This document shows positions 1-64,000 of a stretch of DNA of 64,000 bases, one piece after another. Positions within the stretch are counted from its first letter, which is position 1. The number at the start of each line of letters is the position of its first letter. The notes beneath the pieces are model-generated. The model worked only from the letters and a program-made list of their open reading frames with translations. It did not search any database and was not told the DNA's origin. This DNA comes from Bacillus sp. NP157 (GTDB lineage Bacteria; Pseudomonadota; Gammaproteobacteria; Xanthomonadales; Rhodanobacteraceae), in assembly GCA_018889975.1 (NCBI GenBank), contig CP076546.1, positions 3,100,001 to 3,164,000 of the forward strand, given 5' to 3'. The translations under genes and the position numbers were made by a program.

Positions 1-209
1 CCGCGATCGAAGCCGAGGAAATCATGCAGCGCGACGAGATGCTCGTACGGCGCGTCCGGCGGGGTGTAGCTGCGGTCCGGCGCGTACGGGAACACGCTGG
101 CCGGGCCGAAGACGTGGCAGTGTGCATCGCAGGCGTTGGTCGGCATGGCCTGCAGCGGCTTGGTGGGGTTCGGATCCGGCGGCAGGCAGCTCTTGAGCGG
201 GTTATTCAT
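1..209 (-). CDS. ligI: 2-pyrone-4,6-dicarboxylate hydrolase, N-terminal part
   Basis: Amidohydrolase-family enzyme that opens the lactone 2-pyrone-4,6-dicarboxylate to 4-oxalomesaconate in protocatechuate 4,5-cleavage and gallate catabolism. Only about the first 69 residues are present; the gene runs off the left edge. The visible N-terminus reads MNNPLKSCLPPDPNPTKPLQ and continues into DAHCHVFGP, the metal-binding HxH of the amidohydrolase barrel, followed by FPYAPDRSYTPPDAP, typical of LigI. Its ATG overlaps the stop of the upstream aldolase gene by 8 bases (ATGAATAA), so the two are translationally coupled. The start follows from this overlap. The rest of the enzyme cannot be checked here. 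Confidence 0.85.
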   Translation of the reverse strand, partial: MNNPLKSCLPPDPNPTKPLQAMPTNACDAHCHVFGPASVFPYAPDRSYTPPDAPYEHLVALHDFLGFDR

Positions 210-894
210 TCGGCAGGTCGTCCACATAGCGCAGGCCGGCTTCTGCCAGGCGCGGGCGCATATCGTAAATATCCAGGCCAAGCTCGCCCGCGGCGAGGCG
301 TTCGCGCTTGGATTCTTCGTTGAGGGTGCGCTTGCGCGACGCGGCGATGGCGCTGTCCACGCTGGCGTGCGGCACGACGACCACGCCGTCGTCGTCGGCC
401 ACGATGGCATCGCCCGGCCTGACCAGCTGGCCGCCGATCACCACCGGGACGTTCACCGAACCCAGGGTCGCCTTGACCGTGCCGCGCGCGTGCACGGCGC
501 GCGACCACACGGGGAAGCCCATGCGGCGCAGCTCCGCGCTGTCGCGCACGCCGGCATCGATGACCAGGCCGACCACGCCACGCGACACCAGCGACGTGGC
601 CAGCAGGTCGCCGAACATGCCGTCGGTGTTCTCGGTGGTGCAGGCGACGACGAGGATGTCGCCCGGCTTGCACTGCTCGACGGCGACGTGGAGCATCCAG
701 TTGTCGCCCGGCTGGGCCAGCACGGTAACCGCCGAACCGGCGATCGACACGTCTTGCTGGATCGCGCGGATCGGCGGCTGGAACAGGCCGACCCTGCCCT
801 GCGCCTCGTGCACGGTCGCCACGCCCATCGACGAGAGCGAATCGGCCTGTTCGGCGCTGATCGAGGGACGGTTGCGAACCACGACGCCGATCAT
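202..894 (-). CDS. ligK: 4-carboxy-4-hydroxy-2-oxoadipate aldolase / oxaloacetate decarboxylase
   Basis: Class II aldolase of the RraA-like fold (LigK/GalC) that cleaves 4-carboxy-4-hydroxy-2-oxoadipate to pyruvate and oxaloacetate, the last step of the gallate and protocatechuate 4,5-cleavage routes; the family also decarboxylates oxaloacetate. The 230-residue product has the usual length. It contains the family core MFGDLLAT (about residues 93-100) and GLVIDAGVRDSAEL, whose Arg117-Asp118 pair corresponds to the substrate and metal-binding RD of the family. Its start overlaps the galB stop by four bases (ATGA), and its stop overlaps the ligI start, so galB-ligK-ligI are coupled. RraA-like proteins are easily confused with the RNase E inhibitor RraA; the pathway neighbours decide the call. 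Confidence 0.92.
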   Translation of the reverse strand: MIGVVVRNRPSISAEQADSLSSMGVATVHEAQGRVGLFQPPIRAIQQDVSIAGSAVTVLAQPGDNWMLHVAVEQCKPGDILVVACTTENTDGMFGDLLATSLVSRGVVGLVIDAGVRDSAELRRMGFPVWSRAVHARGTVKATLGSVNVPVVIGGQLVRPGDAIVADDDGVVVVPHASVDSAIAASRKRTLNEESKRERLAAGELGLDIYDMRPRLAEAGLRYVDDLPNE

Positions 895-1613
895 GCCAGC
901 GTTCCCTGGGTCACGTGCGGGAAGACCCGCTGAAAGGCCTCGGCGTACTTGATCTTAAAGTCCGAGTTACGCGATGCCTGCGCGCCACGCTGCAGGCCGA
1001 CGCGGGTGTAGTACTCCCACAGGTGTTCCTGCGCGGCCATGGTTTCGAACGCGGCCTGCTTTTTCTCCCACACCGAGCTGATGTCGAGGAACAGTTCCGG
1101 CTTCCACTCGCACTGTTCCGGCTGGTGCGGTTCGAACAGGAACACCGGTGGCGCGCCGATCACCGGCACCGAGGGCTCATGGCCATGGGCCTGCGCGACC
1201 ACGCGGGCTTCCTGCGCGACGTGCGTAGCCAGCGGGTGGTCGAAGTTATACGGATCTTTCAGCGAATGGCTGAGCACGAACGACGGACGCAGCTCGCGAT
1301 AGACCCTGGCGAGGTGGAAGACGACGTCGAGGTCGGCGCGCATCGGGTAGTCGCCGATGTCGAGGAATTCGACGCTAGCACCGAGGATGCCCGCGGCCGC
1401 CTCGGCCTCGCGGCGGCGGTCGGTCTTCACCTTGTCCATGGTCATGCCGGGCTGGCGCCACAGCTTGGCCGATTCGCCACGTTCGCCGAACGACAGGCAG
1501 ACGATGTGGACCTTCCAGCCCTTCTCGGCGTGCAGGGCGATGGCACCGCCGGCGCGCCAGACGAAGTCGGCGGAGTGGGCGCTGACGATCAGCGCGGTCT
1601 TGTTCTCGGTCAT
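891..1613 (-). CDS. galB: 4-oxalomesaconate hydratase
   Basis: PIG-L/LmbE-fold, metal-dependent hydratase that adds water to the 4-oxalomesaconate enol to give 4-carboxy-4-hydroxy-2-oxoadipate. The 240-residue protein begins MTENKTALIVSAHSADF. The AHSAD segment (His13, Asp16) is the variant of the PIG-L AHPDD metal motif, and a second metal region, NFDHPLA, lies near the middle. The reading frame is open far upstream, but ATG 1613 follows a GGAG ribosome binding site, and the upstream stretch reads as shadow of galD. It lies 23 bases after galD and overlaps ligK, so it sits inside the galD-galB-ligK-ligI operon. Confidence 0.92.
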   Translation of the reverse strand: MTENKTALIVSAHSADFVWRAGGAIALHAEKGWKVHIVCLSFGERGESAKLWRQPGMTMDKVKTDRRREAEAAAGILGASVEFLDIGDYPMRADLDVVFHLARVYRELRPSFVLSHSLKDPYNFDHPLATHVAQEARVVAQAHGHEPSVPVIGAPPVFLFEPHQPEQCEWKPELFLDISSVWEKKQAAFETMAAQEHLWEYYTRVGLQRGAQASRNSDFKIKYAEAFQRVFPHVTQGTLA

Positions 1614-1636
1614 CGGGAAATCTCCGTGGGTAGGGA

Positions 1637-2719
1637 TCAGGCGGCGGGGCCGGCCCAGATAGAAGGGGACACCGGCACGCTGCCGCGCATCAGCAGGCGG
1701 GCGGTCCGCAGCAACGCGGCGCGGACGACGCGGCCCTCGACAAGGCCGAGCTCCACGCTGAATTCGCCGCTGGGGTGTTCGATCGACAGCGTGCGGGTGT
1801 CGCCCTCGCCCGGGTCGGCAAGGTCGTGGGCGACGGTGCCGGGCATCACGGCCGCCGTGGCGACGGTGACGGCACCGAGCACGCCGATCGACGTGTGGCA
1901 GTCGTGCGGAATGAAGGTACGCGTGCCGAGGGCGCCGCCCTGGCGTGGGCGAGAGACCAGGGTGATCTTCGGCACCGGCTTGCCGGAAACGTCGCCGAGG
2001 TTCATCAGCGGACCGGCCTTGAGTCGCAGCGCCTCGATGCGCGCCTTGAGCGCCGAGTCGGCGTCCAGCGCCTCGGGGCGCTCGTCGCCCGATACGCCGA
2101 GGTCGGCGGCGGCGATCAGCATCACCGGCATGCCGTTGTCGATCAGCGTCACGGCGACGCCATCGATGGTGTCGCGCAGGTTGCCCGTGGGCAGCAGCGC
2201 GCCGCACAGCGCGCCCTCCGTGTCGAGGAAGCCGCAGGGCACCGGCGCGGCGGGGCGCGGCACGCCGTCGATGCGCGCGTCGCCGTCGTACAGCGGCTTG
2301 CGTCCCGGCGTCTGCACGGTGATCTCGGCGACGACGCCGGTGTTGACCGTGCGCACGCGGCGGGTGGTGGTGCCTTCGTCGGCCTCGATCAGCCCCGCTT
2401 CGATGGCGGCGGGCAGCGCGGCGGCGAGCATGTTGCCGCAGTTCGGCGTCGTGTCGACCTTCGCTTCGGCGATGCCGACCTGGCCGAACAGGAAGTCGAG
2501 GTCGGCGGCACCGTCGCTGGGCACGGAAAGCACGCCGGCCTTGCTGGTCAACGGCTTCGCCCCGCCGAGGCCGTCGATCTGGCGCTCATCCGGCGAGCCC
2601 ATGGCGGCCAGGATCACGGCATCGCGGGTCGCCACGTCGTCGGGCAGGTCGCGGGCCAGGAAAAACGGGCCCTTCGAGGTGCCGCCACGCATGTACCAGC
2701 AGGGGATTTCGTACGACAT
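1637..2719 (-). CDS. galD: 4-oxalomesaconate tautomerase
   Basis: PrpF-superfamily isomerase that converts the keto form of 4-oxalomesaconate to the enol form used by GalB. The 360-residue length fits the family. The N-terminal MRGGTSKGPFF motif (about residues 10-20) and the PNCGNM segment with the catalytic-type cysteine are both visible, with the diaminopimelate-epimerase-like two-domain pattern. It is the first gene of the catabolic operon and is followed by galB, ligK and ligI. A palindromic operator block lies about 85-135 bp upstream, between galD and the LysR gene, so expression is probably induced through that regulator. Confidence 0.92.
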   Translation of the reverse strand: MSYEIPCWYMRGGTSKGPFFLARDLPDDVATRDAVILAAMGSPDERQIDGLGGAKPLTSKAGVLSVPSDGAADLDFLFGQVGIAEAKVDTTPNCGNMLAAALPAAIEAGLIEADEGTTTRRVRTVNTGVVAEITVQTPGRKPLYDGDARIDGVPRPAAPVPCGFLDTEGALCGALLPTGNLRDTIDGVAVTLIDNGMPVMLIAAADLGVSGDERPEALDADSALKARIEALRLKAGPLMNLGDVSGKPVPKITLVSRPRQGGALGTRTFIPHDCHTSIGVLGAVTVATAAVMPGTVAHDLADPGEGDTRTLSIEHPSGEFSVELGLVEGRVVRAALLRTARLLMRGSVPVSPSIWAGPAA

Positions 2720-2804
2720 TGGTGTTTGGCATCACGGCAGGAGCGTCCACCACGATGGTCCTCACCCCTGCCCGCCCGAACAACGCCCTGTGCCGCTTAT
2801 CTGC

Positions 2805-2854
2805 TATGCACGAATTGCATGCCACGGCTTACGGCATGCAGATGTTGCATCGCA
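2805..2854. promoter_or_regulatory. Candidate LysR operator upstream of galD
   Basis: The block holds an exact inverted repeat, TGCATGCC-N9-GGCATGCA (2816-2840), flanked at fixed distances by TATGC on one side (2805) and TTGCATCGCA on the other. The same arrangement with the same spacing lies upstream of the porin gene (5364-5413). Two similar blocks in front of two genes next to one LysR regulator suggest its binding site; the regulator assignment is inferred. Confidence 0.7.
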
Positions 2855-2858
2855 CAAC

Positions 2859-3773
2859 TCACCGGTTGGGATTGAGCCGCCCTTCGCCGATCAGCTCCTC
2901 GACCAGCTCCAGCGCCTTTTCCGTGATGGCGCTGGTCGGCCGCTGGGTGGGCGTGGCCACGACGAGCCGGGTGGTGATGTTCGGCATGACAATCGGCGAC
3001 GCCTGCAGTTTCGACTCGCCGCGGCGCGAATGCAGGGCGTTGCGCGAGAGCACGCCATAACCGACACCGCGTTCGACCAGGTCAAGCAACGAGCGCACCG
3101 AATCGATCTCCAGGCGGATATCCAGCGCCACGCCGTAGCGCGCGGCATCGGCCTCGATCAGCTGGCGCACGGAGTGCAACGGCGACGGGATGATCAGCGG
3201 GTATTGCCCCAGCGTGCCGAGCGGCACCGTTTCGGGCAGCACGCGCCCATCGCGGGTATCGCCGATGAGGTAGAGCTCTTCCGAATGCACGTGGCGGAAA
3301 CGCATGTTGGCGTTCACCGCGGGGTTGTACAGCAAGGCGCAGTCGAGCCGGCCCAGTTGCAGCCATTCGAGCAGGCTGGCGCTGAGCGCTTCGACCACGC
3401 TGATTTGCGCGTTGGGATAACGCTCGCGGAAACGCATCACCAGTTCGACGGTGAGCGCCGAACCGACGCTAGGCGGCAGGCCGATGGCGAGCTTGCCGCC
3501 GTACATGCCGCGCGCCTGGCCCAGCGACAGCCTGGCAACTTCGACCTGGCGCAGGATGCCGCGGCCGTGTTCGACCAGCTCGCGCCCGGCATCGGTGGGG
3601 ACGACGCCGCGCCCGTTGCGTTCCAGCAGGTGCGTGCCCAGTTCGATCTCGAGCTGGCGTACCTGTCGGCTGAGCAGGGATTGGGAGACGTCGAGCGTCG
3701 CCGCGGCGCGGGTGAGGCTGCCGAATTCGACGATGCGGATGAAGCTTTGCAGGTGTTTCAGGTCCAAGGTCAC
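2859..3773 (-). CDS. LysR-type transcriptional regulator of the gallate/protocatechuate genes
   Basis: The 304-residue protein has an N-terminal winged helix-turn-helix (residues about 1-60, containing GSLTRAAATLDVSQSLLSRQ) followed by a periplasmic-binding-protein-like effector domain. This is the standard LTTR layout and length. It is transcribed in the same direction as galD, 139 bp upstream of it, and the gap contains a strong palindromic block. By analogy with GalR-type regulators it probably senses gallate or a pathway intermediate and activates galD-galB-ligK-ligI and the OprB-like porin. The effector is inferred from context only. Confidence 0.88.
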   Translation of the reverse strand: MTLDLKHLQSFIRIVEFGSLTRAAATLDVSQSLLSRQVRQLEIELGTHLLERNGRGVVPTDAGRELVEHGRGILRQVEVARLSLGQARGMYGGKLAIGLPPSVGSALTVELVMRFRERYPNAQISVVEALSASLLEWLQLGRLDCALLYNPAVNANMRFRHVHSEELYLIGDTRDGRVLPETVPLGTLGQYPLIIPSPLHSVRQLIEADAARYGVALDIRLEIDSVRSLLDLVERGVGYGVLSRNALHSRRGESKLQASPIVMPNITTRLVVATPTQRPTSAITEKALELVEELIGEGRLNPNR

Positions 3774-3876
3774 GGCGCGCGGTTGCCTGGGGTCGCTGGA
3801 GTATGGGGCTTTTGGGTGGGGATGGGCGTTGGAACCGTTGGAAGCGTTGGGGGGCGTTGACGGGATGGGAGAGCGG

Positions 3877-3898
3877 TCGCGCGCGGGCGCGCTCCTAC
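3877..3898 (-). repeat. REP-like hairpin element
   Basis: One copy of the GTAGGAGCGCGC-type repeat (minus orientation), between the porin stop and the LysR start. Its GCGCGC core can fold into a short hairpin. Similar copies recur through the window, mostly just after stop codons. Confidence 0.75.
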
Positions 3899-3914
3899 TG
3901 GGGGTGGGGCATCG

Positions 3915-5267
3915 TTATTGGCTGCCGGGGCCGCCCATGTTCACCATCACGCGCAGGCCGATGACGATGGCGTTGGCGGGTACGCGGCGCACGCCGACGG
4001 TGTTGCCGAGTACGTCGGGATGGACGATGTACTGCAGGTTGGGCACGAGGCTGACCACCGGGAACAGCTTGTAGCTGTAGTTAAGCTCGGTCATCAGTTC
4101 GTCGCGCTTGAAGTGGCCGTCGCCCTTGTTCTTCGTGATCAGGTCGTCTTCGTAGCCGACCGCCTTCCTGCTGAAGCGGAACCACGTGGCCTGCAGGCCA
4201 AGCGAGTCGGTGGGACGGGCGCGCGACAGGCCGGTCCAGAGGAAGCCGGAGGTCGCCTGCAGCGTGTAGTTTTCCGCGTTATCCATCGGACCCGTCGCCG
4301 AGGCGAACACCGCGAGGTTGCGGGTGTTGCTGTTCGGATCGGGCTTCCACACCACCTTGTCGGCAAGCACGTAGAGGCCGTAGCGACCACCGTCGTAGCT
4401 GCGCGCCGTGCCGCCGGAGAGGCCGCGATGCAGGCCCTTCGTGTTGAGCTCCGGATCGGTGAAGGGCGCGGAGTTGTACCAGCCGCCGATCTTCAGGTGC
4501 TTCGGATACGGGTCGGTGGCGAAGCTGGTTTCATAGCCGACTTCCACGGGGATCATCACGCCGGTGGAGTCGTTGAGGCCGAAATTCAGGCCGTTGTTGT
4601 TGCGACGCTCCGGGTTGATCTCGAAGGCGCCGATCGACACGTAGCGCGCATCCGGCTGGTATTTCACGCGCGCGCCCCAGTTCACGTACGGGAAGCCGCT
4701 GAAACCACCGGAGGTGTTGGTGAGCTGGTAAGGACAGTCCGGTGCGCTGACGAAGCGGCAACCGTAGGTCGAGCGGGCGAACTGCCACGTGGCGTTGAGC
4801 CGTCCGGCCAGCACGTTGATGTGGCTGTCGTTGAACTGCTGCTCCCAGGTGAGCTGGGCCAGTTCCCACTGCCGCTTCGGATACCAGTAGCCCTGGATCT
4901 TCTGCAGCACGCCGATGTCGTCGGCCGCGACGCTGTGGCCGTAATAGCGCGAGAAGGTGATGTGGATCTTGCCGCCTTCGATGCCGGCGAGCTTGCCCAT
5001 GTCCAGGTCGGCGCCACCGACGGCACCGCCGCCGTTGGTCGCGCCGAGGCGCTCGCCGCCGCGCACGCTGGCCGCCCAGTCATTGGCCCACACGAAGCGC
5101 AGCGAAATGCCGTCATCGCGCAACTTGTCCACCGGGCCACCATCGTCCTTCGGCTTCGCCGGCGTGGTCTGGCGCGGCTCCTGTGCATCGGGCGTGGTCT
5201 GCGCAAAGACTGCGCTCGTGGCGAAGGCGGCAAGGAGGCCGATAAGACAGGTGCAGCGTAGCGTCAT
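3915..5267 (-). CDS. OprB-family carbohydrate-type outer-membrane porin
   Basis: About 450 residues with a clear signal peptide (MTLRCTCLIGLLAAFATSAVFAQ), a proline/lysine-rich linker, and beta-strand-rich sequence that includes GGWYNSAPF and ends in a strand-like VIGLRVMVNMGG segment. It belongs to the OprB carbohydrate-selective porin family. The frame is open further upstream, with another ATG at 5294, but 5267 gives the best signal peptide. The promoter region carries the same palindromic block as galD. This suggests that here the porin imports an aromatic acid such as gallate or protocatechuate rather than a sugar; that substrate is an inference. Confidence 0.82.
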   Translation of the reverse strand: MTLRCTCLIGLLAAFATSAVFAQTTPDAQEPRQTTPAKPKDDGGPVDKLRDDGISLRFVWANDWAASVRGGERLGATNGGGAVGGADLDMGKLAGIEGGKIHITFSRYYGHSVAADDIGVLQKIQGYWYPKRQWELAQLTWEQQFNDSHINVLAGRLNATWQFARSTYGCRFVSAPDCPYQLTNTSGGFSGFPYVNWGARVKYQPDARYVSIGAFEINPERRNNNGLNFGLNDSTGVMIPVEVGYETSFATDPYPKHLKIGGWYNSAPFTDPELNTKGLHRGLSGGTARSYDGGRYGLYVLADKVVWKPDPNSNTRNLAVFASATGPMDNAENYTLQATSGFLWTGLSRARPTDSLGLQATWFRFSRKAVGYEDDLITKNKGDGHFKRDELMTELNYSYKLFPVVSLVPNLQYIVHPDVLGNTVGVRRVPANAIVIGLRVMVNMGGPGSQ

Positions 5268-5363
5268 GAACAGGGTCCCCGGGGCCGATGTCATATCGGC
5301 GAAAGCGGGGGCGATGCTGGCCGCCACCGGGGTATCGAACAATGGGATGGGGCGCTTTTCAGG

Positions 5364-5413
5364 TATGCGGTTTATGCATGTCTTGGGTTACGCCATGCGT
5401 TTTGTGCATTGCA
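5364..5413. promoter_or_regulatory. Candidate LysR operator upstream of the porin gene
   Basis: Second copy of the block found at 2805-2854. It has TATGC (5364), the inverted repeat TGCATGTC-N9-GCCATGCG (5375-5399, 6 of 8 arm positions paired) and GTGCATTGCA, with spacing identical to the galD copy. It lies about 100-145 bp upstream of the porin start, a distance similar to that at galD. Confidence 0.68.
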
Positions 5414-5469
5414 GCATGCAGCGGACGGCGGCCATACTTAGACGATCTGGGGGACCGTGGATCGGGGCT

Positions 5470-5492
5470 ATCGCGCGCGGGCGCGCTCCTAC
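5470..5492 (-). repeat. REP-like hairpin element
   Basis: Minus-orientation GTAGGAGCGCGC-type repeat. Its GTAG supplies the TAG stop codon of the GH15-like gene (5489-5491), so the repeat begins inside the coding sequence. Confidence 0.75.
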
Positions 5493-6487
5493 AGGGCGGT
5501 GGCGAGGTCGGGGGGCGGGGTGTCGAAGGCCTGGCGGATGTCGTCGGGGAGGCCTTGCGTGCCGTAGCGCAGCACGTAGCTTTCCAGGGTCTTCACGAAG
5601 CGTTCGTCAAACGACCAGCGGCCGTGCGAGCCCTGCAGGCCGTGCTGGTAGACCTGCGCCAGCAACAAGGCGGACTCGCCGCGATAGCCGAGGGAGAGGA
5701 AGGCCGCCGAGGCGCGCGCGGCCTCGACCATCGGCGCACGGGCGAACCCGGCGCCGGGTGCTTCGACCAGCAGGCCGCCATCGCCGCAGCCGAGCTTGAG
5801 GGTCAGCGCTTCGCGCAGGCGCGCATCGAAATCGTCGCCCTTGTAGCGGCAGCGATCGCTCCACCAGGTCCAGTAGTGGATCGTGTCGCCAAGTGCATGC
5901 AGGGCTTCGGCGACCAGGCCGGGGCCGCCCTGCACCGGCGCGTCGGACAGGACGAACGCGACGCTCTCGCCCGCGGCGAGGCGTACATGGGTCGCGGCCA
6001 CCTCGGCGCCGGTGCCCAGCGGGCGCGAGCAGGCGAGGTGCCAGCCGTCTTCCGCACGGGCCTCGGTCTTGCCGGCCTGCGACAGGTTGGCCGCGCAAGC
6101 CACGCGGAACGACGCTTCGCCTTCCGTGCAGCTGATGATCCGGATGAACCGGCCAGCAGCGACCGCCTCGGGCTGGCCCGGGCGGCCTTCGGCCACGGCC
6201 ATGAAGTCCGCCACGCGCAACTCGGCGCCGTCGGCCTGGCCGACCGTCTCCAGCACATTGGTGCCGGGCACGTAGGCCGCGGTCCACGCCACGTCACCGT
6301 CCATGTGCAGGCTCAGCAAGGGGCGCTCGGGATGCGACGGGCGCAGCATGCCCACGTCGCGATCCAGGGCGAGCACATCGAGCGCCGCGTCGGCACCGAC
6401 CCGGCCAAAACCGCGCATGTCGCCGATCGGAAGGCCGCGCGAAGGCTGGCCATCGCCGTCGACGGCCGCAAGCTGGTGCTGGTGCAT
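5489..6487 (-). CDS. GH15-like protein lacking most of the catalytic barrel
   Basis: 332 residues resembling the N-terminal beta-sandwich of bacterial glycoside hydrolase family 15 (glucoamylase/trehalase-like). Residues about 195-235 keep the linker signature YWTWWSDRCRYKG followed by ALTLKL. After that, only about 75 residues resembling the first barrel helices remain (AFLSLGYRGESALLL), while the conserved WDYRY/WLRD substrate site and the rest of the roughly 350-residue (alpha/alpha)6 barrel are missing. It is therefore unlikely to be an active hydrolase. ATG 6487 follows an AGGAAG site. It could be a decaying gene or a stand-alone carbohydrate-binding derivative. Its stop codon lies within a REP element. 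Confidence 0.6.
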   Translation of the reverse strand: MHQHQLAAVDGDGQPSRGLPIGDMRGFGRVGADAALDVLALDRDVGMLRPSHPERPLLSLHMDGDVAWTAAYVPGTNVLETVGQADGAELRVADFMAVAEGRPGQPEAVAAGRFIRIISCTEGEASFRVACAANLSQAGKTEARAEDGWHLACSRPLGTGAEVAATHVRLAAGESVAFVLSDAPVQGGPGLVAEALHALGDTIHYWTWWSDRCRYKGDDFDARLREALTLKLGCGDGGLLVEAPGAGFARAPMVEAARASAAFLSLGYRGESALLLAQVYQHGLQGSHGRWSFDERFVKTLESYVLRYGTQGLPDDIRQAFDTPPPDLATAL

Positions 6488-6655
6488 AAGGTCTTCCTGG
6501 CGCCTGGGGAGGGACGCCGAGCGGCGCGGAGGTTGGGGCAGCGGACGGCAAATCGACGTGAATCTTTTGTTCCGCGAGCGTAGGGCTGTTCATTCCGTTT
6601 ACGTTGCGAGGGCTAGAATGCGAACCACTCTCCGAAAGGTCTTGCGAAGCACGCC

Positions 6656-8989
6656 ATGAGCGACGAGAAAGTCCCCGGCATCGACGAGTACGACAGCCCG
6701 GCAGGCGGCTGGGGCGCCCTGGGCGCCGTGGCCCGCGCGCTCAGCGGCCAGATGGCGATCGCGCGCGAATCCATCGCGCTGCACCGGGTGAACCAACCCA
6801 AGGGTTTCGACTGCCCCGGCTGCGCCTGGCCGGATCCCAAGGAAACCTCGTCGTTCGAGTTCTGCGAGAACGGCGCCAAGGCGGTGTCGTGGGAAGCAAC
6901 CGCGAAGCGGGTACGCCCCGAGTTCTTCGCAAAAAATACGGTCGCCGACCTGTGGAAGCTGAGCGACTATGCGCTCGAGGGCCTGGGCCGCATCACCCAT
7001 CCGATGGCCTACGACGCCGCGAGCGACACGTTCCAGCCCGTGTCCTGGGAGGATGCGTTCACGCGGATCGGCGCCGCCTTGCGCGCCCTGCCCGACCCGG
7101 ACATGGCCGAGTTCTACACCTCGGGGAGGGCCTCGAACGAAGCGGCCTTCCTATACCAGCTGTTCGTCCGCGAATACGGCACCAACAACTTCCCCGACTG
7201 CTCCAACATGTGCCACGAAGCCACCAGCGTGGGCCTGCCCAAGTCGCTGGGCTCGGGAAAGGGCACCGTGCTGCTGGAAGATTTCGATCATTGCGATGCG
7301 ATCTTCTGCATCGGCCACAACCCTGGCACCAACCATCCGCGCATGCTCTCCACCCTGCGCGAAGCGTCGCTGCGCGGCGTGCCCATCGTGGTGATGAACC
7401 CGATGCCCGAACGCGGCCTGGAGCGCTTCACCTCGCCCCAGCACCCCACCGAAATGCTCACGGGCAAGTCGGTGCGGATCGCTTCCACCTATTACAAGGT
7501 GAAGATCGGTGGCGACGTCGCCGTGCTCAAGGGGATGATGAAGTACCTCGTGGCACAGGACGTGCTGGCGCGCGACGCCGGCCAGCCCGCAGTGATCGAC
7601 CATGACTTCATCGCGGCGAACACGCTCGGCTTCGACGCGCTCGTGGACGATGTCGTGAACACATCGTGGGACGACATCGAGCGCAAAAGCGGGCTCAGCC
7701 GCGAAGAAGTCGAGCACGCGGCTTCGATCTACGCGAAGGCGAAGGCGGTCATCGTCTGCTACGGCATGGGCATCACCCAGCACCAGCACGGCACCGAGAA
7801 CGTCCAGCAGATCGCCAACCTGCTGCTCATGCGCGGCAATATCGGCCGCCAGGGTGCGGGCATCTGCCCGCTGCGCGGCCATAGCAACGTCCAGGGCGAT
7901 CGCACGGTAGGCATCACCGAAAAGCCCAACGACGAGCTCAACGAAGGCATCCGCCGCACCTACGGTTTCGAGCCGCCCGTGGCGCATGGACATGACGCCG
8001 TGGCCGCCCTGCTCGCCATCCGCGACGGACGTTCCAAAGCGATGGTCGCGCTCGGCGGCAACCTCGCCGTCGCGATGCCCGATACGGAGGAGACGTTCGC
8101 CGCGATGCGCAAGCTTGACCTTGCCGTGCACGTCGCGACCAAGCTCAACCGCTCGCACCTGCTGCTGGCGAAGGAGTCGTTCATCCTGCCCTGCCTCGGC
8201 CGCACCGAACTCGACGAGCAGGCCACCGGCGTGCAGTCGGTGACGGTGGAAGATTCGATGTCGATGGTGCATGCCTCCACCGGCACGCTGAAGCCGGCGT
8301 CGGAGCACCTGCGCTCCGAGCCGTGGATCGTGGCGGGCATCGCCCGCGCGACGTTGCCTGCGTCGAAGGTGGATTGGGAGCGGCTGGTCGGCGATTACGA
8401 CCTGATCCGCAACGACATCGAGAGCGTGTTCCCGATTTTCTTCGACTTCAACGAGCGCCTCGCCGTGCCGGGTGGTTTTCGCCTTCGCGTGGCGGCCAGC
8501 GAGCGCGACTGGGCGACACCGGAAAAGCGGGCGCACTTCCTCCTCGCACGTGGCCTCGACGAAGACGACGCGGTCGAGCACGACGGACTGATGCTCACCA
8601 CGATCCGGTCGCACGACCAGTACAACACCACCATCTATGGCCTCAATGATCGCTACCGTGGCGTCACCGGCCGTCGCGATGTCGTCTTCATGCATGCCAG
8701 AGACCTGGCGGCGCGCGGCCTGAAGCACGGCGACCGGATCGACATCCTCGCCACCGGGCGCAACATCGCCGATGGTCGCCATCGCGCCGTGCGTGGCTTC
8801 ACCGCGATCGCCTACGACATCGCCGAAGGCTCGGTGGCGATGTACTACCCGGAAGGCAACGCGCTCATCTCGCTGGAAAACCACGACAGCAAGTCGGGGA
8901 CGCCGACCTACAAGTCCGTGCCCGTGCGCATCGTCGCCAGCACGCAGCCGGGCACCAAACCGAAACGGAAGGCGGTCCATGCAGCCTGA
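6656..8989 (+). CDS. FdhF/YdeP-family molybdopterin oxidoreductase
   Basis: 777-residue cytoplasmic protein of the YdeP family, related to the alpha subunit of formate dehydrogenase. It has an N-terminal CPGC pair (Cys53, Cys56), a SNMCHEAT segment in which Cys186 sits where formate dehydrogenases place the Mo-ligating Cys/Sec, Mo-bis-MGD binding motifs such as GGNLAVAMPD, and a C-terminal molydopterin dinucleotide-binding beta-barrel. There is no Tat or Sec signal. E. coli YdeP is linked to acid resistance and its substrate is unknown; formate is possible but not shown. The stop overlaps fdhD by 11 bases, and moeA/mobA lie just beyond, all consistent with a Mo-cofactor enzyme. Confidence 0.9.
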   Translation: MSDEKVPGIDEYDSPAGGWGALGAVARALSGQMAIARESIALHRVNQPKGFDCPGCAWPDPKETSSFEFCENGAKAVSWEATAKRVRPEFFAKNTVADLWKLSDYALEGLGRITHPMAYDAASDTFQPVSWEDAFTRIGAALRALPDPDMAEFYTSGRASNEAAFLYQLFVREYGTNNFPDCSNMCHEATSVGLPKSLGSGKGTVLLEDFDHCDAIFCIGHNPGTNHPRMLSTLREASLRGVPIVVMNPMPERGLERFTSPQHPTEMLTGKSVRIASTYYKVKIGGDVAVLKGMMKYLVAQDVLARDAGQPAVIDHDFIAANTLGFDALVDDVVNTSWDDIERKSGLSREEVEHAASIYAKAKAVIVCYGMGITQHQHGTENVQQIANLLLMRGNIGRQGAGICPLRGHSNVQGDRTVGITEKPNDELNEGIRRTYGFEPPVAHGHDAVAALLAIRDGRSKAMVALGGNLAVAMPDTEETFAAMRKLDLAVHVATKLNRSHLLLAKESFILPCLGRTELDEQATGVQSVTVEDSMSMVHASTGTLKPASEHLRSEPWIVAGIARATLPASKVDWERLVGDYDLIRNDIESVFPIFFDFNERLAVPGGFRLRVAASERDWATPEKRAHFLLARGLDEDDAVEHDGLMLTTIRSHDQYNTTIYGLNDRYRGVTGRRDVVFMHARDLAARGLKHGDRIDILATGRNIADGRHRAVRGFTAIAYDIAEGSVAMYYPEGNALISLENHDSKSGTPTYKSVPVRIVASTQPGTKPKRKAVHAA

Positions 8990-9812
8990 ACGCACGACGC
9001 CGACGGGCACCGCGACACGCCCGGTCACCCGCTACGAGCGGGGCCAGGCGACACAGGACGACGATCGCCTCGCCGAAGAGGTGCCGGTCGCCATCCACTT
9101 CGATGGCGCGCCGTTCGCGGTGATGATGGCCTCGCCGGTCGACCTGGAGGATTTCGCCCGCGGCTTCGCGCTGACCGAAGGCAAGGTCGGCGATGTGCGC
9201 GACATCGCCGGGATCGAGGTCAACGAGGTGCTCGAAGGCATCACGGTGGATGTCGCCATCGCCCCCGGTGCCGCCCTGCCCGCCCGCGTCGACACCGGGC
9301 CGCCCGCCACGCGCGAGCTTCCCGGACGCAGCGGCTGTGGCATCTGCGGCACGCGCGAACTGGAAGACGTGATCCGGCGGCCGCGGCCCGTGGCCGCCGG
9401 GCCGACCGTCGCGCCGGACGCGATCGAACGCGCGCTGGAGGCCTTGCGCGCCGAGCAGCCGATCAATGCGTTCACCGGCTCGGTGCATGCGGCGGCATGG
9501 GCGCGCGCCGACGGTTCGCTCATGGTCGTACGCGAGGACGTCGGTCGGCACAACGCCCTGGACAAGCTCATCGGCGCGATGACCCGGCGCGGGATCGATC
9601 CACGCGAAGGCTTCGCGGTGATTACCAGCCGGGCGAGCTACGAGATGGTGACCAAGGCCGCCGTGGCCGGCATCACCATCGTGGTCGCCATCTCGGCACC
9701 GACCGCACTGGCCGTGCACCTTGCGGCGGATTGCGGCGTCACCCTCGCCGGCTTCGCCCGGCCCGGCCGGTTCAACCTCTACAGCCGGCCCGAACGCATC
9801 CAGGCCCTCTAG
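8979..9812 (+). CDS. fdhD: Formate dehydrogenase accessory sulfurtransferase FdhD
   Basis: 277-residue sulfur carrier that passes sulfur from a cysteine desulfurase to the molybdenum cofactor before insertion into Fdh-type enzymes. The catalytic loop is visible as SGCGICGTRE (Cys120-x-x-Cys123). The conserved EDVGRHNALDK, TSRASYEMV and GRFNLYS blocks of the family follow. The ATG lies inside the last codons of the preceding oxidoreductase gene, so the enzyme and its maturation factor are translationally coupled. The length is normal for the family. Confidence 0.95.
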   Translation: MQPERTTPTGTATRPVTRYERGQATQDDDRLAEEVPVAIHFDGAPFAVMMASPVDLEDFARGFALTEGKVGDVRDIAGIEVNEVLEGITVDVAIAPGAALPARVDTGPPATRELPGRSGCGICGTRELEDVIRRPRPVAAGPTVAPDAIERALEALRAEQPINAFTGSVHAAAWARADGSLMVVREDVGRHNALDKLIGAMTRRGIDPREGFAVITSRASYEMVTKAAVAGITIVVAISAPTALAVHLAADCGVTLAGFARPGRFNLYSRPERIQAL

Positions 9813-9821
9813 GCCGGCGGC

Positions 9822-10157
9822 TCAACGGCGCCGGCGCAGGCTGTCCTTGACGTCGACGTCGAACAGCACCGTGGTCGCCACGGCGTCGTGGCCGGGGATG
9901 TCGAAGACCAGGCCGTCCTTGCTGGGCAGGCGGGCCTTCAGCGCGACCAGGTCCGCACGTGGGACGGCGAGGCGCCATTCGTGGGCGTTGCCTTCGAGCG
10001 AGCCGCCGGCCGCATCGGTCGCGTCGATTGCGTAGCGCATGATGAAGGCGCGACCGAAGGCGGTGGAGCCGAGCAGGGCCACGTTGTCGAGCAGCTCGGC
10101 CAGCTCGTCTTCGTCGATCCGGACCCGCACCGTGTCGTTTTCCAGTTGCACCCTCAT
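9822..10157 (-). CDS. Uncharacterised 111-residue protein in the molybdenum-cofactor operon
   Basis: Not recognised with confidence. The protein starts MRVQLENDTVRVRIDEDELA, is acidic at the N-terminus and ends in a basic DSLRRRR tail. It has no signal peptide or membrane segment and looks like a small alpha/beta domain. Its ATG overlaps the mobA stop by four bases (ATGA), so it is the third gene of a moeA-mobA-X operon facing the oxidoreductase-fdhD pair. Context points to a role in Mo-cofactor assembly or delivery. The chain of overlaps makes a real gene very likely; the function is unknown. Confidence 0.75.
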   Translation of the reverse strand: MRVQLENDTVRVRIDEDELAELLDNVALLGSTAFGRAFIMRYAIDATDAAGGSLEGNAHEWRLAVPRADLVALKARLPSKDGLVFDIPGHDAVATTVLFDVDVKDSLRRRR

Positions 10158-10684
10158 GGGTTCGCCTCGCGCCATTCGTCGGGAGTGTTGCAGTTCGCCA
10201 GCGTACGCGTATCGGCGCCGTCGAGCGAGAGCGTGGCGACGCCGACGCGGCCTTGCAGCGCCGACACGGAACAGGCCCGCCCACCCTGCTCGACCAGGTC
10301 GGCCAGCGCGGCGCGGGTCGCGGTGTCGAGGGTGAGGCGCATCGGCAACGGATGGCCGGCCCAGCGCGTGGCGTGCATCCGTCGTTCGGCGCACAACGGG
10401 GCCAGCAGCACGCTGTCCAGGCGCGGCATGTCGACGGGGACGATCAGCAGTTCGCCATCGTCCAGGCCGGCTGCCACGCTCGCGATGCCGCCCACCGGCC
10501 CCTTCCCGGGCCAGCGGTCGGCCACGCCGCCGTGGCGTTCCCCGCTGACGACGATGTCGCTGGCACCCGCCGCGATGAGCACCGCGCGCGTACGTTCCAG
10601 CAGGGTACGCCCGTCGATGCGGAGCAGTGCCTTGTCTTCGCCCATCCGCGAAGACAATCCGCCGGCGAGGATCACGCCGATCAT
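10154..10684 (-). CDS. mobA: Molybdenum cofactor guanylyltransferase MobA
   Basis: 176-residue nucleotidyltransferase that attaches GMP to molybdopterin to make the guanine dinucleotide cofactor. The N-terminal signature LAGGLSSRMGEDKALL is the GTP-binding loop with its catalytic lysine, and VPVDMPRLD holds the metal-binding aspartate. It is somewhat shorter than E. coli MobA (194 residues), within the family range. It overlaps moeA upstream and the 111-residue gene downstream by four bases each. The bis-MGD it makes is the cofactor expected for the YdeP-type oxidoreductase on the facing strand. Confidence 0.93.
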   Translation of the reverse strand: MIGVILAGGLSSRMGEDKALLRIDGRTLLERTRAVLIAAGASDIVVSGERHGGVADRWPGKGPVGGIASVAAGLDDGELLIVPVDMPRLDSVLLAPLCAERRMHATRWAGHPLPMRLTLDTATRAALADLVEQGGRACSVSALQGRVGVATLSLDGADTRTLANCNTPDEWREANP

Positions 10685-11877
10685 GCGGCCGCGGCCGGAT
10701 CGAGCGGCCACGCATCGACGACATCGCCGAAGGTGCCGTCCGCCGTCAGCCATGCGTTGGCTTCGGCGAAGGGAAGGATCTTGTAGGCCGCCTGGTTCGG
10801 ATGCGCACGCGCGACCTGGTAACCCGATGCATCGATCTCGAGCGTGCCGAGCGCGAAATGCTGGAGCCCCGGCCGAACGTCGTGGCCTGTTGCCATCCGC
10901 ACGCGGGTGGGCGTTTCCGGCCCGAGGCCGGCCATCGCACGCAGCACCGGCGCGACGAAAAAGCGCTGGCCGACGGCGACGGCGATGGGATTGCCGGGAA
11001 GAGCGAGGACGAGGGGGCCCGGGTCGAAGCGTGCAGCGAGGATCGGCTTGCCGGGACGTATGGCGACCTTGTGGAAGAGTTCGCGCGCCTTGCGCGACGC
11101 GAGAGCGCTGGGGACGAAATCGAAGCGCCCCGCGGAGACGGCGCCGGTGGTGACGATGAGGTCCGCGCCGCCCGCGCACGCGCGGTCCAGCGCGTCGAGG
11201 AAGCCGTTGCCGACATCGGGGACGCGTTCGCGCAGCACGAGTTCGATGCCCCACGCGGCGAGGCTTGCCTCGAGGAAGGGCCCATTGGAGTCATGGATGC
11301 CCGCTTCGGGGAGCGTGCCGCTGCCATGCAATTCGCTACCGGTGTTGATGATGGCGACGCGTGGCCGGCGGATGACGGCGACCTCGTCGATGCCGAGCGC
11401 GGCGAGCAACATGACCGCCGCGGCGTCGATGCGCCGCCCGGCCTTCAGTACCGCGCCGCCCGCTGCAACGTCGCTGCCGGCGCGACGGATGTTCTGTCCG
11501 CGCCGTTCGTCGTGGAGCAGCGTGACGATGTCGCCATCGCGCTGGCAGCGTTCGACCGCGACGACGGTGTCGAAGCCATCCGGCACCAGGGCGCCGGTGG
11601 CGATTTCGCAGGCGTGCGTTGCGGGATAGTCCTTCGTGCCGTCGCCTGCGGCTTGCATGCCGGTGACGGTGAACGTGGTTCCCCTGGCGATGTCGCCCGT
11701 GCCGTTGCGGAGGGCGAAGCCGTCCATCGCGGCGTTGTCGAAGGTCGGCAGGGCAAGCGGGCTGGCGATATCGGTGGCGAGGATGCGCTGGCGTGCCTCG
11801 GCGAGGGCCACCCGCTCGGTGTCGAGCGGATGGGTTTCCTCCAGGAGTAGGGACAGGGCTTCGGGGTAGGTGAGCAT
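10681..11877 (-). CDS. moeA: Molybdopterin molybdenumtransferase MoeA
   Basis: 398-residue enzyme that inserts molybdate into adenylylated molybdopterin. Family markers include the N-terminal NAAMDGFAL, the NTGSEL motif, TTGAVSAGRFDF and the ALPGNPIAVAVG segment, in the usual MoeA order and length. It is the first gene of the moeA-mobA-X operon and overlaps mobA by four bases. No promoter was assigned; a REP element separates it from the upstream EF-G-like gene, which runs in the same direction. Confidence 0.95.
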   Translation of the reverse strand: MLTYPEALSLLLEETHPLDTERVALAEARQRILATDIASPLALPTFDNAAMDGFALRNGTGDIARGTTFTVTGMQAAGDGTKDYPATHACEIATGALVPDGFDTVVAVERCQRDGDIVTLLHDERRGQNIRRAGSDVAAGGAVLKAGRRIDAAAVMLLAALGIDEVAVIRRPRVAIINTGSELHGSGTLPEAGIHDSNGPFLEASLAAWGIELVLRERVPDVGNGFLDALDRACAGGADLIVTTGAVSAGRFDFVPSALASRKARELFHKVAIRPGKPILAARFDPGPLVLALPGNPIAVAVGQRFFVAPVLRAMAGLGPETPTRVRMATGHDVRPGLQHFALGTLEIDASGYQVARAHPNQAAYKILPFAEANAWLTADGTFGDVVDAWPLDPAAAA

Positions 11878-11969
11878 GGGGGGAGCGTACCTTGTGGGGG
11901 CGTCGCCTGCGTGGGGCGCGTGCAGGCGGCGCCGTCACAGGGGGTATGTGCGCCTGCGCGGGTGGGGAC

Positions 11970-11992
11970 ATCGCGCGCAGGCGCGCTCCTAC
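11970..11992 (-). repeat. REP-like hairpin element
   Basis: Minus-orientation GTAGGAGCGCGC-type repeat just after the stop of the EF-G-like gene and before moeA. It may act as an mRNA 3' end structure. Confidence 0.75.
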
Positions 11993-12007
11993 AAGGGCGG
12001 GACGGGG

Positions 12008-14074
12008 TTACGCGGTTTTGCGGGCTTCCTGGACGCTGGCGGGGCGGTAGGCCTGGAACGCGACCGTGGCAGACGCGCGGCCCTGGCTGAGGCTGCGCAG
12101 TGCCGTGCTGTACCCGTCGAGCTGGGCGAGCGGCACGTCGGCTTCGATCTCGGTGCGTTCCTGCGCATCCGTCAGGTTCACGATCTGGCCGCCACGGCGC
12201 TGCAGGTCGCCCAGCAGGTCGCCCACCGCCGAACCCGGCGCGGTGACCGAGACCCGCATCACCGGCTCGAGCAACACGGTACCCGTTGCTTCCAGCGCCG
12301 CCCGTACCGCCATCTGCGCGGCACGATGGAACGCGGCTTCGTTGGAATCCACGGCGTGCGCCTGGCCGTCGAGCACGAGCACTTCCGTACCCACCACCGG
12401 GTAGCCGCGCGGGCCTTCCAGCAAGGCCTGCTCGGCACCCTTCTGCACCGCAGCCTGGAACTGCTTCGGGATCACGCCACCGGTCGTGCGGTCCGCGTAG
12501 CGATTCGCATCGCCCTCGACCGGCGACACCGACAACACCACGCGTGCGTACTGGCCGCTACCACCGGTCTGCTTGGCCACCTTGCCTTCGATCGGGCCCG
12601 ACGGCTTCGCCGGCGTTTCCTGGTAGGCCACGCGCGGCGAACCGGTGCGTACCTGCACGCCCCACTCGCGACGCAGCCGCTCCACCATCACGTCCAGGTG
12701 CAGCTCGCCCATGCCCCAGACCAGTGTCTCGCCGGTTTCCGGGTCGGTGCTGACGCGGAAGGACGGATCCTCCTGCGCCAGGCGCGCCAGCCCGTTGCCG
12801 AGCTTGAGCAGGTCGGCCGAACGCTCGGGCGAAAGCCGCCACGACAACACCGCGGGCTGGGCCTGGATGGCTTCCAGGCGCAACTCATGGTGGGGCGCGG
12901 CCAGCGTTTCGCCGGTGGCGACGTCCTTCCAGCCCGCGATTGCGACGATGTCGCCCGCCTCCGCCGATTCGACGGCTTCCGTATCGTCGGCACGCACGAC
13001 CGCGAGGCGGCCGACGCGCTGGGTGCGATCGGTGCCGCTACGCCACACCGCGTCGCCCACGTGCAGGCGGCCCGAGTAGACGCGCAGGAACGCGAGCGGA
13101 CCATGCGACTGGTTCACCACCTTGAAGACGAGCGCGGCCAGCGGCGCATCCGCATCCGGCGCCACCTGCACGTCGCCGTGCTCGGTGTGCGCGACGACGG
13201 ACGGACGATCGAGCGGCGACGGCAGGTACGCCACGAACGCGTCGAGCAGCGGCTCGATGCCGACGTTGCGGAACGCCGAGCCCGGCAACACCGGCTGGCC
13301 AAGGCCGGCCAGCGTGCCACGGCGCAGCGCCGCGGTGAGCGCGGCGGCGTCCACGGGCTGTTCCGCCAGCCACAGTTCGGCCAGCGCCTCATCCTTGTCG
13401 GCGACGGCGGCGACCAGTTCGGCACGGGCATTCGCGTATTGCGCCTGCTCGTCGGCCGTCCACGGCGTGATCGCCGGCGTCCCGCTGTCGTCGAAGCGCC
13501 AGGTGCGCTCGGCCACGAGGTCGACCAGGCCCACGATGTGTTCGTCTTCCACGACGGGCAACGCCACGACCCACGGGTTCGCGCCGAGCTTCTCGCGCAT
13601 CTGCACGAGCGTCGCGTCGAAGTCCGCGCCGGGACGATCCATCTTGTTGACGAAGGCCATCAGCGGCACGCCATGCCAGCGCGCCTGGCGCCAGACGGTT
13701 TCCGATTGCGGCTGCACGCCGGCGACGCCGGAGAACACCACGACCGCACCATCGAGCACGCGCAGCGAGCGCTCTACTTCGATCGCAAAGTCGATGTGTC
13801 CGGGCGTATCGATCAGGGTCAGCCGATGCGGCAGGCCACCTTCGGGCGTCCAGCTCGCGCGCACGGCGGCGGCGCCGATCGTGATGCCACGCTCGCGCTC
13901 CAGTTCCATGTGGTCGGTCGTCGTCGCACCGTCGTGCACCTCACCGGTGCGATGGATCGTGCCGGTCTTGTACAGCAGGCGCTCGGTCAGCGTGGTCTTG
14001 CCAGCGTCGACGTGCGCGATGATGCCGAGGTTGCGCCAACGGCCGACGGGGATGGTGGTTTCGCGGGTACTCAT
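12008..14074 (-). CDS. Elongation factor G paralogue
   Basis: 688-residue translational GTPase with G1 AHVDAGKTT, switch II DTPGHIDF and NKMD base-recognition motifs, then EF-G domains II-V. The absence of rpsL, rpsG and tuf neighbours argues that this is not the housekeeping fusA but an EF-G2/EF-G-like paralogue, possibly used under stress, in ribosome recycling, or with TetM-like ribosome protection. The frame is open upstream for 65 codons, but MSTRETTIPVGRWRNLGIIA is the natural N-terminus. It stands alone between a candidate small-RNA locus and moeA. Confidence 0.88.
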   Translation of the reverse strand: MSTRETTIPVGRWRNLGIIAHVDAGKTTLTERLLYKTGTIHRTGEVHDGATTTDHMELERERGITIGAAAVRASWTPEGGLPHRLTLIDTPGHIDFAIEVERSLRVLDGAVVVFSGVAGVQPQSETVWRQARWHGVPLMAFVNKMDRPGADFDATLVQMREKLGANPWVVALPVVEDEHIVGLVDLVAERTWRFDDSGTPAITPWTADEQAQYANARAELVAAVADKDEALAELWLAEQPVDAAALTAALRRGTLAGLGQPVLPGSAFRNVGIEPLLDAFVAYLPSPLDRPSVVAHTEHGDVQVAPDADAPLAALVFKVVNQSHGPLAFLRVYSGRLHVGDAVWRSGTDRTQRVGRLAVVRADDTEAVESAEAGDIVAIAGWKDVATGETLAAPHHELRLEAIQAQPAVLSWRLSPERSADLLKLGNGLARLAQEDPSFRVSTDPETGETLVWGMGELHLDVMVERLRREWGVQVRTGSPRVAYQETPAKPSGPIEGKVAKQTGGSGQYARVVLSVSPVEGDANRYADRTTGGVIPKQFQAAVQKGAEQALLEGPRGYPVVGTEVLVLDGQAHAVDSNEAAFHRAAQMAVRAALEATGTVLLEPVMRVSVTAPGSAVGDLLGDLQRRGGQIVNLTDAQERTEIEADVPLAQLDGYSTALRSLSQGRASATVAFQAYRPASVQEARKTA

Positions 14075-14261
14075 GGTTGAACAGTTCCATTCAGGGCGCC
14101 AGGGGCTCGATGCGTCTTCGAGCGAGGCATTCCCCGAGGCTTTCCCGTCGCCCCTGGCGTGGAAGGGACGGGTCAGGATCGGGGATCGCGGCAGTTCTTC
14201 ATGGCACGGTGCTCCGGCTAAGGGCTTGGTAAAAAGGGGAGTCAGGAAAATCGAGGCAAAA

Positions 14262-14285
14262 AAAAGCACCCTTGCGGGTGCTTTT
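14262..14285 (-). terminator. Intrinsic terminator (minus strand)
   Basis: GCACCC-TTGC-GGGTGC hairpin (14266-14281). On the minus strand it is followed by a run of eight T, a strong factor-independent terminator. No ordinary minus-strand gene precedes it, which points to a short transcript from the promoter at 14434-14462. On the plus strand only four T follow. Confidence 0.8.
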
Positions 14286-14427
14286 GGTATTGCTGCGAGG
14301 CCCGGCGCCTTACGGCGTATGGCCTGCCATGGCGCGCGCGCACCCGCGACGCGCCCATGGGGCGATCGTTTGCAGGTGGATCAATGCGTGCTTGCAGGCA
14401 GACATGGCGGGTTGCTCTCTGGATTGG
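14262..14427 (-). ncRNA. Candidate small RNA or small-protein transcript
   Basis: A transcript of about 165 nt is predicted from the promoter at 14434-14462 to the terminator at 14262-14285. It could encode a 31-residue peptide (start 14405, stop 14310) beginning MSACKHALIHLQTIAPW and containing a basic ARRGCARA patch, with only a weak GAGAG site upstream of the ATG. I cannot tell whether the RNA or the peptide is the product. The remainder of the 14075-14583 gap, including 14075-14257, shows no gene. No known small-RNA family was recognised. Confidence 0.45.
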
Positions 14428-14433
14428 GGGCGG

Positions 14434-14462
14434 ATCCTACGCCTGGCCCCGACAGCGGACAA
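14434..14462 (-). promoter_or_regulatory. Sigma70-like promoter of the candidate small RNA
   Basis: On the minus strand TTGTCC (-35, 14457-14462) and TAGGAT (-10, 14434-14439) are separated by exactly 17 bases, each matching four of six consensus positions. Transcription would start near 14427 and run to the terminator at 14262-14285. Confidence 0.5.
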
Positions 14463-14583
14463 GTGCGTGGCACCCAACGTAAGGCCACCCCGCCCCCTTT
14501 CAACCCCCACCCCCGCCATGCCAACTACATCCCCCCTCCACGACGTTTCAGCGATGATGGTGATTTCCCCCACGGAGTTCCCC

Positions 14584-15564
14584 ATGCACTACGTGAAGCT
14601 CGGCAAGACCGGCCTCGAGATCTCCCCGGTCATCCTCGGCTGCATGACCTACGGCGTCCCCGAACGTGGCAACCATGCGTGGACGCTGGACGAAGCGCAG
14701 AGCCGCCCATTCATTCGCAAGGCGCTGGACCTGGGCATCAACACCTTCGACACGGCGAACGCGTATTCCGACGGCACGTCGGAGGAAATCGTCGGCCGCG
14801 CGCTGAAGGATTTCGCGCGGCGCGACGAGGTCGTCATCGCCACCAAGACCTTCTTCCGCTGGCACAAGGGTCCGAACGGTGGCGGCCTGTCGCGCAAGGC
14901 CATCTTCCACTCCGTCGACGATTCGCTGGCCCGCCTCGGCACCGACTACATCGACCTGCTGCAGATCCATCGTTTCGACGAGACCACTTTGATCGAGGAA
15001 ACGCTGGAAGCGCTGCACGACGTGGTCAAGTCAGGCAAGGCACGCTACATCGGCGCGTCGTCAATGCACGCATGGCAGTTCGCCAAGATGATCTACACGT
15101 CGCGCGCCCACGGCTGGACGGAGTTCGCCAGCATGCAAGACCACTACAACCTCATCCAGCGCGAGGAAGAGCGCGAGATGATCCCGTTCTGCCAGGACCA
15201 GGGCATCGCCGTGATTCCGTGGAGCCCACTGGCCCGCGGCCGCCTCACGCGTGACTGGGAAGAAAGCAGCGCCCGGCAGGAGAAGGACGTCTTCGGCGGC
15301 ACGCTGTACAACGCGACGGAAGACGCCGATCGTGCGGTGGTGGCCGCGGTGAAGACGATCGCCGAAGCGCGTGGCGTGCCACGCGCCCAGGTCGCCCTGG
15401 CGTGGGTCGCGCAGCGACCGGGCATCACGGCACCCATCGTCGGCGCCTCCAAGCCCCACCACCTCGACGACGCCGTGGCCGCGCTCGCACTGAAGCTCTC
15501 CGACGAGGAAATGAAGGCGCTGGAACAGGCCTACACGCCGCGAGCGGCGGCTGGCTTCGACTGA
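14584..15564 (+). CDS. Aldo/keto reductase
   Basis: 326-residue NADPH-dependent oxidoreductase of the AKR superfamily, closest in appearance to the YajO/Tas-like group. It has the catalytic Asp-Tyr pair in DTANAYSDG, the lysine in IATKTFF and the histidine in LLQIHRFD, plus the C-terminal cofactor segment IVGASKPHHLDDAV. The ATG is preceded by GGAG at the right distance. Substrate unknown; such enzymes usually reduce sugar aldehydes, quinones or xenobiotic carbonyls. It stands alone ahead of the marR-SDR pair. Confidence 0.92.
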   Translation: MHYVKLGKTGLEISPVILGCMTYGVPERGNHAWTLDEAQSRPFIRKALDLGINTFDTANAYSDGTSEEIVGRALKDFARRDEVVIATKTFFRWHKGPNGGGLSRKAIFHSVDDSLARLGTDYIDLLQIHRFDETTLIEETLEALHDVVKSGKARYIGASSMHAWQFAKMIYTSRAHGWTEFASMQDHYNLIQREEEREMIPFCQDQGIAVIPWSPLARGRLTRDWEESSARQEKDVFGGTLYNATEDADRAVVAAVKTIAEARGVPRAQVALAWVAQRPGITAPIVGASKPHHLDDAVAALALKLSDEEMKALEQAYTPRAAAGFD

Positions 15565-15604
15565 GCCGCGCGGGCTGGATCGCCGGGAACGGACGATCCA
15601 CGCC

Positions 15605-15633
15605 TTGACAGTGTGCATATGCACGTCCATAGT
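15605..15633 (+). promoter_or_regulatory. marR promoter with embedded operator
   Basis: TTGACA (15605-15610) and CATAGT (15628-15633) are 17 bases apart, with the perfect palindrome GTGCATATGCAC (15613-15624) in the spacer. A protein bound there would block polymerase. Transcription would begin at about 15640, the A of the ATG, so the mRNA is probably leaderless. A related palindrome precedes the next gene. Confidence 0.65.
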
Positions 15634-15639
15634 CGCTCC

Positions 15640-16065
15640 ATGGCTACCCGAAACGACCTCTGTAACTGCGCCGCGGCCCGACGGGCCGCGCGCGCACTGA
15701 CGCGGTCCTACGAACGCCACCTGGCCCCGGCCGGGCTGACCAGCTCTCAATTCTCGATCCTCGTCGTCATCGAGGACCTGCCCGGGCTGGGCATGCGCGA
15801 ACTCGCCGACGAGCTGGTGATGGATCGCACGAGCCTTGTGCGCGCGCTGCAGCCGTTGCAGCGCGATGGCCTCGTCGCGGTGGCGGTGTCGCCGCACGAT
15901 GCCCGGCAGAAGGTCTACGTACTCACCCCCGCCGGCCACGCGAAAGCCGCCGAGGCCAGCCCGCTCTGGCAAGAGGCACAGCGCGAATTCACCCGCCGCT
16001 TCGGCGGGGAGGCCGCCGCCACCGAGGCACGCGAGGCCTTCGAGAAAATGAGCCGTTTCGAGTAA
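15640..16065 (+). CDS. MarR-family transcriptional regulator
   Basis: 141-residue winged-helix repressor. The core LTSSQFSILVVIEDLPGLGM, followed by RELADELVMDRTSLVRAL, is the MarR DNA-binding domain, with the wing near DARQKVYVLT. The frame opens upstream to 15613, but the promoter and operator overlap that stretch, so ATG 15640 is preferred; there is no Shine-Dalgarno site, consistent with a leaderless message. Palindromes before this gene and before the adjacent SDR gene suggest that it represses both. The ligand is unknown. Confidence 0.88.
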   Translation: MATRNDLCNCAAARRAARALTRSYERHLAPAGLTSSQFSILVVIEDLPGLGMRELADELVMDRTSLVRALQPLQRDGLVAVAVSPHDARQKVYVLTPAGHAKAAEASPLWQEAQREFTRRFGGEAAATEAREAFEKMSRFE

Positions 16066-16072
16066 GCGTTTT

Positions 16073-16095
16073 TTGACTGCGTATGTGCATACGCA
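16073..16095 (+). promoter_or_regulatory. Operator upstream of the SDR gene
   Basis: Inverted repeat TGCGTATG-TG-CATACGCA (16078-16095) directly follows a TTGACT -35-like hexamer (16073-16078). It shares a TGTGCAT core with the palindrome in the marR promoter, suggesting the same repressor. No convincing -10 was identified. Confidence 0.6.
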
Positions 16096-16117
16096 CACCA
16101 CTAAAGGAACCGAAGCC

Positions 16118-16924
16118 ATGAACCACAAGCATCCCGGCACTGCCCTCGTCACCGGTGCCTCCAGCGGCATCGGCGCCGTCTACGCCGATCGCCTCGCCCG
16201 GCGTGGCTTCGACCTGGTGCTGGTCGCGCGCAGCCACGACAAACTCGATGCACTCGCCAGGCACCTGTCCGCCACGACGGGGCGCACGGTACGCGTGGTG
16301 ACGGCCGACCTCACGGTCGATGCGGATCTCGCCCGGGTCGAGCAGGTGATTGCCGAGACACCGAACCTCACCCTGCTCGTCAACAACGCAGGTGTCGGTT
16401 CGACCGCGCCGATGCTCGACGCTGACCTCGGCAAGATGACCGACATGATCACGCTCAATGTCACGGCCCCCACCCGCCTCGCTTACACCGCCGTGCCGGG
16501 GTTCGTCGCGCGCGGCGGTGGCGCCGTGATCAACATCGCGTCGATCGTTGCCATCGCGCCCGAGCTGCTCAACGGTGTCTATGGCGGCAGCAAGGCCTTC
16601 GTGCTCGCGCTCACCCAGTCGATGCACCACGAGCTGGCCGACAAGGGCATCAAGGTCCAGGCCGTGCTTCCCGGGGCGACCGAGACCGACTTCTGGCCCG
16701 TCGCCGGCATCTCATCGTCGCAGCTCCCGGCCGAGTGGCTGATGAGCGCCGAAGACATGGTCGATGCATCGCTCGCCGGTTTCGACGCGGGTGAACTGGT
16801 GACGTTGCCCGCCGTCGAAGACAAAACGCTGGTCGACAACCTTGAGCAGGCGCGACGCGCGTTGTTCGGCGAAATGTCGAAGTCCGCGCCGGCATCCCGC
16901 TACGGTGTCAAAGCGGTCGCCTGA
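16118..16924 (+). CDS. Short-chain dehydrogenase/reductase
   Basis: 268-residue classical SDR with Rossmann motif TGASSGIG, NNAGVG, an active-site serine in INIASIVA and the YGGSK catalytic Tyr/Lys. It is preceded by a palindromic operator and an AAAGGAAC ribosome binding site, and follows marR by 52 bp. It is probably the inducible detoxification or redox target of that MarR protein. The substrate cannot be read from the sequence. The C-terminal 40 residues (VDNLEQARRALFGEM) extend beyond the minimal fold. Confidence 0.92.
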   Translation: MNHKHPGTALVTGASSGIGAVYADRLARRGFDLVLVARSHDKLDALARHLSATTGRTVRVVTADLTVDADLARVEQVIAETPNLTLLVNNAGVGSTAPMLDADLGKMTDMITLNVTAPTRLAYTAVPGFVARGGGAVINIASIVAIAPELLNGVYGGSKAFVLALTQSMHHELADKGIKVQAVLPGATETDFWPVAGISSSQLPAEWLMSAEDMVDASLAGFDAGELVTLPAVEDKTLVDNLEQARRALFGEMSKSAPASRYGVKAVA

Positions 16925-16941
16925 CCCAGGCGTTGGTCGCA

Positions 16942-16978
16942 GCGATGGCGCGGCGACTCAGGCTCGCCGCGCCATCGC
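16942..16978. terminator. Hairpin between convergent genes
   Basis: Perfect 15-bp inverted repeat (16942-16956 and 16964-16978) with a 7-base loop, overlapping the stop codon and last codons of the glycosyltransferase and lying 18 bp past the SDR stop. No T-run follows on either strand, so it may act as a transcript-end stabiliser rather than a true intrinsic terminator. Confidence 0.5.
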
Positions 16979-18238
16979 CTGTTCGATCAGGTCGGCCGCT
17001 CGCGGCGCACCGTCTTCAGCGACAATGGCAGCCGCCGCATCCCGTGCGCGCTCCCTGCATGCCACGTTGGGAAGTAGCGCGCGCAAATGCTCCGCGGCGC
17101 GTGCGGTGGTGTAGTGGCTCGCGCCAAGCACATCGCCGACGCCGAGGCGCACGATGCGCGCCGCGTTATCCGGCTGGTCGAATCCGTGCGGTACGACCAG
17201 CTGCGGATGCCCCGCACGCAATGCTTCCTGGGTCGTGCCGATGCCGCCGTGGTGGATGACCGCCGCCGCACGCGCGAACAGCGCACCGTGCGGGGCGTAG
17301 TCGGCGAGGAACACATCGTCGCCGGCCAGTGCAAGCTGATCACGCAATACCGCCGAGCCGGTCAGCAGCACGGCGCGCTGGCCAAGCTGGCGCGCTGCCT
17401 CGGCGCTGGCTCGCAGAAAACCCGCCCCGGCATGCACCGCCGCCGAGCCCAGCGTGAAGACCAGCGGCGCGGGGCCGGCATCCAGCCACGCACTGAGTGT
17501 GTCGTCGAGCGCGTCGTCGAACGGAAGGTAGCGGCAGGGACCGGTCAGCGTGGCCTGGGCAGGTGCGTCGGGCGGGAGCGGGCCGAACAGGCGTGTGTAC
17601 ATCGCCAGCGCCCCATCGCGGCCATGCTGCCCGCGATGGAACGGGTCGCCGGCCGCGGCGACGGGTGGCAGGCCAAGCTCCTGCCGGAACGCGCGCACGC
17701 GTGCCGTCCACGGCCGGGTGACGGCTTCCACCAGGCGAACCAGCCAACGCGCGCGTGCCGGCGACCGGCGCAACGCGGCGTCGACGAAAGCCACGCCCGT
17801 CGCCGGGGGATCGAACGGCGAGAGGAACACCGAGGGCGAGAAGATGGCCGACAGCCATGCCAGCGGCAGCGTCTCGCCCAGCACCTGGCCGGCGAACGCG
17901 AGCGTCGTGGTCACGATCGCATCCGCGTCTTCGCACACGGGGCGCAGCGCCGCGTAGCTCGCCGCGATATCCGCCGCAGCCAGGTCGCGCACCACGAAGC
18001 GCGGCCCCCGCCACGGGTGGAAGGCGCGCGCGGCGAAGGCCGCCTTGTCCTCGGGCTCGGCGATGCCACTGGCCAGCACGAAGGCGAGGCCGGCGTCGCG
18101 TACCGCGTCGCGGTGGATCGCATGCGCGCCCACGGTCACCCGGTGGCCACGGGCGGCCAGTTCGCGACCCACCGCCAGCAAGGGGAACAGGTCACCCTGC
18201 GAACCCACGGTCGCGAACACGATGTGCCGTCCAGCCAT
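16958..18238 (-). CDS. Glycosyltransferase family 1 (UGT/MGT-like)
   Basis: 426-residue GT-B fold enzyme. The N-terminus GRHIVFATVGSQGDLFPLLA is the acceptor-domain signature, and the C-terminal HHGGIGTTQEALRAGHP followed by VPHGFDQPDNAARI is the nucleotide-sugar donor site. This resembles sterol/macrolide glucosyltransferases and RhlB-type rhamnosyltransferases. No rhlA-like gene is adjacent, so the acceptor is unknown; natural-product or glycolipid modification is plausible. It is divergent from the metE leader, and the last codons lie in a hairpin shared with the convergent SDR gene. Confidence 0.88.
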   Translation of the reverse strand: MAGRHIVFATVGSQGDLFPLLAVGRELAARGHRVTVGAHAIHRDAVRDAGLAFVLASGIAEPEDKAAFAARAFHPWRGPRFVVRDLAAADIAASYAALRPVCEDADAIVTTTLAFAGQVLGETLPLAWLSAIFSPSVFLSPFDPPATGVAFVDAALRRSPARARWLVRLVEAVTRPWTARVRAFRQELGLPPVAAAGDPFHRGQHGRDGALAMYTRLFGPLPPDAPAQATLTGPCRYLPFDDALDDTLSAWLDAGPAPLVFTLGSAAVHAGAGFLRASAEAARQLGQRAVLLTGSAVLRDQLALAGDDVFLADYAPHGALFARAAAVIHHGGIGTTQEALRAGHPQLVVPHGFDQPDNAARIVRLGVGDVLGASHYTTARAAEHLRALLPNVACRERARDAAAAIVAEDGAPRAADLIEQAMARRA

Positions 18239-18284
18239 GCGTAGCCTCCAATCCCGGGACGCCCATGGTGGCGCATTTGACTTC

Positions 18285-18300
18285 GGACGTCCGGACGGCT
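18285..18300. promoter_or_regulatory. MetJ-box-like tandem octamers upstream of metE
   Basis: GGACGTCC followed directly by GGACGGCT, each matching 6 of 8 positions of the enterobacterial met box AGACGTCT, in the spacer between TTGACT (18277-18282) and TAATTT (18300-18305). The flanking sequence TTCGGACGTCC is repeated at 55311-55320. No metJ gene is in the window, so the binding protein is unknown. Confidence 0.5.
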
Positions 18301-18314
18301 AATTTCGCCGACGC

Positions 18315-18510
18315 CAACGGTCTTTATCTCTTTATTCGAATATAGAGATAAAGCTAAGAGGGAAGCCGGTGCGAATCCGGCGCTGCCCCGCAGCGGTATG
18401 TGGAGACGACGTCCGTCAGACGCACTGGGCCAGGCCGGCCCGGGAAGCGACGGCGAAGGCGGCATGCGCAGGCGTGCCACATCCACGAGCCCGAAGACCT
18501 GCCGCCAGCC
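18315..18510 (+). ncRNA. Cobalamin riboswitch
   Basis: The leader of metE carries the conserved elements of an adenosylcobalamin-type riboswitch in order: GGTC (18319-18322) pairing with GACC (18496-18499) as P1, the core AAGAGGGAAGCCGGTGCGAA, then GCTGCCCCGCAGCGGTA, a GGGAAGCGACGG segment, and the B12 box GAGCCCGAAGACCTGCC near 18488-18504. Cobalamin should lower expression of the B12-independent methionine synthase, as known for riboswitch-controlled metE genes. Downstream, GC-rich hairpins and an SD-sequestering stem form the expression platform. Confidence 0.93.
18323..18352. promoter_or_regulatory. 30-bp palindrome, metE copy
   Basis: Near-perfect 30-bp inverted repeat beginning TTTATCTC and ending GAGATAAA, with 28 of 30 positions self-complementary. 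ATC and GAT half-sites lie at positions 4-6 and 25-27, as in copies upstream of metK and metF. It sits inside the 5' part of the riboswitch, so it may also or only form an RNA stem. Confidence 0.6.
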
Positions 18511-18681
18511 TGGGCGCATGCATCGTCATGGATGCGCGTGCCCTGCCGACCTGGCCTGCCGCCTTTCCGGTGGCGTGCCGGTTCGCCCGCGGGGGCGAAG
18601 GTCGACGGCCAGCCCGCATGACACGCCCTCGCGCCGCCCCTTCGCGGCGTGGCCGGCGTGCCCGCGTGCGCCGCCCTTCCC

Positions 18682-18703
18682 TCCTCTTTTTTCCTAAAGA
18701 GGA
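18682..18703 (+). promoter_or_regulatory. Shine-Dalgarno-sequestering hairpin of metE
   Basis: TCCTCTTT (18682-18689) pairs perfectly with AAAGAGGA (18696-18703), which is the metE ribosome binding site 8 bases before the ATG. An upstream GCGCCGC/GCGGCG hairpin lies near 18630-18655. This is the expected translational off-state of the cobalamin riboswitch. Confidence 0.75.
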
Positions 18704-18711
18704 ATCGATCC

Positions 18712-20991
18712 ATGCCACACGTTACCTACCTCGGTTTTCCCCGCATCGGCCGCCGCCGCGAACTCAAGCGCCTGCTCGAGGCGCACTGGAAAGGCGAAGC
18801 TACCGCCGCCGACCTGCAGGCGACCGCAGCCACCCTGCGCCAGCGCCATTGGCGACTGGCCCGCGACGCGGGCGCCGACAGCGTCCCCGTGAATGACTTC
18901 TCGCTCTACGACCACGTGCTCGACGCCGCGGTAGCCGTGGACGCGCTGCCCGACCGCTATCGCGCGCTGCAAGGGCGCGATCCACTGGCCGCCTATTTCG
19001 CGATGGCGCGTGGACACCAGGACAAGGACTTCGACCTGCGTGCGCTGGAGATGACCAAGTGGTTCGACACGAACTACCACTACATCGTCCCCGAGCTCCA
19101 CGCCGGCCAGGCCTTCCATCCGAGGCCCGATAAAGCCGTCGGCGAATATCGCGAAGCGGTGGCCGCCGGGCACGATGCGCGCCCTGTCCTGCTCGGGCCG
19201 GTGACGTTCCTCCTGCTGTCGAAAACCGTCGATGGCAGCGACCCGCTCGCTCTGCTCGAAGCGCTGTTGCCGGCATGGCTCGGCGTGGTCGACGCCCTCG
19301 TCGCCGCGGGTGCCACCTGGATCCAGGTCGACGAGCCGGCGCTGGTGCTCGACCTGTCCGACGCGGCGCGCGACGCCTTCCGCCGCGCGTACGCCGTGCT
19401 TGCGCAACGCTCGGCGGCAAAGGTCATCCTCGCGACCTATTTCGGCGCGCTCGGCGCCAACCTCGACCTCGCAGCCGCGCTGCCGGTGGCCGGCCTGCAC
19501 GTCGACCTCGCCCGCGCGCCGGAGCAGCTGGACGCCGTCGCCGCCGCGCTGCCCGTGGATCGCGTGTTGTCGGCCGGCCTGCTCGACGGTCGCAACGTGT
19601 GGCTCAGCGATCCGTCGGTGATGGCCCCGCGTCTCGAGCGCCTGCGCGAACGAATCGCCGACGGCCGCCTGTGGCTGGCACCCTCCTGCTCCCTGCTGCA
19701 CGTGCCGATCGACGCCACCGAGGAGAAACAGCTGCCTGGCGACACCGGCCACTGGCTGTCGTTCGCGAAGCAGAAGATCGAAGAGCTGCGCCGCTATGCC
19801 GACGCGGCGCTCGGCTCGACGGCCGCCGCGGATGCGCTGGCGCGACAGCGCGACATCGTCGCGGCGCGCCACACGGCACCCACCGTGGTTCGTGCCGACG
19901 TGCGCGCCCGCGTCCGTGCGCTCACCCCGCAGTCCAGCCAGCGGCGTTCCGGCTTCGCCCACCGCGCCGCCGTCCAGCAGGAACGCTTCGGCCTGCCGCC
20001 GCTTCCTACAACCACGATCGGCTCGTTCCCGCAGACCAGCGACCTGCGCCTCGCTCGGGCGGCGTTCAAGTCGGGCAAGCTCGACGCCGGGGCGTACCAC
20101 GGCCTGCTCGAGGATGAAGTGCGTCGCGCGGTGCGCTTCCAGGAGGATGCCGGCCTGGACGTGCTCGTCCACGGCGAGCCCGAGCGCAACGACATGGTCG
20201 AATACTTCGGCGAGCAACTGGACGGCTACGCGTTCACGAAGAACGGCTGGGTGCAAAGCTACGGATCGCGCTGCGTCAAGCCGCCGATCATCTACGGCGA
20301 CGTCGCCCGCCCGGCACCGATGACCGTCGGCTGGTCGTCGTTCGCCCAGTCGCTCACGTCGCGCCCGATGAAGGGGATGCTGACCGGTCCGGTGACGATG
20401 CTGCAGTGGTCCTTCGTACGCGACGACCTGCCGCGCGCCGACGTCTGCCGACAGCTGGCGCTTGCCCTGCGCGACGAAGTGCATGACCTGGAGCGCGCCG
20501 GCATCGGCATCGTCCAGATCGACGAACCCGCGCTTCGCGAAGGCTTGCCGCTGCGTCGCGCCGACTGGAAGGCCTACCTCGCGTGGGCGGTCGAGGCCTT
20601 CCGGATCACCGCCGGCGGCACCAGCGATGCCACCCAGGTGCACACCCACATGTGCTATTCGGAGTTCAACGACATCATCGAGGCGGTCGCCGCCATGGAC
20701 GCCGACGTCATCTCCATCGAAACCAGCCGCTCGCGGATGGAACTGCTGGATGCCTTCACCCGCTTCCGCTATCCCAACGGGATCGGCCCGGGCGTCTACG
20801 ACATCCACTCCCCCCGGGTGCCGGCGGAGGCCGAAATGGCCGACCTGCTCGCCCGGGCCCTGCAGGTCCTCGCCCCCGGGCAGCTGTGGGTCAACCCCGA
20901 TTGCGGGCTGAAGACCCGCGGCTGGAAGGAGGTAGGCGAAGCCCTGCGCGGCATGGTGGCCGTGGCCCGCCAGGCCCGCGAACGCCTGTAG
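18712..20991 (+). CDS. metE: Cobalamin-independent methionine synthase
   Basis: 759-residue MetE, which transfers the methyl group of 5-methyltetrahydrofolate (polyglutamate) to homocysteine without B12. It has two barrel domains, with zinc and substrate residues visible in HTHMCYSEF (His, Cys), in ETSRSRMELL, and in NPDCGLKTR (Cys near residue 725). Length and termini are normal. The ATG follows AAGAGGA. Control is by the cobalamin riboswitch, with possible extra operators upstream. The TAG stop is supplied by the first bases of a REP element. metK follows 209 bp downstream and metF supplies its methyl donor. Confidence 0.97.
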   Translation: MPHVTYLGFPRIGRRRELKRLLEAHWKGEATAADLQATAATLRQRHWRLARDAGADSVPVNDFSLYDHVLDAAVAVDALPDRYRALQGRDPLAAYFAMARGHQDKDFDLRALEMTKWFDTNYHYIVPELHAGQAFHPRPDKAVGEYREAVAAGHDARPVLLGPVTFLLLSKTVDGSDPLALLEALLPAWLGVVDALVAAGATWIQVDEPALVLDLSDAARDAFRRAYAVLAQRSAAKVILATYFGALGANLDLAAALPVAGLHVDLARAPEQLDAVAAALPVDRVLSAGLLDGRNVWLSDPSVMAPRLERLRERIADGRLWLAPSCSLLHVPIDATEEKQLPGDTGHWLSFAKQKIEELRRYADAALGSTAAADALARQRDIVAARHTAPTVVRADVRARVRALTPQSSQRRSGFAHRAAVQQERFGLPPLPTTTIGSFPQTSDLRLARAAFKSGKLDAGAYHGLLEDEVRRAVRFQEDAGLDVLVHGEPERNDMVEYFGEQLDGYAFTKNGWVQSYGSRCVKPPIIYGDVARPAPMTVGWSSFAQSLTSRPMKGMLTGPVTMLQWSFVRDDLPRADVCRQLALALRDEVHDLERAGIGIVQIDEPALREGLPLRRADWKAYLAWAVEAFRITAGGTSDATQVHTHMCYSEFNDIIEAVAAMDADVISIETSRSRMELLDAFTRFRYPNGIGPGVYDIHSPRVPAEAEMADLLARALQVLAPGQLWVNPDCGLKTRGWKEVGEALRGMVAVARQARERL

Positions 20992-21053
20992 GAGCGCGCT
21001 CGCGCGCGATTGGGGTGCCCAGGTGGCCCCAATCGCGCGCAGGCGCGGCCCAA
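20988..21053. repeat. Inverted REP pair after metE
   Basis: A plus-orientation GTAGGAGCGCGC-type copy (20988-21010) and an imperfect inverted copy (about 21031-21053) flank a GATTGGGG/CCCCAATC stem. Together they can form one long hairpin that begins at the metE stop codon. It may protect the metE mRNA end or attenuate read-through into metK. Confidence 0.75.
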
Positions 21054-21162
21054 CAAGGGGACGGCCGGATAATCCCGGGCTGAACATCCATGCAATCGTC
21101 ACCCCCGGGGGGTACCCTTGGCGCTGCAATCCGTCGCAGGGCCGTGTATCATGGCGCGCCCT

Positions 21163-21192
21163 TTTATCTCTTTATCCGTAAAGAAGGATATA
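21163..21192. promoter_or_regulatory. 30-bp palindrome, metK copy
   Basis: Imperfect 30-bp inverted repeat starting with the same 13 bases as the metE copy (TTTATCTCTTTAT) and ending GGATATA. The ATC and GAT half-sites have the same spacing as at metE and metF. It ends 8 bp before the ATG and includes the AAGGA ribosome binding site; a TATCAT -10-like hexamer lies upstream at 21147-21152. Confidence 0.6.
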
Positions 21193-21200
21193 TCCCCTCG

Positions 21201-22421
21201 ATGAGCAGCTATCTCTTCACCTCCGAGTCGGTCTCCGAAGGCCATCCGGACAAAATCGCCGACCAGATCTCCGACGCCGTCCTCGATGCCATCCTGGCTC
21301 AGGATCCCCGTGCGCGCGTGGCCTGCGAAACGCTGGTGAAGACCGGCGTGGCCATCGTCGCGGGTGAAATCACCACCAGCGCCTGGATCGACCTCGAGGC
21401 GCTCACCCGCAAGGTCATCCTCGACATCGGCTACGACTCCTCGGAAGTCGGCTTCGACGGCGAGACCTGCGGCGTCCTGAACCTGATCGGCAAGCAGTCG
21501 CCGGACATCAACCAGGGCGTGGACCGCAAGAAGCCCGAAGAACAGGGCGCCGGCGACCAGGGCCTGATGTTCGGTTACGCCACCAACGAAACCACCGAGT
21601 TCATGCCGGCGGCGATCCACTACGCCCATCGCCTGGTCGAGCAGCAGACCAAGGTCCGCAAGAAGAAGAACTCGCCGCTGCCGTGGCTGCGTCCGGACGC
21701 GAAGAGCCAGGTCACCCTGCGCTACAACGAAGCCGGCGAAGCCATCGCGATCGACGCCGTGGTGCTCTCCACCCAGCACGATCCGGGCGTGAAGCAGAAG
21801 GACCTGGTCGAAGGCGTGCGCGAGCTGATCCTCAAGCCCGTGCTGCCGGCCAAGCTCCTGCACAAGGACACCAAGTTCCACATCAACCCGACCGGCAAGT
21901 TCGTCATCGGTGGCCCGGTGGGCGACTGCGGCCTCACCGGCCGCAAGATCATCGTCGACACCTACGGCGGCTGGGCTCGCCACGGTGGTGGTGCGTTCTC
22001 GGGCAAGGATCCGTCCAAGGTCGACCGTTCGGCTGCCTACGCCGCACGCTACGTCGCCAAGAACATCGTCGCGGCCGGCCTCGCCGACCGTTGCGAAATC
22101 CAGGTCAGCTACGCCATCGGCGTGGCCGAGCCGACCTCGATCTCGGTCACCACCTTCGGCACCGGCAAGATCCCCGACGAGAAGATCGAGAAGCTGATCC
22201 GCAAGCATTTCGACCTGCGCCCGTACGGCATCATCCAGATGCTCGACCTGGTGCACCCGATGTACCAGCCGACCGCGTCGAACGGCCACTTCGGCCGCAA
22301 GCCGTACGAGATCACCGACAAGAACGGCAACACGTTCACGGCGTTCTCGTGGGAAAAGACCGACAAGGCCGAGATCCTGCGCGACGCCGCCGGTCTGGGC
22401 GCCAAGGTTTCCCGCAAGTAA
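21201..22421 (+). CDS. metK: S-adenosylmethionine synthetase
   Basis: 406-residue MetK, which forms SAM from methionine and ATP. Visible motifs are [16 protein letters not shown] at the N-terminus, [12 protein letters not shown] (central ATP/methionine loop), and the [19 protein letters not shown] signature with the catalytic lysine. This is the standard bacterial length. It follows metE on the same strand, separated by a REP pair and its own leader with the 30-bp palindrome. A strong intrinsic terminator follows 26 bp after the stop. Confidence 0.98.
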
Positions 22422-22447
22422 GCGGAACGCTTCAGGTCATACCGGAA

Positions 22448-22475
22448 CGGGCGCCCCAGGGCGCCCGTTTTTTTT
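22448..22475 (+). terminator. Intrinsic terminator of metK
   Basis: CGGGCGCC-CCAG-GGCGCCCG hairpin (8-bp stem) followed by eight T. Confidence 0.93.
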
Positions 22476-22611
22476 GCCTCGCGATGGCCGGCCGCTGGCG
22501 ACGGGTCATGCGAACGGCAACGCCACCAGCGTGGTACCTGCTTACCCGCGAGGGTCACGGCGACTTCATGGCCGGGGTGAGACACCTTGGCATCGTTAAA
22601 GGAGAAGCCCC

Positions 22612-23136
22612 ATGTCGAACGCCCTGCCCCGCATCCTCGCCACTGCCTTCCTGGCCGCCGCCATGCCCATGGCCGCCTTCGCCCAGCACACGGACTCGAA
22701 GGGCGGCACGCCCACCGACGCGGGCTTCGTGTCGAACGCCAGTGGCGCCGGGCTCGCCGAGATCGAAGCGTCGAAGCTCGCCGCGACCAACGCCGGCTCG
22801 GACAAGGTGAAGACCTTCGCGCAGAAGATCATCGCCGACCACACCAAGGCAGGCGATGAACTGAAGACGCTCGCCGCAGGCGATCGCGGTTATGCAACCG
22901 CCGACTCCCCGCCGCCGGCGGACCAGAAGGACATCGACGCGCTGAAGACGCTCACCGGCGCGGCCTTCGACAAGGAATACGCGAAGGTGATGGTCGCCGA
23001 CCACGAGAAGGCCGTCGCGATTTTCGAGGTGGAAGTCGAGAAGGGTTCGAACAAGGACCTGCAGGCCTTCGCGAAGAAGACCCTACCGACCCTGAAGGAT
23101 CACCTGAAGATGGCCCGCGCGCTCCCCACCAAATAA
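22612..23136 (+). CDS. DUF4142 periplasmic protein
   Basis: 174-residue secreted protein with signal peptide MSNALPRILATAFLAAAMPM followed by AAFAQ. The rest is a helical DUF4142 domain with characteristic segments DKVKTFAQKIIADHTKAGDE and KVMVADHEKAVAIF, a ferritin-like four-helix arrangement. The molecular function of the family is unknown; many members in Xanthomonadales are small stress-associated periplasmic proteins. The ribosome binding site AAAGGAG is strong. It is monocistronic, with a REP element and the IS directly downstream. Confidence 0.85.
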   Translation: MSNALPRILATAFLAAAMPMAAFAQHTDSKGGTPTDAGFVSNASGAGLAEIEASKLAATNAGSDKVKTFAQKIIADHTKAGDELKTLAAGDRGYATADSPPPADQKDIDALKTLTGAAFDKEYAKVMVADHEKAVAIFEVEVEKGSNKDLQAFAKKTLPTLKDHLKMARALPTK

Positions 23137-23144
23137 CCAACCCT

Positions 23145-23178
23145 GTAGGAGCGCGCCTGCGCGCGATGTAGGAGCGGC
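23145..23178 (+). repeat. REP element, second copy cut by the IS
   Basis: A complete plus-orientation copy (23145-23167) is followed by the start of a second, GTAGGAGCGGC (23168-23178). The second is interrupted two bases later by the IS3-family element, so the IS inserted at or in a REP pair. Confidence 0.7.
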
Positions 23179-23219
23179 AATGTAGTGGTCAAGTCCTCGT
23201 GGACCACGCCGTAGGCGTT

Positions 23220-24005
23220 TTATGCCGCCAGCCACTCGAAGGTGGCTGGCGGCACGTCGTTTAGCCGCGAGTGCGGCCGCTGCTGGTCGTAATAGATCAG
23301 GAAGCTGGAGAAGTCCTTCGTGGCCTCGTCGAACGTCGCGTAGCCACTGGTCGGCATCCATTCGTGTTTCAGGGTGTGGAAGAAGCGTTCGACGACAGCG
23401 TTATCCCAGCAGTTTCCGCGGCGACTCATGCTCTGCCGGATGGATCGCCGGGCGAGGAAGTCGACGAATCGTTGCGCGCTGTACTGGCAGCCCTGGTCGG
23501 AGTGGAACAGCAGTGGCCCCTGCGGTTGCCGGTGCGCCAGTGCCAGCTCCAGAGCCTGCTCGGCCAGGTAGGCATCGGCCATCGAGCCGGTTGCCCAGCC
23601 CACGATGCGCCGGGAAAACAGGTCCATCACGATGGCGATATACAGCCATCGCCGCCCCACCCGAACCTGCGTGATGTCACCGGCCCAGGCCACATCCGGC
23701 GCGGCAGGATCAAACTCGCGATTGAGGTCGTTGTCGGCCACGATGGCTGGCTTGGTCGCTCGTCGATAGTGGGCGTACGGGCGGCGCCGACGCTTCAGGC
23801 CCAGCTGTTTGATCAGGGTCCGGGCCCTGTAGCGACCAACGTCATGGCCCTGATTACGCAAGCTCGCCGACAGCCGGCGCGACCCCAGGCTGCATCGCCC
23901 CTGCTCGTGTAACGTCCGCGCAGCCTTGGCTAGCACCGGCCCGATCGTCCGCTCGCGTCGCTCGCGCCGCCCGGCGTAGTAGCTGCTGCGGGACACGCCC
24001 GCCAC
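23220..24005 (-). CDS. IS3-family transposase, OrfB (DDE catalytic part)
   Basis: Retroviral-type integrase domain with the DDE residues in AGDITQVR (first Asp), HSDQGCQYS (second Asp) and NAVVERFFHTLKHE (Glu), preceded by an HTH_21-like segment. About 261 residues are given from the GTG at 24005, but the frame is open further upstream (AAWLVTQAVDAARGTIPVRR). The active protein is expected to be an OrfAB fusion made by -1 frameshifting at 24098-24104. No stop or frame disruption is visible. Confidence 0.93.
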   Translation of the reverse strand: MAGVSRSSYYAGRRERRERTIGPVLAKAARTLHEQGRCSLGSRRLSASLRNQGHDVGRYRARTLIKQLGLKRRRRPYAHYRRATKPAIVADNDLNREFDPAAPDVAWAGDITQVRVGRRWLYIAIVMDLFSRRIVGWATGSMADAYLAEQALELALAHRQPQGPLLFHSDQGCQYSAQRFVDFLARRSIRQSMSRRGNCWDNAVVERFFHTLKHEWMPTSGYATFDEATKDFSSFLIYYDQQRPHSRLNDVPPATFEWLAA

Positions 24006-24046
24006 CGCGCAAGCCCGCCTTACCGGGATCGTGCCCCTCGCCGCAT

Positions 24047-24343
24047 CTACCGCTTGCGTGACCAGCCAGGCGGCGGATTTTGGAGAAGGGCATCGAATTT
24101 TTTTAGGAATTCGACCTCGCCCTCCAACTGGGCAACGCGTTTGCGAAGCGCGGCCATTTCCTTGTCCTGCTCGGCCTTGCCAGGCGGATGGCTCCGACGC
24201 TCGCGCTCGGCAGCCACCCAGCGCCTAAGCGCAGTGGGACCCAGCCCAAACATCTTGCACACAGCCAACACCGGCTGCCCCTGGTCCACCACCAGGCGTA
24301 CGGCTTCCTTCTGCACAGAAGGGTCTACAACTCGATATCCCAT
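24047..24343 (-). CDS. IS3-family transposase, OrfA (DNA-binding part)
   Basis: 98-residue HTH_Tnp_1 protein: KEAVRLVVDQGQPVLAVCKM is the helix-turn-helix, followed by a leucine-zipper-like helix (KEMAALRKRVAQLEGEVEFL) used for multimerisation. The slippery run lies at codons 84-86 (LKK). Termination in its own frame gives the regulatory OrfA; a -1 slip gives the full transposase. Confidence 0.92.
   Translation of the reverse strand: MGYRVVDPSVQKEAVRLVVDQGQPVLAVCKMFGLGPTALRRWVAAERERRSHPPGKAEQDKEMAALRKRVAQLEGEVEFLKKFDALLQNPPPGWSRKR
24098..24104 (-). other. Programmed -1 frameshift site of the IS
   Basis: Seven consecutive A on the coding strand within CTA AAA AAA. Slipping back one base joins OrfA at LKK to the OrfB frame continuing IRCPSPKSAAWLVTQ, with no stop in between, as in other IS3-family elements. 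Confidence 0.85.
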
Positions 24344-24428
24344 GGATCACCTCGGTAGAAAGTTTGCTCCTACCTCGTGGTCCATGGGAATTAGGCCACT
24401 ACACAACTATCCTCCCGAACCGCGATCC

Positions 24429-25574
24429 TCAGCCGTTGCGGTTCGAGCCCGAGAGCACGTCGACCCACACGGCTAGCACGAGGATGACGCCCTTGATGAT
24501 CATCTGCCAGGAGTTGTCGACGTCCATCAGCTGCATGCCGCTGTCGAGGCTGGCCATCACGAGGGCACCGATGAGGGCGCCGTAGACCGTGCCCGAGCCG
24601 CCGCGCATGGAGGTCCCGCCGATGAAGCAGGCCGAGATGGCGTCCAGCTCGCCGCCGGTGCCGGCCGAGGGCGAACCCGAGCCGGTGCGCGCGACGGTGA
24701 TGATGCCGGCGAACGCGCACATCAGGCCCATCAGGGCAAACACCACCAGCTTGACCCGGGCCACGTTCACGCCGGAGAGGCGCGTGGCTTCCATGTTGCC
24801 GCCCACCGCGTAGATGTGGCGGCCGAACACCGTCTGCGTCGAGACGTAGGTGAACACCGCCAGCAGGCCGAGCAGGATCATCACCGGGATGGGGATGCCG
24901 TTGGCGTCGTTGAGCATGCGCACGAAGCCGAAGATGAAGGCGCCGATGGCGACCAGCTTCGCGACGTCGATCCACAGTGCACCCTGCTGCAGGCCCAGCT
25001 TGCCGCGCCGCACGCGACGGCGCGCGGTGAGCGCGACCATGGCGAGGAAGATCACGCCGCCGATCCACACCGACACGCTCGGCGGCACGAAGCCCTGGCC
25101 CAGCGCGATGAGGTTGTCCGGCGCCGGCGCGATCGTGGAACTGCCGGTGATGTAAAGCACGATGCCGCGGAAGGCGAGCATGCCGCCCAGGCCGACGATG
25201 AACGACGGCACGCGCATCTTGGTGACGACGTAGCCGTTGAACGCGCCGATGGCCAGGCCGAGCAGGAGCACGGCGCCGATGGCCGGCCACGTACCCCAGC
25301 CCTGGTTCACCGTGAGGATGGCGACGACGCCACCGAGCAGGCCGAGCTGTGAGCCGATCGACAGGTCGATCTCGCCCGCGATGATGATGAACACCATGCC
25401 GCAGGCCAGCATGCCGGTGATCGCCATCTGGCGGAACAGGTTCGAGAGGTTGCCCGGCGTGATGAAGGCCTGGTCGGTCTTCACGTGGAAGAACACCCAG
25501 ATCAGCGCGACCGCGATGAGCAGCGCAAGGATCTTGTAGCGGACGAACAGTTGCTGGATTTGCTGGGCCTGCAT
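24429..25574 (-). CDS. xylH: Xylose ABC transporter permease XylH
   Basis: 381-residue inner-membrane permease of the BPD_transp_2 family with about ten hydrophobic helices. The EAA-like loop region includes GGNMEATRLSGVNVARVK, typical of sugar permeases. Identity as XylH follows from the operon xylA-xylB-xylF-xylG-xylH. It lies 39 bp after xylG and is the last gene; the IS begins 25 bp past its stop, so the original operon terminator has probably been displaced or separated. Confidence 0.94.
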   Translation of the reverse strand: MQAQQIQQLFVRYKILALLIAVALIWVFFHVKTDQAFITPGNLSNLFRQMAITGMLACGMVFIIIAGEIDLSIGSQLGLLGGVVAILTVNQGWGTWPAIGAVLLLGLAIGAFNGYVVTKMRVPSFIVGLGGMLAFRGIVLYITGSSTIAPAPDNLIALGQGFVPPSVSVWIGGVIFLAMVALTARRRVRRGKLGLQQGALWIDVAKLVAIGAFIFGFVRMLNDANGIPIPVMILLGLLAVFTYVSTQTVFGRHIYAVGGNMEATRLSGVNVARVKLVVFALMGLMCAFAGIITVARTGSGSPSAGTGGELDAISACFIGGTSMRGGSGTVYGALIGALVMASLDSGMQLMDVDNSWQMIIKGVILVLAVWVDVLSGSNRNG

Positions 25575-25613
25575 GGAGAAGCCTTCCTATGACGCGTCAA
25601 TGGTTCGGGTGGA

Positions 25614-27161
25614 TCAGGCCGCGTGGGCGGGCCCTTCGGCGGCATGTGAGATCGCCGCGGCGAGCACCTGCTCCTGGGTCAGGCCAACGTTCTTGAAGTC
25701 GCCGCGCAACTTGCCTTCGCCGACGACGAGGACGCGGTCGCTGACGCCCAGCACTTCAGGCATCTCGGACGAGACCATGATGATGGCCACGCCCTTCGCC
25801 GCCAGTTCGAACATCAGCTTGTAGATGTCGTACTTGGAGCCGACGTCGACGCCACGGGTGGGCTCGTCGAGGATCAGCACCTTGGGACCCGGCAGCAGCA
25901 TCTTGGTCAGCACGGCCTTTTGCTGGTTGCCGCCGGAAAGACCGACGATGGCCAGCTCCGGGCTTGCCGTCTTCACGCGCAGGCGCTTGATCTCGGCATC
26001 GACGACCTGGAGTTCGGCCTGGCGGTCGATCTGGCCGGCGTGGGCGTAGTGCGAGAGCGTGGCGAGCGTGATGTTGTCGCCGACGCCGAGCAACGGGACG
26101 ATGCCCTGGCGCTTGCGATCCTCCGGCACGAGCGACAGCCCGGCCTTGATCGCCTGCTCGGGCGACTTGATCCTGATCGGCTTGCCTTCGAGCACCAGCT
26201 CGGCTTCCGAACGGCCTGGGTAGGCGCCAAAGATCGCCGAGACCAGCTCGGTACGGCCCGCGCCCACCAGGCCGGCGATGCCGAGGATCTCGCCGCGACG
26301 CACCGCGAACGAAATGTCGTCGACGCGCTTGCGGTTCGGGTTCGCGAGGTCCCAGCAGGTGACATGGTTCGCCTCGAAGATCACCTCGCCGATCTCGTGC
26401 TCGACCTTCGGGAACAGGTTCTCGATGTCGCGACCGACCATGGCGGTGATGATCGAATGCGTCGTCATCTCGCTCATCGGCTTGGTGACGATGTGCTTGC
26501 CGTCGCGGATCACGGTGACCGTGTCGCAGACGCGCGCGACTTCCTCGAGCTTGTGCGAGATGTAGACGCAGGCGACCCCGTCGCGCTTCAGGTCTTCGAT
26601 GATCGACAGCAGGGTATCGGTCTCGGACGAGGTCAGCGAGGACGACGGTTCGTCGAGGATCAGCAGGCGGGCATTCTTCACCAGCGCCTTGGCGATCTCG
26701 AACAGCTGCTGGTAGCCACCGCCGTAGTTCATCACCGGCGCCGCGACGTTGACGTCCTTCAGCTTGAGCCGCGCCAGCAGGGCCTCGGCTTTCGCATACA
26801 TGGCGTCGTAATCCATCACGCCGCCGAACTTGCGGATCTCGTTACCGAGGAAGATGTTCTCCGCGACGGAGAGCTGCGGCACCAGCATCAGTTCCTGGTG
26901 GATGATGACGATGCCCGCGTTTTCACTGTCACGCACGGAGTAAGCCTTGAGCGGCTTGTCGTCGAACAGGATCTCGCCTTCCCAGGTTCCATACGGGTAG
27001 ACGCCGGACAGCACCTTCATCAGCGTGGACTTGCCCGCACCGTTTTCGCCGCACAGGCCGACGCACTCGCCCGGCCGTACGGCCAGGTTGATGCCATTGA
27101 GCGCGCGCACGCCGGAGAATTCCTTGACGATGTCGCGCATCTCGAACAGGTATTCGCTCAC
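25614..27161 (-). CDS. xylG: Xylose ABC transporter ATP-binding protein XylG
   Basis: 515-residue protein with two ABC domains. The first has Walker [10 protein letters not shown], signature GGGYQQ and Walker [11 protein letters not shown]; the second has a degenerate Walker [10 protein letters not shown], signature LSGGNQQK and [15 protein letters not shown]. This is usual for sugar importers. A GTG start at 27161 is chosen because GAGGAAGG precedes it by 7 bases and the length then matches XylG (about 513). It is separated from xylF by a repeat-rich spacer of 237 bp. Confidence 0.95.
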
Positions 27162-27200
27162 CTTCAAACCTTCCTCGACCTGGATACCGGCCATCAACGT

Positions 27201-27386
27201 GTAGGAGCGCGCCTGCGCGCGATGGGTGCTGCGCGGGGTATCCACCCATCCATCCGTCCATCCACCCATCCATCCATCAAGTGACTTTCGGATATCGAGC
27301 GATGGATGGATATCGAGCGATGGGTGGATATCCCACCATCGTTGGATATCCCACGCAGCCCCCATCGCGCGCAGGCGCGCTCCTAC
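27201..27386. repeat. BIME-like cluster between xylF and xylG
   Basis: Two inverted REP copies (27201-27223 plus; 27364-27386 minus) enclose a run of CATC/CATCCATC tetranucleotides (about 27240-27278) and three near-direct repeats built on GGATATCGAGCGATGG (about 27292-27356). It fills most of the xylF-xylG gap and can form a long hairpin. Such structures inside operons often stabilise the upstream mRNA part. Confidence 0.85.
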
Positions 27387-27398
27387 AACATCAGTTGC

Positions 27399-28412
27399 TT
27401 AGTTGCCGACCTGGGCCTGCGTGTAGAAGCCGTCCTTCACCACCAGGTCCACGTTCTGCCTGGTCAGCAGCGTCGGGGTCAGCAGGATGGTGTCGACCTT
27501 CTTCGAACCGTTGTCCATCTGCGAGGTGAACTTCGGCGTCTCGCCCTTGGCGAACTGCACGGCCAGGTCGGCGGCGTCGGTGGCGATGGTCTTGATCGGC
27601 TTGTACACCGTCATCGCCTGCGTGCCGGCCTTGATCCGCTTCACCGCGGCCAGGTCGGCGTCCTGGCCGGACACGGCGACCTTGCCGGCCAGCTTCTGGC
27701 CGTTCAGCGCGGCGATGGCGCCACCCGCGGTGCCATCGTTGGAAGCGACGATACCCTGGATGTTGTTCTTGTTCGCGGTCAGCGCGTTCTCGATGATCGA
27801 CTGCGCCTTGGCGGCCAGCCACTCGTCGGTCCACTGCTGGCCAACGATCTTGATCGCGCCGCTCTTCACCAGCGGATCGAGCACGACCATCTGGCCCTGG
27901 CGCAGGATCTTGGCGTTGTTATCGGTCGGCGCGCCGCCGAGCAGGAAGAAGTTGCCCTTGCCGCCGGTGGCATCCACCACGCCCTTGGCCTGCATCTCGC
28001 CGACCTTCTCGTTATCGAACGAGATGTAGGCATCGACGTCGGCATTGAGGATCAGGCGATCGTAGGAAATCACCTTGATGCCGGCCTTCTTCGCTTCGGC
28101 CACAACGGTGGTCAGCGTCTTCGCGTTGAACGGCACGATGACGATGACGTCGACCTTGCGCGCGATGAGGTTTTCGATCTGCTGGATCTGCTTCTGCTCG
28201 TTCGCATCGGCGGACTGCACCGACACGGTGCCGCCCTTCGCTTCCACGGCGGCCTTGAAGTAGTCGCGGTCGCGGGTCCAGCGCTCGACGCGCAGATCGT
28301 CGATGGAGAAGCCGATGACCGGCTTGTCCTTGCTTGCGTGGGCCTGCGGGGCAAAGACGCCCGCGGCCACCATCGATACGGCCAGCAACGTGTGTAGGGC
28401 CTTCTGCTTCAT
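27399..28412 (-). CDS. xylF: Xylose-binding periplasmic protein XylF
   Basis: 337-residue periplasmic solute-binding protein (PBP type I). The signal peptide MKQKALHTLLAVSMVAAGVF is followed by APQAHA. The mature start KPVIGFSIDDLRVERWTRDR and SYDRLILNADVDAYISFDNE are typical XylF regions lining the D-xylose site. ATG 28412 has GGAG six bases upstream; an in-frame ATG at 28424 is less likely. The repeat cluster right after its stop may allow more XylF than XylG/H to be made, as binding proteins are normally in excess. Confidence 0.95.
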   Translation of the reverse strand: MKQKALHTLLAVSMVAAGVFAPQAHASKDKPVIGFSIDDLRVERWTRDRDYFKAAVEAKGGTVSVQSADANEQKQIQQIENLIARKVDVIVIVPFNAKTLTTVVAEAKKAGIKVISYDRLILNADVDAYISFDNEKVGEMQAKGVVDATGGKGNFFLLGGAPTDNNAKILRQGQMVVLDPLVKSGAIKIVGQQWTDEWLAAKAQSIIENALTANKNNIQGIVASNDGTAGGAIAALNGQKLAGKVAVSGQDADLAAVKRIKAGTQAMTVYKPIKTIATDAADLAVQFAKGETPKFTSQMDNGSKKVDTILLTPTLLTRQNVDLVVKDGFYTQAQVGN

Positions 28413-28442
28413 GCTGTTCTCCATCGTTATGGACTCGCCCCT

Positions 28443-29948
28443 TCAGGACGGGCGGTAATCGTCGCCGCGTGCGGCGTCGGCATAGAGCGGTTTGAGTTGC
28501 TCGTAGGAGCGGCGGAACAAAGGGTGGCGCGTTTGCAGGAAATAAGCATGACGCGCTGCATCGGGCTCGCGGACCGCGGTCACCGCGGGCATCGGGCAGA
28601 CCTCGTCGAGCGAGGCACCGGGCTGCACGGCAAGGCGGCCGAGCCGGGCCGCGCCCAGCGCCGGACCCACCTCCCCGCCAGCGCGCAGGATCAGCCGCTT
28701 GCCGAGGATGTCGGCGAGCATCTGCGTCCAGTAGGCACTGCGCGAGCCGCCGCCGATCACCGTGATCTCATCGGCGACCACGCCCGTGCCCTCGACTGCG
28801 AGCAAGCCATCCAGCAGGCCCAGGCCCACGCCTTCCAGCGTGGCATTGGCGAGGGCCGCGCGATCGGTGTCGGGGCCCAGCTGCGTGAACGAGCCGCGGG
28901 CGTGGGCATCGTTGTGTGGCGTGCGCTCGCCGGTGAGGTAAGGCAGGAACAGCGGACCGTGCTTCTTCAGCCCCGCCTGCTCCGCGTCGGCCAGCAAGGC
29001 GGCCACGTCGGCATAGCCGGTGAGGCGCGCCGTGAAATCCAGGCAGCTTGCCGCATTGAGCATCACCGACATGAGGTGCCAGGTATCCGGCAACGCATGG
29101 CAGAAGCTATGGACGGCGGTTTCCGGGCTGGCCTTGAAGCCATCGGACACCGCGAAGTAAACCCCCGAGGTACCCAGGGACAGCATGGCCTGGCCGTTGT
29201 GGACGATGCCGACGCCGACGGCGCCCGCGGCGTTGTCGCCACCACCGGCGGCCACCGGCACGCTGTCCATGCCCCAGCGCTCGGCGAGCTCCTTGCGCAG
29301 CCGACCCGCCGACTGGCTGCCTTCGCGGACCTCGGGCATGTGCGAACGATCCAGCCCCGTGGCGGCAAGCATGGCGTCGCTCCACTGGCGCTTGCGCACG
29401 TCCAGCCAGAGCGTGCCCGCCGCATCGGAGGCGTCCGTCAGGTACTCGCCGGTGAGTTTCAGGCGCAGGTAATCCTTCGGCAGCAACACCCGCGCCACCT
29501 TCGCGAAGACCTCGGGCTCGTGCCGGCGGACCCACGCCAGCTTGGGCGCGGTGAAGCCCGGCATGGCAAGGTTGCCGGTGATCTCGCGGAAACCCGGGAC
29601 CTTTTCCAGTTCCGCGCACTCGACGTCCGAACGACCGTCGTTCCAGAGGATGGCCGGGCGAAGGACCGTGTCGGATGCATCCAGCAGGGTGGCGCCGTGC
29701 ATCTGGCCGGAAAGCCCGATCGCCGCCACGCGGCGGGCATCCACGCCCTTGAGCACGTCGCCCACCGCCGCTTCGGTCGCGGCCCACCATGCCGCGGGAT
29801 CCTGCTCGGACCAGCGCGGGTGCGGATGCGACACCTGCAGCGGGCTCGACGCGCTGGCGCGTACGTCGCCCGCATCGTCGATGAGCACGGCCTTGACCGA
29901 GGACGTGCCCAGGTCGATGCCGAGGTAAAGATGCGCCGGTGCGTCCAT
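28443..29948 (-). CDS. xylB: Xylulokinase
   Basis: About 501-residue FGGY-family kinase that phosphorylates D-xylulose to xylulose 5-phosphate. Seen are the N-terminal phosphate loop YLGIDLGTSSVKAVL, the substrate motif GQMHGATLL, GGGDNAAGAVG with the catalytic-type Asp, and the C-terminal ATP site VIGGGSRSAYWTQML. In-frame ATGs at 29948, 29960 and 29969 are all possible; 29948 matches the family N-terminus best, while 29960 would start 1-2 bases after the xylA stop. Second gene of the operon. Confidence 0.95.
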   Translation of the reverse strand: MDAPAHLYLGIDLGTSSVKAVLIDDAGDVRASASSPLQVSHPHPRWSEQDPAAWWAATEAAVGDVLKGVDARRVAAIGLSGQMHGATLLDASDTVLRPAILWNDGRSDVECAELEKVPGFREITGNLAMPGFTAPKLAWVRRHEPEVFAKVARVLLPKDYLRLKLTGEYLTDASDAAGTLWLDVRKRQWSDAMLAATGLDRSHMPEVREGSQSAGRLRKELAERWGMDSVPVAAGGGDNAAGAVGVGIVHNGQAMLSLGTSGVYFAVSDGFKASPETAVHSFCHALPDTWHLMSVMLNAASCLDFTARLTGYADVAALLADAEQAGLKKHGPLFLPYLTGERTPHNDAHARGSFTQLGPDTDRAALANATLEGVGLGLLDGLLAVEGTGVVADEITVIGGGSRSAYWTQMLADILGKRLILRAGGEVGPALGAARLGRLAVQPGASLDEVCPMPAVTAVREPDAARHAYFLQTRHPLFRRSYEQLKPLYADAARGDDYRPS

Positions 29949-29961
29949 GTCGGGTCTCATA

Positions 29962-31278
29962 TCACCCATAGATATAGCGGTTGACGATGTTCTCCAGCAA
30001 CTCCTGGTGGCCAGAAGCATGCTTCGGGTGCAGGTCGCGGGCGAGCGCTTCGTCGGATAGCGAAGCGAGCGTGAAGCCACCGTTGAGGATCTTCGCACCC
30101 AGCTCGGCATCCCAGCCCGCGTAGCGCTTTGCTTTCAGCTCGGCCAGGGTGTCTTTCTCGATCATCTTCACAGCCCGCTCAAGGCCAAGCGCCAGGGTGT
30201 CGATGGCACCGATGTGGCCATGGAACAGGTCTTCGGCGGCGTGGCTCTGGCGACGCACCTTGGTGTCGAAGTTGAAGCCGCCCGTGGTGAAACCACCAGC
30301 CTTGAGGACCTCGTAGGTGACCAGGGTCATTTCCTCGACACTGTTCGGGAACTGGTCGGTGTCCCAGCCGTTCTGCGGATCGCCGCGGTTGGCATCGATC
30401 GAGCCGAACAGGCCCAGGGCGATCGACGTCGCCACTTCGTGCTGGAACGAGTGACCTGCCAGCGTCGCGTGGTTGGCTTCGAGGTTGGTCTTCACTTCGT
30501 GCTCGAGGCCGAAGTCCTTGAGGAAGCCGTAGACCGTAGCGCTGTCGTAGTCGTACTGGTGCTTGGTCGGCTCCTGCGGCTTCGGCTCGATCAGGATCGT
30601 GCCCTTGAAGCCCAGCTTGTGCTTGTGCTCCACCACCATCTGGAAGAAGCGGCCGAGCTGCGCGCGCTCACGCTTGAGGTCCGTATTGAGCAGGGTTTCG
30701 TAGCCTTCGCGACCGCCCCAGAGCACGTAGTTCTCGCCGCCGAGGCGATGCGTGGCTTCCATCGCATGGCGCACCTGGGTAGCCGCATACGCAAACACTT
30801 CCGGCTGCGGATTCGTCGCGGCACCGGCGGCGTAGCGCGGATTGCTGAAGACGTTGGCGGTACCCCAGAGCAGCTTCACGCCGGTCTCGGCCTGCTTCTT
30901 CTCGAGCACGTCGACCATCGCCGCGAAGTTTTCGCGGTACTCGGCGAGGCTGTTGCCCTCGGGCGCCACGTCGGTGTCGTGGAAGGTGTAGAACGGCGTG
31001 CCAAGGCGGGTGAAGAAATCGAACGCCGCATCGGCTTTTTCGCGGGCCTTGCCCATCGGATCGCCGGCGCTTTGCCACGGACGGTCGAAGGTGCCGGCGC
31101 CGAACACGTCCGAACCCGGCCAGACAAACGTATGCCAGTAGCAGACGGCCAGGCGCAGATGCTCGGCCATGGTCTTGCCCAGCAGCTTGCGCCCGGCGTC
31201 GTAATGGTGGAACGCGAGCGGGTTGTCCGAGCCGGGGCCTTCGAAGACGACCCTGGGGATGGCCGAAAAGTACGACAT
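29962..31278 (-). CDS. xylA: Xylose isomerase
   Basis: 438-residue metal-dependent TIM-barrel isomerase converting D-xylose to D-xylulose. Signature segments are [12 protein letters not shown] (catalytic His-Asp), [16 protein letters not shown], and [19 protein letters not shown] with metal-binding Glu/Asp. This is the class II length. Start ATG 31278 is preceded by AAGGAA. It is the first gene of the operon and divergent from xylR; the 152-bp gap carries direct repeats that may be the XylR site. Confidence 0.97.
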
Positions 31279-31345
31279 AACGATTCCTTGACGATCGAGG
31301 GGACGAATCCCATCGATGCTCGTGATGCGCGGCCACAAGCGCAAT

Positions 31346-31378
31346 TGCGATTTCCCGCGCGGCTTCCTGCGTTTTTCC
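31346..31378. promoter_or_regulatory. Candidate XylR operator in the xylA-xylR gap
   Basis: Direct repeats TGCGATTTCC (31346) and TGCGTTTTTCC (31368), 22 bp apart, close to two helical turns. AraC-type regulators such as XylR bind two direct half-sites at about this distance. The repeats lie 68-100 bp upstream of the xylA start. Assignment is by position and geometry only. Confidence 0.5.
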
Positions 31379-31430
31379 TGCCGCGACGCGTCATGGCCTG
31401 TAAGCGCGTTCCCTGCTAGTTTTGTCGACC

Positions 31431-32609
31431 ATGGCACCGCATCGCATCGCACTGCTGTTCAACGCCAACAAGGTCTATGACCGCCAGGTCATCGCAGGCA
31501 TTGGGCATTACCTCAACAGCACCCGCGTCGAGTGGGATCTCTTCCTTGAAGAAGATTTCCGCAGCCGGATGCGCGATATCCATCAATTCAAGGGTGATGG
31601 CGTCATCGCGGACTTCGACGACCCGGAAGCCGCGTCCGCGCTGCACGAGCTGCATATCCCGGTGGTCGCCGTCGGCAGCTCCTACCACGACCCAAAGGCC
31701 TACCCCAGCGGCGTGCCATACATCGCCACCGATAACGATCGACTGGTCCGCCTTGCCTACGACCACCTGATCGAACAGGGCCTGTCGCGCTTCGCCTTCT
31801 ACAGCATCCCACCGGCGCCAGGCAGCCGCTGGGCGCAGGAGCGCGAGCACGCGTTCCGCCAGATCGTCACGGCGGAGAACGTCGAGGGCCTCGTTTACGA
31901 GGGCTCGCCGACCAGCGCAGGCGGCTGGGGCGAGGCCGTCGAACACCTGGTGGAATGGCTGGGCGGTCTGCCCAAGCCGATCGGTGTCATCGCCGTGACC
32001 GACGCACGGGCGCGCCAGCTGCTGCAGGCCTGCGTGATCGGCGGGATCGCGGTGCCCGAACAGGTCGCGATCGTCGGCATCGACAACGATCCCATGGCGC
32101 AGTTGCTCAACCGCATTCCGTTGACCTCGGTGATCCAGGGTGCCGAAGAAATGGGTCGCACCGCGGCGCACGTGCTGCACCAGATGCTGCGCGGCATGGA
32201 CTGCTCGACCACCCGCGTCGTGGTGCCCCCGGTGGGCATCAACGTGCAGGTATCCAGTCGCTTCCAGCCCATGCGCAGCCCGCACGTGATGCGCGCCAGC
32301 CACTACATCCGGCAATACGGCCTGCTCGGGATCAAGACCGAACAGGTCGCCGACTATGTCGGGGTTTCGCGCACGGTGCTGGAAGAACACTTCAAGCGCG
32401 AGCTGAAGCAGACCGTCCACCAGGCGATCCTGAAATACAAGCTCGACACGGCCTGCGACCTGATCGTCAACGGCGACACCACGCTGGCCGACATTGCCAT
32501 CCGCTGCGGCTTCACCTCGCTGCAGTACATGTATGCGGTGTTCCGTCGCGAATACGACTGCACGCCGCGCCAATACCTTGAAACCCATCGAAAGGCCGCC
32601 GCGACCTGA
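31431..32609 (+). CDS. xylR: Xylose operon activator XylR
   Basis: 392 residues, the same length as E. coli XylR. It has an N-terminal periplasmic-binding-protein-like xylose-sensing domain (about 1-280; [20 protein letters not shown] is typical) and a C-terminal AraC-type double helix-turn-helix (about 290-392, [20 protein letters not shown]). It is divergent from xylA and should activate xylABFGH when xylose is bound. ATG 31431 is chosen; a TTG three codons upstream is possible. Followed by an aldose epimerase gene that may be co-transcribed. Confidence 0.94.
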
Positions 32610-32637
32610 TCGCTGCCGGCACGGACCGCTTGCCCCC

Positions 32638-33681
32638 ATGCCCATTTCCGAACCCACCGCCTGGGGCGCCCTGCCCGACGGACGCCCCCTGCATCGCTGG
32701 ACCCTGCGCAACGCGCGTGGCGCGCAGGTCGACATCAGTGACCTGGGCGGCACCCTGCTCGCCTGGCAGGCCCCGGATCGCCAGGGCCGGCTCGGCGAGG
32801 TGCTGCTCGGCCACGCCGAGGCCAGCCAATATCTCGCCTCGGACGCCTTCATGGGTGGGATCGTCGGCCGCTGGGCGAACCGCATCCGCGACGGTCGCTT
32901 CCAGCTCGACGGAATCGACTACAAAGTCGACCGTAACGACGGCCCGAACCACCTGCATGGTGGCCATGACGGGTTCCATCGCCAGCGATGGGACGTCGAG
33001 GCGGAGGGGGAAACGCTGGTGCTCCGGCTGGTGTCCCCAGAGGGCGACGGCGGCTTCCCCGGCGAGGTGAGCGTCGAGCTTCGTGCGAGCCTCGGCGACG
33101 ACGGCACGCTGGACCTGCAGTACGAGGCCGGCACGGATGCGCCGACCCCGCTCAATCTCACCGCCCACCCGTATTTCAACCTGAACGACCGCCGCGCGGA
33201 TATCCGCGACCACCTGATCCGGATCGACGCGGACGCGTTCCTCGCCACCGACGCCGGGGCGATTCCGCAGGGCCGCCAGCCGGTCGCGGGCACGGCGTTC
33301 GATTTCCGCGAACCGGCCCCGATCGGCTCCCGCCTGCACTGGCCCGACCCGCAATTGCAGATGGCGGGGGGATTCGACCACTGCTACATCCCGCGCGCCG
33401 CGCCGGGCCAGGACCTGCGCGCGGTAGCGGTGGTGACGGAGCCCTCCAGCGGCCGCCGTCTCACGGTGGAGACGGACCGGCCAGGCCTCCAGTTCTACAG
33501 CGGCCAGAAACTGGCCGGCCAGCCGAACCGGTGCGGCGGCGTCTACGCGGCGTTCGCGGGCTTCGCCCTGGAGGCCCAGGCCTTCCCCGACCAGGTCAAT
33601 GGCCCGGCCGCCAGCGAGGTGATCCTGCGGCCCGGCGAGGTCTATCGGCAGCGAACCCGCTACCGCATCGACGTCGCCTGA
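32638..33681 (+). CDS. galM: Aldose 1-epimerase (mutarotase)
   Basis: 347-residue galactose-mutarotase-family beta-sandwich enzyme that interconverts alpha and beta anomers. The conserved histidines are in GPNHLHGG and NLTAHPYFNL, the catalytic Glu is expected in the C-terminal part (FALEAQAFPDQVN), and GRWANRI matches the family. It starts 28 bp after xylR, so it is probably part of the xylose regulon and speeds anomerisation of xylose for XylA. The substrate range is broad in this family. Confidence 0.92.
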   Translation: MPISEPTAWGALPDGRPLHRWTLRNARGAQVDISDLGGTLLAWQAPDRQGRLGEVLLGHAEASQYLASDAFMGGIVGRWANRIRDGRFQLDGIDYKVDRNDGPNHLHGGHDGFHRQRWDVEAEGETLVLRLVSPEGDGGFPGEVSVELRASLGDDGTLDLQYEAGTDAPTPLNLTAHPYFNLNDRRADIRDHLIRIDADAFLATDAGAIPQGRQPVAGTAFDFREPAPIGSRLHWPDPQLQMAGGFDHCYIPRAAPGQDLRAVAVVTEPSSGRRLTVETDRPGLQFYSGQKLAGQPNRCGGVYAAFAGFALEAQAFPDQVNGPAASEVILRPGEVYRQRTRYRIDVA

Positions 33682-33709
33682 CCCGCCCCGGGCGGGTTAA
33701 ACTGGGCGG

Positions 33710-35578
<1,869 letters not shown>

Positions 35579-35587
35579 GCGCCACCG

Positions 35588-38293
35588 TTAGCCGGTGTTC
35601 TGCAGGCCCTGGGAGACGCCGTTCACGCAGGCAACCAGGGCATTGAGCAGGGCGTCGTCCTTGCCACCGGTGGCGCGCCAGCGCTTCAACAGGTCGACCT
35701 GGAGCAGGCTCATCGGGTCGACGTAGGGGTTGCGCAGGCGGATGGAGTTGGCGAGGCGCGGTTCGCGCTGGAGCAGCTCGCTCGCGCCCTTCAGCTTGAG
35801 CACCCAGCCCACCGTGCGCTCGAACTCTTCGCGCACCTTGGGGAAGAAGCGCTCGTGCAGCGGCCCGGCGAGCTCCGAGAAGGCCTCGGCGATGTCGATG
35901 TCGGCCTTGGCCAGCACCATTTCCACGTCGTCGAGCATGGTCGCGAAGAACGCCCATTCCTGGGCCATCCGGGCGAGGGTTTCCTCGCCGTGCTCGCGAG
36001 CGACCACGTCCAGCGCGCTGCCCAATCCATACCAGCCGGTGAGCACGGCGCGGCACTGCGTCCAGGAGAACACCCACGGGATCGCGCGCAGGTCTTCGAC
36101 GCCCTTCATGCTGCGCCGGCGTGCCGGGCGCGAGCCGAGGGTCATGCGCTCGATGACGTCGATCGGCGTGGCGCCACGGAAATAATCCACGAAGCCATCC
36201 ATGTCGACGAAGGCGCGGTAGGCCTTGCGGCTTTCGTCGGACAGCCGGGCCATGACGTCCTTCCAGCCCGACTCGCGCACTTCAGCGACGCGCGGCCGCA
36301 GCGATGCGCGCATGACCGCGCCGAGGGTCTGTTCGAGGTTGCGCACCGCGAGCGCGCGGATGCCGTACTTGCGGTGGATCACCTCACCCTGCTCGGTCAC
36401 GCGCAATACGCCGGCGACCGAACCACGCGGCGACGCCATCAGCGCGGGCGTGATCCGCGAACCGCCACGGCTTGCCGAGCCACCGCGGCCATGGAAGAAG
36501 GCGATGCGGATGCCGGCTTTCGCCGCGACCTCCAGCAGTTCGACCTGGGCGCGCTGCAGGCTCCACTTCGAGGCCACCGTGCCGCCATCCTTGCCACTGT
36601 CGGAATAGCCGAGCATCACCCACTGGCGATCGCCACGCGCCTTCAGGTGCGCGCGGTAGACGGGGTCATCGATCAGGGCCTGCAGGGTTGCCGGGCCGCC
36701 CTTCAGGTCGTCGATGGTCTCGAACAGCGGCGCTACGTCGAGCGGCACGCGCCCCTCTTCCAGCAAGCCACCGCGGCGCGCGAGCGCCAGCACGGCAAGC
36801 ACGTCGGCGGCGGTCTCGGCCATGCTGATGATGTAGAGCCCGGTTGCCTGGTGGCCGTAACGCTTGCGTGCGTCGGCCAGCGTCGCGAACACCTCGCGCA
36901 ACGAGGTCGCTGCCTCGTTCGCGTCGCCGGCGACGAAGCTGCGTTCGCCCGCGGCGTAGGGACGCAGCGTCTTCGCACGCGCGTCGGCTTCGCGATCGGC
37001 CCAGCCACTGTCGTCCAGCAGGGCACCCAGTGCTTCGTCGTGCACGCGGGCATCCTGGCGCACGTCCAGCCGCGCGAGGTGGAAGCCGAACGTGCGGGCG
37101 CGCCAGAGCAGGCGACCCACGGCATACGCACCAGCGTGCTGCCCGCCGTTTTCCAGCAGGCTCTTCTCGACCAGCGCGATGTCGTCGACGAACTCGTCGG
37201 CCGACGCGTAGCCGTCGCCATCTTCCGCGAGCGTCGCCTCGAGGCGGGCCGCGACGAAGGCGAGGAACGAGCGGTATGGCATGTCGGCATGGCGCGGGCG
37301 GATCCGCGCCGCCGCTTCCGGCAGGCGGTCGCGATAGTGTTCGAGCCGGCGTTCGAGCTTGTCGTTGAGCTCGACCCGGTCGATGGTCTGGCTAAGCAGC
37401 CGACCGAGTTCGCCCAGCCCCTCGATGTAACGCTCGAGCACCAGCGACCGCTGTGCGGAAAGCGTGGCCGCGATGGTCTGCGCATTGACGTTGGGATTGC
37501 CGTCCATGTCGCCGCCGACCCAGGTAGCGAAGCGCAGCAGGCGTGGAATCGCCACGCCTTCGCCGTAATGCTCGACGATGGCCTGTTCCAGCGCTTCGTA
37601 AAGTGCCGGCAACACGCGGTAGATCGGCCGGGACACGTAGAAGCCGACGTGGTCGAACTCGTCCGACACGCTGGGCCGCACGGGCGAGGCTTCGGCGGTC
37701 TGCCAGCCAGCGGACAACGCCATCAGGATGCGCGCATCGTCGTCGCGCAATTCCTGCGGCGTCCGCGTCGGATCGAACTCGTCGACGAGGGCACGGACGA
37801 TTTCCTGTTCCTTCTCGAGCAGCGAGCGGCGTACGGCCTCCGTCGGATGCGCGGTAAAGACCGGCTCGACATCCAGCTTGCCGAGCAACGCGCCCAGCTC
37901 CTCGCGCGTCACGCCTTCCGCCTTCAACTGGCCCAGCACCGCGGCCAGCGACTCCGGCTGCGCGCCCTTGCCCTCGCGCTGGTAATCGCGGCGACGACGG
38001 ATCCGATGCACCCGCTCGGCGGTGTTCACCGCCTGGAAGTACGTCGCGAACGCGCGGGCCAGCGCCTCCGCGTCGGCCGCATCCAGCCCCGTGAGGCTCT
38101 CGGCGAGCGCATCCACCGCGGCCCCGCTACGGCGCCGATGGATCGCCGTGGTGCGCACCTGCTCCACCCGCTCGAAAAAGGCCTGTCCGCCCTGCTCGGC
38201 CAGCATCTGGCCCACCAGGGCACCAAGCCGCCGGACGTCCTCGCGCAGGGGGCCGTCGTGGGGAAGGAATTCGGGATCGCGCGTGGGTTGCAT
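35588..38293 (-). CDS. ppc: Phosphoenolpyruvate carboxylase
   Basis: 901-residue anaplerotic enzyme making oxaloacetate from PEP and bicarbonate. Catalytic His lies in [14 protein letters not shown], the PEP-binding loop is [25 protein letters not shown] is conserved, and the C-terminus ends in the canonical QNTG. Length is standard. It converges with uup, with only 9 bp between stops. Upstream lies the ahcY leader on the other strand; the 38294-38460 part of the gap shows no gene. Confidence 0.97.
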
Positions 38294-38521
38294 GAGGTCG
38301 CTCGCGTGCAGTGAGACTTCGAAGATAGCGAAAAAGGGTGAAGGAGCGGAGATGGGGGATGGGAAACGGGGGCGCGAGGGCCGACGATCGCCTGAGGTAC
38401 GACCGCCGCTGTACTGGCGTTAACGCATCCGTGGGCTACCGGCGCCGTCAGTCGCTCGCCGGATAATCGCCCCCACTTCCCGCCTCCCGCCCCCATTCAT
38501 CGCCCCATCGCAATTCCGCGA

Positions 38522-38620
38522 TATAATCCCCGACTGTTCCGCCCGCCGAGGGGCGCTGCGACCGTAGGGGCTCCCCCGATGGCCAGGCTCGGCGCGGCTT
38601 CCCGCACAACGGCGCCCCCG
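38522..38620 (+). ncRNA. SAH riboswitch of ahcY, with promoter -10
   Basis: A perfect TATAAT (38522-38527) precedes the conserved elements of an S-adenosylhomocysteine riboswitch: GCCGAGGGGCGCTGCGACC (from 38545), then CCAGGCTCGGCG (38583-38594) pairing back to CGCCGAG as P1, and ACAACGGCGCCCC (38606-38618) pairing with GGGGCG as the pseudoknot stem. This matches the class found upstream of ahcY in proteobacteria, where SAH turns expression on. The aptamer is about 38541-38620. The start codon follows 24 nt later, so control is probably translational or at an overlapping structure near the ribosome binding site. Confidence 0.9.
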
Positions 38621-38643
38621 TAACCATCCGGAGCTACGCCACC

Positions 38644-40074
38644 ATGAACGCCGTCACCAAAGACACCGCGACGCAGGACTTCAAGGTCCGCGACATCTCC
38701 CTCGCCGCCCTCGGCCGCCGCCGCATCCGCATGGCGGAAGAAGAAATGCCGGGCCTGATGCAGATCCGCGCCCGTTATTCGAAGGAAAAGCCGCTCAAGG
38801 GCGTGCGCCTTTCCGGCTCGCTGCATGTCACCAAGGAAACCGCCGTGCTCGCCGAGACCCTGCGCGAGCTGGGTGCCTCGGTGCGTTGGGCGTCCTGCAA
38901 CATCTTCTCCACCCAGGACGACGTGGCCGCGGCGCTTGCCGCTGGCGACCTGCCGGTGTTCGCCTGGAAGGGCGAGTCGCTGGAAGAGTACTGGGACTGC
39001 ACGCTCGACATGCTGACCCATCCGGGTGAACTCGGCCCGCAGCTGATCGTGGACGACGGTGGCGACGCCACCCTGTTCATCCACAAGGGCGTGGAGCTCG
39101 AAGACGGCAGCGACTGGGTTAATACCCCGAGCGGCAACCACGAAGAGCAGGTCATCAAGGACCTGGTCAAGAAGACCGCCGCCGCGCGCCCGGGCTGGTT
39201 CAAGAAGATCGCCGCCGAATGGAGGGGCGTGTCGGAAGAGACCACCACCGGCGTCCATCGCCTGTACCAGCTCGCCGAAGCCGGCAAGCTGCTGGTCCCG
39301 GCCATCAACGTCAACGACTCGGTCACCAAGTCGAAGTTCGACAACCTCTACGGCTGCCGCGAATCGCTCGCCGACGGCATCAAGCGCGCGACCGACCTGA
39401 TGGTCGCGGGCAAGGTCGCCGTCGTCTGCGGTTATGGCGACGTGGGCAAGGGCTGCGCGCATTCGCTGAAGGGCTTCGGTGCCCGCGTGATCGTCACGGA
39501 AATCGATCCGATCAACGCCCTGCAGGCGGCGATGGAAGGCTTCCAGGTCACCACGATCGAAGACACACTCGGCCTCGGCGACATCTATGTGACCACCACG
39601 GGCAACAAGGACATCATCACGCTGGAACACATGGCGAAGATGAAGAACAACGCCCTGGTCTGCAACATCGGCCACTTCGACAACGAGATCCAGATGGACC
39701 GCCTGAACGGCGCGAAGGATGTCACCCGCGAGAACATCAAGCCGCAGGTCGATCGCTACACCTTCGCCACCGGCAACAGCATCTACATGCTGGCCGAAGG
39801 CCGCCTGGTCAATCTCGGCTGCGCCCATGGCCATCCGAGCTTCGTCATGTCGAACAGCTTCTCGAACCAGACCCTCGCCCAGCTCGACCTGTGGGCGAAC
39901 AAGGACAAGTACGAGAACACGGTGTACCGCCTGCCGAAGAAGCTCGACGAAGAAGTCGCCCGCCTGCACCTCGAGCAGATCGGCGTGAAGCTGACCGTGC
40001 TCACCAAGGACCAGGCCGACTACATCGGCGTGCCGGTGGAAGGCCCGTACAAGCCGGATCATTACCGCTACTAA
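38644..40074 (+). CDS. ahcY: Adenosylhomocysteinase
   Basis: 476-residue SAH hydrolase, which splits SAH to adenosine and homocysteine and relieves product inhibition of methyltransferases. NAD-binding [15 protein letters not shown] is visible, with [12 protein letters not shown]-like [10 protein letters not shown], the catalytic-type THPGELG region and the canonical C-terminus KPDHYRY. It has the family's central insert seen in many bacteria (about 40 residues more than the short form). Controlled by an SAH riboswitch and followed by a REP element and an intrinsic terminator. Confidence 0.97.
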
Positions 40075-40099
40075 GCAGCGGCTTCGCTGACTGTGTAGG

Positions 40100-40121
40100 T
40101 CGCGCGCAGGCGCGCTCCTAC
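40100..40121 (-). repeat. REP-like hairpin element
   Basis: Minus-orientation GTAGGAGCGCGC-type copy between the ahcY stop and its terminator. Confidence 0.72.
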
Positions 40122-40132
40122 AGGGAACCAAG

Positions 40133-40161
40133 GCGCCACCCTCACGGGTGGCGCTTTTTTT
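40133..40161 (+). terminator. Intrinsic terminator of ahcY
   Basis: GCGCCACCC-TCAC-GGGTGGCGC (9-bp stem) followed by seven T. Its last two bases overlap the stop codon of the convergent lipoprotein gene. Confidence 0.93.
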
Positions 40162-41173
40162 ATGGCGCCTTGTTAGCCTGGGATGCACCAGGCTCGCGAC
40201 GACTCAGGGTCATCGTGTCGACGCCCTGCACTTCGGTGGAGTTGATGTTGAATTGCGAGAGGACGTTGACGCCCAGCAGCAGTGCGCAATCCCGGCATGC
40301 GAGTGCCTTCACGTTCTCAAGATCGAAAGCACCGACGTGCAGATGCTCGATGACCACTTCGCGGGCGACGGTGCTGTGTCCATCGGCCAGGCGGATGGTT
40401 ACCTGGCCGCGGGTCACGCGGTAAGGCACCTTGGAATCGGCGAGGAAAATGTCGTCCACGGCCGTGGTCGTTGCGCCGGTGTCGACGACGAAGGCTTCGG
40501 TCGGACCTTTCCCGGCCTGCACCGGTGCGTAGTACGTGTTGTCCAGCTTCACGAGGCGGAGCTGTACAAGCTCGCCCTGCGTCGCCGCGCCGTCGTCGGG
40601 TAGCGATTCGATGGCGACGCGCTGGCCGGTGAAGTACGCATCGTGCCCGAGCGCATCCAGGTGCTGGTCGAATTCGGTGAGCAGGGCCAGCGCTTCGTGG
40701 CGACGATGCTGCCGAACCAGGAGCTTGGCGAGATTGCCGCGCACGTCGACCAGCGATGGCACGAGCTTCAGCGTCTTGTACGACCAGTCGATCGCTTCGT
40801 CGGTGCGGCCGACCTTTGCCAGGCTGTCCGCGTAGCCAGCGAACACATCGTAGGTGCCCACGCCATCGGCGAGCACCTGTTGGTACACCGCGATGGCCTC
40901 CTTGTCCTTGCCTTCCTGGTTGAGCACGAACGCCAGCGTTCCAAGCCCCTTGTCGTCGGTCGGGCGCAGTTTCACGTAGGCCTGCACCGCAGCTTCGGCG
41001 CACGGAAGGTCGGCTTTCCGCGCACAGTCGATGTACCGCTGCATGAGTTCGGGCGCCGTGGTCGGCAACGGCGCGCTCGTGGCGACCGTCGTCTCGCCGC
41101 CTTCCTTCGAACACGCGCACGCCAGCGCGACCGCGAGGCACAGTGCCCCGGCACGGATCTTCGTCAACACCAC
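40160..41173 (-). CDS. TPR lipoprotein with retropepsin-like domain
   Basis: 337 residues. An N-terminal lipoprotein-type signal (GALCLAVALACACSKEG, cysteine at about 19-21) is followed by TPR-like repeats (about 45-190, e.g. LGTLAFVLNQEGKDKEAIAV) and a C-terminal retroviral-type aspartic protease domain (about 215-325) with FVVDTGATTTAVDD and LLGVNVLSQFNINST. The DTGA catalytic motif is intact. Single-domain retropepsins can dimerise; a bacterial lipoprotein that combines TPR and this fold suggests an envelope protease or sensor. Function unknown. It converges on ahcY. Confidence 0.75.
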   Translation of the reverse strand: MVLTKIRAGALCLAVALACACSKEGGETTVATSAPLPTTAPELMQRYIDCARKADLPCAEAAVQAYVKLRPTDDKGLGTLAFVLNQEGKDKEAIAVYQQVLADGVGTYDVFAGYADSLAKVGRTDEAIDWSYKTLKLVPSLVDVRGNLAKLLVRQHRRHEALALLTEFDQHLDALGHDAYFTGQRVAIESLPDDGAATQGELVQLRLVKLDNTYYAPVQAGKGPTEAFVVDTGATTTAVDDIFLADSKVPYRVTRGQVTIRLADGHSTVAREVVIEHLHVGAFDLENVKALACRDCALLLGVNVLSQFNINSTEVQGVDTMTLSRREPGASQANKAP

Positions 41174-41271
41174 ATTGCCCCCTGTCCCTTGTATGCCGGC
41201 CGCCGCGTGGCGCCTGGCGGGCCCTGTCTGGCCCGCGCACAGGATGCTACGGGGCGGGGCTTACTTCAACG

Positions 41272-41727
41272 TCAGCGCACGCTGGTAAGCGTCGACTGTT
41301 CGAAGTCGATCGGCTTGCCGTCTTCGCCACACAGGTGGCCGGCGAGGTCGGCGCGCAGCACCTGGTCGCCGAAGCGGACTTCAACGCGCGCGGGGTCGAC
41401 GCAGCGGCTCTTGTCGAAGACCTCCCCCGACACCCAGCGCAGGGAAGCCTGCGCGCTGGCACCGGGTTCCAGCCGCACCGGCACGACGGCCGGGCCAGGA
41501 TGCATGCCGACCGGCGCCTTGCGTGCCGCCGGCAGCACCGCGCCCTGGGCGTCCTTCAACGACACCATCGGCAGGCCGGGCACGGTGCACGCTTTGCCGG
41601 CCTTGTTCGTCACGACCAGATAGCTGCCGCCGTGGGACATGCCGTCTAGGTCGCCATCGCGCCCGTCCGTGGCCAGCGACAACATCCCGGCGGTACAGGG
41701 CGCGACGACAGGGGTGAATACGGGCAT
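41272..41727 (-). CDS. DUF4232 protein
   Basis: 151-residue protein of the DUF4232 family, a beta-sandwich domain of unknown function. Family features include the early CTAGMLSLA, the SHGGSYLVVTNKAGKACTV strand pair and the late VRFGDQVLRADLAGHLCGE. Paired cysteines (CTAG, ACTV, RCVD, HLCG) suggest disulfides and an extracytoplasmic location, although no signal peptide is apparent from ATG 41727; the GGAG site six bases upstream supports this start. It is divergent from metF. Confidence 0.7.
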   Translation of the reverse strand: MPVFTPVVAPCTAGMLSLATDGRDGDLDGMSHGGSYLVVTNKAGKACTVPGLPMVSLKDAQGAVLPAARKAPVGMHPGPAVVPVRLEPGASAQASLRWVSGEVFDKSRCVDPARVEVRFGDQVLRADLAGHLCGEDGKPIDFEQSTLTSVR

Positions 41728-41822
41728 CGGAAGCTCCAGGGGAAACGGTCGGTGACGACTCATTTTGCAGGGTGATGCTGAACGAGACGGCGTGGCGCCG
41801 ACGGCCTCTCGCACCATGAATA

Positions 41823-41852
41823 GCCATCTTTCCATCTGGATGGAAAGATATA
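41823..41852. promoter_or_regulatory. 30-bp palindrome, metF copy
   Basis: Inner arms ATCTTTCCATC and GATGGAAAGAT (41826-41849) are a perfect inverted repeat around TG. ATC and GAT fall at positions 4-6 and 25-27 of the 30-bp unit, as at metE and metK, and the unit ends GATATA as at metK. It overlaps a TATACT -10-like hexamer (41851-41856), the expected place for a repressor. Confidence 0.68.
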
Positions 41853-41883
41853 TACTCGGCACATCGCTCTACGGTGTCGACCC

Positions 41884-42708
41884 ATGCCCGCCATCAGCTT
41901 CGAATTCTTCCCGCCCAAGACCGACGAACAGCGCGACCAGCTGGACAAGGCGGTCGACCGGCTGAAAAACCATGCGCCCGACTACGTCTCGGTGACCTTC
42001 GGTGCCGGCGGTTCGACCCTGAGCTACACCGGCGACACGGTGAAGCGGCTGCGCAGCCAGCACGGCCTGTCGGTGGCGCCCCACCTGTCCTGCATGGGCG
42101 GCACCCGGGCCGAGATCCGCGCCCTGCTCGACGAGTACAAGGAGCGCGGCTGCCGCCGCATCGTCGCGCTGCGCGGCGACCTGCCCTCGGGCATGGCCAC
42201 GCCGGGCGACTTTCGCTACGCCGCGGAACTGGTCGGCTTCATCCGCGAGCACAGCGGCGACCATTTCCACATCGAGGTGGCGGCCTATCCGGAAACGCAT
42301 CCCCAGGCCGACAACGCCCTGGTCGACCTGCGCCACTTCAAGGCGAAGTGCGACGCCGGCGCGAACGGCGCCATCACCCAGTACTTCTTCAACTCGGACG
42401 CGTATTTCCGCTTCGTGGACGACGTCAGCCGGCTCGGCGTGAACATCCCGATCGTTCCGGGAATCATGCCCATCGCCAACTTCAGCCAGTTGCGCCGGTT
42501 TTCAGAGCAATGCGGTGCCGAAATACCGCGCTGGATCGTCAAGCGGATGCAGGCGCATGGCGACGACGCCGCGGCCGTCCGCGACCTCGGGGCCGACGTG
42601 GTGGCCGAGCTTTGCCGGCGCCTGCTCGACGGCGGCGCGCCTGGCCTGCATTTCTATACGATCAACAGGGCCCGGGCGACCACGGCCGTGCTCGAACGGC
42701 TTGGGTGA
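41884..42708 (+). CDS. metF: 5,10-methylenetetrahydrofolate reductase
   Basis: 274-residue FAD-dependent TIM-barrel enzyme producing 5-methyl-THF, the methyl donor for MetE. Motifs are ISFEFFPPKTDEQ at the N-terminus (catalytic Glu), SVTFGAGGSTL, HLSCMGGTRAEIRALL, ALRGDLPSG and GITQYFFNSDAYFRF-like AITQYFFNSDAYF. Standard bacterial length. The promoter carries the same palindrome as metE and metK, so folate methyl supply and methionine synthesis are probably co-regulated. Confidence 0.96.
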   Translation: MPAISFEFFPPKTDEQRDQLDKAVDRLKNHAPDYVSVTFGAGGSTLSYTGDTVKRLRSQHGLSVAPHLSCMGGTRAEIRALLDEYKERGCRRIVALRGDLPSGMATPGDFRYAAELVGFIREHSGDHFHIEVAAYPETHPQADNALVDLRHFKAKCDAGANGAITQYFFNSDAYFRFVDDVSRLGVNIPIVPGIMPIANFSQLRRFSEQCGAEIPRWIVKRMQAHGDDAAAVRDLGADVVAELCRRLLDGGAPGLHFYTINRARATTAVLERLG

Positions 42709-42766
42709 CGGCAAACGTGCTCGCCGTCATGGCGTAATCCCCGGCGGTCGCGGATGATGGCGCCTT

Positions 42767-43288
42767 ATGCCCCCAGCCGCCCTTCCCGTGATCCGTGCCG
42801 TCTTCCTGCTCATCCTGTTGCTCGCGACCCTTCCGGTCGCCGCGCAGACGACGATCCACCGCTGCATCGGCAAGGACGGCCGGCCGGTCTTTTCCGACCA
42901 GCCGTGCAATCTCGTCGGGGCCACGTCGGTGATGCCGCCCGCCCCGGCCAGCTCCAGCGCGGCCGCGCCGGGCGCCTCGCCCAGCACGGGCCTGCTCTGC
43001 GCCAAGGACATGGCGACCCTGCGCATCGCGGTGGCCACCGCCTTCACCACCCGCGACGCGAACCGCATCGGCGGGCTCACCCTCTGGACCGGCTACGGCA
43101 GCGGGGGTGCGGTGGAGAACATTCGCACGCTCGAGGGCGTGGTCAGGCAAACCCTGCTCTCCCTGGAAGGCGACGAAACGGACGGGATCGACGCGGTCAC
43201 CCGACCGACCGGAGATGGCTCGACCCGGCACGTGCACTTCGGCGTGGTGAAGGACTCGGGCTGCCTGTGGTTGCGGCCGCCGACGTAA
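42767..43288 (+). CDS. DUF4124-containing secreted protein
   Basis: 173 residues with a signal peptide (VIRAVFLLILLLATLPVAAQ) and then the short DUF4124 motif HRCIGKDGRPVFSDQPC, a two-cysteine beta-hairpin common in Xanthomonadales envelope proteins. A Pro/Ala/Ser linker (about 55-73) leads to a C-terminal domain of about 100 residues that I do not recognise (CAKDMATLRIAVATAF). Function unknown. It is 59 bp after metF on the same strand. Confidence 0.78.
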   Translation: MPPAALPVIRAVFLLILLLATLPVAAQTTIHRCIGKDGRPVFSDQPCNLVGATSVMPPAPASSSAAAPGASPSTGLLCAKDMATLRIAVATAFTTRDANRIGGLTLWTGYGSGGAVENIRTLEGVVRQTLLSLEGDETDGIDAVTRPTGDGSTRHVHFGVVKDSGCLWLRPPT

Positions 43289-43379
43289 GGCGCATGGCCG
43301 CGGGCCTGGGATGGCGCGGCGCGCCATGTGGCGGGCAGGCTTAGCCGTTATGATGAGCGGTCCCCTCCGGAGCGCTCCC

Positions 43380-44297
43380 ATGTCGCAGAACTACCCCGAA
43401 TGGATCTGGCAGAACGGCCAGGTGAAGGCCTGGCGCGATGCCACGGCACATGTCATGTCGCATGCCCTGCATTACGGCTCGTCCGTTTTCGAAGGCATCC
43501 GCAGCTATGAGACGCCGGATGGCGCCGCGATCTTCCGCCTGACCGATCATCTCAAGCGCCTGTACCTGTCCGCAAAGATTTACGACATGGTGCTGCCGTA
43601 CACGATCGACGAGCTGGCCGACGCCTGCCGCACCGTGATCAGTAAAAACGAGCAGAGCGCCGCTTACCTGCGCCCGGTCGCCTATCGTGGCCTCGGCGGC
43701 TTCGGTCTCTCGGCCGAGACACCGATCGACGTGGCCGTGGCCAGCTGGCCGATGGGTCCGTACCTCGGGCCCGAGGCGCTGGAAAACGGCATCGACGCCT
43801 GCGTGTCGAGCTGGCAGCGGTTCGCCCCGAATACGATCCCGGCCGGTGCGAAGGCCGGCGGTAACTACCTTTCCGGCCAGCTGATCGCGCGTGAAGCGCG
43901 CCGTCTCGGCTTCGGCGAGGGCATTGCGCTGGCCTCCACCGGCCTGCTCAGCGAAGGCGCGGGCGAGAACCTGTTCCTCGTTTTCGATGGCGCCCTGCAT
44001 ACCACCCCGGCGAGCGCGTCCATCCTCACCGGCATCACCCGCCATACCCTGATCACGCTGGCGCGCGAGGAAGGCATCGAGGTCATCGAACGCGACCTGC
44101 CGCGCGAGTACCTATACCTCGCCGACGAGATCCTGATGTGCGGCACTGCCGCCGAGGTCACCCCGATCCGCTCGGTCGACAGCAAGCAGGTCGGCACCGG
44201 CAAGGCCGGCCCGATCACCCGTCGCCTGCAGGACCTGTACTTCGGCCTGTTCAGCGGCAAGACGCAGGATCGCTGGGGCTGGCTCGAGCCGGTCTAA
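43380..44297 (+). CDS. ilvE: Branched-chain amino-acid aminotransferase
   Basis: 305-residue fold-type IV PLP enzyme that transaminates 2-oxo acids to Leu, Ile and Val. SHALHYGSSVFEGIRSY is the family N-terminal signature; the PLP lysine is in PAGAKAGGNYLSGQL; EGAGENLFLVFDG and ILTGITRHTLI bind the cofactor phosphate and substrate. Normal length. The start MSQNYPEWIWQNG follows a GGAGCGCTCC stretch. A GC-rich hairpin lies after the stop. Confidence 0.95.
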   Translation: MSQNYPEWIWQNGQVKAWRDATAHVMSHALHYGSSVFEGIRSYETPDGAAIFRLTDHLKRLYLSAKIYDMVLPYTIDELADACRTVISKNEQSAAYLRPVAYRGLGGFGLSAETPIDVAVASWPMGPYLGPEALENGIDACVSSWQRFAPNTIPAGAKAGGNYLSGQLIAREARRLGFGEGIALASTGLLSEGAGENLFLVFDGALHTTPASASILTGITRHTLITLAREEGIEVIERDLPREYLYLADEILMCGTAAEVTPIRSVDSKQVGTGKAGPITRRLQDLYFGLFSGKTQDRWGWLEPV

Positions 44298-44318
44298 GCC
44301 ATACGCATAAGCGGTAAG

Positions 44319-44352
44319 GCCAGCCCGGGCCCTGTTGCACGCCCGGGCTGGC
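44319..44352. terminator. Hairpin downstream of ilvE
   Basis: GCCAGCCCGGGC and GCCCGGGCTGGC form a perfect 12-bp stem with a 10-base loop, 22 bp after the ilvE stop. No T-run follows, so termination activity is uncertain. Confidence 0.5.
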
Positions 44353-44416
44353 GCGCTACGATGCGTCCGCGCAGGCGAATGGATCGCCCGCGCATTCCTA
44401 CAGGGGGAAGCAACCA

Positions 44417-45298
44417 ATGATTCGCAAGCACTTCGCCGCCACCGCGGCGTTGGCGATCGCGTTCACGCTCGCCGGCTGCGCGCCGGTCCATCGCGTCGAT
44501 CGCGCCACCAGCGACAAGGCCAAGGTCTTCGTACCGCTCACCGACAAGGCGGTCGTCTACATCTACCGCAACACCATCCTCGGCGCTGCCATTAGCCTCG
44601 GCATCGACGTGGACCAGACCACCGTCGGCTCCACCGGCCCGGACAGCTTCTTCAAACTGGCCCTCGCGCCGGGCAAGCACACCATCACCTCGCGCGGCGA
44701 GAACACCGCCACGCTCGACATCGACGTGAAGGCCGGCCAGCGCTATTACGTGTGGCAGGACGTGAAGATCGGTTTCTTCATCGCGCGCACCGGGCTGCAC
44801 CAGGTGAGCGACGCCGAAGGCGAGAAGGAAGTTCGTTCGCTCAAACTGCTGCGCACGGACGTTGCTGCGTTCCGCATGCCGGAAGACAACGCGGGTGATG
44901 CGCACACGCCCGTGCCGGCGCCTGCCGCTGATTCGATCGCGGCCGTGCCGGCGGCACCGACCGCTGCCGTGGCTGCCGCTGCCACGCCTGCGCCCGCGGA
45001 CGACGCGACAGCCGCGCCTGCCGCCACTGCCGTGCCGGCGACGTCTGCTGCGACGGCAGCGGAGCCGACGCTTGCACCTGCACCGGGCGGGATCGCCGCG
45101 CTGGACGATCGCGTCAGCAAGCCAATGTTCGTCGCGGCGCAGGACATCGCCTCGAAGCACCAGTGCGAGCGGCTGCTGCATGTGCGTAGCGTCGGCGGCA
45201 CGGATGCACGCTTCTACAGCGCCTGCCCGGGTACCAGCACGCCGATCGAGATTGCGTGCCATGGTGCGGCGTGTAGCGAGGCTGCGCCGAAGGGGTGA
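44417..45298 (+). CDS. DUF2846-type lipoprotein
   Basis: 293-residue protein with a lipobox (FTLAGCAPVH, Cys21). Residues about 35-135 form a DUF2846-like beta domain (AVVYIYRNTILGAAIS, APGKHTITSRGENTA). An Ala/Pro/Thr-rich low-complexity stretch (about 165-220) separates it from a C-terminal segment with three cysteines (HQCERLL, YSACPG, EIACHGAAC). Anchored in the outer membrane by inference; function unknown. A GGGGGAAGC site precedes the ATG. Confidence 0.78.
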   Translation: MIRKHFAATAALAIAFTLAGCAPVHRVDRATSDKAKVFVPLTDKAVVYIYRNTILGAAISLGIDVDQTTVGSTGPDSFFKLALAPGKHTITSRGENTATLDIDVKAGQRYYVWQDVKIGFFIARTGLHQVSDAEGEKEVRSLKLLRTDVAAFRMPEDNAGDAHTPVPAPAADSIAAVPAAPTAAVAAAATPAPADDATAAPAATAVPATSAATAAEPTLAPAPGGIAALDDRVSKPMFVAAQDIASKHQCERLLHVRSVGGTDARFYSACPGTSTPIEIACHGAACSEAAPKG

Positions 45299-45309
45299 TG
45301 GGGAGGAGT

Positions 45310-45366
45310 GTAGGAGCGACCCTGGTCGCGACCGCCAAGAGCCGTCGCGACCAGGGTCGCTCCTAC
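45310..45366. repeat. Perfect 23-bp inverted repeat, second REP type
   Basis: GTAGGAGCGACCCTGGTCGC plus GAC (45310-45332) and its exact complement (45344-45366) around an 11-base loop. It shares GTAGGAGCG with the other REPs but has a different core, GACCCTGGTCGCGAC. It lies between convergent genes and may serve as a bidirectional 3' end. Confidence 0.85.
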
Positions 45367-45384
45367 AAAACGGGTTCTGGTGGG

Positions 45385-46260
45385 TTACTGGCAGAAGCCG
45401 TTGGGGTAGGCGGGGGACTTGTAGGCGTAGAGCCAGCTGGTCTTGCCGCCGTCGTTGGCAACGTTCCAGCCGTTGCCGATCGAACCGATGGCCTGGTTGA
45501 GCAGCTGAGAGCGCTGTAGCACCGGCGTGGTGAAGTATTTATCGGCATCCGCTTCAACGCGGAACGACAGTTCCGCCAGCGTGGGCGTGGCCGCACCGTC
45601 CACGTACCACAGGGTCAGCGCGAACTCCGCCTGCGACTGGCCGAGGTCGGACACCGGGCCGTCGTATTCCTGCTGGGTGACCGTCACGCCGGCAACCTTC
45701 GACAGCGAGGAGCTGTTGATGGCCGACAACGCGGACGCACCCGGGAACTGTTTGGCCAGGTCGGCGACCGTGGCCGGCGTCGTCATCGCGTCCTGCTTGG
45801 TCGAGTGCGCGAGCACCAGTCCGCCCGGCGTCACGTCGGTTTCCAGCTTCGTATCCTTGTTCTTCCCGGCGCCCGAGACATCGGTCCAGTAAGACAGCTC
45901 TTCGTCCGGATGGCGGAACTTGAACTGGATGTCGTTATGGTCGCCCGTGCGCGTGCGCACCGAATAGCCACGGCTCATCAGCTGGCAGGTATGTGGCGTA
46001 TCGATGTAGGTGAGCGTGTCGCGATCGCCCGCGCTGAAGCTGCCGGTGACGGTCTTGTCGAAGCCGAGCACGGAAAGGCGTGCCGAAAGGTTCTGCAGCA
46101 AGGTCGCGGCGGCGCTCGACGGATTCGACGCGAAGCGCGACGGATCGATCAAAGCCTTGTATTCCTTGCTATCCACGTAGGCGGGGGAATTGGCGTGGAC
46201 GGTAGCCGTGCCCAGCAGCAGCGCGGCGGCGATCAGCGGTGACAGCGTACGTTTCATCAT
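45385..46260 (-). CDS. Uncharacterised periplasmic protein, possibly CYTH-like
   Basis: 291 residues with a signal peptide (MMKRTLSPLIAAALLLGTATVHA). The mature part has alternating charged beta-strands (YSVRTRTGDHNDIQFKFRHP, QAEFALTLWYVDG, LAELSFRVEAD) reminiscent of the CYTH/triphosphate-tunnel fold, but without a clear ExExK start; this resemblance is tentative. Its start is 13 bp after the stop of the phytase-like gene, so it is the third gene of the TonB receptor operon and probably acts in the same uptake or hydrolysis process. Confidence 0.6.
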   Translation of the reverse strand: MMKRTLSPLIAAALLLGTATVHANSPAYVDSKEYKALIDPSRFASNPSSAAATLLQNLSARLSVLGFDKTVTGSFSAGDRDTLTYIDTPHTCQLMSRGYSVRTRTGDHNDIQFKFRHPDEELSYWTDVSGAGKNKDTKLETDVTPGGLVLAHSTKQDAMTTPATVADLAKQFPGASALSAINSSSLSKVAGVTVTQQEYDGPVSDLGQSQAEFALTLWYVDGAATPTLAELSFRVEADADKYFTTPVLQRSQLLNQAIGSIGNGWNVANDGGKTSWLYAYKSPAYPNGFCQ

Positions 46261-46273
46261 GCGCGGGACCCTT

Positions 46274-47776
46274 TCAATGGTGGGGAGCGGTGCTGGAACG
46301 CATGCCCGGCAAGGTCAGCCGGTACACGAGGATGCGGTTGTCGTTGTCGATCGGCGAATCACACGCCTGGCCTTCCATCACGCAGTGCTTCGCGATGAAG
46401 TCGTTGTCGTTGCCCACGAGCAGGAACCAGTCATCCGGATGCGCCGGGTCGAGCACCGGCAGCAGGTCCATCGCTTCCCACTTCTCGGAGAGCTGGGCGA
46501 GCCCGGCGTGCCCCGCTTCGAGCGACAGTCCGGCCCGGGCGAGGTCGGCAGGATCGAGCAGGTTTACCAGCGGCTTCCACGTCGCCGGATGGATCGTGTC
46601 GCGCAACGCACCGCCCTGCCCCACGACCGATTCGGTACCGGTTTCGTACGGCGTGCCGGCGAGGTTGGTCGCGCCCTGCGTATCGACCACCACGATGCTC
46701 TTGAACACGATGGGCTTGCCACCGTCCGCACCCCAGCCGCTGCCGTCGCGGGTCAGCATCAGGAAGCGATGGTTATCGAGCACGCGGATTTCGCTTTGCG
46801 CCGCCGTGCGGTTCGGCGCGCCACCGGCACCGCGATCGTCATAGACCGGCAAGGTGACCACGTAGTGGCCGATGGGCCTGGCGGGCGTCCTGTCGTGCGA
46901 GACGTCATAGACGAACACGCGCGTGTTGGCGCGGGACGATCCCTCCGTGCCCGCCGAGTCCTGCAATACGGCGCTCTGCAACATCACGAACAGGCGCGTG
47001 CCATCCGGCGACAGGGCCATGCCTTCGACGCCCTGGTTGTTGCGACGGCCACTCACCGGCGGCTTCAAAGAGGTGAAATACGGCTTGCCGTCGGTGCCTA
47101 CCGGACGTGCAGCCTTCGGCGGCACGAGGATGCCGACCAGCTTGCCCTTCGCATCGAAGCGATAGACGTTGGCGGCGTATTCGTCACCGATGTAGAAGCC
47201 ACCGCCAGGGATGAACTGCAGCGATTCGGCGTCCAGCGAGATCTTGCCTGCGCCGATGCCGCTGGCCGGCGACGGCAGCACGACACCGTGCTGGTTGAGC
47301 GTGCCCGCCGCCGGCTCGGCGCCCGTGAACGGCTTGCCGGCGAAATCCTTCAGCTCGATCCCACCATCCGGCACCAGCCCAACCCGCGCGACCGCATCCT
47401 GCGAAACCGTCATCGAAAACCGAATCCGATTCACCCGCCCCGCATAATCGAAGAACACATTGTGCTCCGGATCGTTACGGCCACGATCCGGCAACGTCCA
47501 CAACACGCCGGTATACGTGTCGCCTTCGCGCTTCCACGAGCCCGGCTCGATCGCCAATGACGAGAACGACCCCAAGGTGTCGCCGAGGAAATCAATCGTC
47601 CCTGCCGGCAACACGCCGGCGGCGACGAGGCCCTGGTCGACATACGTCGTACCACCCACCACGACGCTGCGCGGCAACGGCGTGGTGGCGATGTCGGGCT
47701 GGCGCACCTCGAGGGACTGCGCCGCGGCGCTCCCTGCCAGGCACGTCGCGATGAGTCCCCCGAGCAGCGCGCGCAT
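46274..47776 (-). CDS. Esterase-like phytase-family protein
   Basis: 500-residue secreted protein of the esterase-like phytase (PF13449) group, with a signal peptide (MRALLGGLIATCLAGSAAAQ) and a propeller-like body containing NNQGVEGMALSPDGTRLFV, typical of the family, plus FLLVGNDNDF near the end. Members are thought to hydrolyse phosphate or carboxylic esters; substrate unproven. The ATG overlaps the TonB-receptor stop by four bases (ATGA), so receptor and hydrolase are coupled. Phosphate-ester scavenging is a reasonable inference. Confidence 0.8.
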   Translation of the reverse strand: MRALLGGLIATCLAGSAAAQSLEVRQPDIATTPLPRSVVVGGTTYVDQGLVAAGVLPAGTIDFLGDTLGSFSSLAIEPGSWKREGDTYTGVLWTLPDRGRNDPEHNVFFDYAGRVNRIRFSMTVSQDAVARVGLVPDGGIELKDFAGKPFTGAEPAAGTLNQHGVVLPSPASGIGAGKISLDAESLQFIPGGGFYIGDEYAANVYRFDAKGKLVGILVPPKAARPVGTDGKPYFTSLKPPVSGRRNNQGVEGMALSPDGTRLFVMLQSAVLQDSAGTEGSSRANTRVFVYDVSHDRTPARPIGHYVVTLPVYDDRGAGGAPNRTAAQSEIRVLDNHRFLMLTRDGSGWGADGGKPIVFKSIVVVDTQGATNLAGTPYETGTESVVGQGGALRDTIHPATWKPLVNLLDPADLARAGLSLEAGHAGLAQLSEKWEAMDLLPVLDPAHPDDWFLLVGNDNDFIAKHCVMEGQACDSPIDNDNRILVYRLTLPGMRSSTAPHH

Positions 47777-50145
47777 CAGAAGCGGACGTCGAGGTTGGCG
47801 AAGTACTGGCGCGGCGCCGACGCATGGAATACGTAGATCGTGCCGGTCGGATCGCTCGGTGCGAACACGCTGGAATCGAAGTTGCTGGCGTAGCGCTTGT
47901 CGCCCAGGTTGGTGACGTTGACCGACAGGCGGATATCCCTGGCGAACCAGGCCGGACCGAAGTCGTAACCGCCGCTCACGTCCCACAGGGTGAAGCCGCC
48001 GAAGCCGCGATCGTTGGTGTAGGTGTAGTAGCGCTTGCCGGTGTACTTGCCGCGCAGCGAGGCGAACCACGGGCCCTGGTTCCAGTCGATCTGCGTCGCG
48101 AACATCTTGGTCGGCGTGTCGGTCTGGATCTTACCCTTGGTGTGCTGGACCACGCCGGCCTGGGTGTAGTCGCTGGCATAGGTCGAGCGGTTGTAGGAGG
48201 CCGAGTTGAACCAGCGCACGCTGTCCACCGGCGTCCAGACGAAGGTCAGTTCCACGCCATGGCTGTCGACGCCGCCGACGTTGTAGAAGCGGTTACCGCA
48301 GTTCGGGCCCACCGGGCTGCGCGAGTCGCAGGGGTTGTACTGCAGCAGGCGATTGTCGAAGCGCACGGTGTAGGCAGCCGCGGACGCGGCGATCGAACCG
48401 GTCTCGATGCGATAGCCGGCTTCCAGACTGCGCGACTTCTCGGGCTTGAGCGAACCCTGCGAGTCCCACGTCGCCTGGCTGACGGCCTGCGGACCAAGCT
48501 TGAAGCCACCCTGGAACATCGCGATGTTCTTGGAGAAGCTGGCGAATACCTCCTGTGTATCGTCGAGCTTGTAGCGCACGCCGGCCTGCGGCAGCAAGGC
48601 CTTGCTGGCACTGAGCTTGCCGGTCGCGAACTGGTTGTTCGAGTTTGCCGGGATCGGCTTCACCGCATCGCCCGGAAGCGCGGTCGCGTCCGACGTCACG
48701 TGGGGGCTCTTCACGCCCACGTCGACGGTGAGGCGCTCATCCAGGAAGTGCATCGTGTCCTGCAGGAAAGCCTGGCGCGTGTTCCACACCGTGCGCTGGT
48801 CGAACACGCCAAGGTCGGGCGTGGCGTCGATCGGCGCGCTTAGGTCGCGCGGGCCGGTCACGTAGCTGCTGTAGCGCGATGCGGACGAGATGTTGTGCTC
48901 GTACCAGACGCCGCCTTCGATGTGCTGGTTGGCGATGTCCCACCCGGCCGACAGCAACGCGCCGCTACGGTTGATGGTGTACAGAGTGTTGCGGAAGATA
49001 ATCGGCAGCTGCTGTGGCGTACCCGGGTACGAGTAGGTGCCGCTGTTCCAGTTGTGGCCTTCGCCCGCGTCTTCGTGGTGGTAGGCCATCGCGTGGATGG
49101 TCACCGTGTCGCTAGGGAAGAAATCGCCGGCGAGATAGTAGAGGTCATCGTTACGCAGGATCTGGCCGGCGGTGAACGCGCCATCCGCGTCGGTGTCGGC
49201 ACCGCTGCGGTCGCAACGCGCCGCGTTGAAGGTCGCCGCGTTGCAGTAGGCCTTGCCGATCGCCTTGTTCCAGTCCGGGGCCGAGCCGCCCCAGTCCCAA
49301 CCAAGGCCGCGCGCCATCTCGCTCTTCGACAGGTAGAAATAGTCGGCCTGCGAGGTGCGCGAGGTGTCGGCGAAGCCGGTGATGCGAGCCCAGTCGAAGT
49401 CCCACACGGCCTTGCCGTTGAACTGCTTGGTGGTGGACTTGTTGTACGCCGACTGGTGGTTCCACAGGTCGGATTCGGTGCGTGCGCCCGAGAGGTACAT
49501 CGAGAAGCCGTTGTACTCGCCCGTATCGAAGCGGGCGAAGGTGCGCCGGTTCTGGTCGCTGCCGAAGGTCTGCACCACGCGGCCACCCATTTTTTTCAAC
49601 GGGTCGCCCGAGCTGTAGGCAATCGTACCGCCGAGGTTGCTGGTGGACGGCGTACCGAGGTTGCCGATGCCTTCGGAGAGTTCCGCGCCCGCGAAGTTTT
49701 CCGAGATCAGCGCGCGATTGATCGAAAGGCCGTTGTAGTTGTTGTAAGCGCTGTCGCCGAGCGGCATGCCGTCGAGCGTGTAGCCAAGGCGCGTGCCGCT
49801 GAAGCCGCGCAGGCTCAGCGTCATGGACTGTTCGTTCGAACCCAGTGCATCGACCGACTGTGCGTTCACGCCAGGCAGCGTGTTGAGCACTTTTTGCAGG
49901 CTGGTGCCGGGCGGCAGCGACTTCTGGTCCTGCGGACGCGAGCGCTGCACCTGGCGCGATTCGCCGGTGCCGATCACGGAAACCGCGTCGAGATCCTGCG
50001 CTTTTTCACGCTTGCCTGCGGCCGTCGTGCTGGTCGTATCGGTGGCGGTGGTATCGGGTTCGGCCGCCACGGCGACGGAAGACAGGGCCATGGCGAGCGC
50101 CACGGCCAGGACAGTCTGCTTGAACAAGGGCCTGCATCCTTTCAT
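47776..50145 (-). CDS. TonB-dependent outer-membrane receptor
   Basis: 789 residues: signal peptide (MKGCRPLFKQTVLAVALAMA), a plug domain with LNTLPGVNAQSVDALGSNEQ and LRGFSGTRLGYTLDGMP, and a 22-strand-type barrel ending in an aromatic residue (ANLDVRF). It is the first gene of a receptor/phytase-like/unknown operon lying just downstream of a two-component system on the same strand. The substrate is unknown; the coupled phytase-like protein suggests a phosphorylated or ester compound rather than a siderophore. Confidence 0.92.
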   Translation of the reverse strand: MKGCRPLFKQTVLAVALAMALSSVAVAAEPDTTATDTTSTTAAGKREKAQDLDAVSVIGTGESRQVQRSRPQDQKSLPPGTSLQKVLNTLPGVNAQSVDALGSNEQSMTLSLRGFSGTRLGYTLDGMPLGDSAYNNYNGLSINRALISENFAGAELSEGIGNLGTPSTSNLGGTIAYSSGDPLKKMGGRVVQTFGSDQNRRTFARFDTGEYNGFSMYLSGARTESDLWNHQSAYNKSTTKQFNGKAVWDFDWARITGFADTSRTSQADYFYLSKSEMARGLGWDWGGSAPDWNKAIGKAYCNAATFNAARCDRSGADTDADGAFTAGQILRNDDLYYLAGDFFPSDTVTIHAMAYHHEDAGEGHNWNSGTYSYPGTPQQLPIIFRNTLYTINRSGALLSAGWDIANQHIEGGVWYEHNISSASRYSSYVTGPRDLSAPIDATPDLGVFDQRTVWNTRQAFLQDTMHFLDERLTVDVGVKSPHVTSDATALPGDAVKPIPANSNNQFATGKLSASKALLPQAGVRYKLDDTQEVFASFSKNIAMFQGGFKLGPQAVSQATWDSQGSLKPEKSRSLEAGYRIETGSIAASAAAYTVRFDNRLLQYNPCDSRSPVGPNCGNRFYNVGGVDSHGVELTFVWTPVDSVRWFNSASYNRSTYASDYTQAGVVQHTKGKIQTDTPTKMFATQIDWNQGPWFASLRGKYTGKRYYTYTNDRGFGGFTLWDVSGGYDFGPAWFARDIRLSVNVTNLGDKRYASNFDSSVFAPSDPTGTIYVFHASAPRQYFANLDVRF

Positions 50146-50264
50146 CGCAGGCGCGTCGCGGCCAGCCTCCCCTGAGGCGACCCATCACGCGCCGTAAGAA
50201 CTCGCGATGATCGGACGTCTGAATGAAATCTTGATGACAGGTGAGACGCGACGGGGATTTCGGT

Positions 50265-50286
50265 CGCGCGCAGGCGCGCTCCTACA
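50265..50286 (-). repeat. REP-like hairpin element
   Basis: Minus-orientation GTAGGAGCGCGC-type copy, 7 bp beyond the histidine-kinase stop and before the TonB-receptor gene. Confidence 0.74.
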
Positions 50287-50292
50287 TCGCCG

Positions 50293-51570
50293 TTATCGGA
50301 AATCGATGGTGGAAATGGCGCCGGCCATTTCCGGACGCGGCCGCAGCGACACGTCCCATCCGTACAGTTCGCACAGGCGGCGCACGATCGCCAGGCCCAG
50401 GCCTGCACCGCCGCCTGTCGCGCTTTCCCCGCGGATGCCACGCTGGAACAGCTTCTCGGCGTCTTCCGGCTTGATGCCCGGGCCGGTGTCGATCACGTCG
50501 ATGCGACCATCCAACACGCGCACGGTGACCATGCCTTCCATCGTGTACTTGATGGCATTGCCGATCAGGTTGGTGAGTGCCACCGACAGCACCGACGCGG
50601 GTGCATTGACCGTCACCGAGCCATCCGAGATCAACTCGATGTCGATCGGCTTGCCGCCCATCTGCGGACGCTGGCTCTCGATCACGTCGCTGGCGACCCT
50701 GGCGACGTCGGTCACCTCGCCGCGCGTGGGACCACGACGTTCCGCACGCGACAGCAGCAACAGCGCTTCGATCAGCTCGGTCGCCTGGCGCGACGCGCGC
50801 TCGATGCGCTTGAGTCGCTCACGCAGCTTGTCGGTGAGGTCGGGCGACCCTTGCAGCAATTCGGTCGTGCTCGCGATCACCGCCAACGGCGTGCGCAGCT
50901 CGTGGCTGACGTCGGAGTTGAATTCGCGATCGCGCTCGACCACGGCGGTGAGGCGCGTGGCGTACTCGTCGAGCGCAACGGCCAGCTCGCCGATTTCGTC
51001 GTCGGCGAAGTGTGGCGCCAGCGCTTCGGCCTTGCCGGCACGACGGAAATCGCGCAGGCGGCGGGCCAGGTCGGTCACCGGACGCAGTACGCGCGACGAC
51101 AGCCACACACCCAGCACCAGCGACAGCAGGCCAAACAGGAACACGGCCGCGATCACGCTGGTCAGCAGCTGGCGCTTGCCAAGCTCGTCGCGCGATACAT
51201 CGAACTGCAGGAAGCTGATGATGCCGTCCTGCCGCCGCACCGCCACCTTGTAATGGTGGCGCTTGCCGTCCTTGTCGTCTTCGAAGATGTCATGGACGCC
51301 CGTGTCCAGGTTCTGCCAGGACAACGGGGCCTTGTAGATCGTGCGGTCGCTGAGCGTCGCGCCCTTGAGGATCTCGAACGAGATCGGCTGGTTGTTGCGC
51401 ACCTTCTGGTTGAGCGAATCCACCTCGTCCTGCAAGGCCGAGTTGATCAGTTGCTCTTCGACGCGCGTGCGGATGTTGAGCGCGGCGAATGCGAAAAGCG
51501 CACTCAGGCCGAACCCAAACAGCGTGAACGTGACGACCAGGCGGAAGCGGAGCTTACGTCGGGACCGCAT
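50293..51570 (-). CDS. Sensor histidine kinase
   Basis: 425 residues with two membrane helices (about 9-31 and 138-160) around a periplasmic sensor of about 105 residues, a HAMP domain, HisKA with DVSHELRTPLAVIAS (phospho-His) and a HATPase domain (NLIGNAIKYT, DTGPGIKPED, GGAGLGLAIV). Its start overlaps the response-regulator stop by 17 bases. The signal is unknown. The downstream TonB operon is a candidate target because of position only. Confidence 0.94.
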   Translation of the reverse strand: MRSRRKLRFRLVVTFTLFGFGLSALFAFAALNIRTRVEEQLINSALQDEVDSLNQKVRNNQPISFEILKGATLSDRTIYKAPLSWQNLDTGVHDIFEDDKDGKRHHYKVAVRRQDGIISFLQFDVSRDELGKRQLLTSVIAAVFLFGLLSLVLGVWLSSRVLRPVTDLARRLRDFRRAGKAEALAPHFADDEIGELAVALDEYATRLTAVVERDREFNSDVSHELRTPLAVIASTTELLQGSPDLTDKLRERLKRIERASRQATELIEALLLLSRAERRGPTRGEVTDVARVASDVIESQRPQMGGKPIDIELISDGSVTVNAPASVLSVALTNLIGNAIKYTMEGMVTVRVLDGRIDVIDTGPGIKPEDAEKLFQRGIRGESATGGGAGLGLAIVRRLCELYGWDVSLRPRPEMAGAISTIDFR

Positions 51571-52240
51571 CCGGATCGACCATGCGATATCCGATGCCGT
51601 GGCGCGTATGGATCAACGGCTTCTCGAAGGGTTTGTCGATGGCGGCGCGCAGGCCATGGATATGCACGCGCAGCGAATCGGAATCCGGCAGTTCTTCGCC
51701 CCACACGCGCTGTTCGAGGTCCTGCCGCGTCACCACGGACGGGCTGGCCTCCATCAGCGCCTGGAGCAGTTTCAGGCCGATCGGGTTGAGCTGGATCGAC
51801 TTGCCCTCGCGGGTGACGGTCAGCGTATCCAGGTTGTAGGTCAGGCCATCGACCTTGAGCACGCGGCTCTGCGGGCCCTTGCCACGGCGCGCCAGCACTT
51901 CGAGGCGGGCGGCCAGTTCCTGCAGGGCGAACGGCTTGGTCATGTAGTCGTCCGCGCCGGACTCGAAGCCGGTGAGCTTGTGCTCCAGCGAGTCGCGGGC
52001 GGTGAGCATGAGCACCGGGGTCTGCTTGTGGGCCTCGTGGCGCAGCTTCTTTGCCACGTCGAGCCCGTCCATCCCCGGCAGGGTGAGGTCGAGCACGATC
52101 ACGTCGAAATCGTGGACGACGGCCAGGTGCAGGCCAGTGACACCGTCACCGGCGAAATCGACTACGTGGCCACGGTCTTCGAGGTAGTCCCCGATGTTGG
52201 TGGCGATGTCGGTGTTGTCTTCGATGACCAGGACGCGCAT
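51554..52240 (-). CDS. OmpR/PhoB-family response regulator
   Basis: 228 residues: receiver domain with Asp51 in VIVLDLTLPG, the conserved Thr/Lys (LTARDS, TKPF), and a C-terminal winged helix with LQALMEASPSVVTRQDLEQR and RVHIHGLRAAIDKP. MRVLVIEDN at 52240 is the natural start although the frame is open upstream. Partner of the overlapping histidine kinase; first gene of the pair. Confidence 0.95.
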   Translation of the reverse strand: MRVLVIEDNTDIATNIGDYLEDRGHVVDFAGDGVTGLHLAVVHDFDVIVLDLTLPGMDGLDVAKKLRHEAHKQTPVLMLTARDSLEHKLTGFESGADDYMTKPFALQELAARLEVLARRGKGPQSRVLKVDGLTYNLDTLTVTREGKSIQLNPIGLKLLQALMEASPSVVTRQDLEQRVWGEELPDSDSLRVHIHGLRAAIDKPFEKPLIHTRHGIGYRMVDPDAVPT

Positions 52241-52323
52241 GCGGCACTCCGTTGTGCTGTCGCAAGAGTATTGCGACCGCAAGCTTAACGGGGAATTCGT
52301 GAAGCGGACAGCAGCAAAAGAGA

Positions 52324-52349
52324 GGCCCGGGCGGAAAGCCGCCCGGGCC
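52324..52349 (-). terminator. Intrinsic terminator of the rimK operon
   Basis: GGCCCGGGCGG-AAAG-CCGCCCGGGCC, an 11-bp perfect stem; reading leftward it is followed by TCTCTTTT. It lies about 74 nt past the rimK stop. Confidence 0.8.
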
Positions 52350-52422
52350 GAAAGAACTACTGCCCCGATACCGTCACTCCGGCTGGCGGAATCACAGTGG
52401 GTTCTTTATAGGGGGTCGGCGT

Positions 52423-53358
52423 TTAAATCGCTGTTAACCCCTTGGGGGACCGGGGCCGGCGGACCTTGGGCGTGGCCGGGCGGGCGGCCAGGCGAGCCTC
52501 GCAGTGGGCGATGATCGCCCCGGCGACGTCCACCCCGGTGCTGCCCTCGATGCCTTCCAGGCCCGGTGAGGCGTTCACTTCCAGCAGCAAGGGGCCGCGC
52601 GACGAGCGCAGCAGGTCCACGCCGGCGACCTCCAGGCCCAGGGCGGAGGCGGCCTCGATGGCCACCCGGCGCTCCTCGTCGGACAGCTCGACCGAGGCGG
52701 CCAAGCCACCGCGGTGGAGGTTGGCGCGGAATTCGCCCGGCGCGGACGAACGCTGCATGGCGGCCACCACTTCGTTGCCGACCACGAAGCAGCGCAGGTC
52801 GCTGCCGTTGGCTTCGCGGATGAATTCCTGGACCAGGAAGTTGGCGTACAGGCCGCGGAACGCCTCGATGACGCTCTGCGAGGCGGAGCGCTTTTCGGCC
52901 AGCACCACGCCGGCGCCCTGGGTCCCCTCGTTCAGCTTGATGATGTGCGGCGGATCGCCAAGCATCGCCAGCAGGTCGGAGGTGTCGTCCGGGTTATCGC
53001 CGAAGGCCGTCACCGGCATGCCGATGCCGCGGGCCGCCAGCAACTGCAGGCTGCGCAGCTTGTCGCGGGCGCGCAGCACGGCATCGGAGGGATTTGGCGT
53101 CATCACGCCCATCAGTTCCAGCTGGCGCAGCACGGCCGTGCCGTAGAAGGTGCTCGAGGCACCGATGCGCGGGATGACGCAATCCAGCGGGCCCAACGGC
53201 TTGCCCTTGAAGTGGATGGCGAACGCGTGCGGGCCGATGCTCATGTAGCAGCGCAGCGGATCGAGCACCTTGACGGTGTGCTTGCGCTTGCGCGCGGCCT
53301 CGACCAGGCGCTGGGTGGAATACAGCCGCGCGTTGCGCGACAGGATGGCAATCTTCAT
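52423..53358 (-). CDS. rimK: RimK-type ATP-grasp glutamate ligase
   Basis: 311-residue ATP-grasp ligase. The start [20 protein letters not shown] matches RimK, which adds glutamates to the C-terminus of ribosomal protein S6. The ATP-grasp core is seen in [36 protein letters not shown] and [14 protein letters not shown] (Mg2+ ligands). The C-terminus has a basic tail ([11 protein letters not shown]). It overlaps the protease gene by four bases, the usual RimB-RimK pairing, in which RimB trims the glutamate tail. Confidence 0.9.
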
Positions 53359-53804
53359 TGGGGTTCCCGGACGGCGCGGCGCGGCGTCTGCGAGTAGGAA
53401 AGCGAGGGGTCGACGCTAAACCGGCCAAGAAGCGCGGTGCGGCCGAGAAGAAGCGGAAAGAGCATGTGCCGGCGATCGGTCAGGTTCACCTCGGCCATGA
53501 AACGCTGGCCGGCGAGCTCGATCTCCGCCTCGATGAACCAGCGCTGGGTCGTGTGCCCGCCGGAGTCGGTCACCGACCGGCGCCCCACGGCGCGCGCTTC
53601 GCACGGCGCGGAGACGCCACCACGGCGCGTCGTGCGCACCTGGAAACGCAGCCACGTGCCGTCGGCGCGTTCGTCGACCTCCAGCCATTCGACATGCAGC
53701 GACGACGAGCGCGCGCCCGTATCGAGTTTTGCCTTGAGGACGGGAACGCCGAGCGACGGAAGGGCAAGCCGTTCGCGCCAGCCGAGGGTGATGACGTCAG
53801 TCAT
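53355..53804 (-). CDS. RimB-type retropepsin-like protease
   Basis: 149-residue RimB/PF05618 protein (often called ATP-dependent zinc protease) with a retropepsin-like core: [16 protein letters not shown] (catalytic-type Asp), [15 protein letters not shown], and [19 protein letters not shown]. In Pseudomonas, RimB removes glutamates added by RimK. The ATGA overlap with rimK supports the same partnership here. It is the first gene of a two-gene operon. Confidence 0.85.
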
Positions 53805-53944
53805 GGGTCTGGAGCGACAGGTGGGTTTACGAACGGCATGGCCGTTGGGGAACCGGCCGGGTAGGAAGAAAGCATGCCCAAGGCCGGGGGCCGAAGCAAC
53901 TGGAGCATGCCTACCCCGTCACCCGCATGAACGGGTCGTGAAAA

Positions 53945-55252
53945 TCAGCGCTGGAAGAAGGCTCGCTTCGTCACCAGCAGATAGATGGCGCAGCCCACGC
54001 CAACCAGGGAAACCGCGCCGACGTAGTGTGCCGGGCCCATGCCCCCGGCGGTCCTGGCAAGGAACCCGACCAGGAGCGGTGTCGCCGCCCCACAGATGGC
54101 GTAGGCGATGTTGTAGGACAGCGAGATGCCGGAGAAGCGGATCGCCGGCGGGAAGGCCGCGACCAGGATCGCCGGGATCACGCCCGTCACGCCGGCAAAC
54201 AGCCCGGCCAACGGGTACAGCGACATCAGGTGCGCGCCGCCGGCCTGCAGGTCGAAGTACAGCACGTACGTCGTCACCGCCAGGCCGATCGAACCGATCA
54301 ACAGGGCCAGGCCACGGCCAACCTTGTCCACCAGCAAGCCACCGAAGAAACAGCCGAAGCACAGCGCCAGCGCGGCGAGGCTGCCGCCGGTGAAGGCACG
54401 CGACTGTTCGATTTTGAACGCGGTTTGCATCAGCGTCGGGGTCATGAGGATGTCGACCACGATGGCGGCGGTCAGCACCCACGTCACCAGCATCGAGAGG
54501 ATCGTGCCGGCCTTGTGGTCACGCAGCACCACCCACGCGGGAAGCTCGCTGGAAAGCTCCTTCCGCTCGCGCATCCGTGCGAACACGGGCGTTTCGCTTA
54601 GCCAGCGGCGCACGTACACCGCGAAAAAGCCGAAGATGCCACCGAGGATGAAGGCGATGCGCCAGCCGTAGGCCAGCATGTCGGCGTCGCCAAGGTGCGC
54701 GCTGAGCCCAGCGGCGACGAGCGAACCGATGAGGATGCCGGCGGTGAGTCCCGAAGTGAGGCTCGCGCAGGCAAGCCCGACGCGCCGGGTCGGCACGTGC
54801 TCGGCGACGAACACCCACGCGCCGGGGATTTCACCGCCGATGGCCAGGCCCTGCACCACGCGGAACAACGTCAGCAGGATCGGGGCGAACACGCCGATGC
54901 TCGCGTAGGTCGGCAGCAGGCCGATCAGCAGCGTGGGCACCGCCATGAGGAAGACGCTGAGCGTAAACATGCGCTTGCGCCCGACCCGGTCGCCGAAGTG
55001 GGCCATCACGATGCCACCCAGCGGGCGGGCGAGGTAAGCCACCGCGAACAGCCCGAAGCCCTGCAGCTGCGCGAGGAAGTCCGATGCGCCAGCGGGGAAG
55101 AAAAGATGGCCGATGGTCTTCGCGAAGTAGACGAAGATCACGAAATCATAGAATTCCAGGGCGCCGCCAAGGGCTGCGAGGACCAGCGTTTTAGCGTCGC
55201 TACGCCCCAGCGGGCGATGGTCGACGAGTTCGGTTTCGAGGGTTGCGCTCAT
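53945..55252 (-). CDS. MFS transporter, metabolite:H+ symporter (MHS) family
   Basis: 435-residue inner-membrane protein with 12 predicted helices and the family motif GDRVGRKRMF between helices 2 and 3, plus RVVQGLAIGGEIPGAWVFVAEH after helix 4. MHS members (ProP, ShiA, KgtP) import small organic acids or betaines. A MetJ-box-like motif, the same as upstream of metE, lies 61 bp upstream in the divergent gap. A methionine-related or one-carbon substrate is a guess from this motif; otherwise unknown. Confidence 0.9.
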   Translation of the reverse strand: MSATLETELVDHRPLGRSDAKTLVLAALGGALEFYDFVIFVYFAKTIGHLFFPAGASDFLAQLQGFGLFAVAYLARPLGGIVMAHFGDRVGRKRMFTLSVFLMAVPTLLIGLLPTYASIGVFAPILLTLFRVVQGLAIGGEIPGAWVFVAEHVPTRRVGLACASLTSGLTAGILIGSLVAAGLSAHLGDADMLAYGWRIAFILGGIFGFFAVYVRRWLSETPVFARMRERKELSSELPAWVVLRDHKAGTILSMLVTWVLTAAIVVDILMTPTLMQTAFKIEQSRAFTGGSLAALALCFGCFFGGLLVDKVGRGLALLIGSIGLAVTTYVLYFDLQAGGAHLMSLYPLAGLFAGVTGVIPAILVAAFPPAIRFSGISLSYNIAYAICGAATPLLVGFLARTAGGMGPAHYVGAVSLVGVGCAIYLLVTKRAFFQR

Positions 55253-55312
55253 GGATGGGAATGAAAGACCTGCATGGGATCGATCGGCAATGCGACCAAA
55301 GTTTTAGTGTTC

Positions 55313-55328
55313 GGACGTCCAGACGGCC
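55313..55328. promoter_or_regulatory. MetJ-box-like tandem octamers between MFS and DUF1302 genes
   Basis: GGACGTCC followed by AGACGGCC; with the preceding TTC this is nearly identical to the metE copy (18282-18299). It lies in the middle of the 122-bp divergent gap, so one regulator could control both genes. Two copies only; binding protein unknown. Confidence 0.5.
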
Positions 55329-55374
55329 TTGCGTCGAATATACCTGCCATGGCTAGAATTGGGTCAAGTCGTGA

Positions 55375-57252
55375 ATGGAACCACTGATGCATCCTTGTTG
55401 TCGCCTGTTTGCCATGGTGTCGTTCGCGGCGCTCGCCTCCCCCGCCCTGCATGCCACCGACTTTACGCTTGCAGACGGCGAGGTCAAAGGAACGCTGAAA
55501 ACCCGCGTGGTCGCCGGCACCGGCGTGCGCCTGAACGATCCGTCGAAACACCTGGTGGGCAAGGGTTTTCGTTCCGACGGCAAGCCCAAGGGCGGCGATG
55601 GCGCCGACACGGCCGACGACGGCAACCTGAACTACGGCAAGGGCGATGTCTACTCGAGCCTGTTCAAGGTCGTCAGCTCGGTCGACCTGCAGTACAGGAA
55701 CTTCGGGATCGCGGCCAGCGCCCGCACCTGGTACGACAACACGCTGGAAAACAAGGATGTACCACAAGGCAGTGGCGCCAGTGCCTTCGCCGCCAACCAG
55801 CCGCTCGACGACCACGGGCTGTCGAAGTCCAATCACTTTTCCGGTTTCATGTGGCTCAATGCCTATGCGTACGGCCACTTCGCCATGGGCGACGACAGCG
55901 CGCTGGACCTGCGCGTGGGCAAGCAGACGGTGAAGTGGGGCGAAGGCCTGTTCATGCAGGGCATCAACCAGGTCAATCCCACCGACTACACCACGCTGCA
56001 CCGGCCCGGCACCGATCCGCTCACCGAGGCCCAGCTACCCGTCGAAATGCTTTGGGGCAAGGTCACGTTCAACGAACACTGGAGCGCCGAAGCGTTCTGG
56101 CAATGGAAGTGGCGTCCTTCCGAGCTCGATCCCTGCGGCACGTTCTTCTCCGGCACCGACCTGGGCATCGACCCGGGCTGCGGCGGCATCGAGAGCAATG
56201 CGTACTACCCGATCAATGCCTACAGCCCCGGCGCCGGCCAGTGGCTGAGCGACGGTTACCAGTACTCGGTGGGCGGCGTCCTGCCACGCTACGACAGCAT
56301 CAAGGGCAAGAACAGCGGCCAGTACGGCGCCACGCTGCGGTACACGTTCGACCGTCCCGCGACGTACCTCGCGGCGTACTACCTGCGCTACAACTCGCGC
56401 AACCCGATCCTCGACGCCACCACCATCGATCCGGCACTGCAGGACAACAGCCTGGTGCCGATCCTCGTGGCGGCGGGTGCGCCGCTCAGCGATGCGCAGC
56501 TGTCGGCGCGCCTGTCGTCGATCCACGTTCTTTGGGAATACCCGAACGACATCCGCCTGTGGGGCATCTCCGGCAGCACCATGCTGGGCGGATGGAAGGT
56601 CGGCGGCGAACTGAGCTACACCCAGGACCTGCCCGTCCAGATCAATACGGCGGACATGTTCGCGGCCTTGACCCGCAGCGGCGGACCGATCGGCGTGCGC
56701 AACACGCTGATCGCACCCGGTGGCGTGCTCTACGGTTTCGATCGCTACGACCGCACCCAGCTCCTGCTGAATACCACGCACGCGTTCAAGGACGTGCTCG
56801 GTGCGCAAACGGCGACGCTGGCGGCCGAGGCGGTGTACAGCCATACCGACCTGCCCAGCCTGGGTGACGTGCGCTACGGCCGCGGCTTCCACTGGGGCTT
56901 CTCCACGGAGCTCAACGGCGGCGGCTGCCCCGCGGTGCAGAACCCGGCGGGGTGCCGCAATGGCGGCTTCTACACCCGTTCCGCATGGGGCTGGCGCGCC
57001 AAGGGAGCCCTTGCCTACAACGTCGGCCGCTGGACGCTCAGCCCGTCGCTCGGCCTGGGCCAGGACGTGCACGGCTACTCCGTCGACGGCCAGCTGGTCG
57101 GCGGTCGCAAGCAGGCCACCGCCGGCTTCAACGCCACCCTGGACAAGACCTGGTTCGCCAACCTCACCTACACCAACTACCTCGGCCACCAGACCTACGA
57201 CAACCTCGCCGACCACGACTTCGCAACGCTTTCGTTCGGGGCGAATTTCTAG
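55375..57252 (+). CDS. DUF1302 outer-membrane protein
   Basis: 625-residue secreted protein of the DUF1302 family, with a signal peptide ending near SPALHA and long beta-rich sequence (LKTRVVAGTGVRLNDPSKHL, LRVGKQTVKWGEGLFMQGIN, GFHWGFSTELNGGGC) ending in FATLSFGANF, a barrel-type aromatic C-terminus. The family is often paired with DUF1329 lipoproteins in hydrophobic-substrate export or uptake; no DUF1329 gene is here. ATG 55375 or the in-frame ATG 55387 could be the start. Divergent from the MHS transporter. Confidence 0.85.
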   Translation: MEPLMHPCCRLFAMVSFAALASPALHATDFTLADGEVKGTLKTRVVAGTGVRLNDPSKHLVGKGFRSDGKPKGGDGADTADDGNLNYGKGDVYSSLFKVVSSVDLQYRNFGIAASARTWYDNTLENKDVPQGSGASAFAANQPLDDHGLSKSNHFSGFMWLNAYAYGHFAMGDDSALDLRVGKQTVKWGEGLFMQGINQVNPTDYTTLHRPGTDPLTEAQLPVEMLWGKVTFNEHWSAEAFWQWKWRPSELDPCGTFFSGTDLGIDPGCGGIESNAYYPINAYSPGAGQWLSDGYQYSVGGVLPRYDSIKGKNSGQYGATLRYTFDRPATYLAAYYLRYNSRNPILDATTIDPALQDNSLVPILVAAGAPLSDAQLSARLSSIHVLWEYPNDIRLWGISGSTMLGGWKVGGELSYTQDLPVQINTADMFAALTRSGGPIGVRNTLIAPGGVLYGFDRYDRTQLLLNTTHAFKDVLGAQTATLAAEAVYSHTDLPSLGDVRYGRGFHWGFSTELNGGGCPAVQNPAGCRNGGFYTRSAWGWRAKGALAYNVGRWTLSPSLGLGQDVHGYSVDGQLVGGRKQATAGFNATLDKTWFANLTYTNYLGHQTYDNLADHDFATLSFGANF

Positions 57253-57276
57253 GCGATCCCGACGGACGTGCCGACG

Positions 57277-58047
57277 TCAACGCCTGGATGGTGCGCGGCT
57301 CGACACGTCGCTGCGGTTCAAGAACCAGACCGCGCCGATCGCCAGTGCGGCGCACACCAGTCGCAAGATATTGCTGGCAAGGCTCCAGCCGTCGGCTTCC
57401 TCGAAGACGCCCCACGCGAGATTGAGCGAGACGTGGAACACCAGTCCGCACCAGATCGTGTAGCGGTTAAATGCGTCCAACACAGCGAAGACGACGGCGC
57501 CGAGGAACGTCATGCCGAAGACCATGACGGCCTGGTCGCTACCCTGCTCGTGCATCGACAGCCAGTGGATCCAGCCGAAGGCGATGGCCTGGACCAGGCA
57601 TGCGATCCAGGCGGGCCAGCCGAGGCCGAGCCTCGGGAAGACGAAGCCGAATCCGCGATAGACGAACTCTTCGGCGAAGGGAAACAGCAGCGCGGTGAAG
57701 AGCAGCGCCTGCACATCGATGTCTTTCGCCACGCTGCCGGTCAGCGCACTGCACAGCCAGAACGGCAGCGTGCATGCCGCCACGGCCAGCGGCGCCTTCC
57801 ACCCGGGCGAAGCCACGCCGAGCAGGCGCAGCGCCGTCCCCGAACCACGCTTGCGAACCAGCAGGAACGCCAGCAAGGCGACCCCGATGGCCAGCAGGTT
57901 ATCCATGCTGGACCCGCCGAACGCGGGTAGCGGAAGCCCCGGGATATGCACCCCGATGTCATCGGCCAGCCCGCGAACGCAAAGGGCAACGAACAGCGCG
58001 GCGGTGACAGTGAGTGCGGGTAGCGCATCCCTACGCAGTGCGTGCAT
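57277..58047 (-). CDS. CPBP-family intramembrane metalloprotease
   Basis: 256 residues, about seven membrane helices. The CPBP/Abi motifs are present: FAEEFVYRGFGF (EExxxR), a histidine in IAFGWIHWLSM, and LVFHVSLNLAWG with the third metal-type histidine. Bacterial members act in membrane proteolysis or bacteriocin immunity; the substrate is unknown. The start shares one base with the stop of the HAD phosphatase (TGATG), so the two are coupled. Confidence 0.85.
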   Translation of the reverse strand: MHALRRDALPALTVTAALFVALCVRGLADDIGVHIPGLPLPAFGGSSMDNLLAIGVALLAFLLVRKRGSGTALRLLGVASPGWKAPLAVAACTLPFWLCSALTGSVAKDIDVQALLFTALLFPFAEEFVYRGFGFVFPRLGLGWPAWIACLVQAIAFGWIHWLSMHEQGSDQAVMVFGMTFLGAVVFAVLDAFNRYTIWCGLVFHVSLNLAWGVFEEADGWSLASNILRLVCAALAIGAVWFLNRSDVSSRAPSRR

Positions 58048-58823
58048 CAGGGATCCAGCAATTCGGCCACCGAACCCAGGATCTCGGCGGGGCGGAACGG
58101 GTAGCGTTCGACCTCTTCCCGCGTGGCGATGCCGCTCAGCACCAGCACCGTATGCAGGCCGGCTTCGATGCCCGCGACGACGTCGGTATCCATGCGGTCG
58201 CCGATCATCGCCGTGTTGTGCGAGTGCGCGCCCAGCTTGTTCATCGCCGAGCGGAACATCATCGGGTTGGGCTTGCCCACCACGTAGGGCTCGCGTCCCG
58301 TGCACTTGCTGATCAGGGCCGCCACGGCGCCGGTGGCCGGCAGCGGGCCTTCCGCGCTGGGGCTGGTGGCGTCGGGGTTGGTGCAGATGAAGCGCGCGCC
58401 GTTGCCGATCAGGCGGATGGCCTTGGTGATGGCCGCAAAAGAATACGTACGGGTTTCGCCCAGCACCACGTAGTCGGGCGCGGTGTCGGTCATGATGAAG
58501 CCCGCCTCGTGCATGGCCGTGGTCAGGCCCGCCTCGCCCATGACGAAGGCCGACCCACCAGGGGACTGGTCCTTCAGGAAGGACGCGGTCGCCAGCGCGG
58601 AGGTCCAGAGCTGCTCTTCCGGCACCTCGAGGCCCGAGGTGCGCAGGCGGGCGCTAAGGTCGCGCGGGGTGAAGATCGAGTTGTTCGTCAGCACGAGGAA
58701 CGGCTTGCCCTGATCGCGCCACTGGCGGATCAGCTCGGGAGCGCCCGGCAATGCCTTGTTCTCGTGGACGAGCACGCCGTCCATGTCGGTGAGCCAGCAT
58801 TCGATGTCAGTACGATCGACCAC
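58047..58823 (-). CDS. HAD-IIA (NagD-like) phosphatase
   Basis: 258-residue haloacid-dehalogenase phosphatase with motif I LTDMDGVLV (nucleophile Asp), motif II LTNNSI, a C2-type cap with MGEAGLTTAM, and motif IV MIGDRMDTDVVAG. Members dephosphorylate nucleotides, sugar phosphates or pyridoxal phosphate. The start is GTG (58823) with a perfect AAGGAG site five bases upstream; no ATG alternative with a site was seen. Coupled to the CPBP gene. Confidence 0.92.
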   Translation of the reverse strand: MVDRTDIECWLTDMDGVLVHENKALPGAPELIRQWRDQGKPFLVLTNNSIFTPRDLSARLRTSGLEVPEEQLWTSALATASFLKDQSPGGSAFVMGEAGLTTAMHEAGFIMTDTAPDYVVLGETRTYSFAAITKAIRLIGNGARFICTNPDATSPSAEGPLPATGAVAALISKCTGREPYVVGKPNPMMFRSAMNKLGAHSHNTAMIGDRMDTDVVAGIEAGLHTVLVLSGIATREEVERYPFRPAEILGSVAELLDP

Positions 58824-59002
58824 GGTCGCTCCTTGGGGAATAGATAGGCCAGGCGACCAAGCATAGCGCCATCGCCGTGCAGGGCATGGGCCTGGTGCGC
58901 CTTTTCCACGCGAAACGATGGCTGGTGTGGTAAACGTGGCGCACGCGGAGCATGAGGTATCCGCCGGGATGGCCCGCTCGACGTGGGTCGAGCAGGGGTG
59001 TC

Positions 59003-61957
59003 ATGGCAGAGGTCGCTTCACGCCAGTCCGTTCGCCTGATCCGCACGGCTGGCATCATCGTGGGTATCGCCCTGGGGCTGGTGCTGGCCGCGGCGCTGGT
59101 ACATGACCACACCCGCCGGACGGCGGCATCGCGCAGCCAGGGCCACGCCCTGGCCAGCGGCGCACAGCGCCTGCTCACTGCCCGCCTGCGCAACCTGCAG
59201 CGCGCGCTGCAGGGCGTCGCAAGGGATGTGGCGGACATCGATCGCAGTGCGCCCGATCAAGCCGCGGCGATGATCGCGCAGAACATCGCCGGCGTCAGCG
59301 CGCGCCAGGGCGAGCTCACCGACCTGATGCTGGTCGATGCCCAGGGTCACGCCCTGACCGCCGGCACGCCCGACCCGCATATCGCCGCGTGGGCGACCAC
59401 CCACGCCAGCGACCAGACCCCCATGGCCATCGGCCCGATCGCGCGGGGAAGCGACGGCCGCTGGGCCACGCCGCTGGCCGTGCCGGTCCCCTCAGGCGGG
59501 TGGGTCTTCGCCCGGCTTCGCCAGTCCGAATTCCAGGACGTCGTGGACCATGTGGACGCGGGCCGCCACGGTGTCACCGCGATCACCGACCGCTACGGCG
59601 TGATCGTCGCTCGCACCGGCGGCGCCGAAGGCGTGGTCGGCAAGCCGCTGGCGATCCTGTTCGCCCCGGCGGCGCCCGATTCGGACGTCGGCATGAGCAA
59701 GCTAGACGGCGTGCTCCGGCTGGTCGCCTCGGCCTCATGGGACGAGTTCCCCTTTGGCGTCGGCGTGGGCATCGCGACCCGCGACTACATGGGGCCCTGG
59801 TACAACCTGTTCGGCATCTGCGTCACCGTGCTCGTGCTGTATTGGGCGGGGTTTGGCTTCCTCTACCGCCGGGTGGTCCGCGCCGAGGCCGCGGAGCGAC
59901 GCCACGTCGCCGACCTCACCGACGCCACGGAGCGCTGGCGCCAGGCCCAGCAACTCGGGCACACCGGCACCTGGCGCGCTTACGCGCGACGCAACCGGCT
60001 GGTCTGGGACGCGCAGGTCGAAGCCATGCTCGGCCTCTCGGCTCGCGGCGATGGCGTCGACGACACCACGTTCTACCGGCACATCCACCGCGAAGACGTC
60101 GACCGCGCCCGCGAGGCCTTCGTCCGCGCATGGCGCAACGGCGAAACGCTCAACCTCGATTTCCGCTGGCGGCATCCCGACGGCAAGGAGCGCTGGATCT
60201 CCACCACCGGCGCCATCGTCGAAAGCAACGGCGAGAAGGCCATGACCGGCACCGTGGTCGATGCCACCGACCGCATCGAGACGCATCGCCAACTGGCCGA
60301 GGCCGAACAACGATTCCGCCTGATGTTCGAGCGCACACCCCTGCCCTCCTGGGTGTTCGACACCGAGAGCCTGGAGTTCCTGGAAGTGAACGCGGCGGCG
60401 GTGCGCAACTACGGCTACTCGCGCGCGGAGTTCCTGCGCATGGCCGTCATCGACATCCGCCCCGAATCCGAGGTCGCCCCTTTGCAGGCGGCATTGGCGA
60501 CGCACGACACCGCGATGATGATGGGCCGCACCTGGATCCATCGCCGCCGCGACGGCAGCCTCATCGACGTGCGCATCCACACCACCACGCTGGAATTCAT
60601 GGGCCACCATGCGCGACTGGTGCTGGCCGAAGACGTGACCGAACGCAGCCGGGTCGAGCGCGACCTGGCCTGGCGTGCGACGCACGACATGCTCACCGGC
60701 CTGGCCAACACCGAGGCACTGAGTGACTTCCTCGACCGCCGCTTCGGTACCCGGCGCTGGTACGAAGTGATCTACGTGCACCTGCGCGGACTGGACCTGA
60801 TCGCCGATACCTACGGCCTGGAAGCGGGTCGCACGGTACTCCAGCAGATCGGTCGCCGCTTCGAGAAGCTGGGCACCGACTTCGGCATGGCCGCGCATCG
60901 CCCCAGCGAGCGCTTCCTGCTCGCGATCATGCATCCCGAAAAACGCGACGAGGCCGTCGCCGCGCTCACGGCGGCGGTGGGTGAGCCGGTCCTGCTCGAT
61001 GGCACCTGGCATGCGCTCGACGCGGAAATCGGCGTCGCAACGCATCCGGCCGACGGCGGGAGTGCCGAACAGATCATCGCCAGCGCCTCGATGGCCGCGC
61101 ACTTCCACGGTGAAAGCACCAGCCAGCTGCGCCCGTTCAACGCGTCCATGGCCGAGCGTTCCATCGAGCGTCTGCGGATGGCCTCGCGCATCCGCCAGGC
61201 GATCGAACAGAACGAATTCATGCTGCATTTCCAGCCGATCGTCGACACGAAGACGGGCAAGGTCGAGAAACTCGAGGCGCTGCTGCGCTGGCCGATCGCC
61301 GCCGACGCATTCGTTGCTCCCGAGGACTTCATCCCGCTGACCGAAGAGACCGGCCTGATCGTGGACATCGGCCAATGGGTGTTCGAAGAGGCCGCGCGCA
61401 CCCACGTCGCGCTCGCTCGCGCGGGCCACGAGAGCCTGCCGATCGCGGTCAACGTGTCGGCCGTGCAGTTCCATCGCACCGACGTGGCGGCCGAGTTGGG
61501 CAACGCGATCCGCCGTTTCGGCCTGCCACCGGGTGCGCTCGCCATCGAGCTGACCGAGAGCAGCCTGATGGCCAATCGCCGCTCCGCCATGGCCGCGATG
61601 CATCGACTGAGCGCGCTTGGCACGCACGTATCGCTCGACGACTTCGGCACGGGCTTCTCGAGCATGTCCTACCTGCGCGACCTGCCGATCGATGCGTTGA
61701 AGATCGATCGCGTGTTCGTCAGCGACGTCTGCACCAACGAGCGTTCCGCATCGATATGTCGCGCGATCATCACGCTGGCGCACACGCTGGGCATGGTCGT
61801 GGTGGCCGAAGGCGTGGAGACCGCCGCGCAATTCGGCTGGTTGACCGGTGCAGGATGCGACTTCGTCCAGGGCTACCAGATCGCCCGGCCGATGGGCTTC
61901 GACGACCTGCTGGTGTTCCTGCACCCGTCCGACACCGGCGACGTGCACGCGCACTGA
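59003..61957 (+). CDS. Membrane PAS-GGDEF(degenerate)-EAL phosphodiesterase
   Basis: 984 residues: N-terminal helix (about 14-32), a periplasmic sensor of Cache type to about residue 255, a second helix, two PAS domains (about 310-425 and 435-555), a GGDEF-like domain in which the signature is replaced by RPSERF, and a full EAL domain (about 715-970). The EAL residues are kept: LEALLRW, NVSAVQF, ELTESSLM, DDFGTGFSS, LKIDRVF and AEGVET. It should therefore degrade c-di-GMP, with the GGDEF domain as a regulatory remnant. ATG 59003 is preceded by GAGCAGGGG; an in-frame ATG at 58952 is possible. Confidence 0.92.
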   Translation: MAEVASRQSVRLIRTAGIIVGIALGLVLAAALVHDHTRRTAASRSQGHALASGAQRLLTARLRNLQRALQGVARDVADIDRSAPDQAAAMIAQNIAGVSARQGELTDLMLVDAQGHALTAGTPDPHIAAWATTHASDQTPMAIGPIARGSDGRWATPLAVPVPSGGWVFARLRQSEFQDVVDHVDAGRHGVTAITDRYGVIVARTGGAEGVVGKPLAILFAPAAPDSDVGMSKLDGVLRLVASASWDEFPFGVGVGIATRDYMGPWYNLFGICVTVLVLYWAGFGFLYRRVVRAEAAERRHVADLTDATERWRQAQQLGHTGTWRAYARRNRLVWDAQVEAMLGLSARGDGVDDTTFYRHIHREDVDRAREAFVRAWRNGETLNLDFRWRHPDGKERWISTTGAIVESNGEKAMTGTVVDATDRIETHRQLAEAEQRFRLMFERTPLPSWVFDTESLEFLEVNAAAVRNYGYSRAEFLRMAVIDIRPESEVAPLQAALATHDTAMMMGRTWIHRRRDGSLIDVRIHTTTLEFMGHHARLVLAEDVTERSRVERDLAWRATHDMLTGLANTEALSDFLDRRFGTRRWYEVIYVHLRGLDLIADTYGLEAGRTVLQQIGRRFEKLGTDFGMAAHRPSERFLLAIMHPEKRDEAVAALTAAVGEPVLLDGTWHALDAEIGVATHPADGGSAEQIIASASMAAHFHGESTSQLRPFNASMAERSIERLRMASRIRQAIEQNEFMLHFQPIVDTKTGKVEKLEALLRWPIAADAFVAPEDFIPLTEETGLIVDIGQWVFEEAARTHVALARAGHESLPIAVNVSAVQFHRTDVAAELGNAIRRFGLPPGALAIELTESSLMANRRSAMAAMHRLSALGTHVSLDDFGTGFSSMSYLRDLPIDALKIDRVFVSDVCTNERSASICRAIITLAHTLGMVVVAEGVETAAQFGWLTGAGCDFVQGYQIARPMGFDDLLVFLHPSDTGDVHAH

Positions 61958-61968
61958 GCCTTGCCCGG

Positions 61969-63702
61969 TCAGGCCATCACCCGGTTGCGGCCCGCGCGCT
62001 TGGCGCGATAGAGCGCAACATCGGCATCGGCCAGCAGCCGTTCCAGCCGATGGCCGCTGGCCAGCGTCGAAGCCATGCCGACGCTGGCCGAATAGCGAAC
62101 GAGTTGGCCATCCATGGCCAGGGGCGTGGCATCGACGGCGGCGCGAACGCGATGCGCGATCAGCAGGGCCTGTTCGGGCAGGCACCCGGGCAGCAGCACG
62201 CCGAACTCTTCGCCGCCCAACCGGCCGAAGACGTCTTCCGTGCGCAACTCCACCTGTATGGCCGCCACGGCACGTTGCAGGACCGCGTCGCCGACCGCGT
62301 GGCCGAAGGTGTCGTTCAGACGCTTGAAGTGGTCCAGGTCGAGCAACAGCACGCTGGCTGGCAGCTTCTGCCGTTCCAGCGCATCGACGACGGCGCTGGC
62401 CCGCTCCATGAAATGCTGGTGGTTGAAGATACCGGTGAGGCCGTCGTGATACGACAGGTGGCGGTAGCGCTTCTGCGAACGGCGCACGCGCAGGAGCCAG
62501 GCGACGACCGATAGCAGGATGACCCCGAGCAGGGCCATGTAGAGGCGACTGCTTTCCACGGCGTTGTTGGCCAGGGCCTGCTCGAGCTCAAGGGTCGCCT
62601 TCTGCCGACCGAGCTTGTCGGCCTGCAGGCCCTGTAGCAACAGGCGCTGTTGCACCGCCTCGTAAGCCAGCGTACGCGCGGCCTCGTCGTCGAGGTAGGC
62701 ACGATCCTGCGCCTCGAACAGCTGGTAATACTTCAGCGCGGCATCGGCATGCCCCGCGCGCTTCTCTACGTGGTAGAGCACTTCGTAGGCATCGCGCAGG
62801 AACCGATCCATGGCACCCGCATCGAACATGGCAACGACGGCCAGCGCCTGCCTGCGCGCCTCGCCGTCGTTGTGCAGGGCTTCTTGGCATTGCGCCCGCA
62901 CCGCACCCAGCGAGATGCGTGCCGCGAAGTAGCCCGTCGCCTCGATCGACGGAGCGATCTGGTCCAGCAAGGCCAGGGACCTGGTTGGCTGCTGCTCTTC
63001 GAACAGCAGCGTGCTGCGGATCAACTGCACCATGTTATGCAGCACGGTGTCGGCGGGGCCGCTGCAGGCATCGATCGCGTGCAGGAGGCCGGGGCTGTCG
63101 GAGCGCAATGTCTTCGTGCTGTACAGCGCGGCCATTTCCAGCGCCTGCGGGCGGCAATGCGTCTCGCCCGGCGGCACCTCGGTAATCATCCGTGCGTACT
63201 GCACGGCAAGCTCCGGATGGTCGGCGAAATTCAGCGTCTGCGAGAGATTCGACAACAGGGAATAGCGCGCCTTGACGTCGTGCAGGAGCGGCAGGCCAGC
63301 GGCCGCGCGATTGGCCAGCGCGAACGCATCCTGGTAACGCCGCGTAATGGAATAGTTGGAGAGCAGCATGCCGGTGGCCCTTGCCGCCAGGACCGGATCA
63401 CCGGCGTGCTCGATGATGTCGTGCAAGGTCTTCTCAGCTTCGGGGTACTTGCCTTCGAACTGGGCTTCCCATGCGTCCATGTAACGCATGCGCCAGCGCT
63501 GGCTCGTGCTCAGCAAGGACTCCGACGCGTGGATTTCCTTCAGTAATCCGAGGAACGTCGCGTGGTCGGCAAGACAGGCGGCCTCGGCCCGGGTGATCAG
63601 GGTATCCATGCCCTCGGCCGGCCAAGCTATCGACGACATGGGGACGAGGCACAGAAGCGCCACGCAGGCCAGGCCAAGCCAACGGCGAACGAACGACCTC
63701 AC
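61969..63702 (-). CDS. Diguanylate cyclase with periplasmic TPR-like sensor
   Basis: 577 residues: signal/anchor (RSFVRRWLGLACVALLCLVP), a long helical TPR-like periplasmic region (about 35-370), a coiled segment, one membrane helix (about 400-420) and a C-terminal GGDEF domain with intact RLGGEEFGVL. The frame is open upstream, but GTG 63702 overlaps the stop of the upstream cyclase gene (GTGA) and gives the signal sequence. Predicted active; it lies back to back with the EAL protein, whose stop is 11 bp away. Confidence 0.88.
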   Translation of the reverse strand: MRSFVRRWLGLACVALLCLVPMSSIAWPAEGMDTLITRAEAACLADHATFLGLLKEIHASESLLSTSQRWRMRYMDAWEAQFEGKYPEAEKTLHDIIEHAGDPVLAARATGMLLSNYSITRRYQDAFALANRAAAGLPLLHDVKARYSLLSNLSQTLNFADHPELAVQYARMITEVPPGETHCRPQALEMAALYSTKTLRSDSPGLLHAIDACSGPADTVLHNMVQLIRSTLLFEEQQPTRSLALLDQIAPSIEATGYFAARISLGAVRAQCQEALHNDGEARRQALAVVAMFDAGAMDRFLRDAYEVLYHVEKRAGHADAALKYYQLFEAQDRAYLDDEAARTLAYEAVQQRLLLQGLQADKLGRQKATLELEQALANNAVESSRLYMALLGVILLSVVAWLLRVRRSQKRYRHLSYHDGLTGIFNHQHFMERASAVVDALERQKLPASVLLLDLDHFKRLNDTFGHAVGDAVLQRAVAAIQVELRTEDVFGRLGGEEFGVLLPGCLPEQALLIAHRVRAAVDATPLAMDGQLVRYSASVGMASTLASGHRLERLLADADVALYRAKRAGRNRVMA

Positions 63703-64000
63703 GCGCCGACGAGCCCGTCGCCCTGCAGGTCGGCAACGACCCGGTTGCGCCCGCCCCGCTTCGCCCGATAGAGCGCCGCATCGGCGTCTCGACGCAGTCG
63801 CTGCACGCCGTGGCCCGAGATCCGCGTGCTCGCCATGCCCACGCTGGTGGAGTAATGCACCGTGTGGCCGTCGACTTCGACCGGCGAGGCCTCGATCGCG
63901 GCACGCACGCAATTGGCAACCACGAGGCCATGCTCGGGTGAGCAGTTGGCGATCAGGACACCGAATTCTTCGCCACCCAGGCGGCCGAACATGTCGCCCT
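63699..64000 (-). CDS. Diguanylate cyclase, C-terminal part
   Basis: The gene enters from the right edge; about 100 C-terminal residues are seen. They hold the GGDEF core RLGGEEFGVL and a C-terminal ALYRAKRGGRNRVVAD, closely similar to the end of the downstream cyclase (ALYRAKRAGRNRVMA), which indicates a tandem duplication. The stop overlaps the next GTG start by four bases. Upstream domains are outside the window. Confidence 0.88.
   Translation of the reverse strand, partial: GDMFGRLGGEEFGVLIANCSPEHGLVVANCVRAAIEASPVEVDGHTVHYSTSVGMASTRISGHGVQRLRRDADAALYRAKRGGRNRVVADLQGDGLVGA

What the first reader, a model, noticed from the sequence alone, without database searches (positions are those of the whole stretch)
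18323..41852. Shared 30-bp palindrome at metE, metK and metF: an unnamed methionine-cycle regulator
At 18323-18352, 21163-21192 and 41823-41852 the half-sites ATCTyT and GATAwA have identical spacing. At metF it overlaps a TATACT -10. SAH-responsive ArsR-family SahR is known to control methionine-cycle genes in proteobacteria and would be a candidate, but no such regulator gene is in the window. The metE copy also lies in the riboswitch, so one sequence may act as both DNA operator and RNA stem.
Basis: partly seen in the sequence, partly recalled or inferred. Interest (0 to 1): 0.72.

Follow-up and report, generated by a model that had tools for sequence, protein, structure and literature searches.

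The report
SamR operator inside metE B12 riboswitch
A short palindrome in front of several methionine-cycle genes of a Luteibacter-like bacterium is most likely the binding site of an already named repressor, SamR, and at the metE gene the same letters also form a hairpin of a vitamin B12 riboswitch, a double use that appears to be kept in related bacteria.

Summary
The three sites are real and far above chance. They form one motif, ATCTyT-nn-ATCnnGAT-nn-ArAGAT. It fits the published description of SamR, the ArsR-family, SahR-like regulator predicted in Xanthomonadales in 2014 (PMC4239095): a 24-bp palindrome sharing ATC-10nt-GAT with SahR. The regulator is therefore named. Its gene (ArsR HTH plus methyltransferase domain, 308 aa) lies elsewhere in this genome, with the motif 5 nt before its start codon, followed by metH1-metH2. 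A motif model (trained on sites that include them) finds four sites in the 4.9-Mb genome: metE, metK, metF, samR-metH. This favours SAH as SamR's effector over the published guess, SAM.

What looks new is metE. There the operator is the first hairpin of the cobalamin riboswitch aptamer: in 20 of 26 metE riboswitches of the family, 7 of 7 in a second family, 0 of 2 in two others, and 0 of 40 non-metE cobalamin riboswitches. Pairing is better kept there than at other SamR sites. Binding, repression and effector are inferred.

The parts
18277..18305 (+). metE promoter, by sequence: TTGACT, 17-bp spacer, TAATTT
   Evidence: coordinates checked; a TTGAC box at similar distance recurs upstream of metE riboswitches in relatives
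18285..18300 (+). met-box-like element GGACGTCCGGACGGCT in the spacer (possible MetJ site)
   Evidence: 14 of 16 match here; >=13 of 16 in the 72-bp promoter windows of 14 of 26 family metE leaders versus 5 of 1261 control windows
18301..18520 (+). cobalamin riboswitch aptamer of metE
   Evidence: RF00174, 110.2 bits, E 9.8e-27
18322..18353 (+). first hairpin of the aptamer, made of the operator and four more pairs
   Evidence: in the MFE fold; 14 pairs, 95.7% of cells paired in 30 aligned hairpins, 8 pairs with changes on both sides
18326..18349 (+). SamR operator (24-bp core) of metE
   Evidence: same place in 20 of 26 family metE riboswitches
18712..20991 (+). metE, cobalamin-independent methionine synthase
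   Evidence: NF003556 1095.6 bits, Meth_synt_1/2
21166..21189 (+). SamR operator of metK, between the putative -10 (TATCAT 21147-21152) and the start codon
   Evidence: same place in 30 of 30 fetched metK loci
21201..22421 (+). metK, methionine adenosyltransferase
   Evidence: TIGR01034 592.4 bits
38499..38522 (+). weak SamR operator of ahcY (13 of 18), ending on the first base of the putative -10 TATAAT 38522-38527
   Evidence: same place, score 14-15, in the 3 other sampled genomes of the genus; 27 of 59 in the family; not reported by the model search at E<=0.5
38542..38624 (+). SAH riboswitch of ahcY
   Evidence: RF01057, 48.9 bits
38644..40074 (+). ahcY, adenosylhomocysteinase
   Evidence: TIGR00936 629.3 bits
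41826..41849 (+). SamR operator of metF, one base before the putative -10 TATACT 41851-41856
   Evidence: same place in 29 of 30 fetched metF loci
41884..42708 (+). metF, methylenetetrahydrofolate reductase
   Evidence: TIGR00676 340.1 bits

Best explanation
The palindrome is the operator of SamR, an ArsR-family repressor with a C-terminal methyltransferase-like domain. Shown here by comparison: the same 24-bp motif stands at samR-metH1-metH2, metK, metF and metE, and more weakly at ahcY, each time in the promoter or over the first transcribed bases. At metE the operator is the first hairpin of the cobalamin riboswitch aptamer, and pairing is kept there beyond what the other sites show. Inferred: a SamR dimer binds the DNA while the SAM cycle is slack and blocks RNA polymerase (at metF and ahcY it fills the promoter spacer up to the -10; at metE, metK and samR it sits just downstream of the presumed start site). 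Binding SAH (or SAM) in the methyltransferase domain changes its DNA affinity. At metE the 30 bp serve twice: as duplex DNA they are read by SamR; once transcribed they form the aptamer stem that lets cobalamin switch metE off when B12-dependent MetH can do the work. SAH is the likelier effector because ahcY, already under an SAH riboswitch, is also a target.
For: Regulator: 308-aa protein, HTH_5 at 15-60 and Methyltransf_11 at 151-244, relatives in 115 of 121 genomes of the order; motif just upstream of its start in 30 of 30 fetched loci; metH1 next to it in 29 of 30, the exception (L027) being cut by a contig end; letters QPRVSTHLA[KR]L and SAM motif VLD[IV]ASGDG in 30 of 30. Regulon: 4 genome-wide sites, all at methionine genes; metK 30 of 30, metF 29 of 30; ahcY 27 of 59. 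Background: of 1917 control windows 7 reach 13 of 18; six of these are metK operators and one is a chance 13. Dual element: operator in the first hairpin of 20 of 26 family metE riboswitches, 7 of 7 in a second family, 0 of 40 non-metE cobalamin riboswitches (best scores 8-11 of 18). Pairing at ten variable or flanking positions averages 8.28 at metE (32 sequences) versus 5.57 at the other genes (96), 0 of 20000 permutations as large; 57 both-sided changes versus 20.8 in shuffles and at most 16 in slid controls.
Against: No binding, footprint or expression data. Six of 26 family metE riboswitches keep a hairpin but not the operator (L041, L055, L059, L061, L063, L064), two riboswitches of two further families lack it (L327, L328), and one metE (L057) has neither, so it is dispensable. 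The own ahcY site is weak (13 of 18, not reported by the model at E<=0.5), and 32 of 59 family genomes lack an in-register ahcY site. Rows for the pairing tests were chosen because they carry the operator, so their invariant letters are partly selection; a palindromic operator can itself yield some 'covariation'; related sequences are not independent, so permutation and shuffle counts are not probabilities, and one measure is unimpressive (pairs changed on both sides: 8 versus 6.2, reached by 30 of 500 shuffles). The fold of the own leader is only slightly better than shuffles (z -1.70). Leyn et al. saw no SAM-cycle gene but metK in the SamR regulon and favoured SAM.
Confidence: 0.82

Rival explanations
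1. At metE the element is only the riboswitch hairpin, and its likeness to the operator is chance or inheritance without DNA function.
For: The hairpin is part of the RF00174 structure, and 6 of 26 family metE riboswitches have it without the operator.
Against: 0 of 40 non-metE cobalamin riboswitches, all from 23 of the metE-bearing genomes, carry the motif, while metE riboswitches of two families do; the motif equals the one at samR, metK and metF, which stands outside any such riboswitch.
Confidence: 0.1
2. At metE the element is only a DNA operator that happens to lie in a leader; the RNA hairpin has no role.
For: Operators of dimeric repressors are palindromic, and the sites at other genes show partial symmetry.
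Against: At metE pairing reaches four positions beyond the operator core and the variable core positions pair more often than at the other genes; the hairpin lies where the riboswitch model expects one.
Confidence: 0.07
3. SamR is the regulator but its effector is SAM (co-repressor), as Leyn et al. suggested.
For: metK is a target, and SAM-cycle genes other than metK were not in the published regulon of four genomes (PMC4239095, section 8; Table 1).
Against: ahcY carries the operator in 27 of 59 family genomes next to an SAH riboswitch; the target set then resembles the SahR core (sahR, ahcY, metH, metF, metK) given in the same paper.
Confidence: 0.3
4. The sites belong to MetJ, which this genome also has.
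For: A MetJ gene is in 59 of 59 searched family genomes (own protein is a NCBIfam MetJ equivalog above its cut-off).
Against: The motif does not look like met boxes (AGACGTCT, recalled); separate met-box-like elements lie at metE promoters; the motif stands at the samR start in 30 of 30 loci.
Confidence: 0.03

Closest known systems
SamR regulon of Xanthomonadales (Leyn et al. 2014, PMC4239095)
   Same: ArsR-type SahR homologue; 24-bp palindrome sharing ATC-10nt-GAT with SahR; samR beside metH1 and metH2; metE, metF, metK as targets
   Different: ahcY is a target here; metE, said there to be mainly MetR-controlled with SamR control in Xylella, carries the operator here inside a cobalamin riboswitch; a term search of the paper's main text finds 'cobalamin' once, for a transporter
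SahR regulon (SAH-responsive; Desulfovibrio, rhizobia)
   Same: core targets sahR, ahcY, metH, metF, metK; autoregulation; ArsR family (passages of PMC4239095 and PMC8877191)
   Different: published SahR motif is a 20-bp palindrome and SamR is only about 30% identical to SahR (PMC4239095); effector of SamR untested
Cobalamin riboswitch RF00174 upstream of metE
   Same: full-length aptamer above the gathering score, upstream of the B12-independent synthase
   Different: its first hairpin holds a protein operator
SAH riboswitch RF01057 at ahcY
   Same: full-length match above the gathering score just upstream of ahcY
   Different: in part of the family a SamR operator lies in the promoter just upstream

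Membership tests
SamR | ArsR-family HTH protein, distant SahR homologue | tested here: met
   HTH_5 E 1.1e-14 plus methyltransferase domain; identity to a SahR or a published SamR sequence was not measured
SamR | samR next to metH1 and metH2 | tested here: met
   S-methyl_trans and Met_synt_B12 genes follow in L004; metH1 in 29 of 30 loci, one cut by a contig end
SamR | 24-bp palindrome with ATC-10nt-GAT in the common upstream region | tested here: met
   ATCTyTnnATCnnGATnnArAGAT upstream of samR, 14-18 of 18, in 30 of 30 loci; the paper's logo figure was not available
[quoted passage not shown]
   metE, metF, metK found; all 7 matches at E<=0.5 lie on metE, metK, metF and samR, so none at metB, metX2 or hom in this genome
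SamR | effector SAM or SAH | not testable with these tools
   only indirect: ahcY as target, SAM motif I kept in 30 of 30
SahR | 20-bp palindrome | tested here: not met
   the conserved motif spans 24 bp
SahR | ahcY in the regulon | tested here: met
   27 of 59 family genomes; own site weak
Cobalamin riboswitch RF00174 | covariance-model score above the gathering cut-off | tested here: met
   110.2 bits versus 31.5
MetJ operator | tandem 8-bp met boxes (recalled) | tested here: not met
   the 24-bp motif is not of this form; separate met-box-like elements exist

The most novel reading that the evidence does not exclude
A repressor operator has been built into the variable hairpin of a riboswitch aptamer and kept under double selection, as DNA for SamR and as RNA for the cobalamin aptamer fold, across two families; metE thus integrates the methylation state, B12 and, in many strains, MetJ within about 80 bp, and MetJ boxes and the embedded SamR operator replace each other in evolution.
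Probability: 0.6. Interest if true: 0.65.

Novelty: new variant of a known kind. Interest (0 to 1): 0.52.

Why it matters
If true, it is a natural case of one short sequence read in two forms by two sensors: duplex DNA by a SAM/SAH-type repressor and single-stranded RNA by a cobalamin aptamer. It shows how a structurally needed but sequence-tolerant aptamer hairpin can be taken over as an operator, and suggests that riboswitch leaders should be scanned for buried operators. The ahcY sites give an argument on the effector of SamR, a question that the 2014 paper left open.

Tried and rejected
A first loose pattern on the window returned nothing (badly written). 'Unnamed regulator' was rejected after reading parts of Leyn et al. 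2014. Two other ArsR-type HTH places exist in the genome (L002, L003); not pursued, because the genome-wide model search has no match there. Met boxes with up to 2 mismatches genome-wide: 19 matches per strand versus 14 for the reversed control, too weak for a MetJ regulon; only the position-specific comparison at metE is informative. Literature on an operator inside a riboswitch aptamer: searches listed nothing that describes it in titles or abstract starts; I read none of those papers for this, one search showed 15 of 102 and 6 of 8, and only CC-licensed PMC papers are held, so this is weak evidence of absence. L310 (G156) scored 13 at ahcY but out of register and was not counted. L215 (Lysobacter) has the operator at the 5' edge of the RF00174 match, not in the hairpin before AGGGAA, and was not counted as embedded; it was nevertheless among the 32 metE sequences. 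L320 and L215 were left out of alignment A2 (30 of 32 rows used). Only 14 of the 27 ahcY sites entered. The row list was capped, so ahcY was then checked in the 59 family genomes separately. The metE search of the order found metE in 17 of 121 genomes; the 9 outside the family were fetched.
Full report
1. Observation. The three sites are present as described. They share a 24-bp core, ATCTyT-nn-ATCnnGAT-nn-ArAGAT, at 18326-18349 (metE), 21166-21189 (metK) and 41826-41849 (metF). Scoring the 18 informative positions over both strands of the window, nothing else reaches 13 except a shifted register at metE and one new place, 38499-38522, at the -10 of ahcY. The metE site lies within a cobalamin riboswitch (RF00174, 110.2 bits) and ahcY has an SAH riboswitch (RF01057, 48.9 bits). 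Gene identities were checked with Pfam and NCBIfam.

2. The regulator. The window lies in a 4.875-Mb genome with three ArsR-type HTH_5 places. One is a 308-aa protein with a C-terminal methyltransferase domain. Its gene starts 5 nt from a copy of the motif (G000:C1:320150-320173) and is followed by metH1 and metH2. Relatives of the protein are in 115 of 121 genomes of the order. I had the best 30 loci: all 30 have the motif right upstream of the start, at 14-18 of 18 positions, and 29 have metH1 beside it, the other (L027) being cut by its contig end. Of 1917 control windows of the same length further along the fetched loci (mean 9.2), 7 reach 13 or more; six of these are metK operators seen behind metE, one is a chance 13. 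This is the layout that Leyn et al. 2014 gave for SamR in Xanthomonas (PMC4239095; abstract, section 8 and passages read): a distant SahR homologue, next to metH1 and metH2, with a 24-bp palindrome sharing ATC-10nt-GAT with SahR. The core here contains ATC-10nt-GAT twice, in overlap. The regulator is therefore named; SamR also appears in the 2016 regulon survey (PMC5343134, passages).

3. Regulon. A sequence-only model (R1, 91 operator rows) run on 27 metE-bearing genomes of the family gave, in the own genome, 7 matches at E<=0.5, all on metE, metK, metF and samR. R1 includes the own sites, so these E-values are not independent. Sites recur in place: metK 30 of 30 fetched loci (of 58 genomes with a match), metF 29 of 30 (of 59). 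In relatives R1 also hit ahcY promoters, 7 of them in its capped list. Looking at the 59 searched family genomes, 27 have an in-register site of 13 or more ending at the ahcY -10; one (L310) has an out-of-register 13; the other 31 show 7-11. The own site is weak (13), but the other three sampled genomes of the genus have 15, 15 and 14 at the same place. An SAH riboswitch core follows, by a simple letter pattern, in 52 of the 54 leaders. With ahcY the target set resembles the SahR core list of the same paper. This weakens its argument that SamR answers to SAM because metK was the only SAM-cycle target. [quoted passage not shown]

4. The double element at metE. metE is in 27 of 59 family genomes; 26 have an RF00174 match upstream, the other (L057) none. 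In 20 of 26 the first hairpin of the aptamer, just 5' of the conserved AGGGAA, is the operator (15-18 of 18); in six it is a hairpin of other letters. In a second family of the order 7 of 7 have it (14-16 of 18), while single metE leaders of two further families have the riboswitch without it. Named records agree in part: Xanthomonas massiliensis, Dyella sp. ASV24, Luteimonas wenzhouensis and Pseudoxanthomonas sp. z9 have it in the hairpin, Lysobacter sp. Root916 at the 5' edge; Luteibacter jiangsuensis and Dokdonella fugitiva are, by their coordinates, G074 and G159 (without). The window's genome is in the same genus as G074, hence Luteibacter by inference. Control: 40 cobalamin riboswitches not at metE, chosen's list in 23 of the metE-bearing genomes, score 8-11 of 18 anywhere in the fetched stretch.

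5. Two constraints, not one. If metE carried only a DNA operator, its symmetry should be like that at other genes. It is higher: over ten variable or flanking positions 8.28 pairs at metE (32 distinct sequences) against 5.57 at samR, metK, metF and ahcY (96), 0 of 20000 permutations as large. In 30 aligned metE hairpins 95.7% of cells pair over 14 pairs (85.5% in shuffles), with 57 both-sided changes against 20.8 in shuffles and at most 16 when slid; the number of pairs with such changes, 8 against 6.2, is reached by 30 of 500 shuffles. Pairs outside the operator core also covary (UA 18, AU 8, CG 3 at the outermost pair). If it were only RNA, the operator letters would not be expected in metE riboswitches of two families and absent from the 40 others. 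ATC/GAT are invariant in the 30 rows, but these rows were chosen for carrying the operator. The MFE fold of the own leader contains the hairpin (the fold as a whole has z -1.70). Related sequences are not independent, so none of these counts is a probability.

6. How it probably works. Promoters read from sequence place the operator in the spacer up to the -10 at metF and ahcY and shortly downstream of the presumed start at metE, metK and samR, so repression by blocking polymerase is the simplest reading. SamR keeps the SAM-binding motif VLD[IV]ASGDG in 30 of 30, fitting a SAM/SAH sensor. SAH as the releasing ligand is my preferred inference. No step of binding or ligand response has been shown.

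7. MetJ. Unexpectedly 59 of 59 searched family genomes encode MetJ (own protein above the NCBIfam cut-off; 1cma E 5e-32); the own protein has a lysine/alanine-rich tail. Table 1 of Leyn et al. has no MetJ entry for Xanthomonadales, whereas PMC7270179 (one passage) says the E. coli MetR/MetJ system appears conserved in Xanthomonas. A met-box-like element scores 13 or more of 16 in the 72-bp promoter windows of 14 of 26 metE leaders (13 in or at the spacer, L042 upstream of it) against 5 of 1261 control windows. All 6 riboswitches without the SamR operator have it at 15-16; of the 20 with the operator only 2 do (Fisher 1.2e-4; noticed first and tested afterwards, not corrected for kinship). This suggests turnover between the two repressors.

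8. Novelty. Motif, regulator and most targets: known since 2014. New as far as my searches show (listings only): the operator inside the aptamer hairpin. ahcY as a SamR target differs from what Leyn et al. report.

Noticed in passing
G000:C1:2852850-2853104 (L129:1470-2144, - strand): MetJ repressor gene whose product has a long lysine/alanine-rich, histone H1-like tail; MetJ is in 59 of 59 searched family genomes although the 2014 survey has no MetJ entry for Xanthomonadales.
   Followed up: partly
window 18285-18300: Met-box-like element in the metE promoter spacer; strong copies stand at metE in 6 of 6 relatives whose riboswitch lacks the SamR operator.
   Followed up: partly
window 55313-55328: Another met-box-like element (GGACGTCCAGACGGCC) between a divergent transporter-like gene and a gene on the + strand; one mismatch to the pattern, possibly chance.
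   Followed up: no
window 38499-38624: ahcY leader with a weak SamR operator ending at the -10, directly followed by an SAH riboswitch; stronger sites in the same genus.
   Followed up: yes
G000:C1:47695-47718 (L132, L133): Overlapping met-box-like elements just upstream of a TTGACA promoter-like sequence; the gene behind it was not identified.
   Followed up: no
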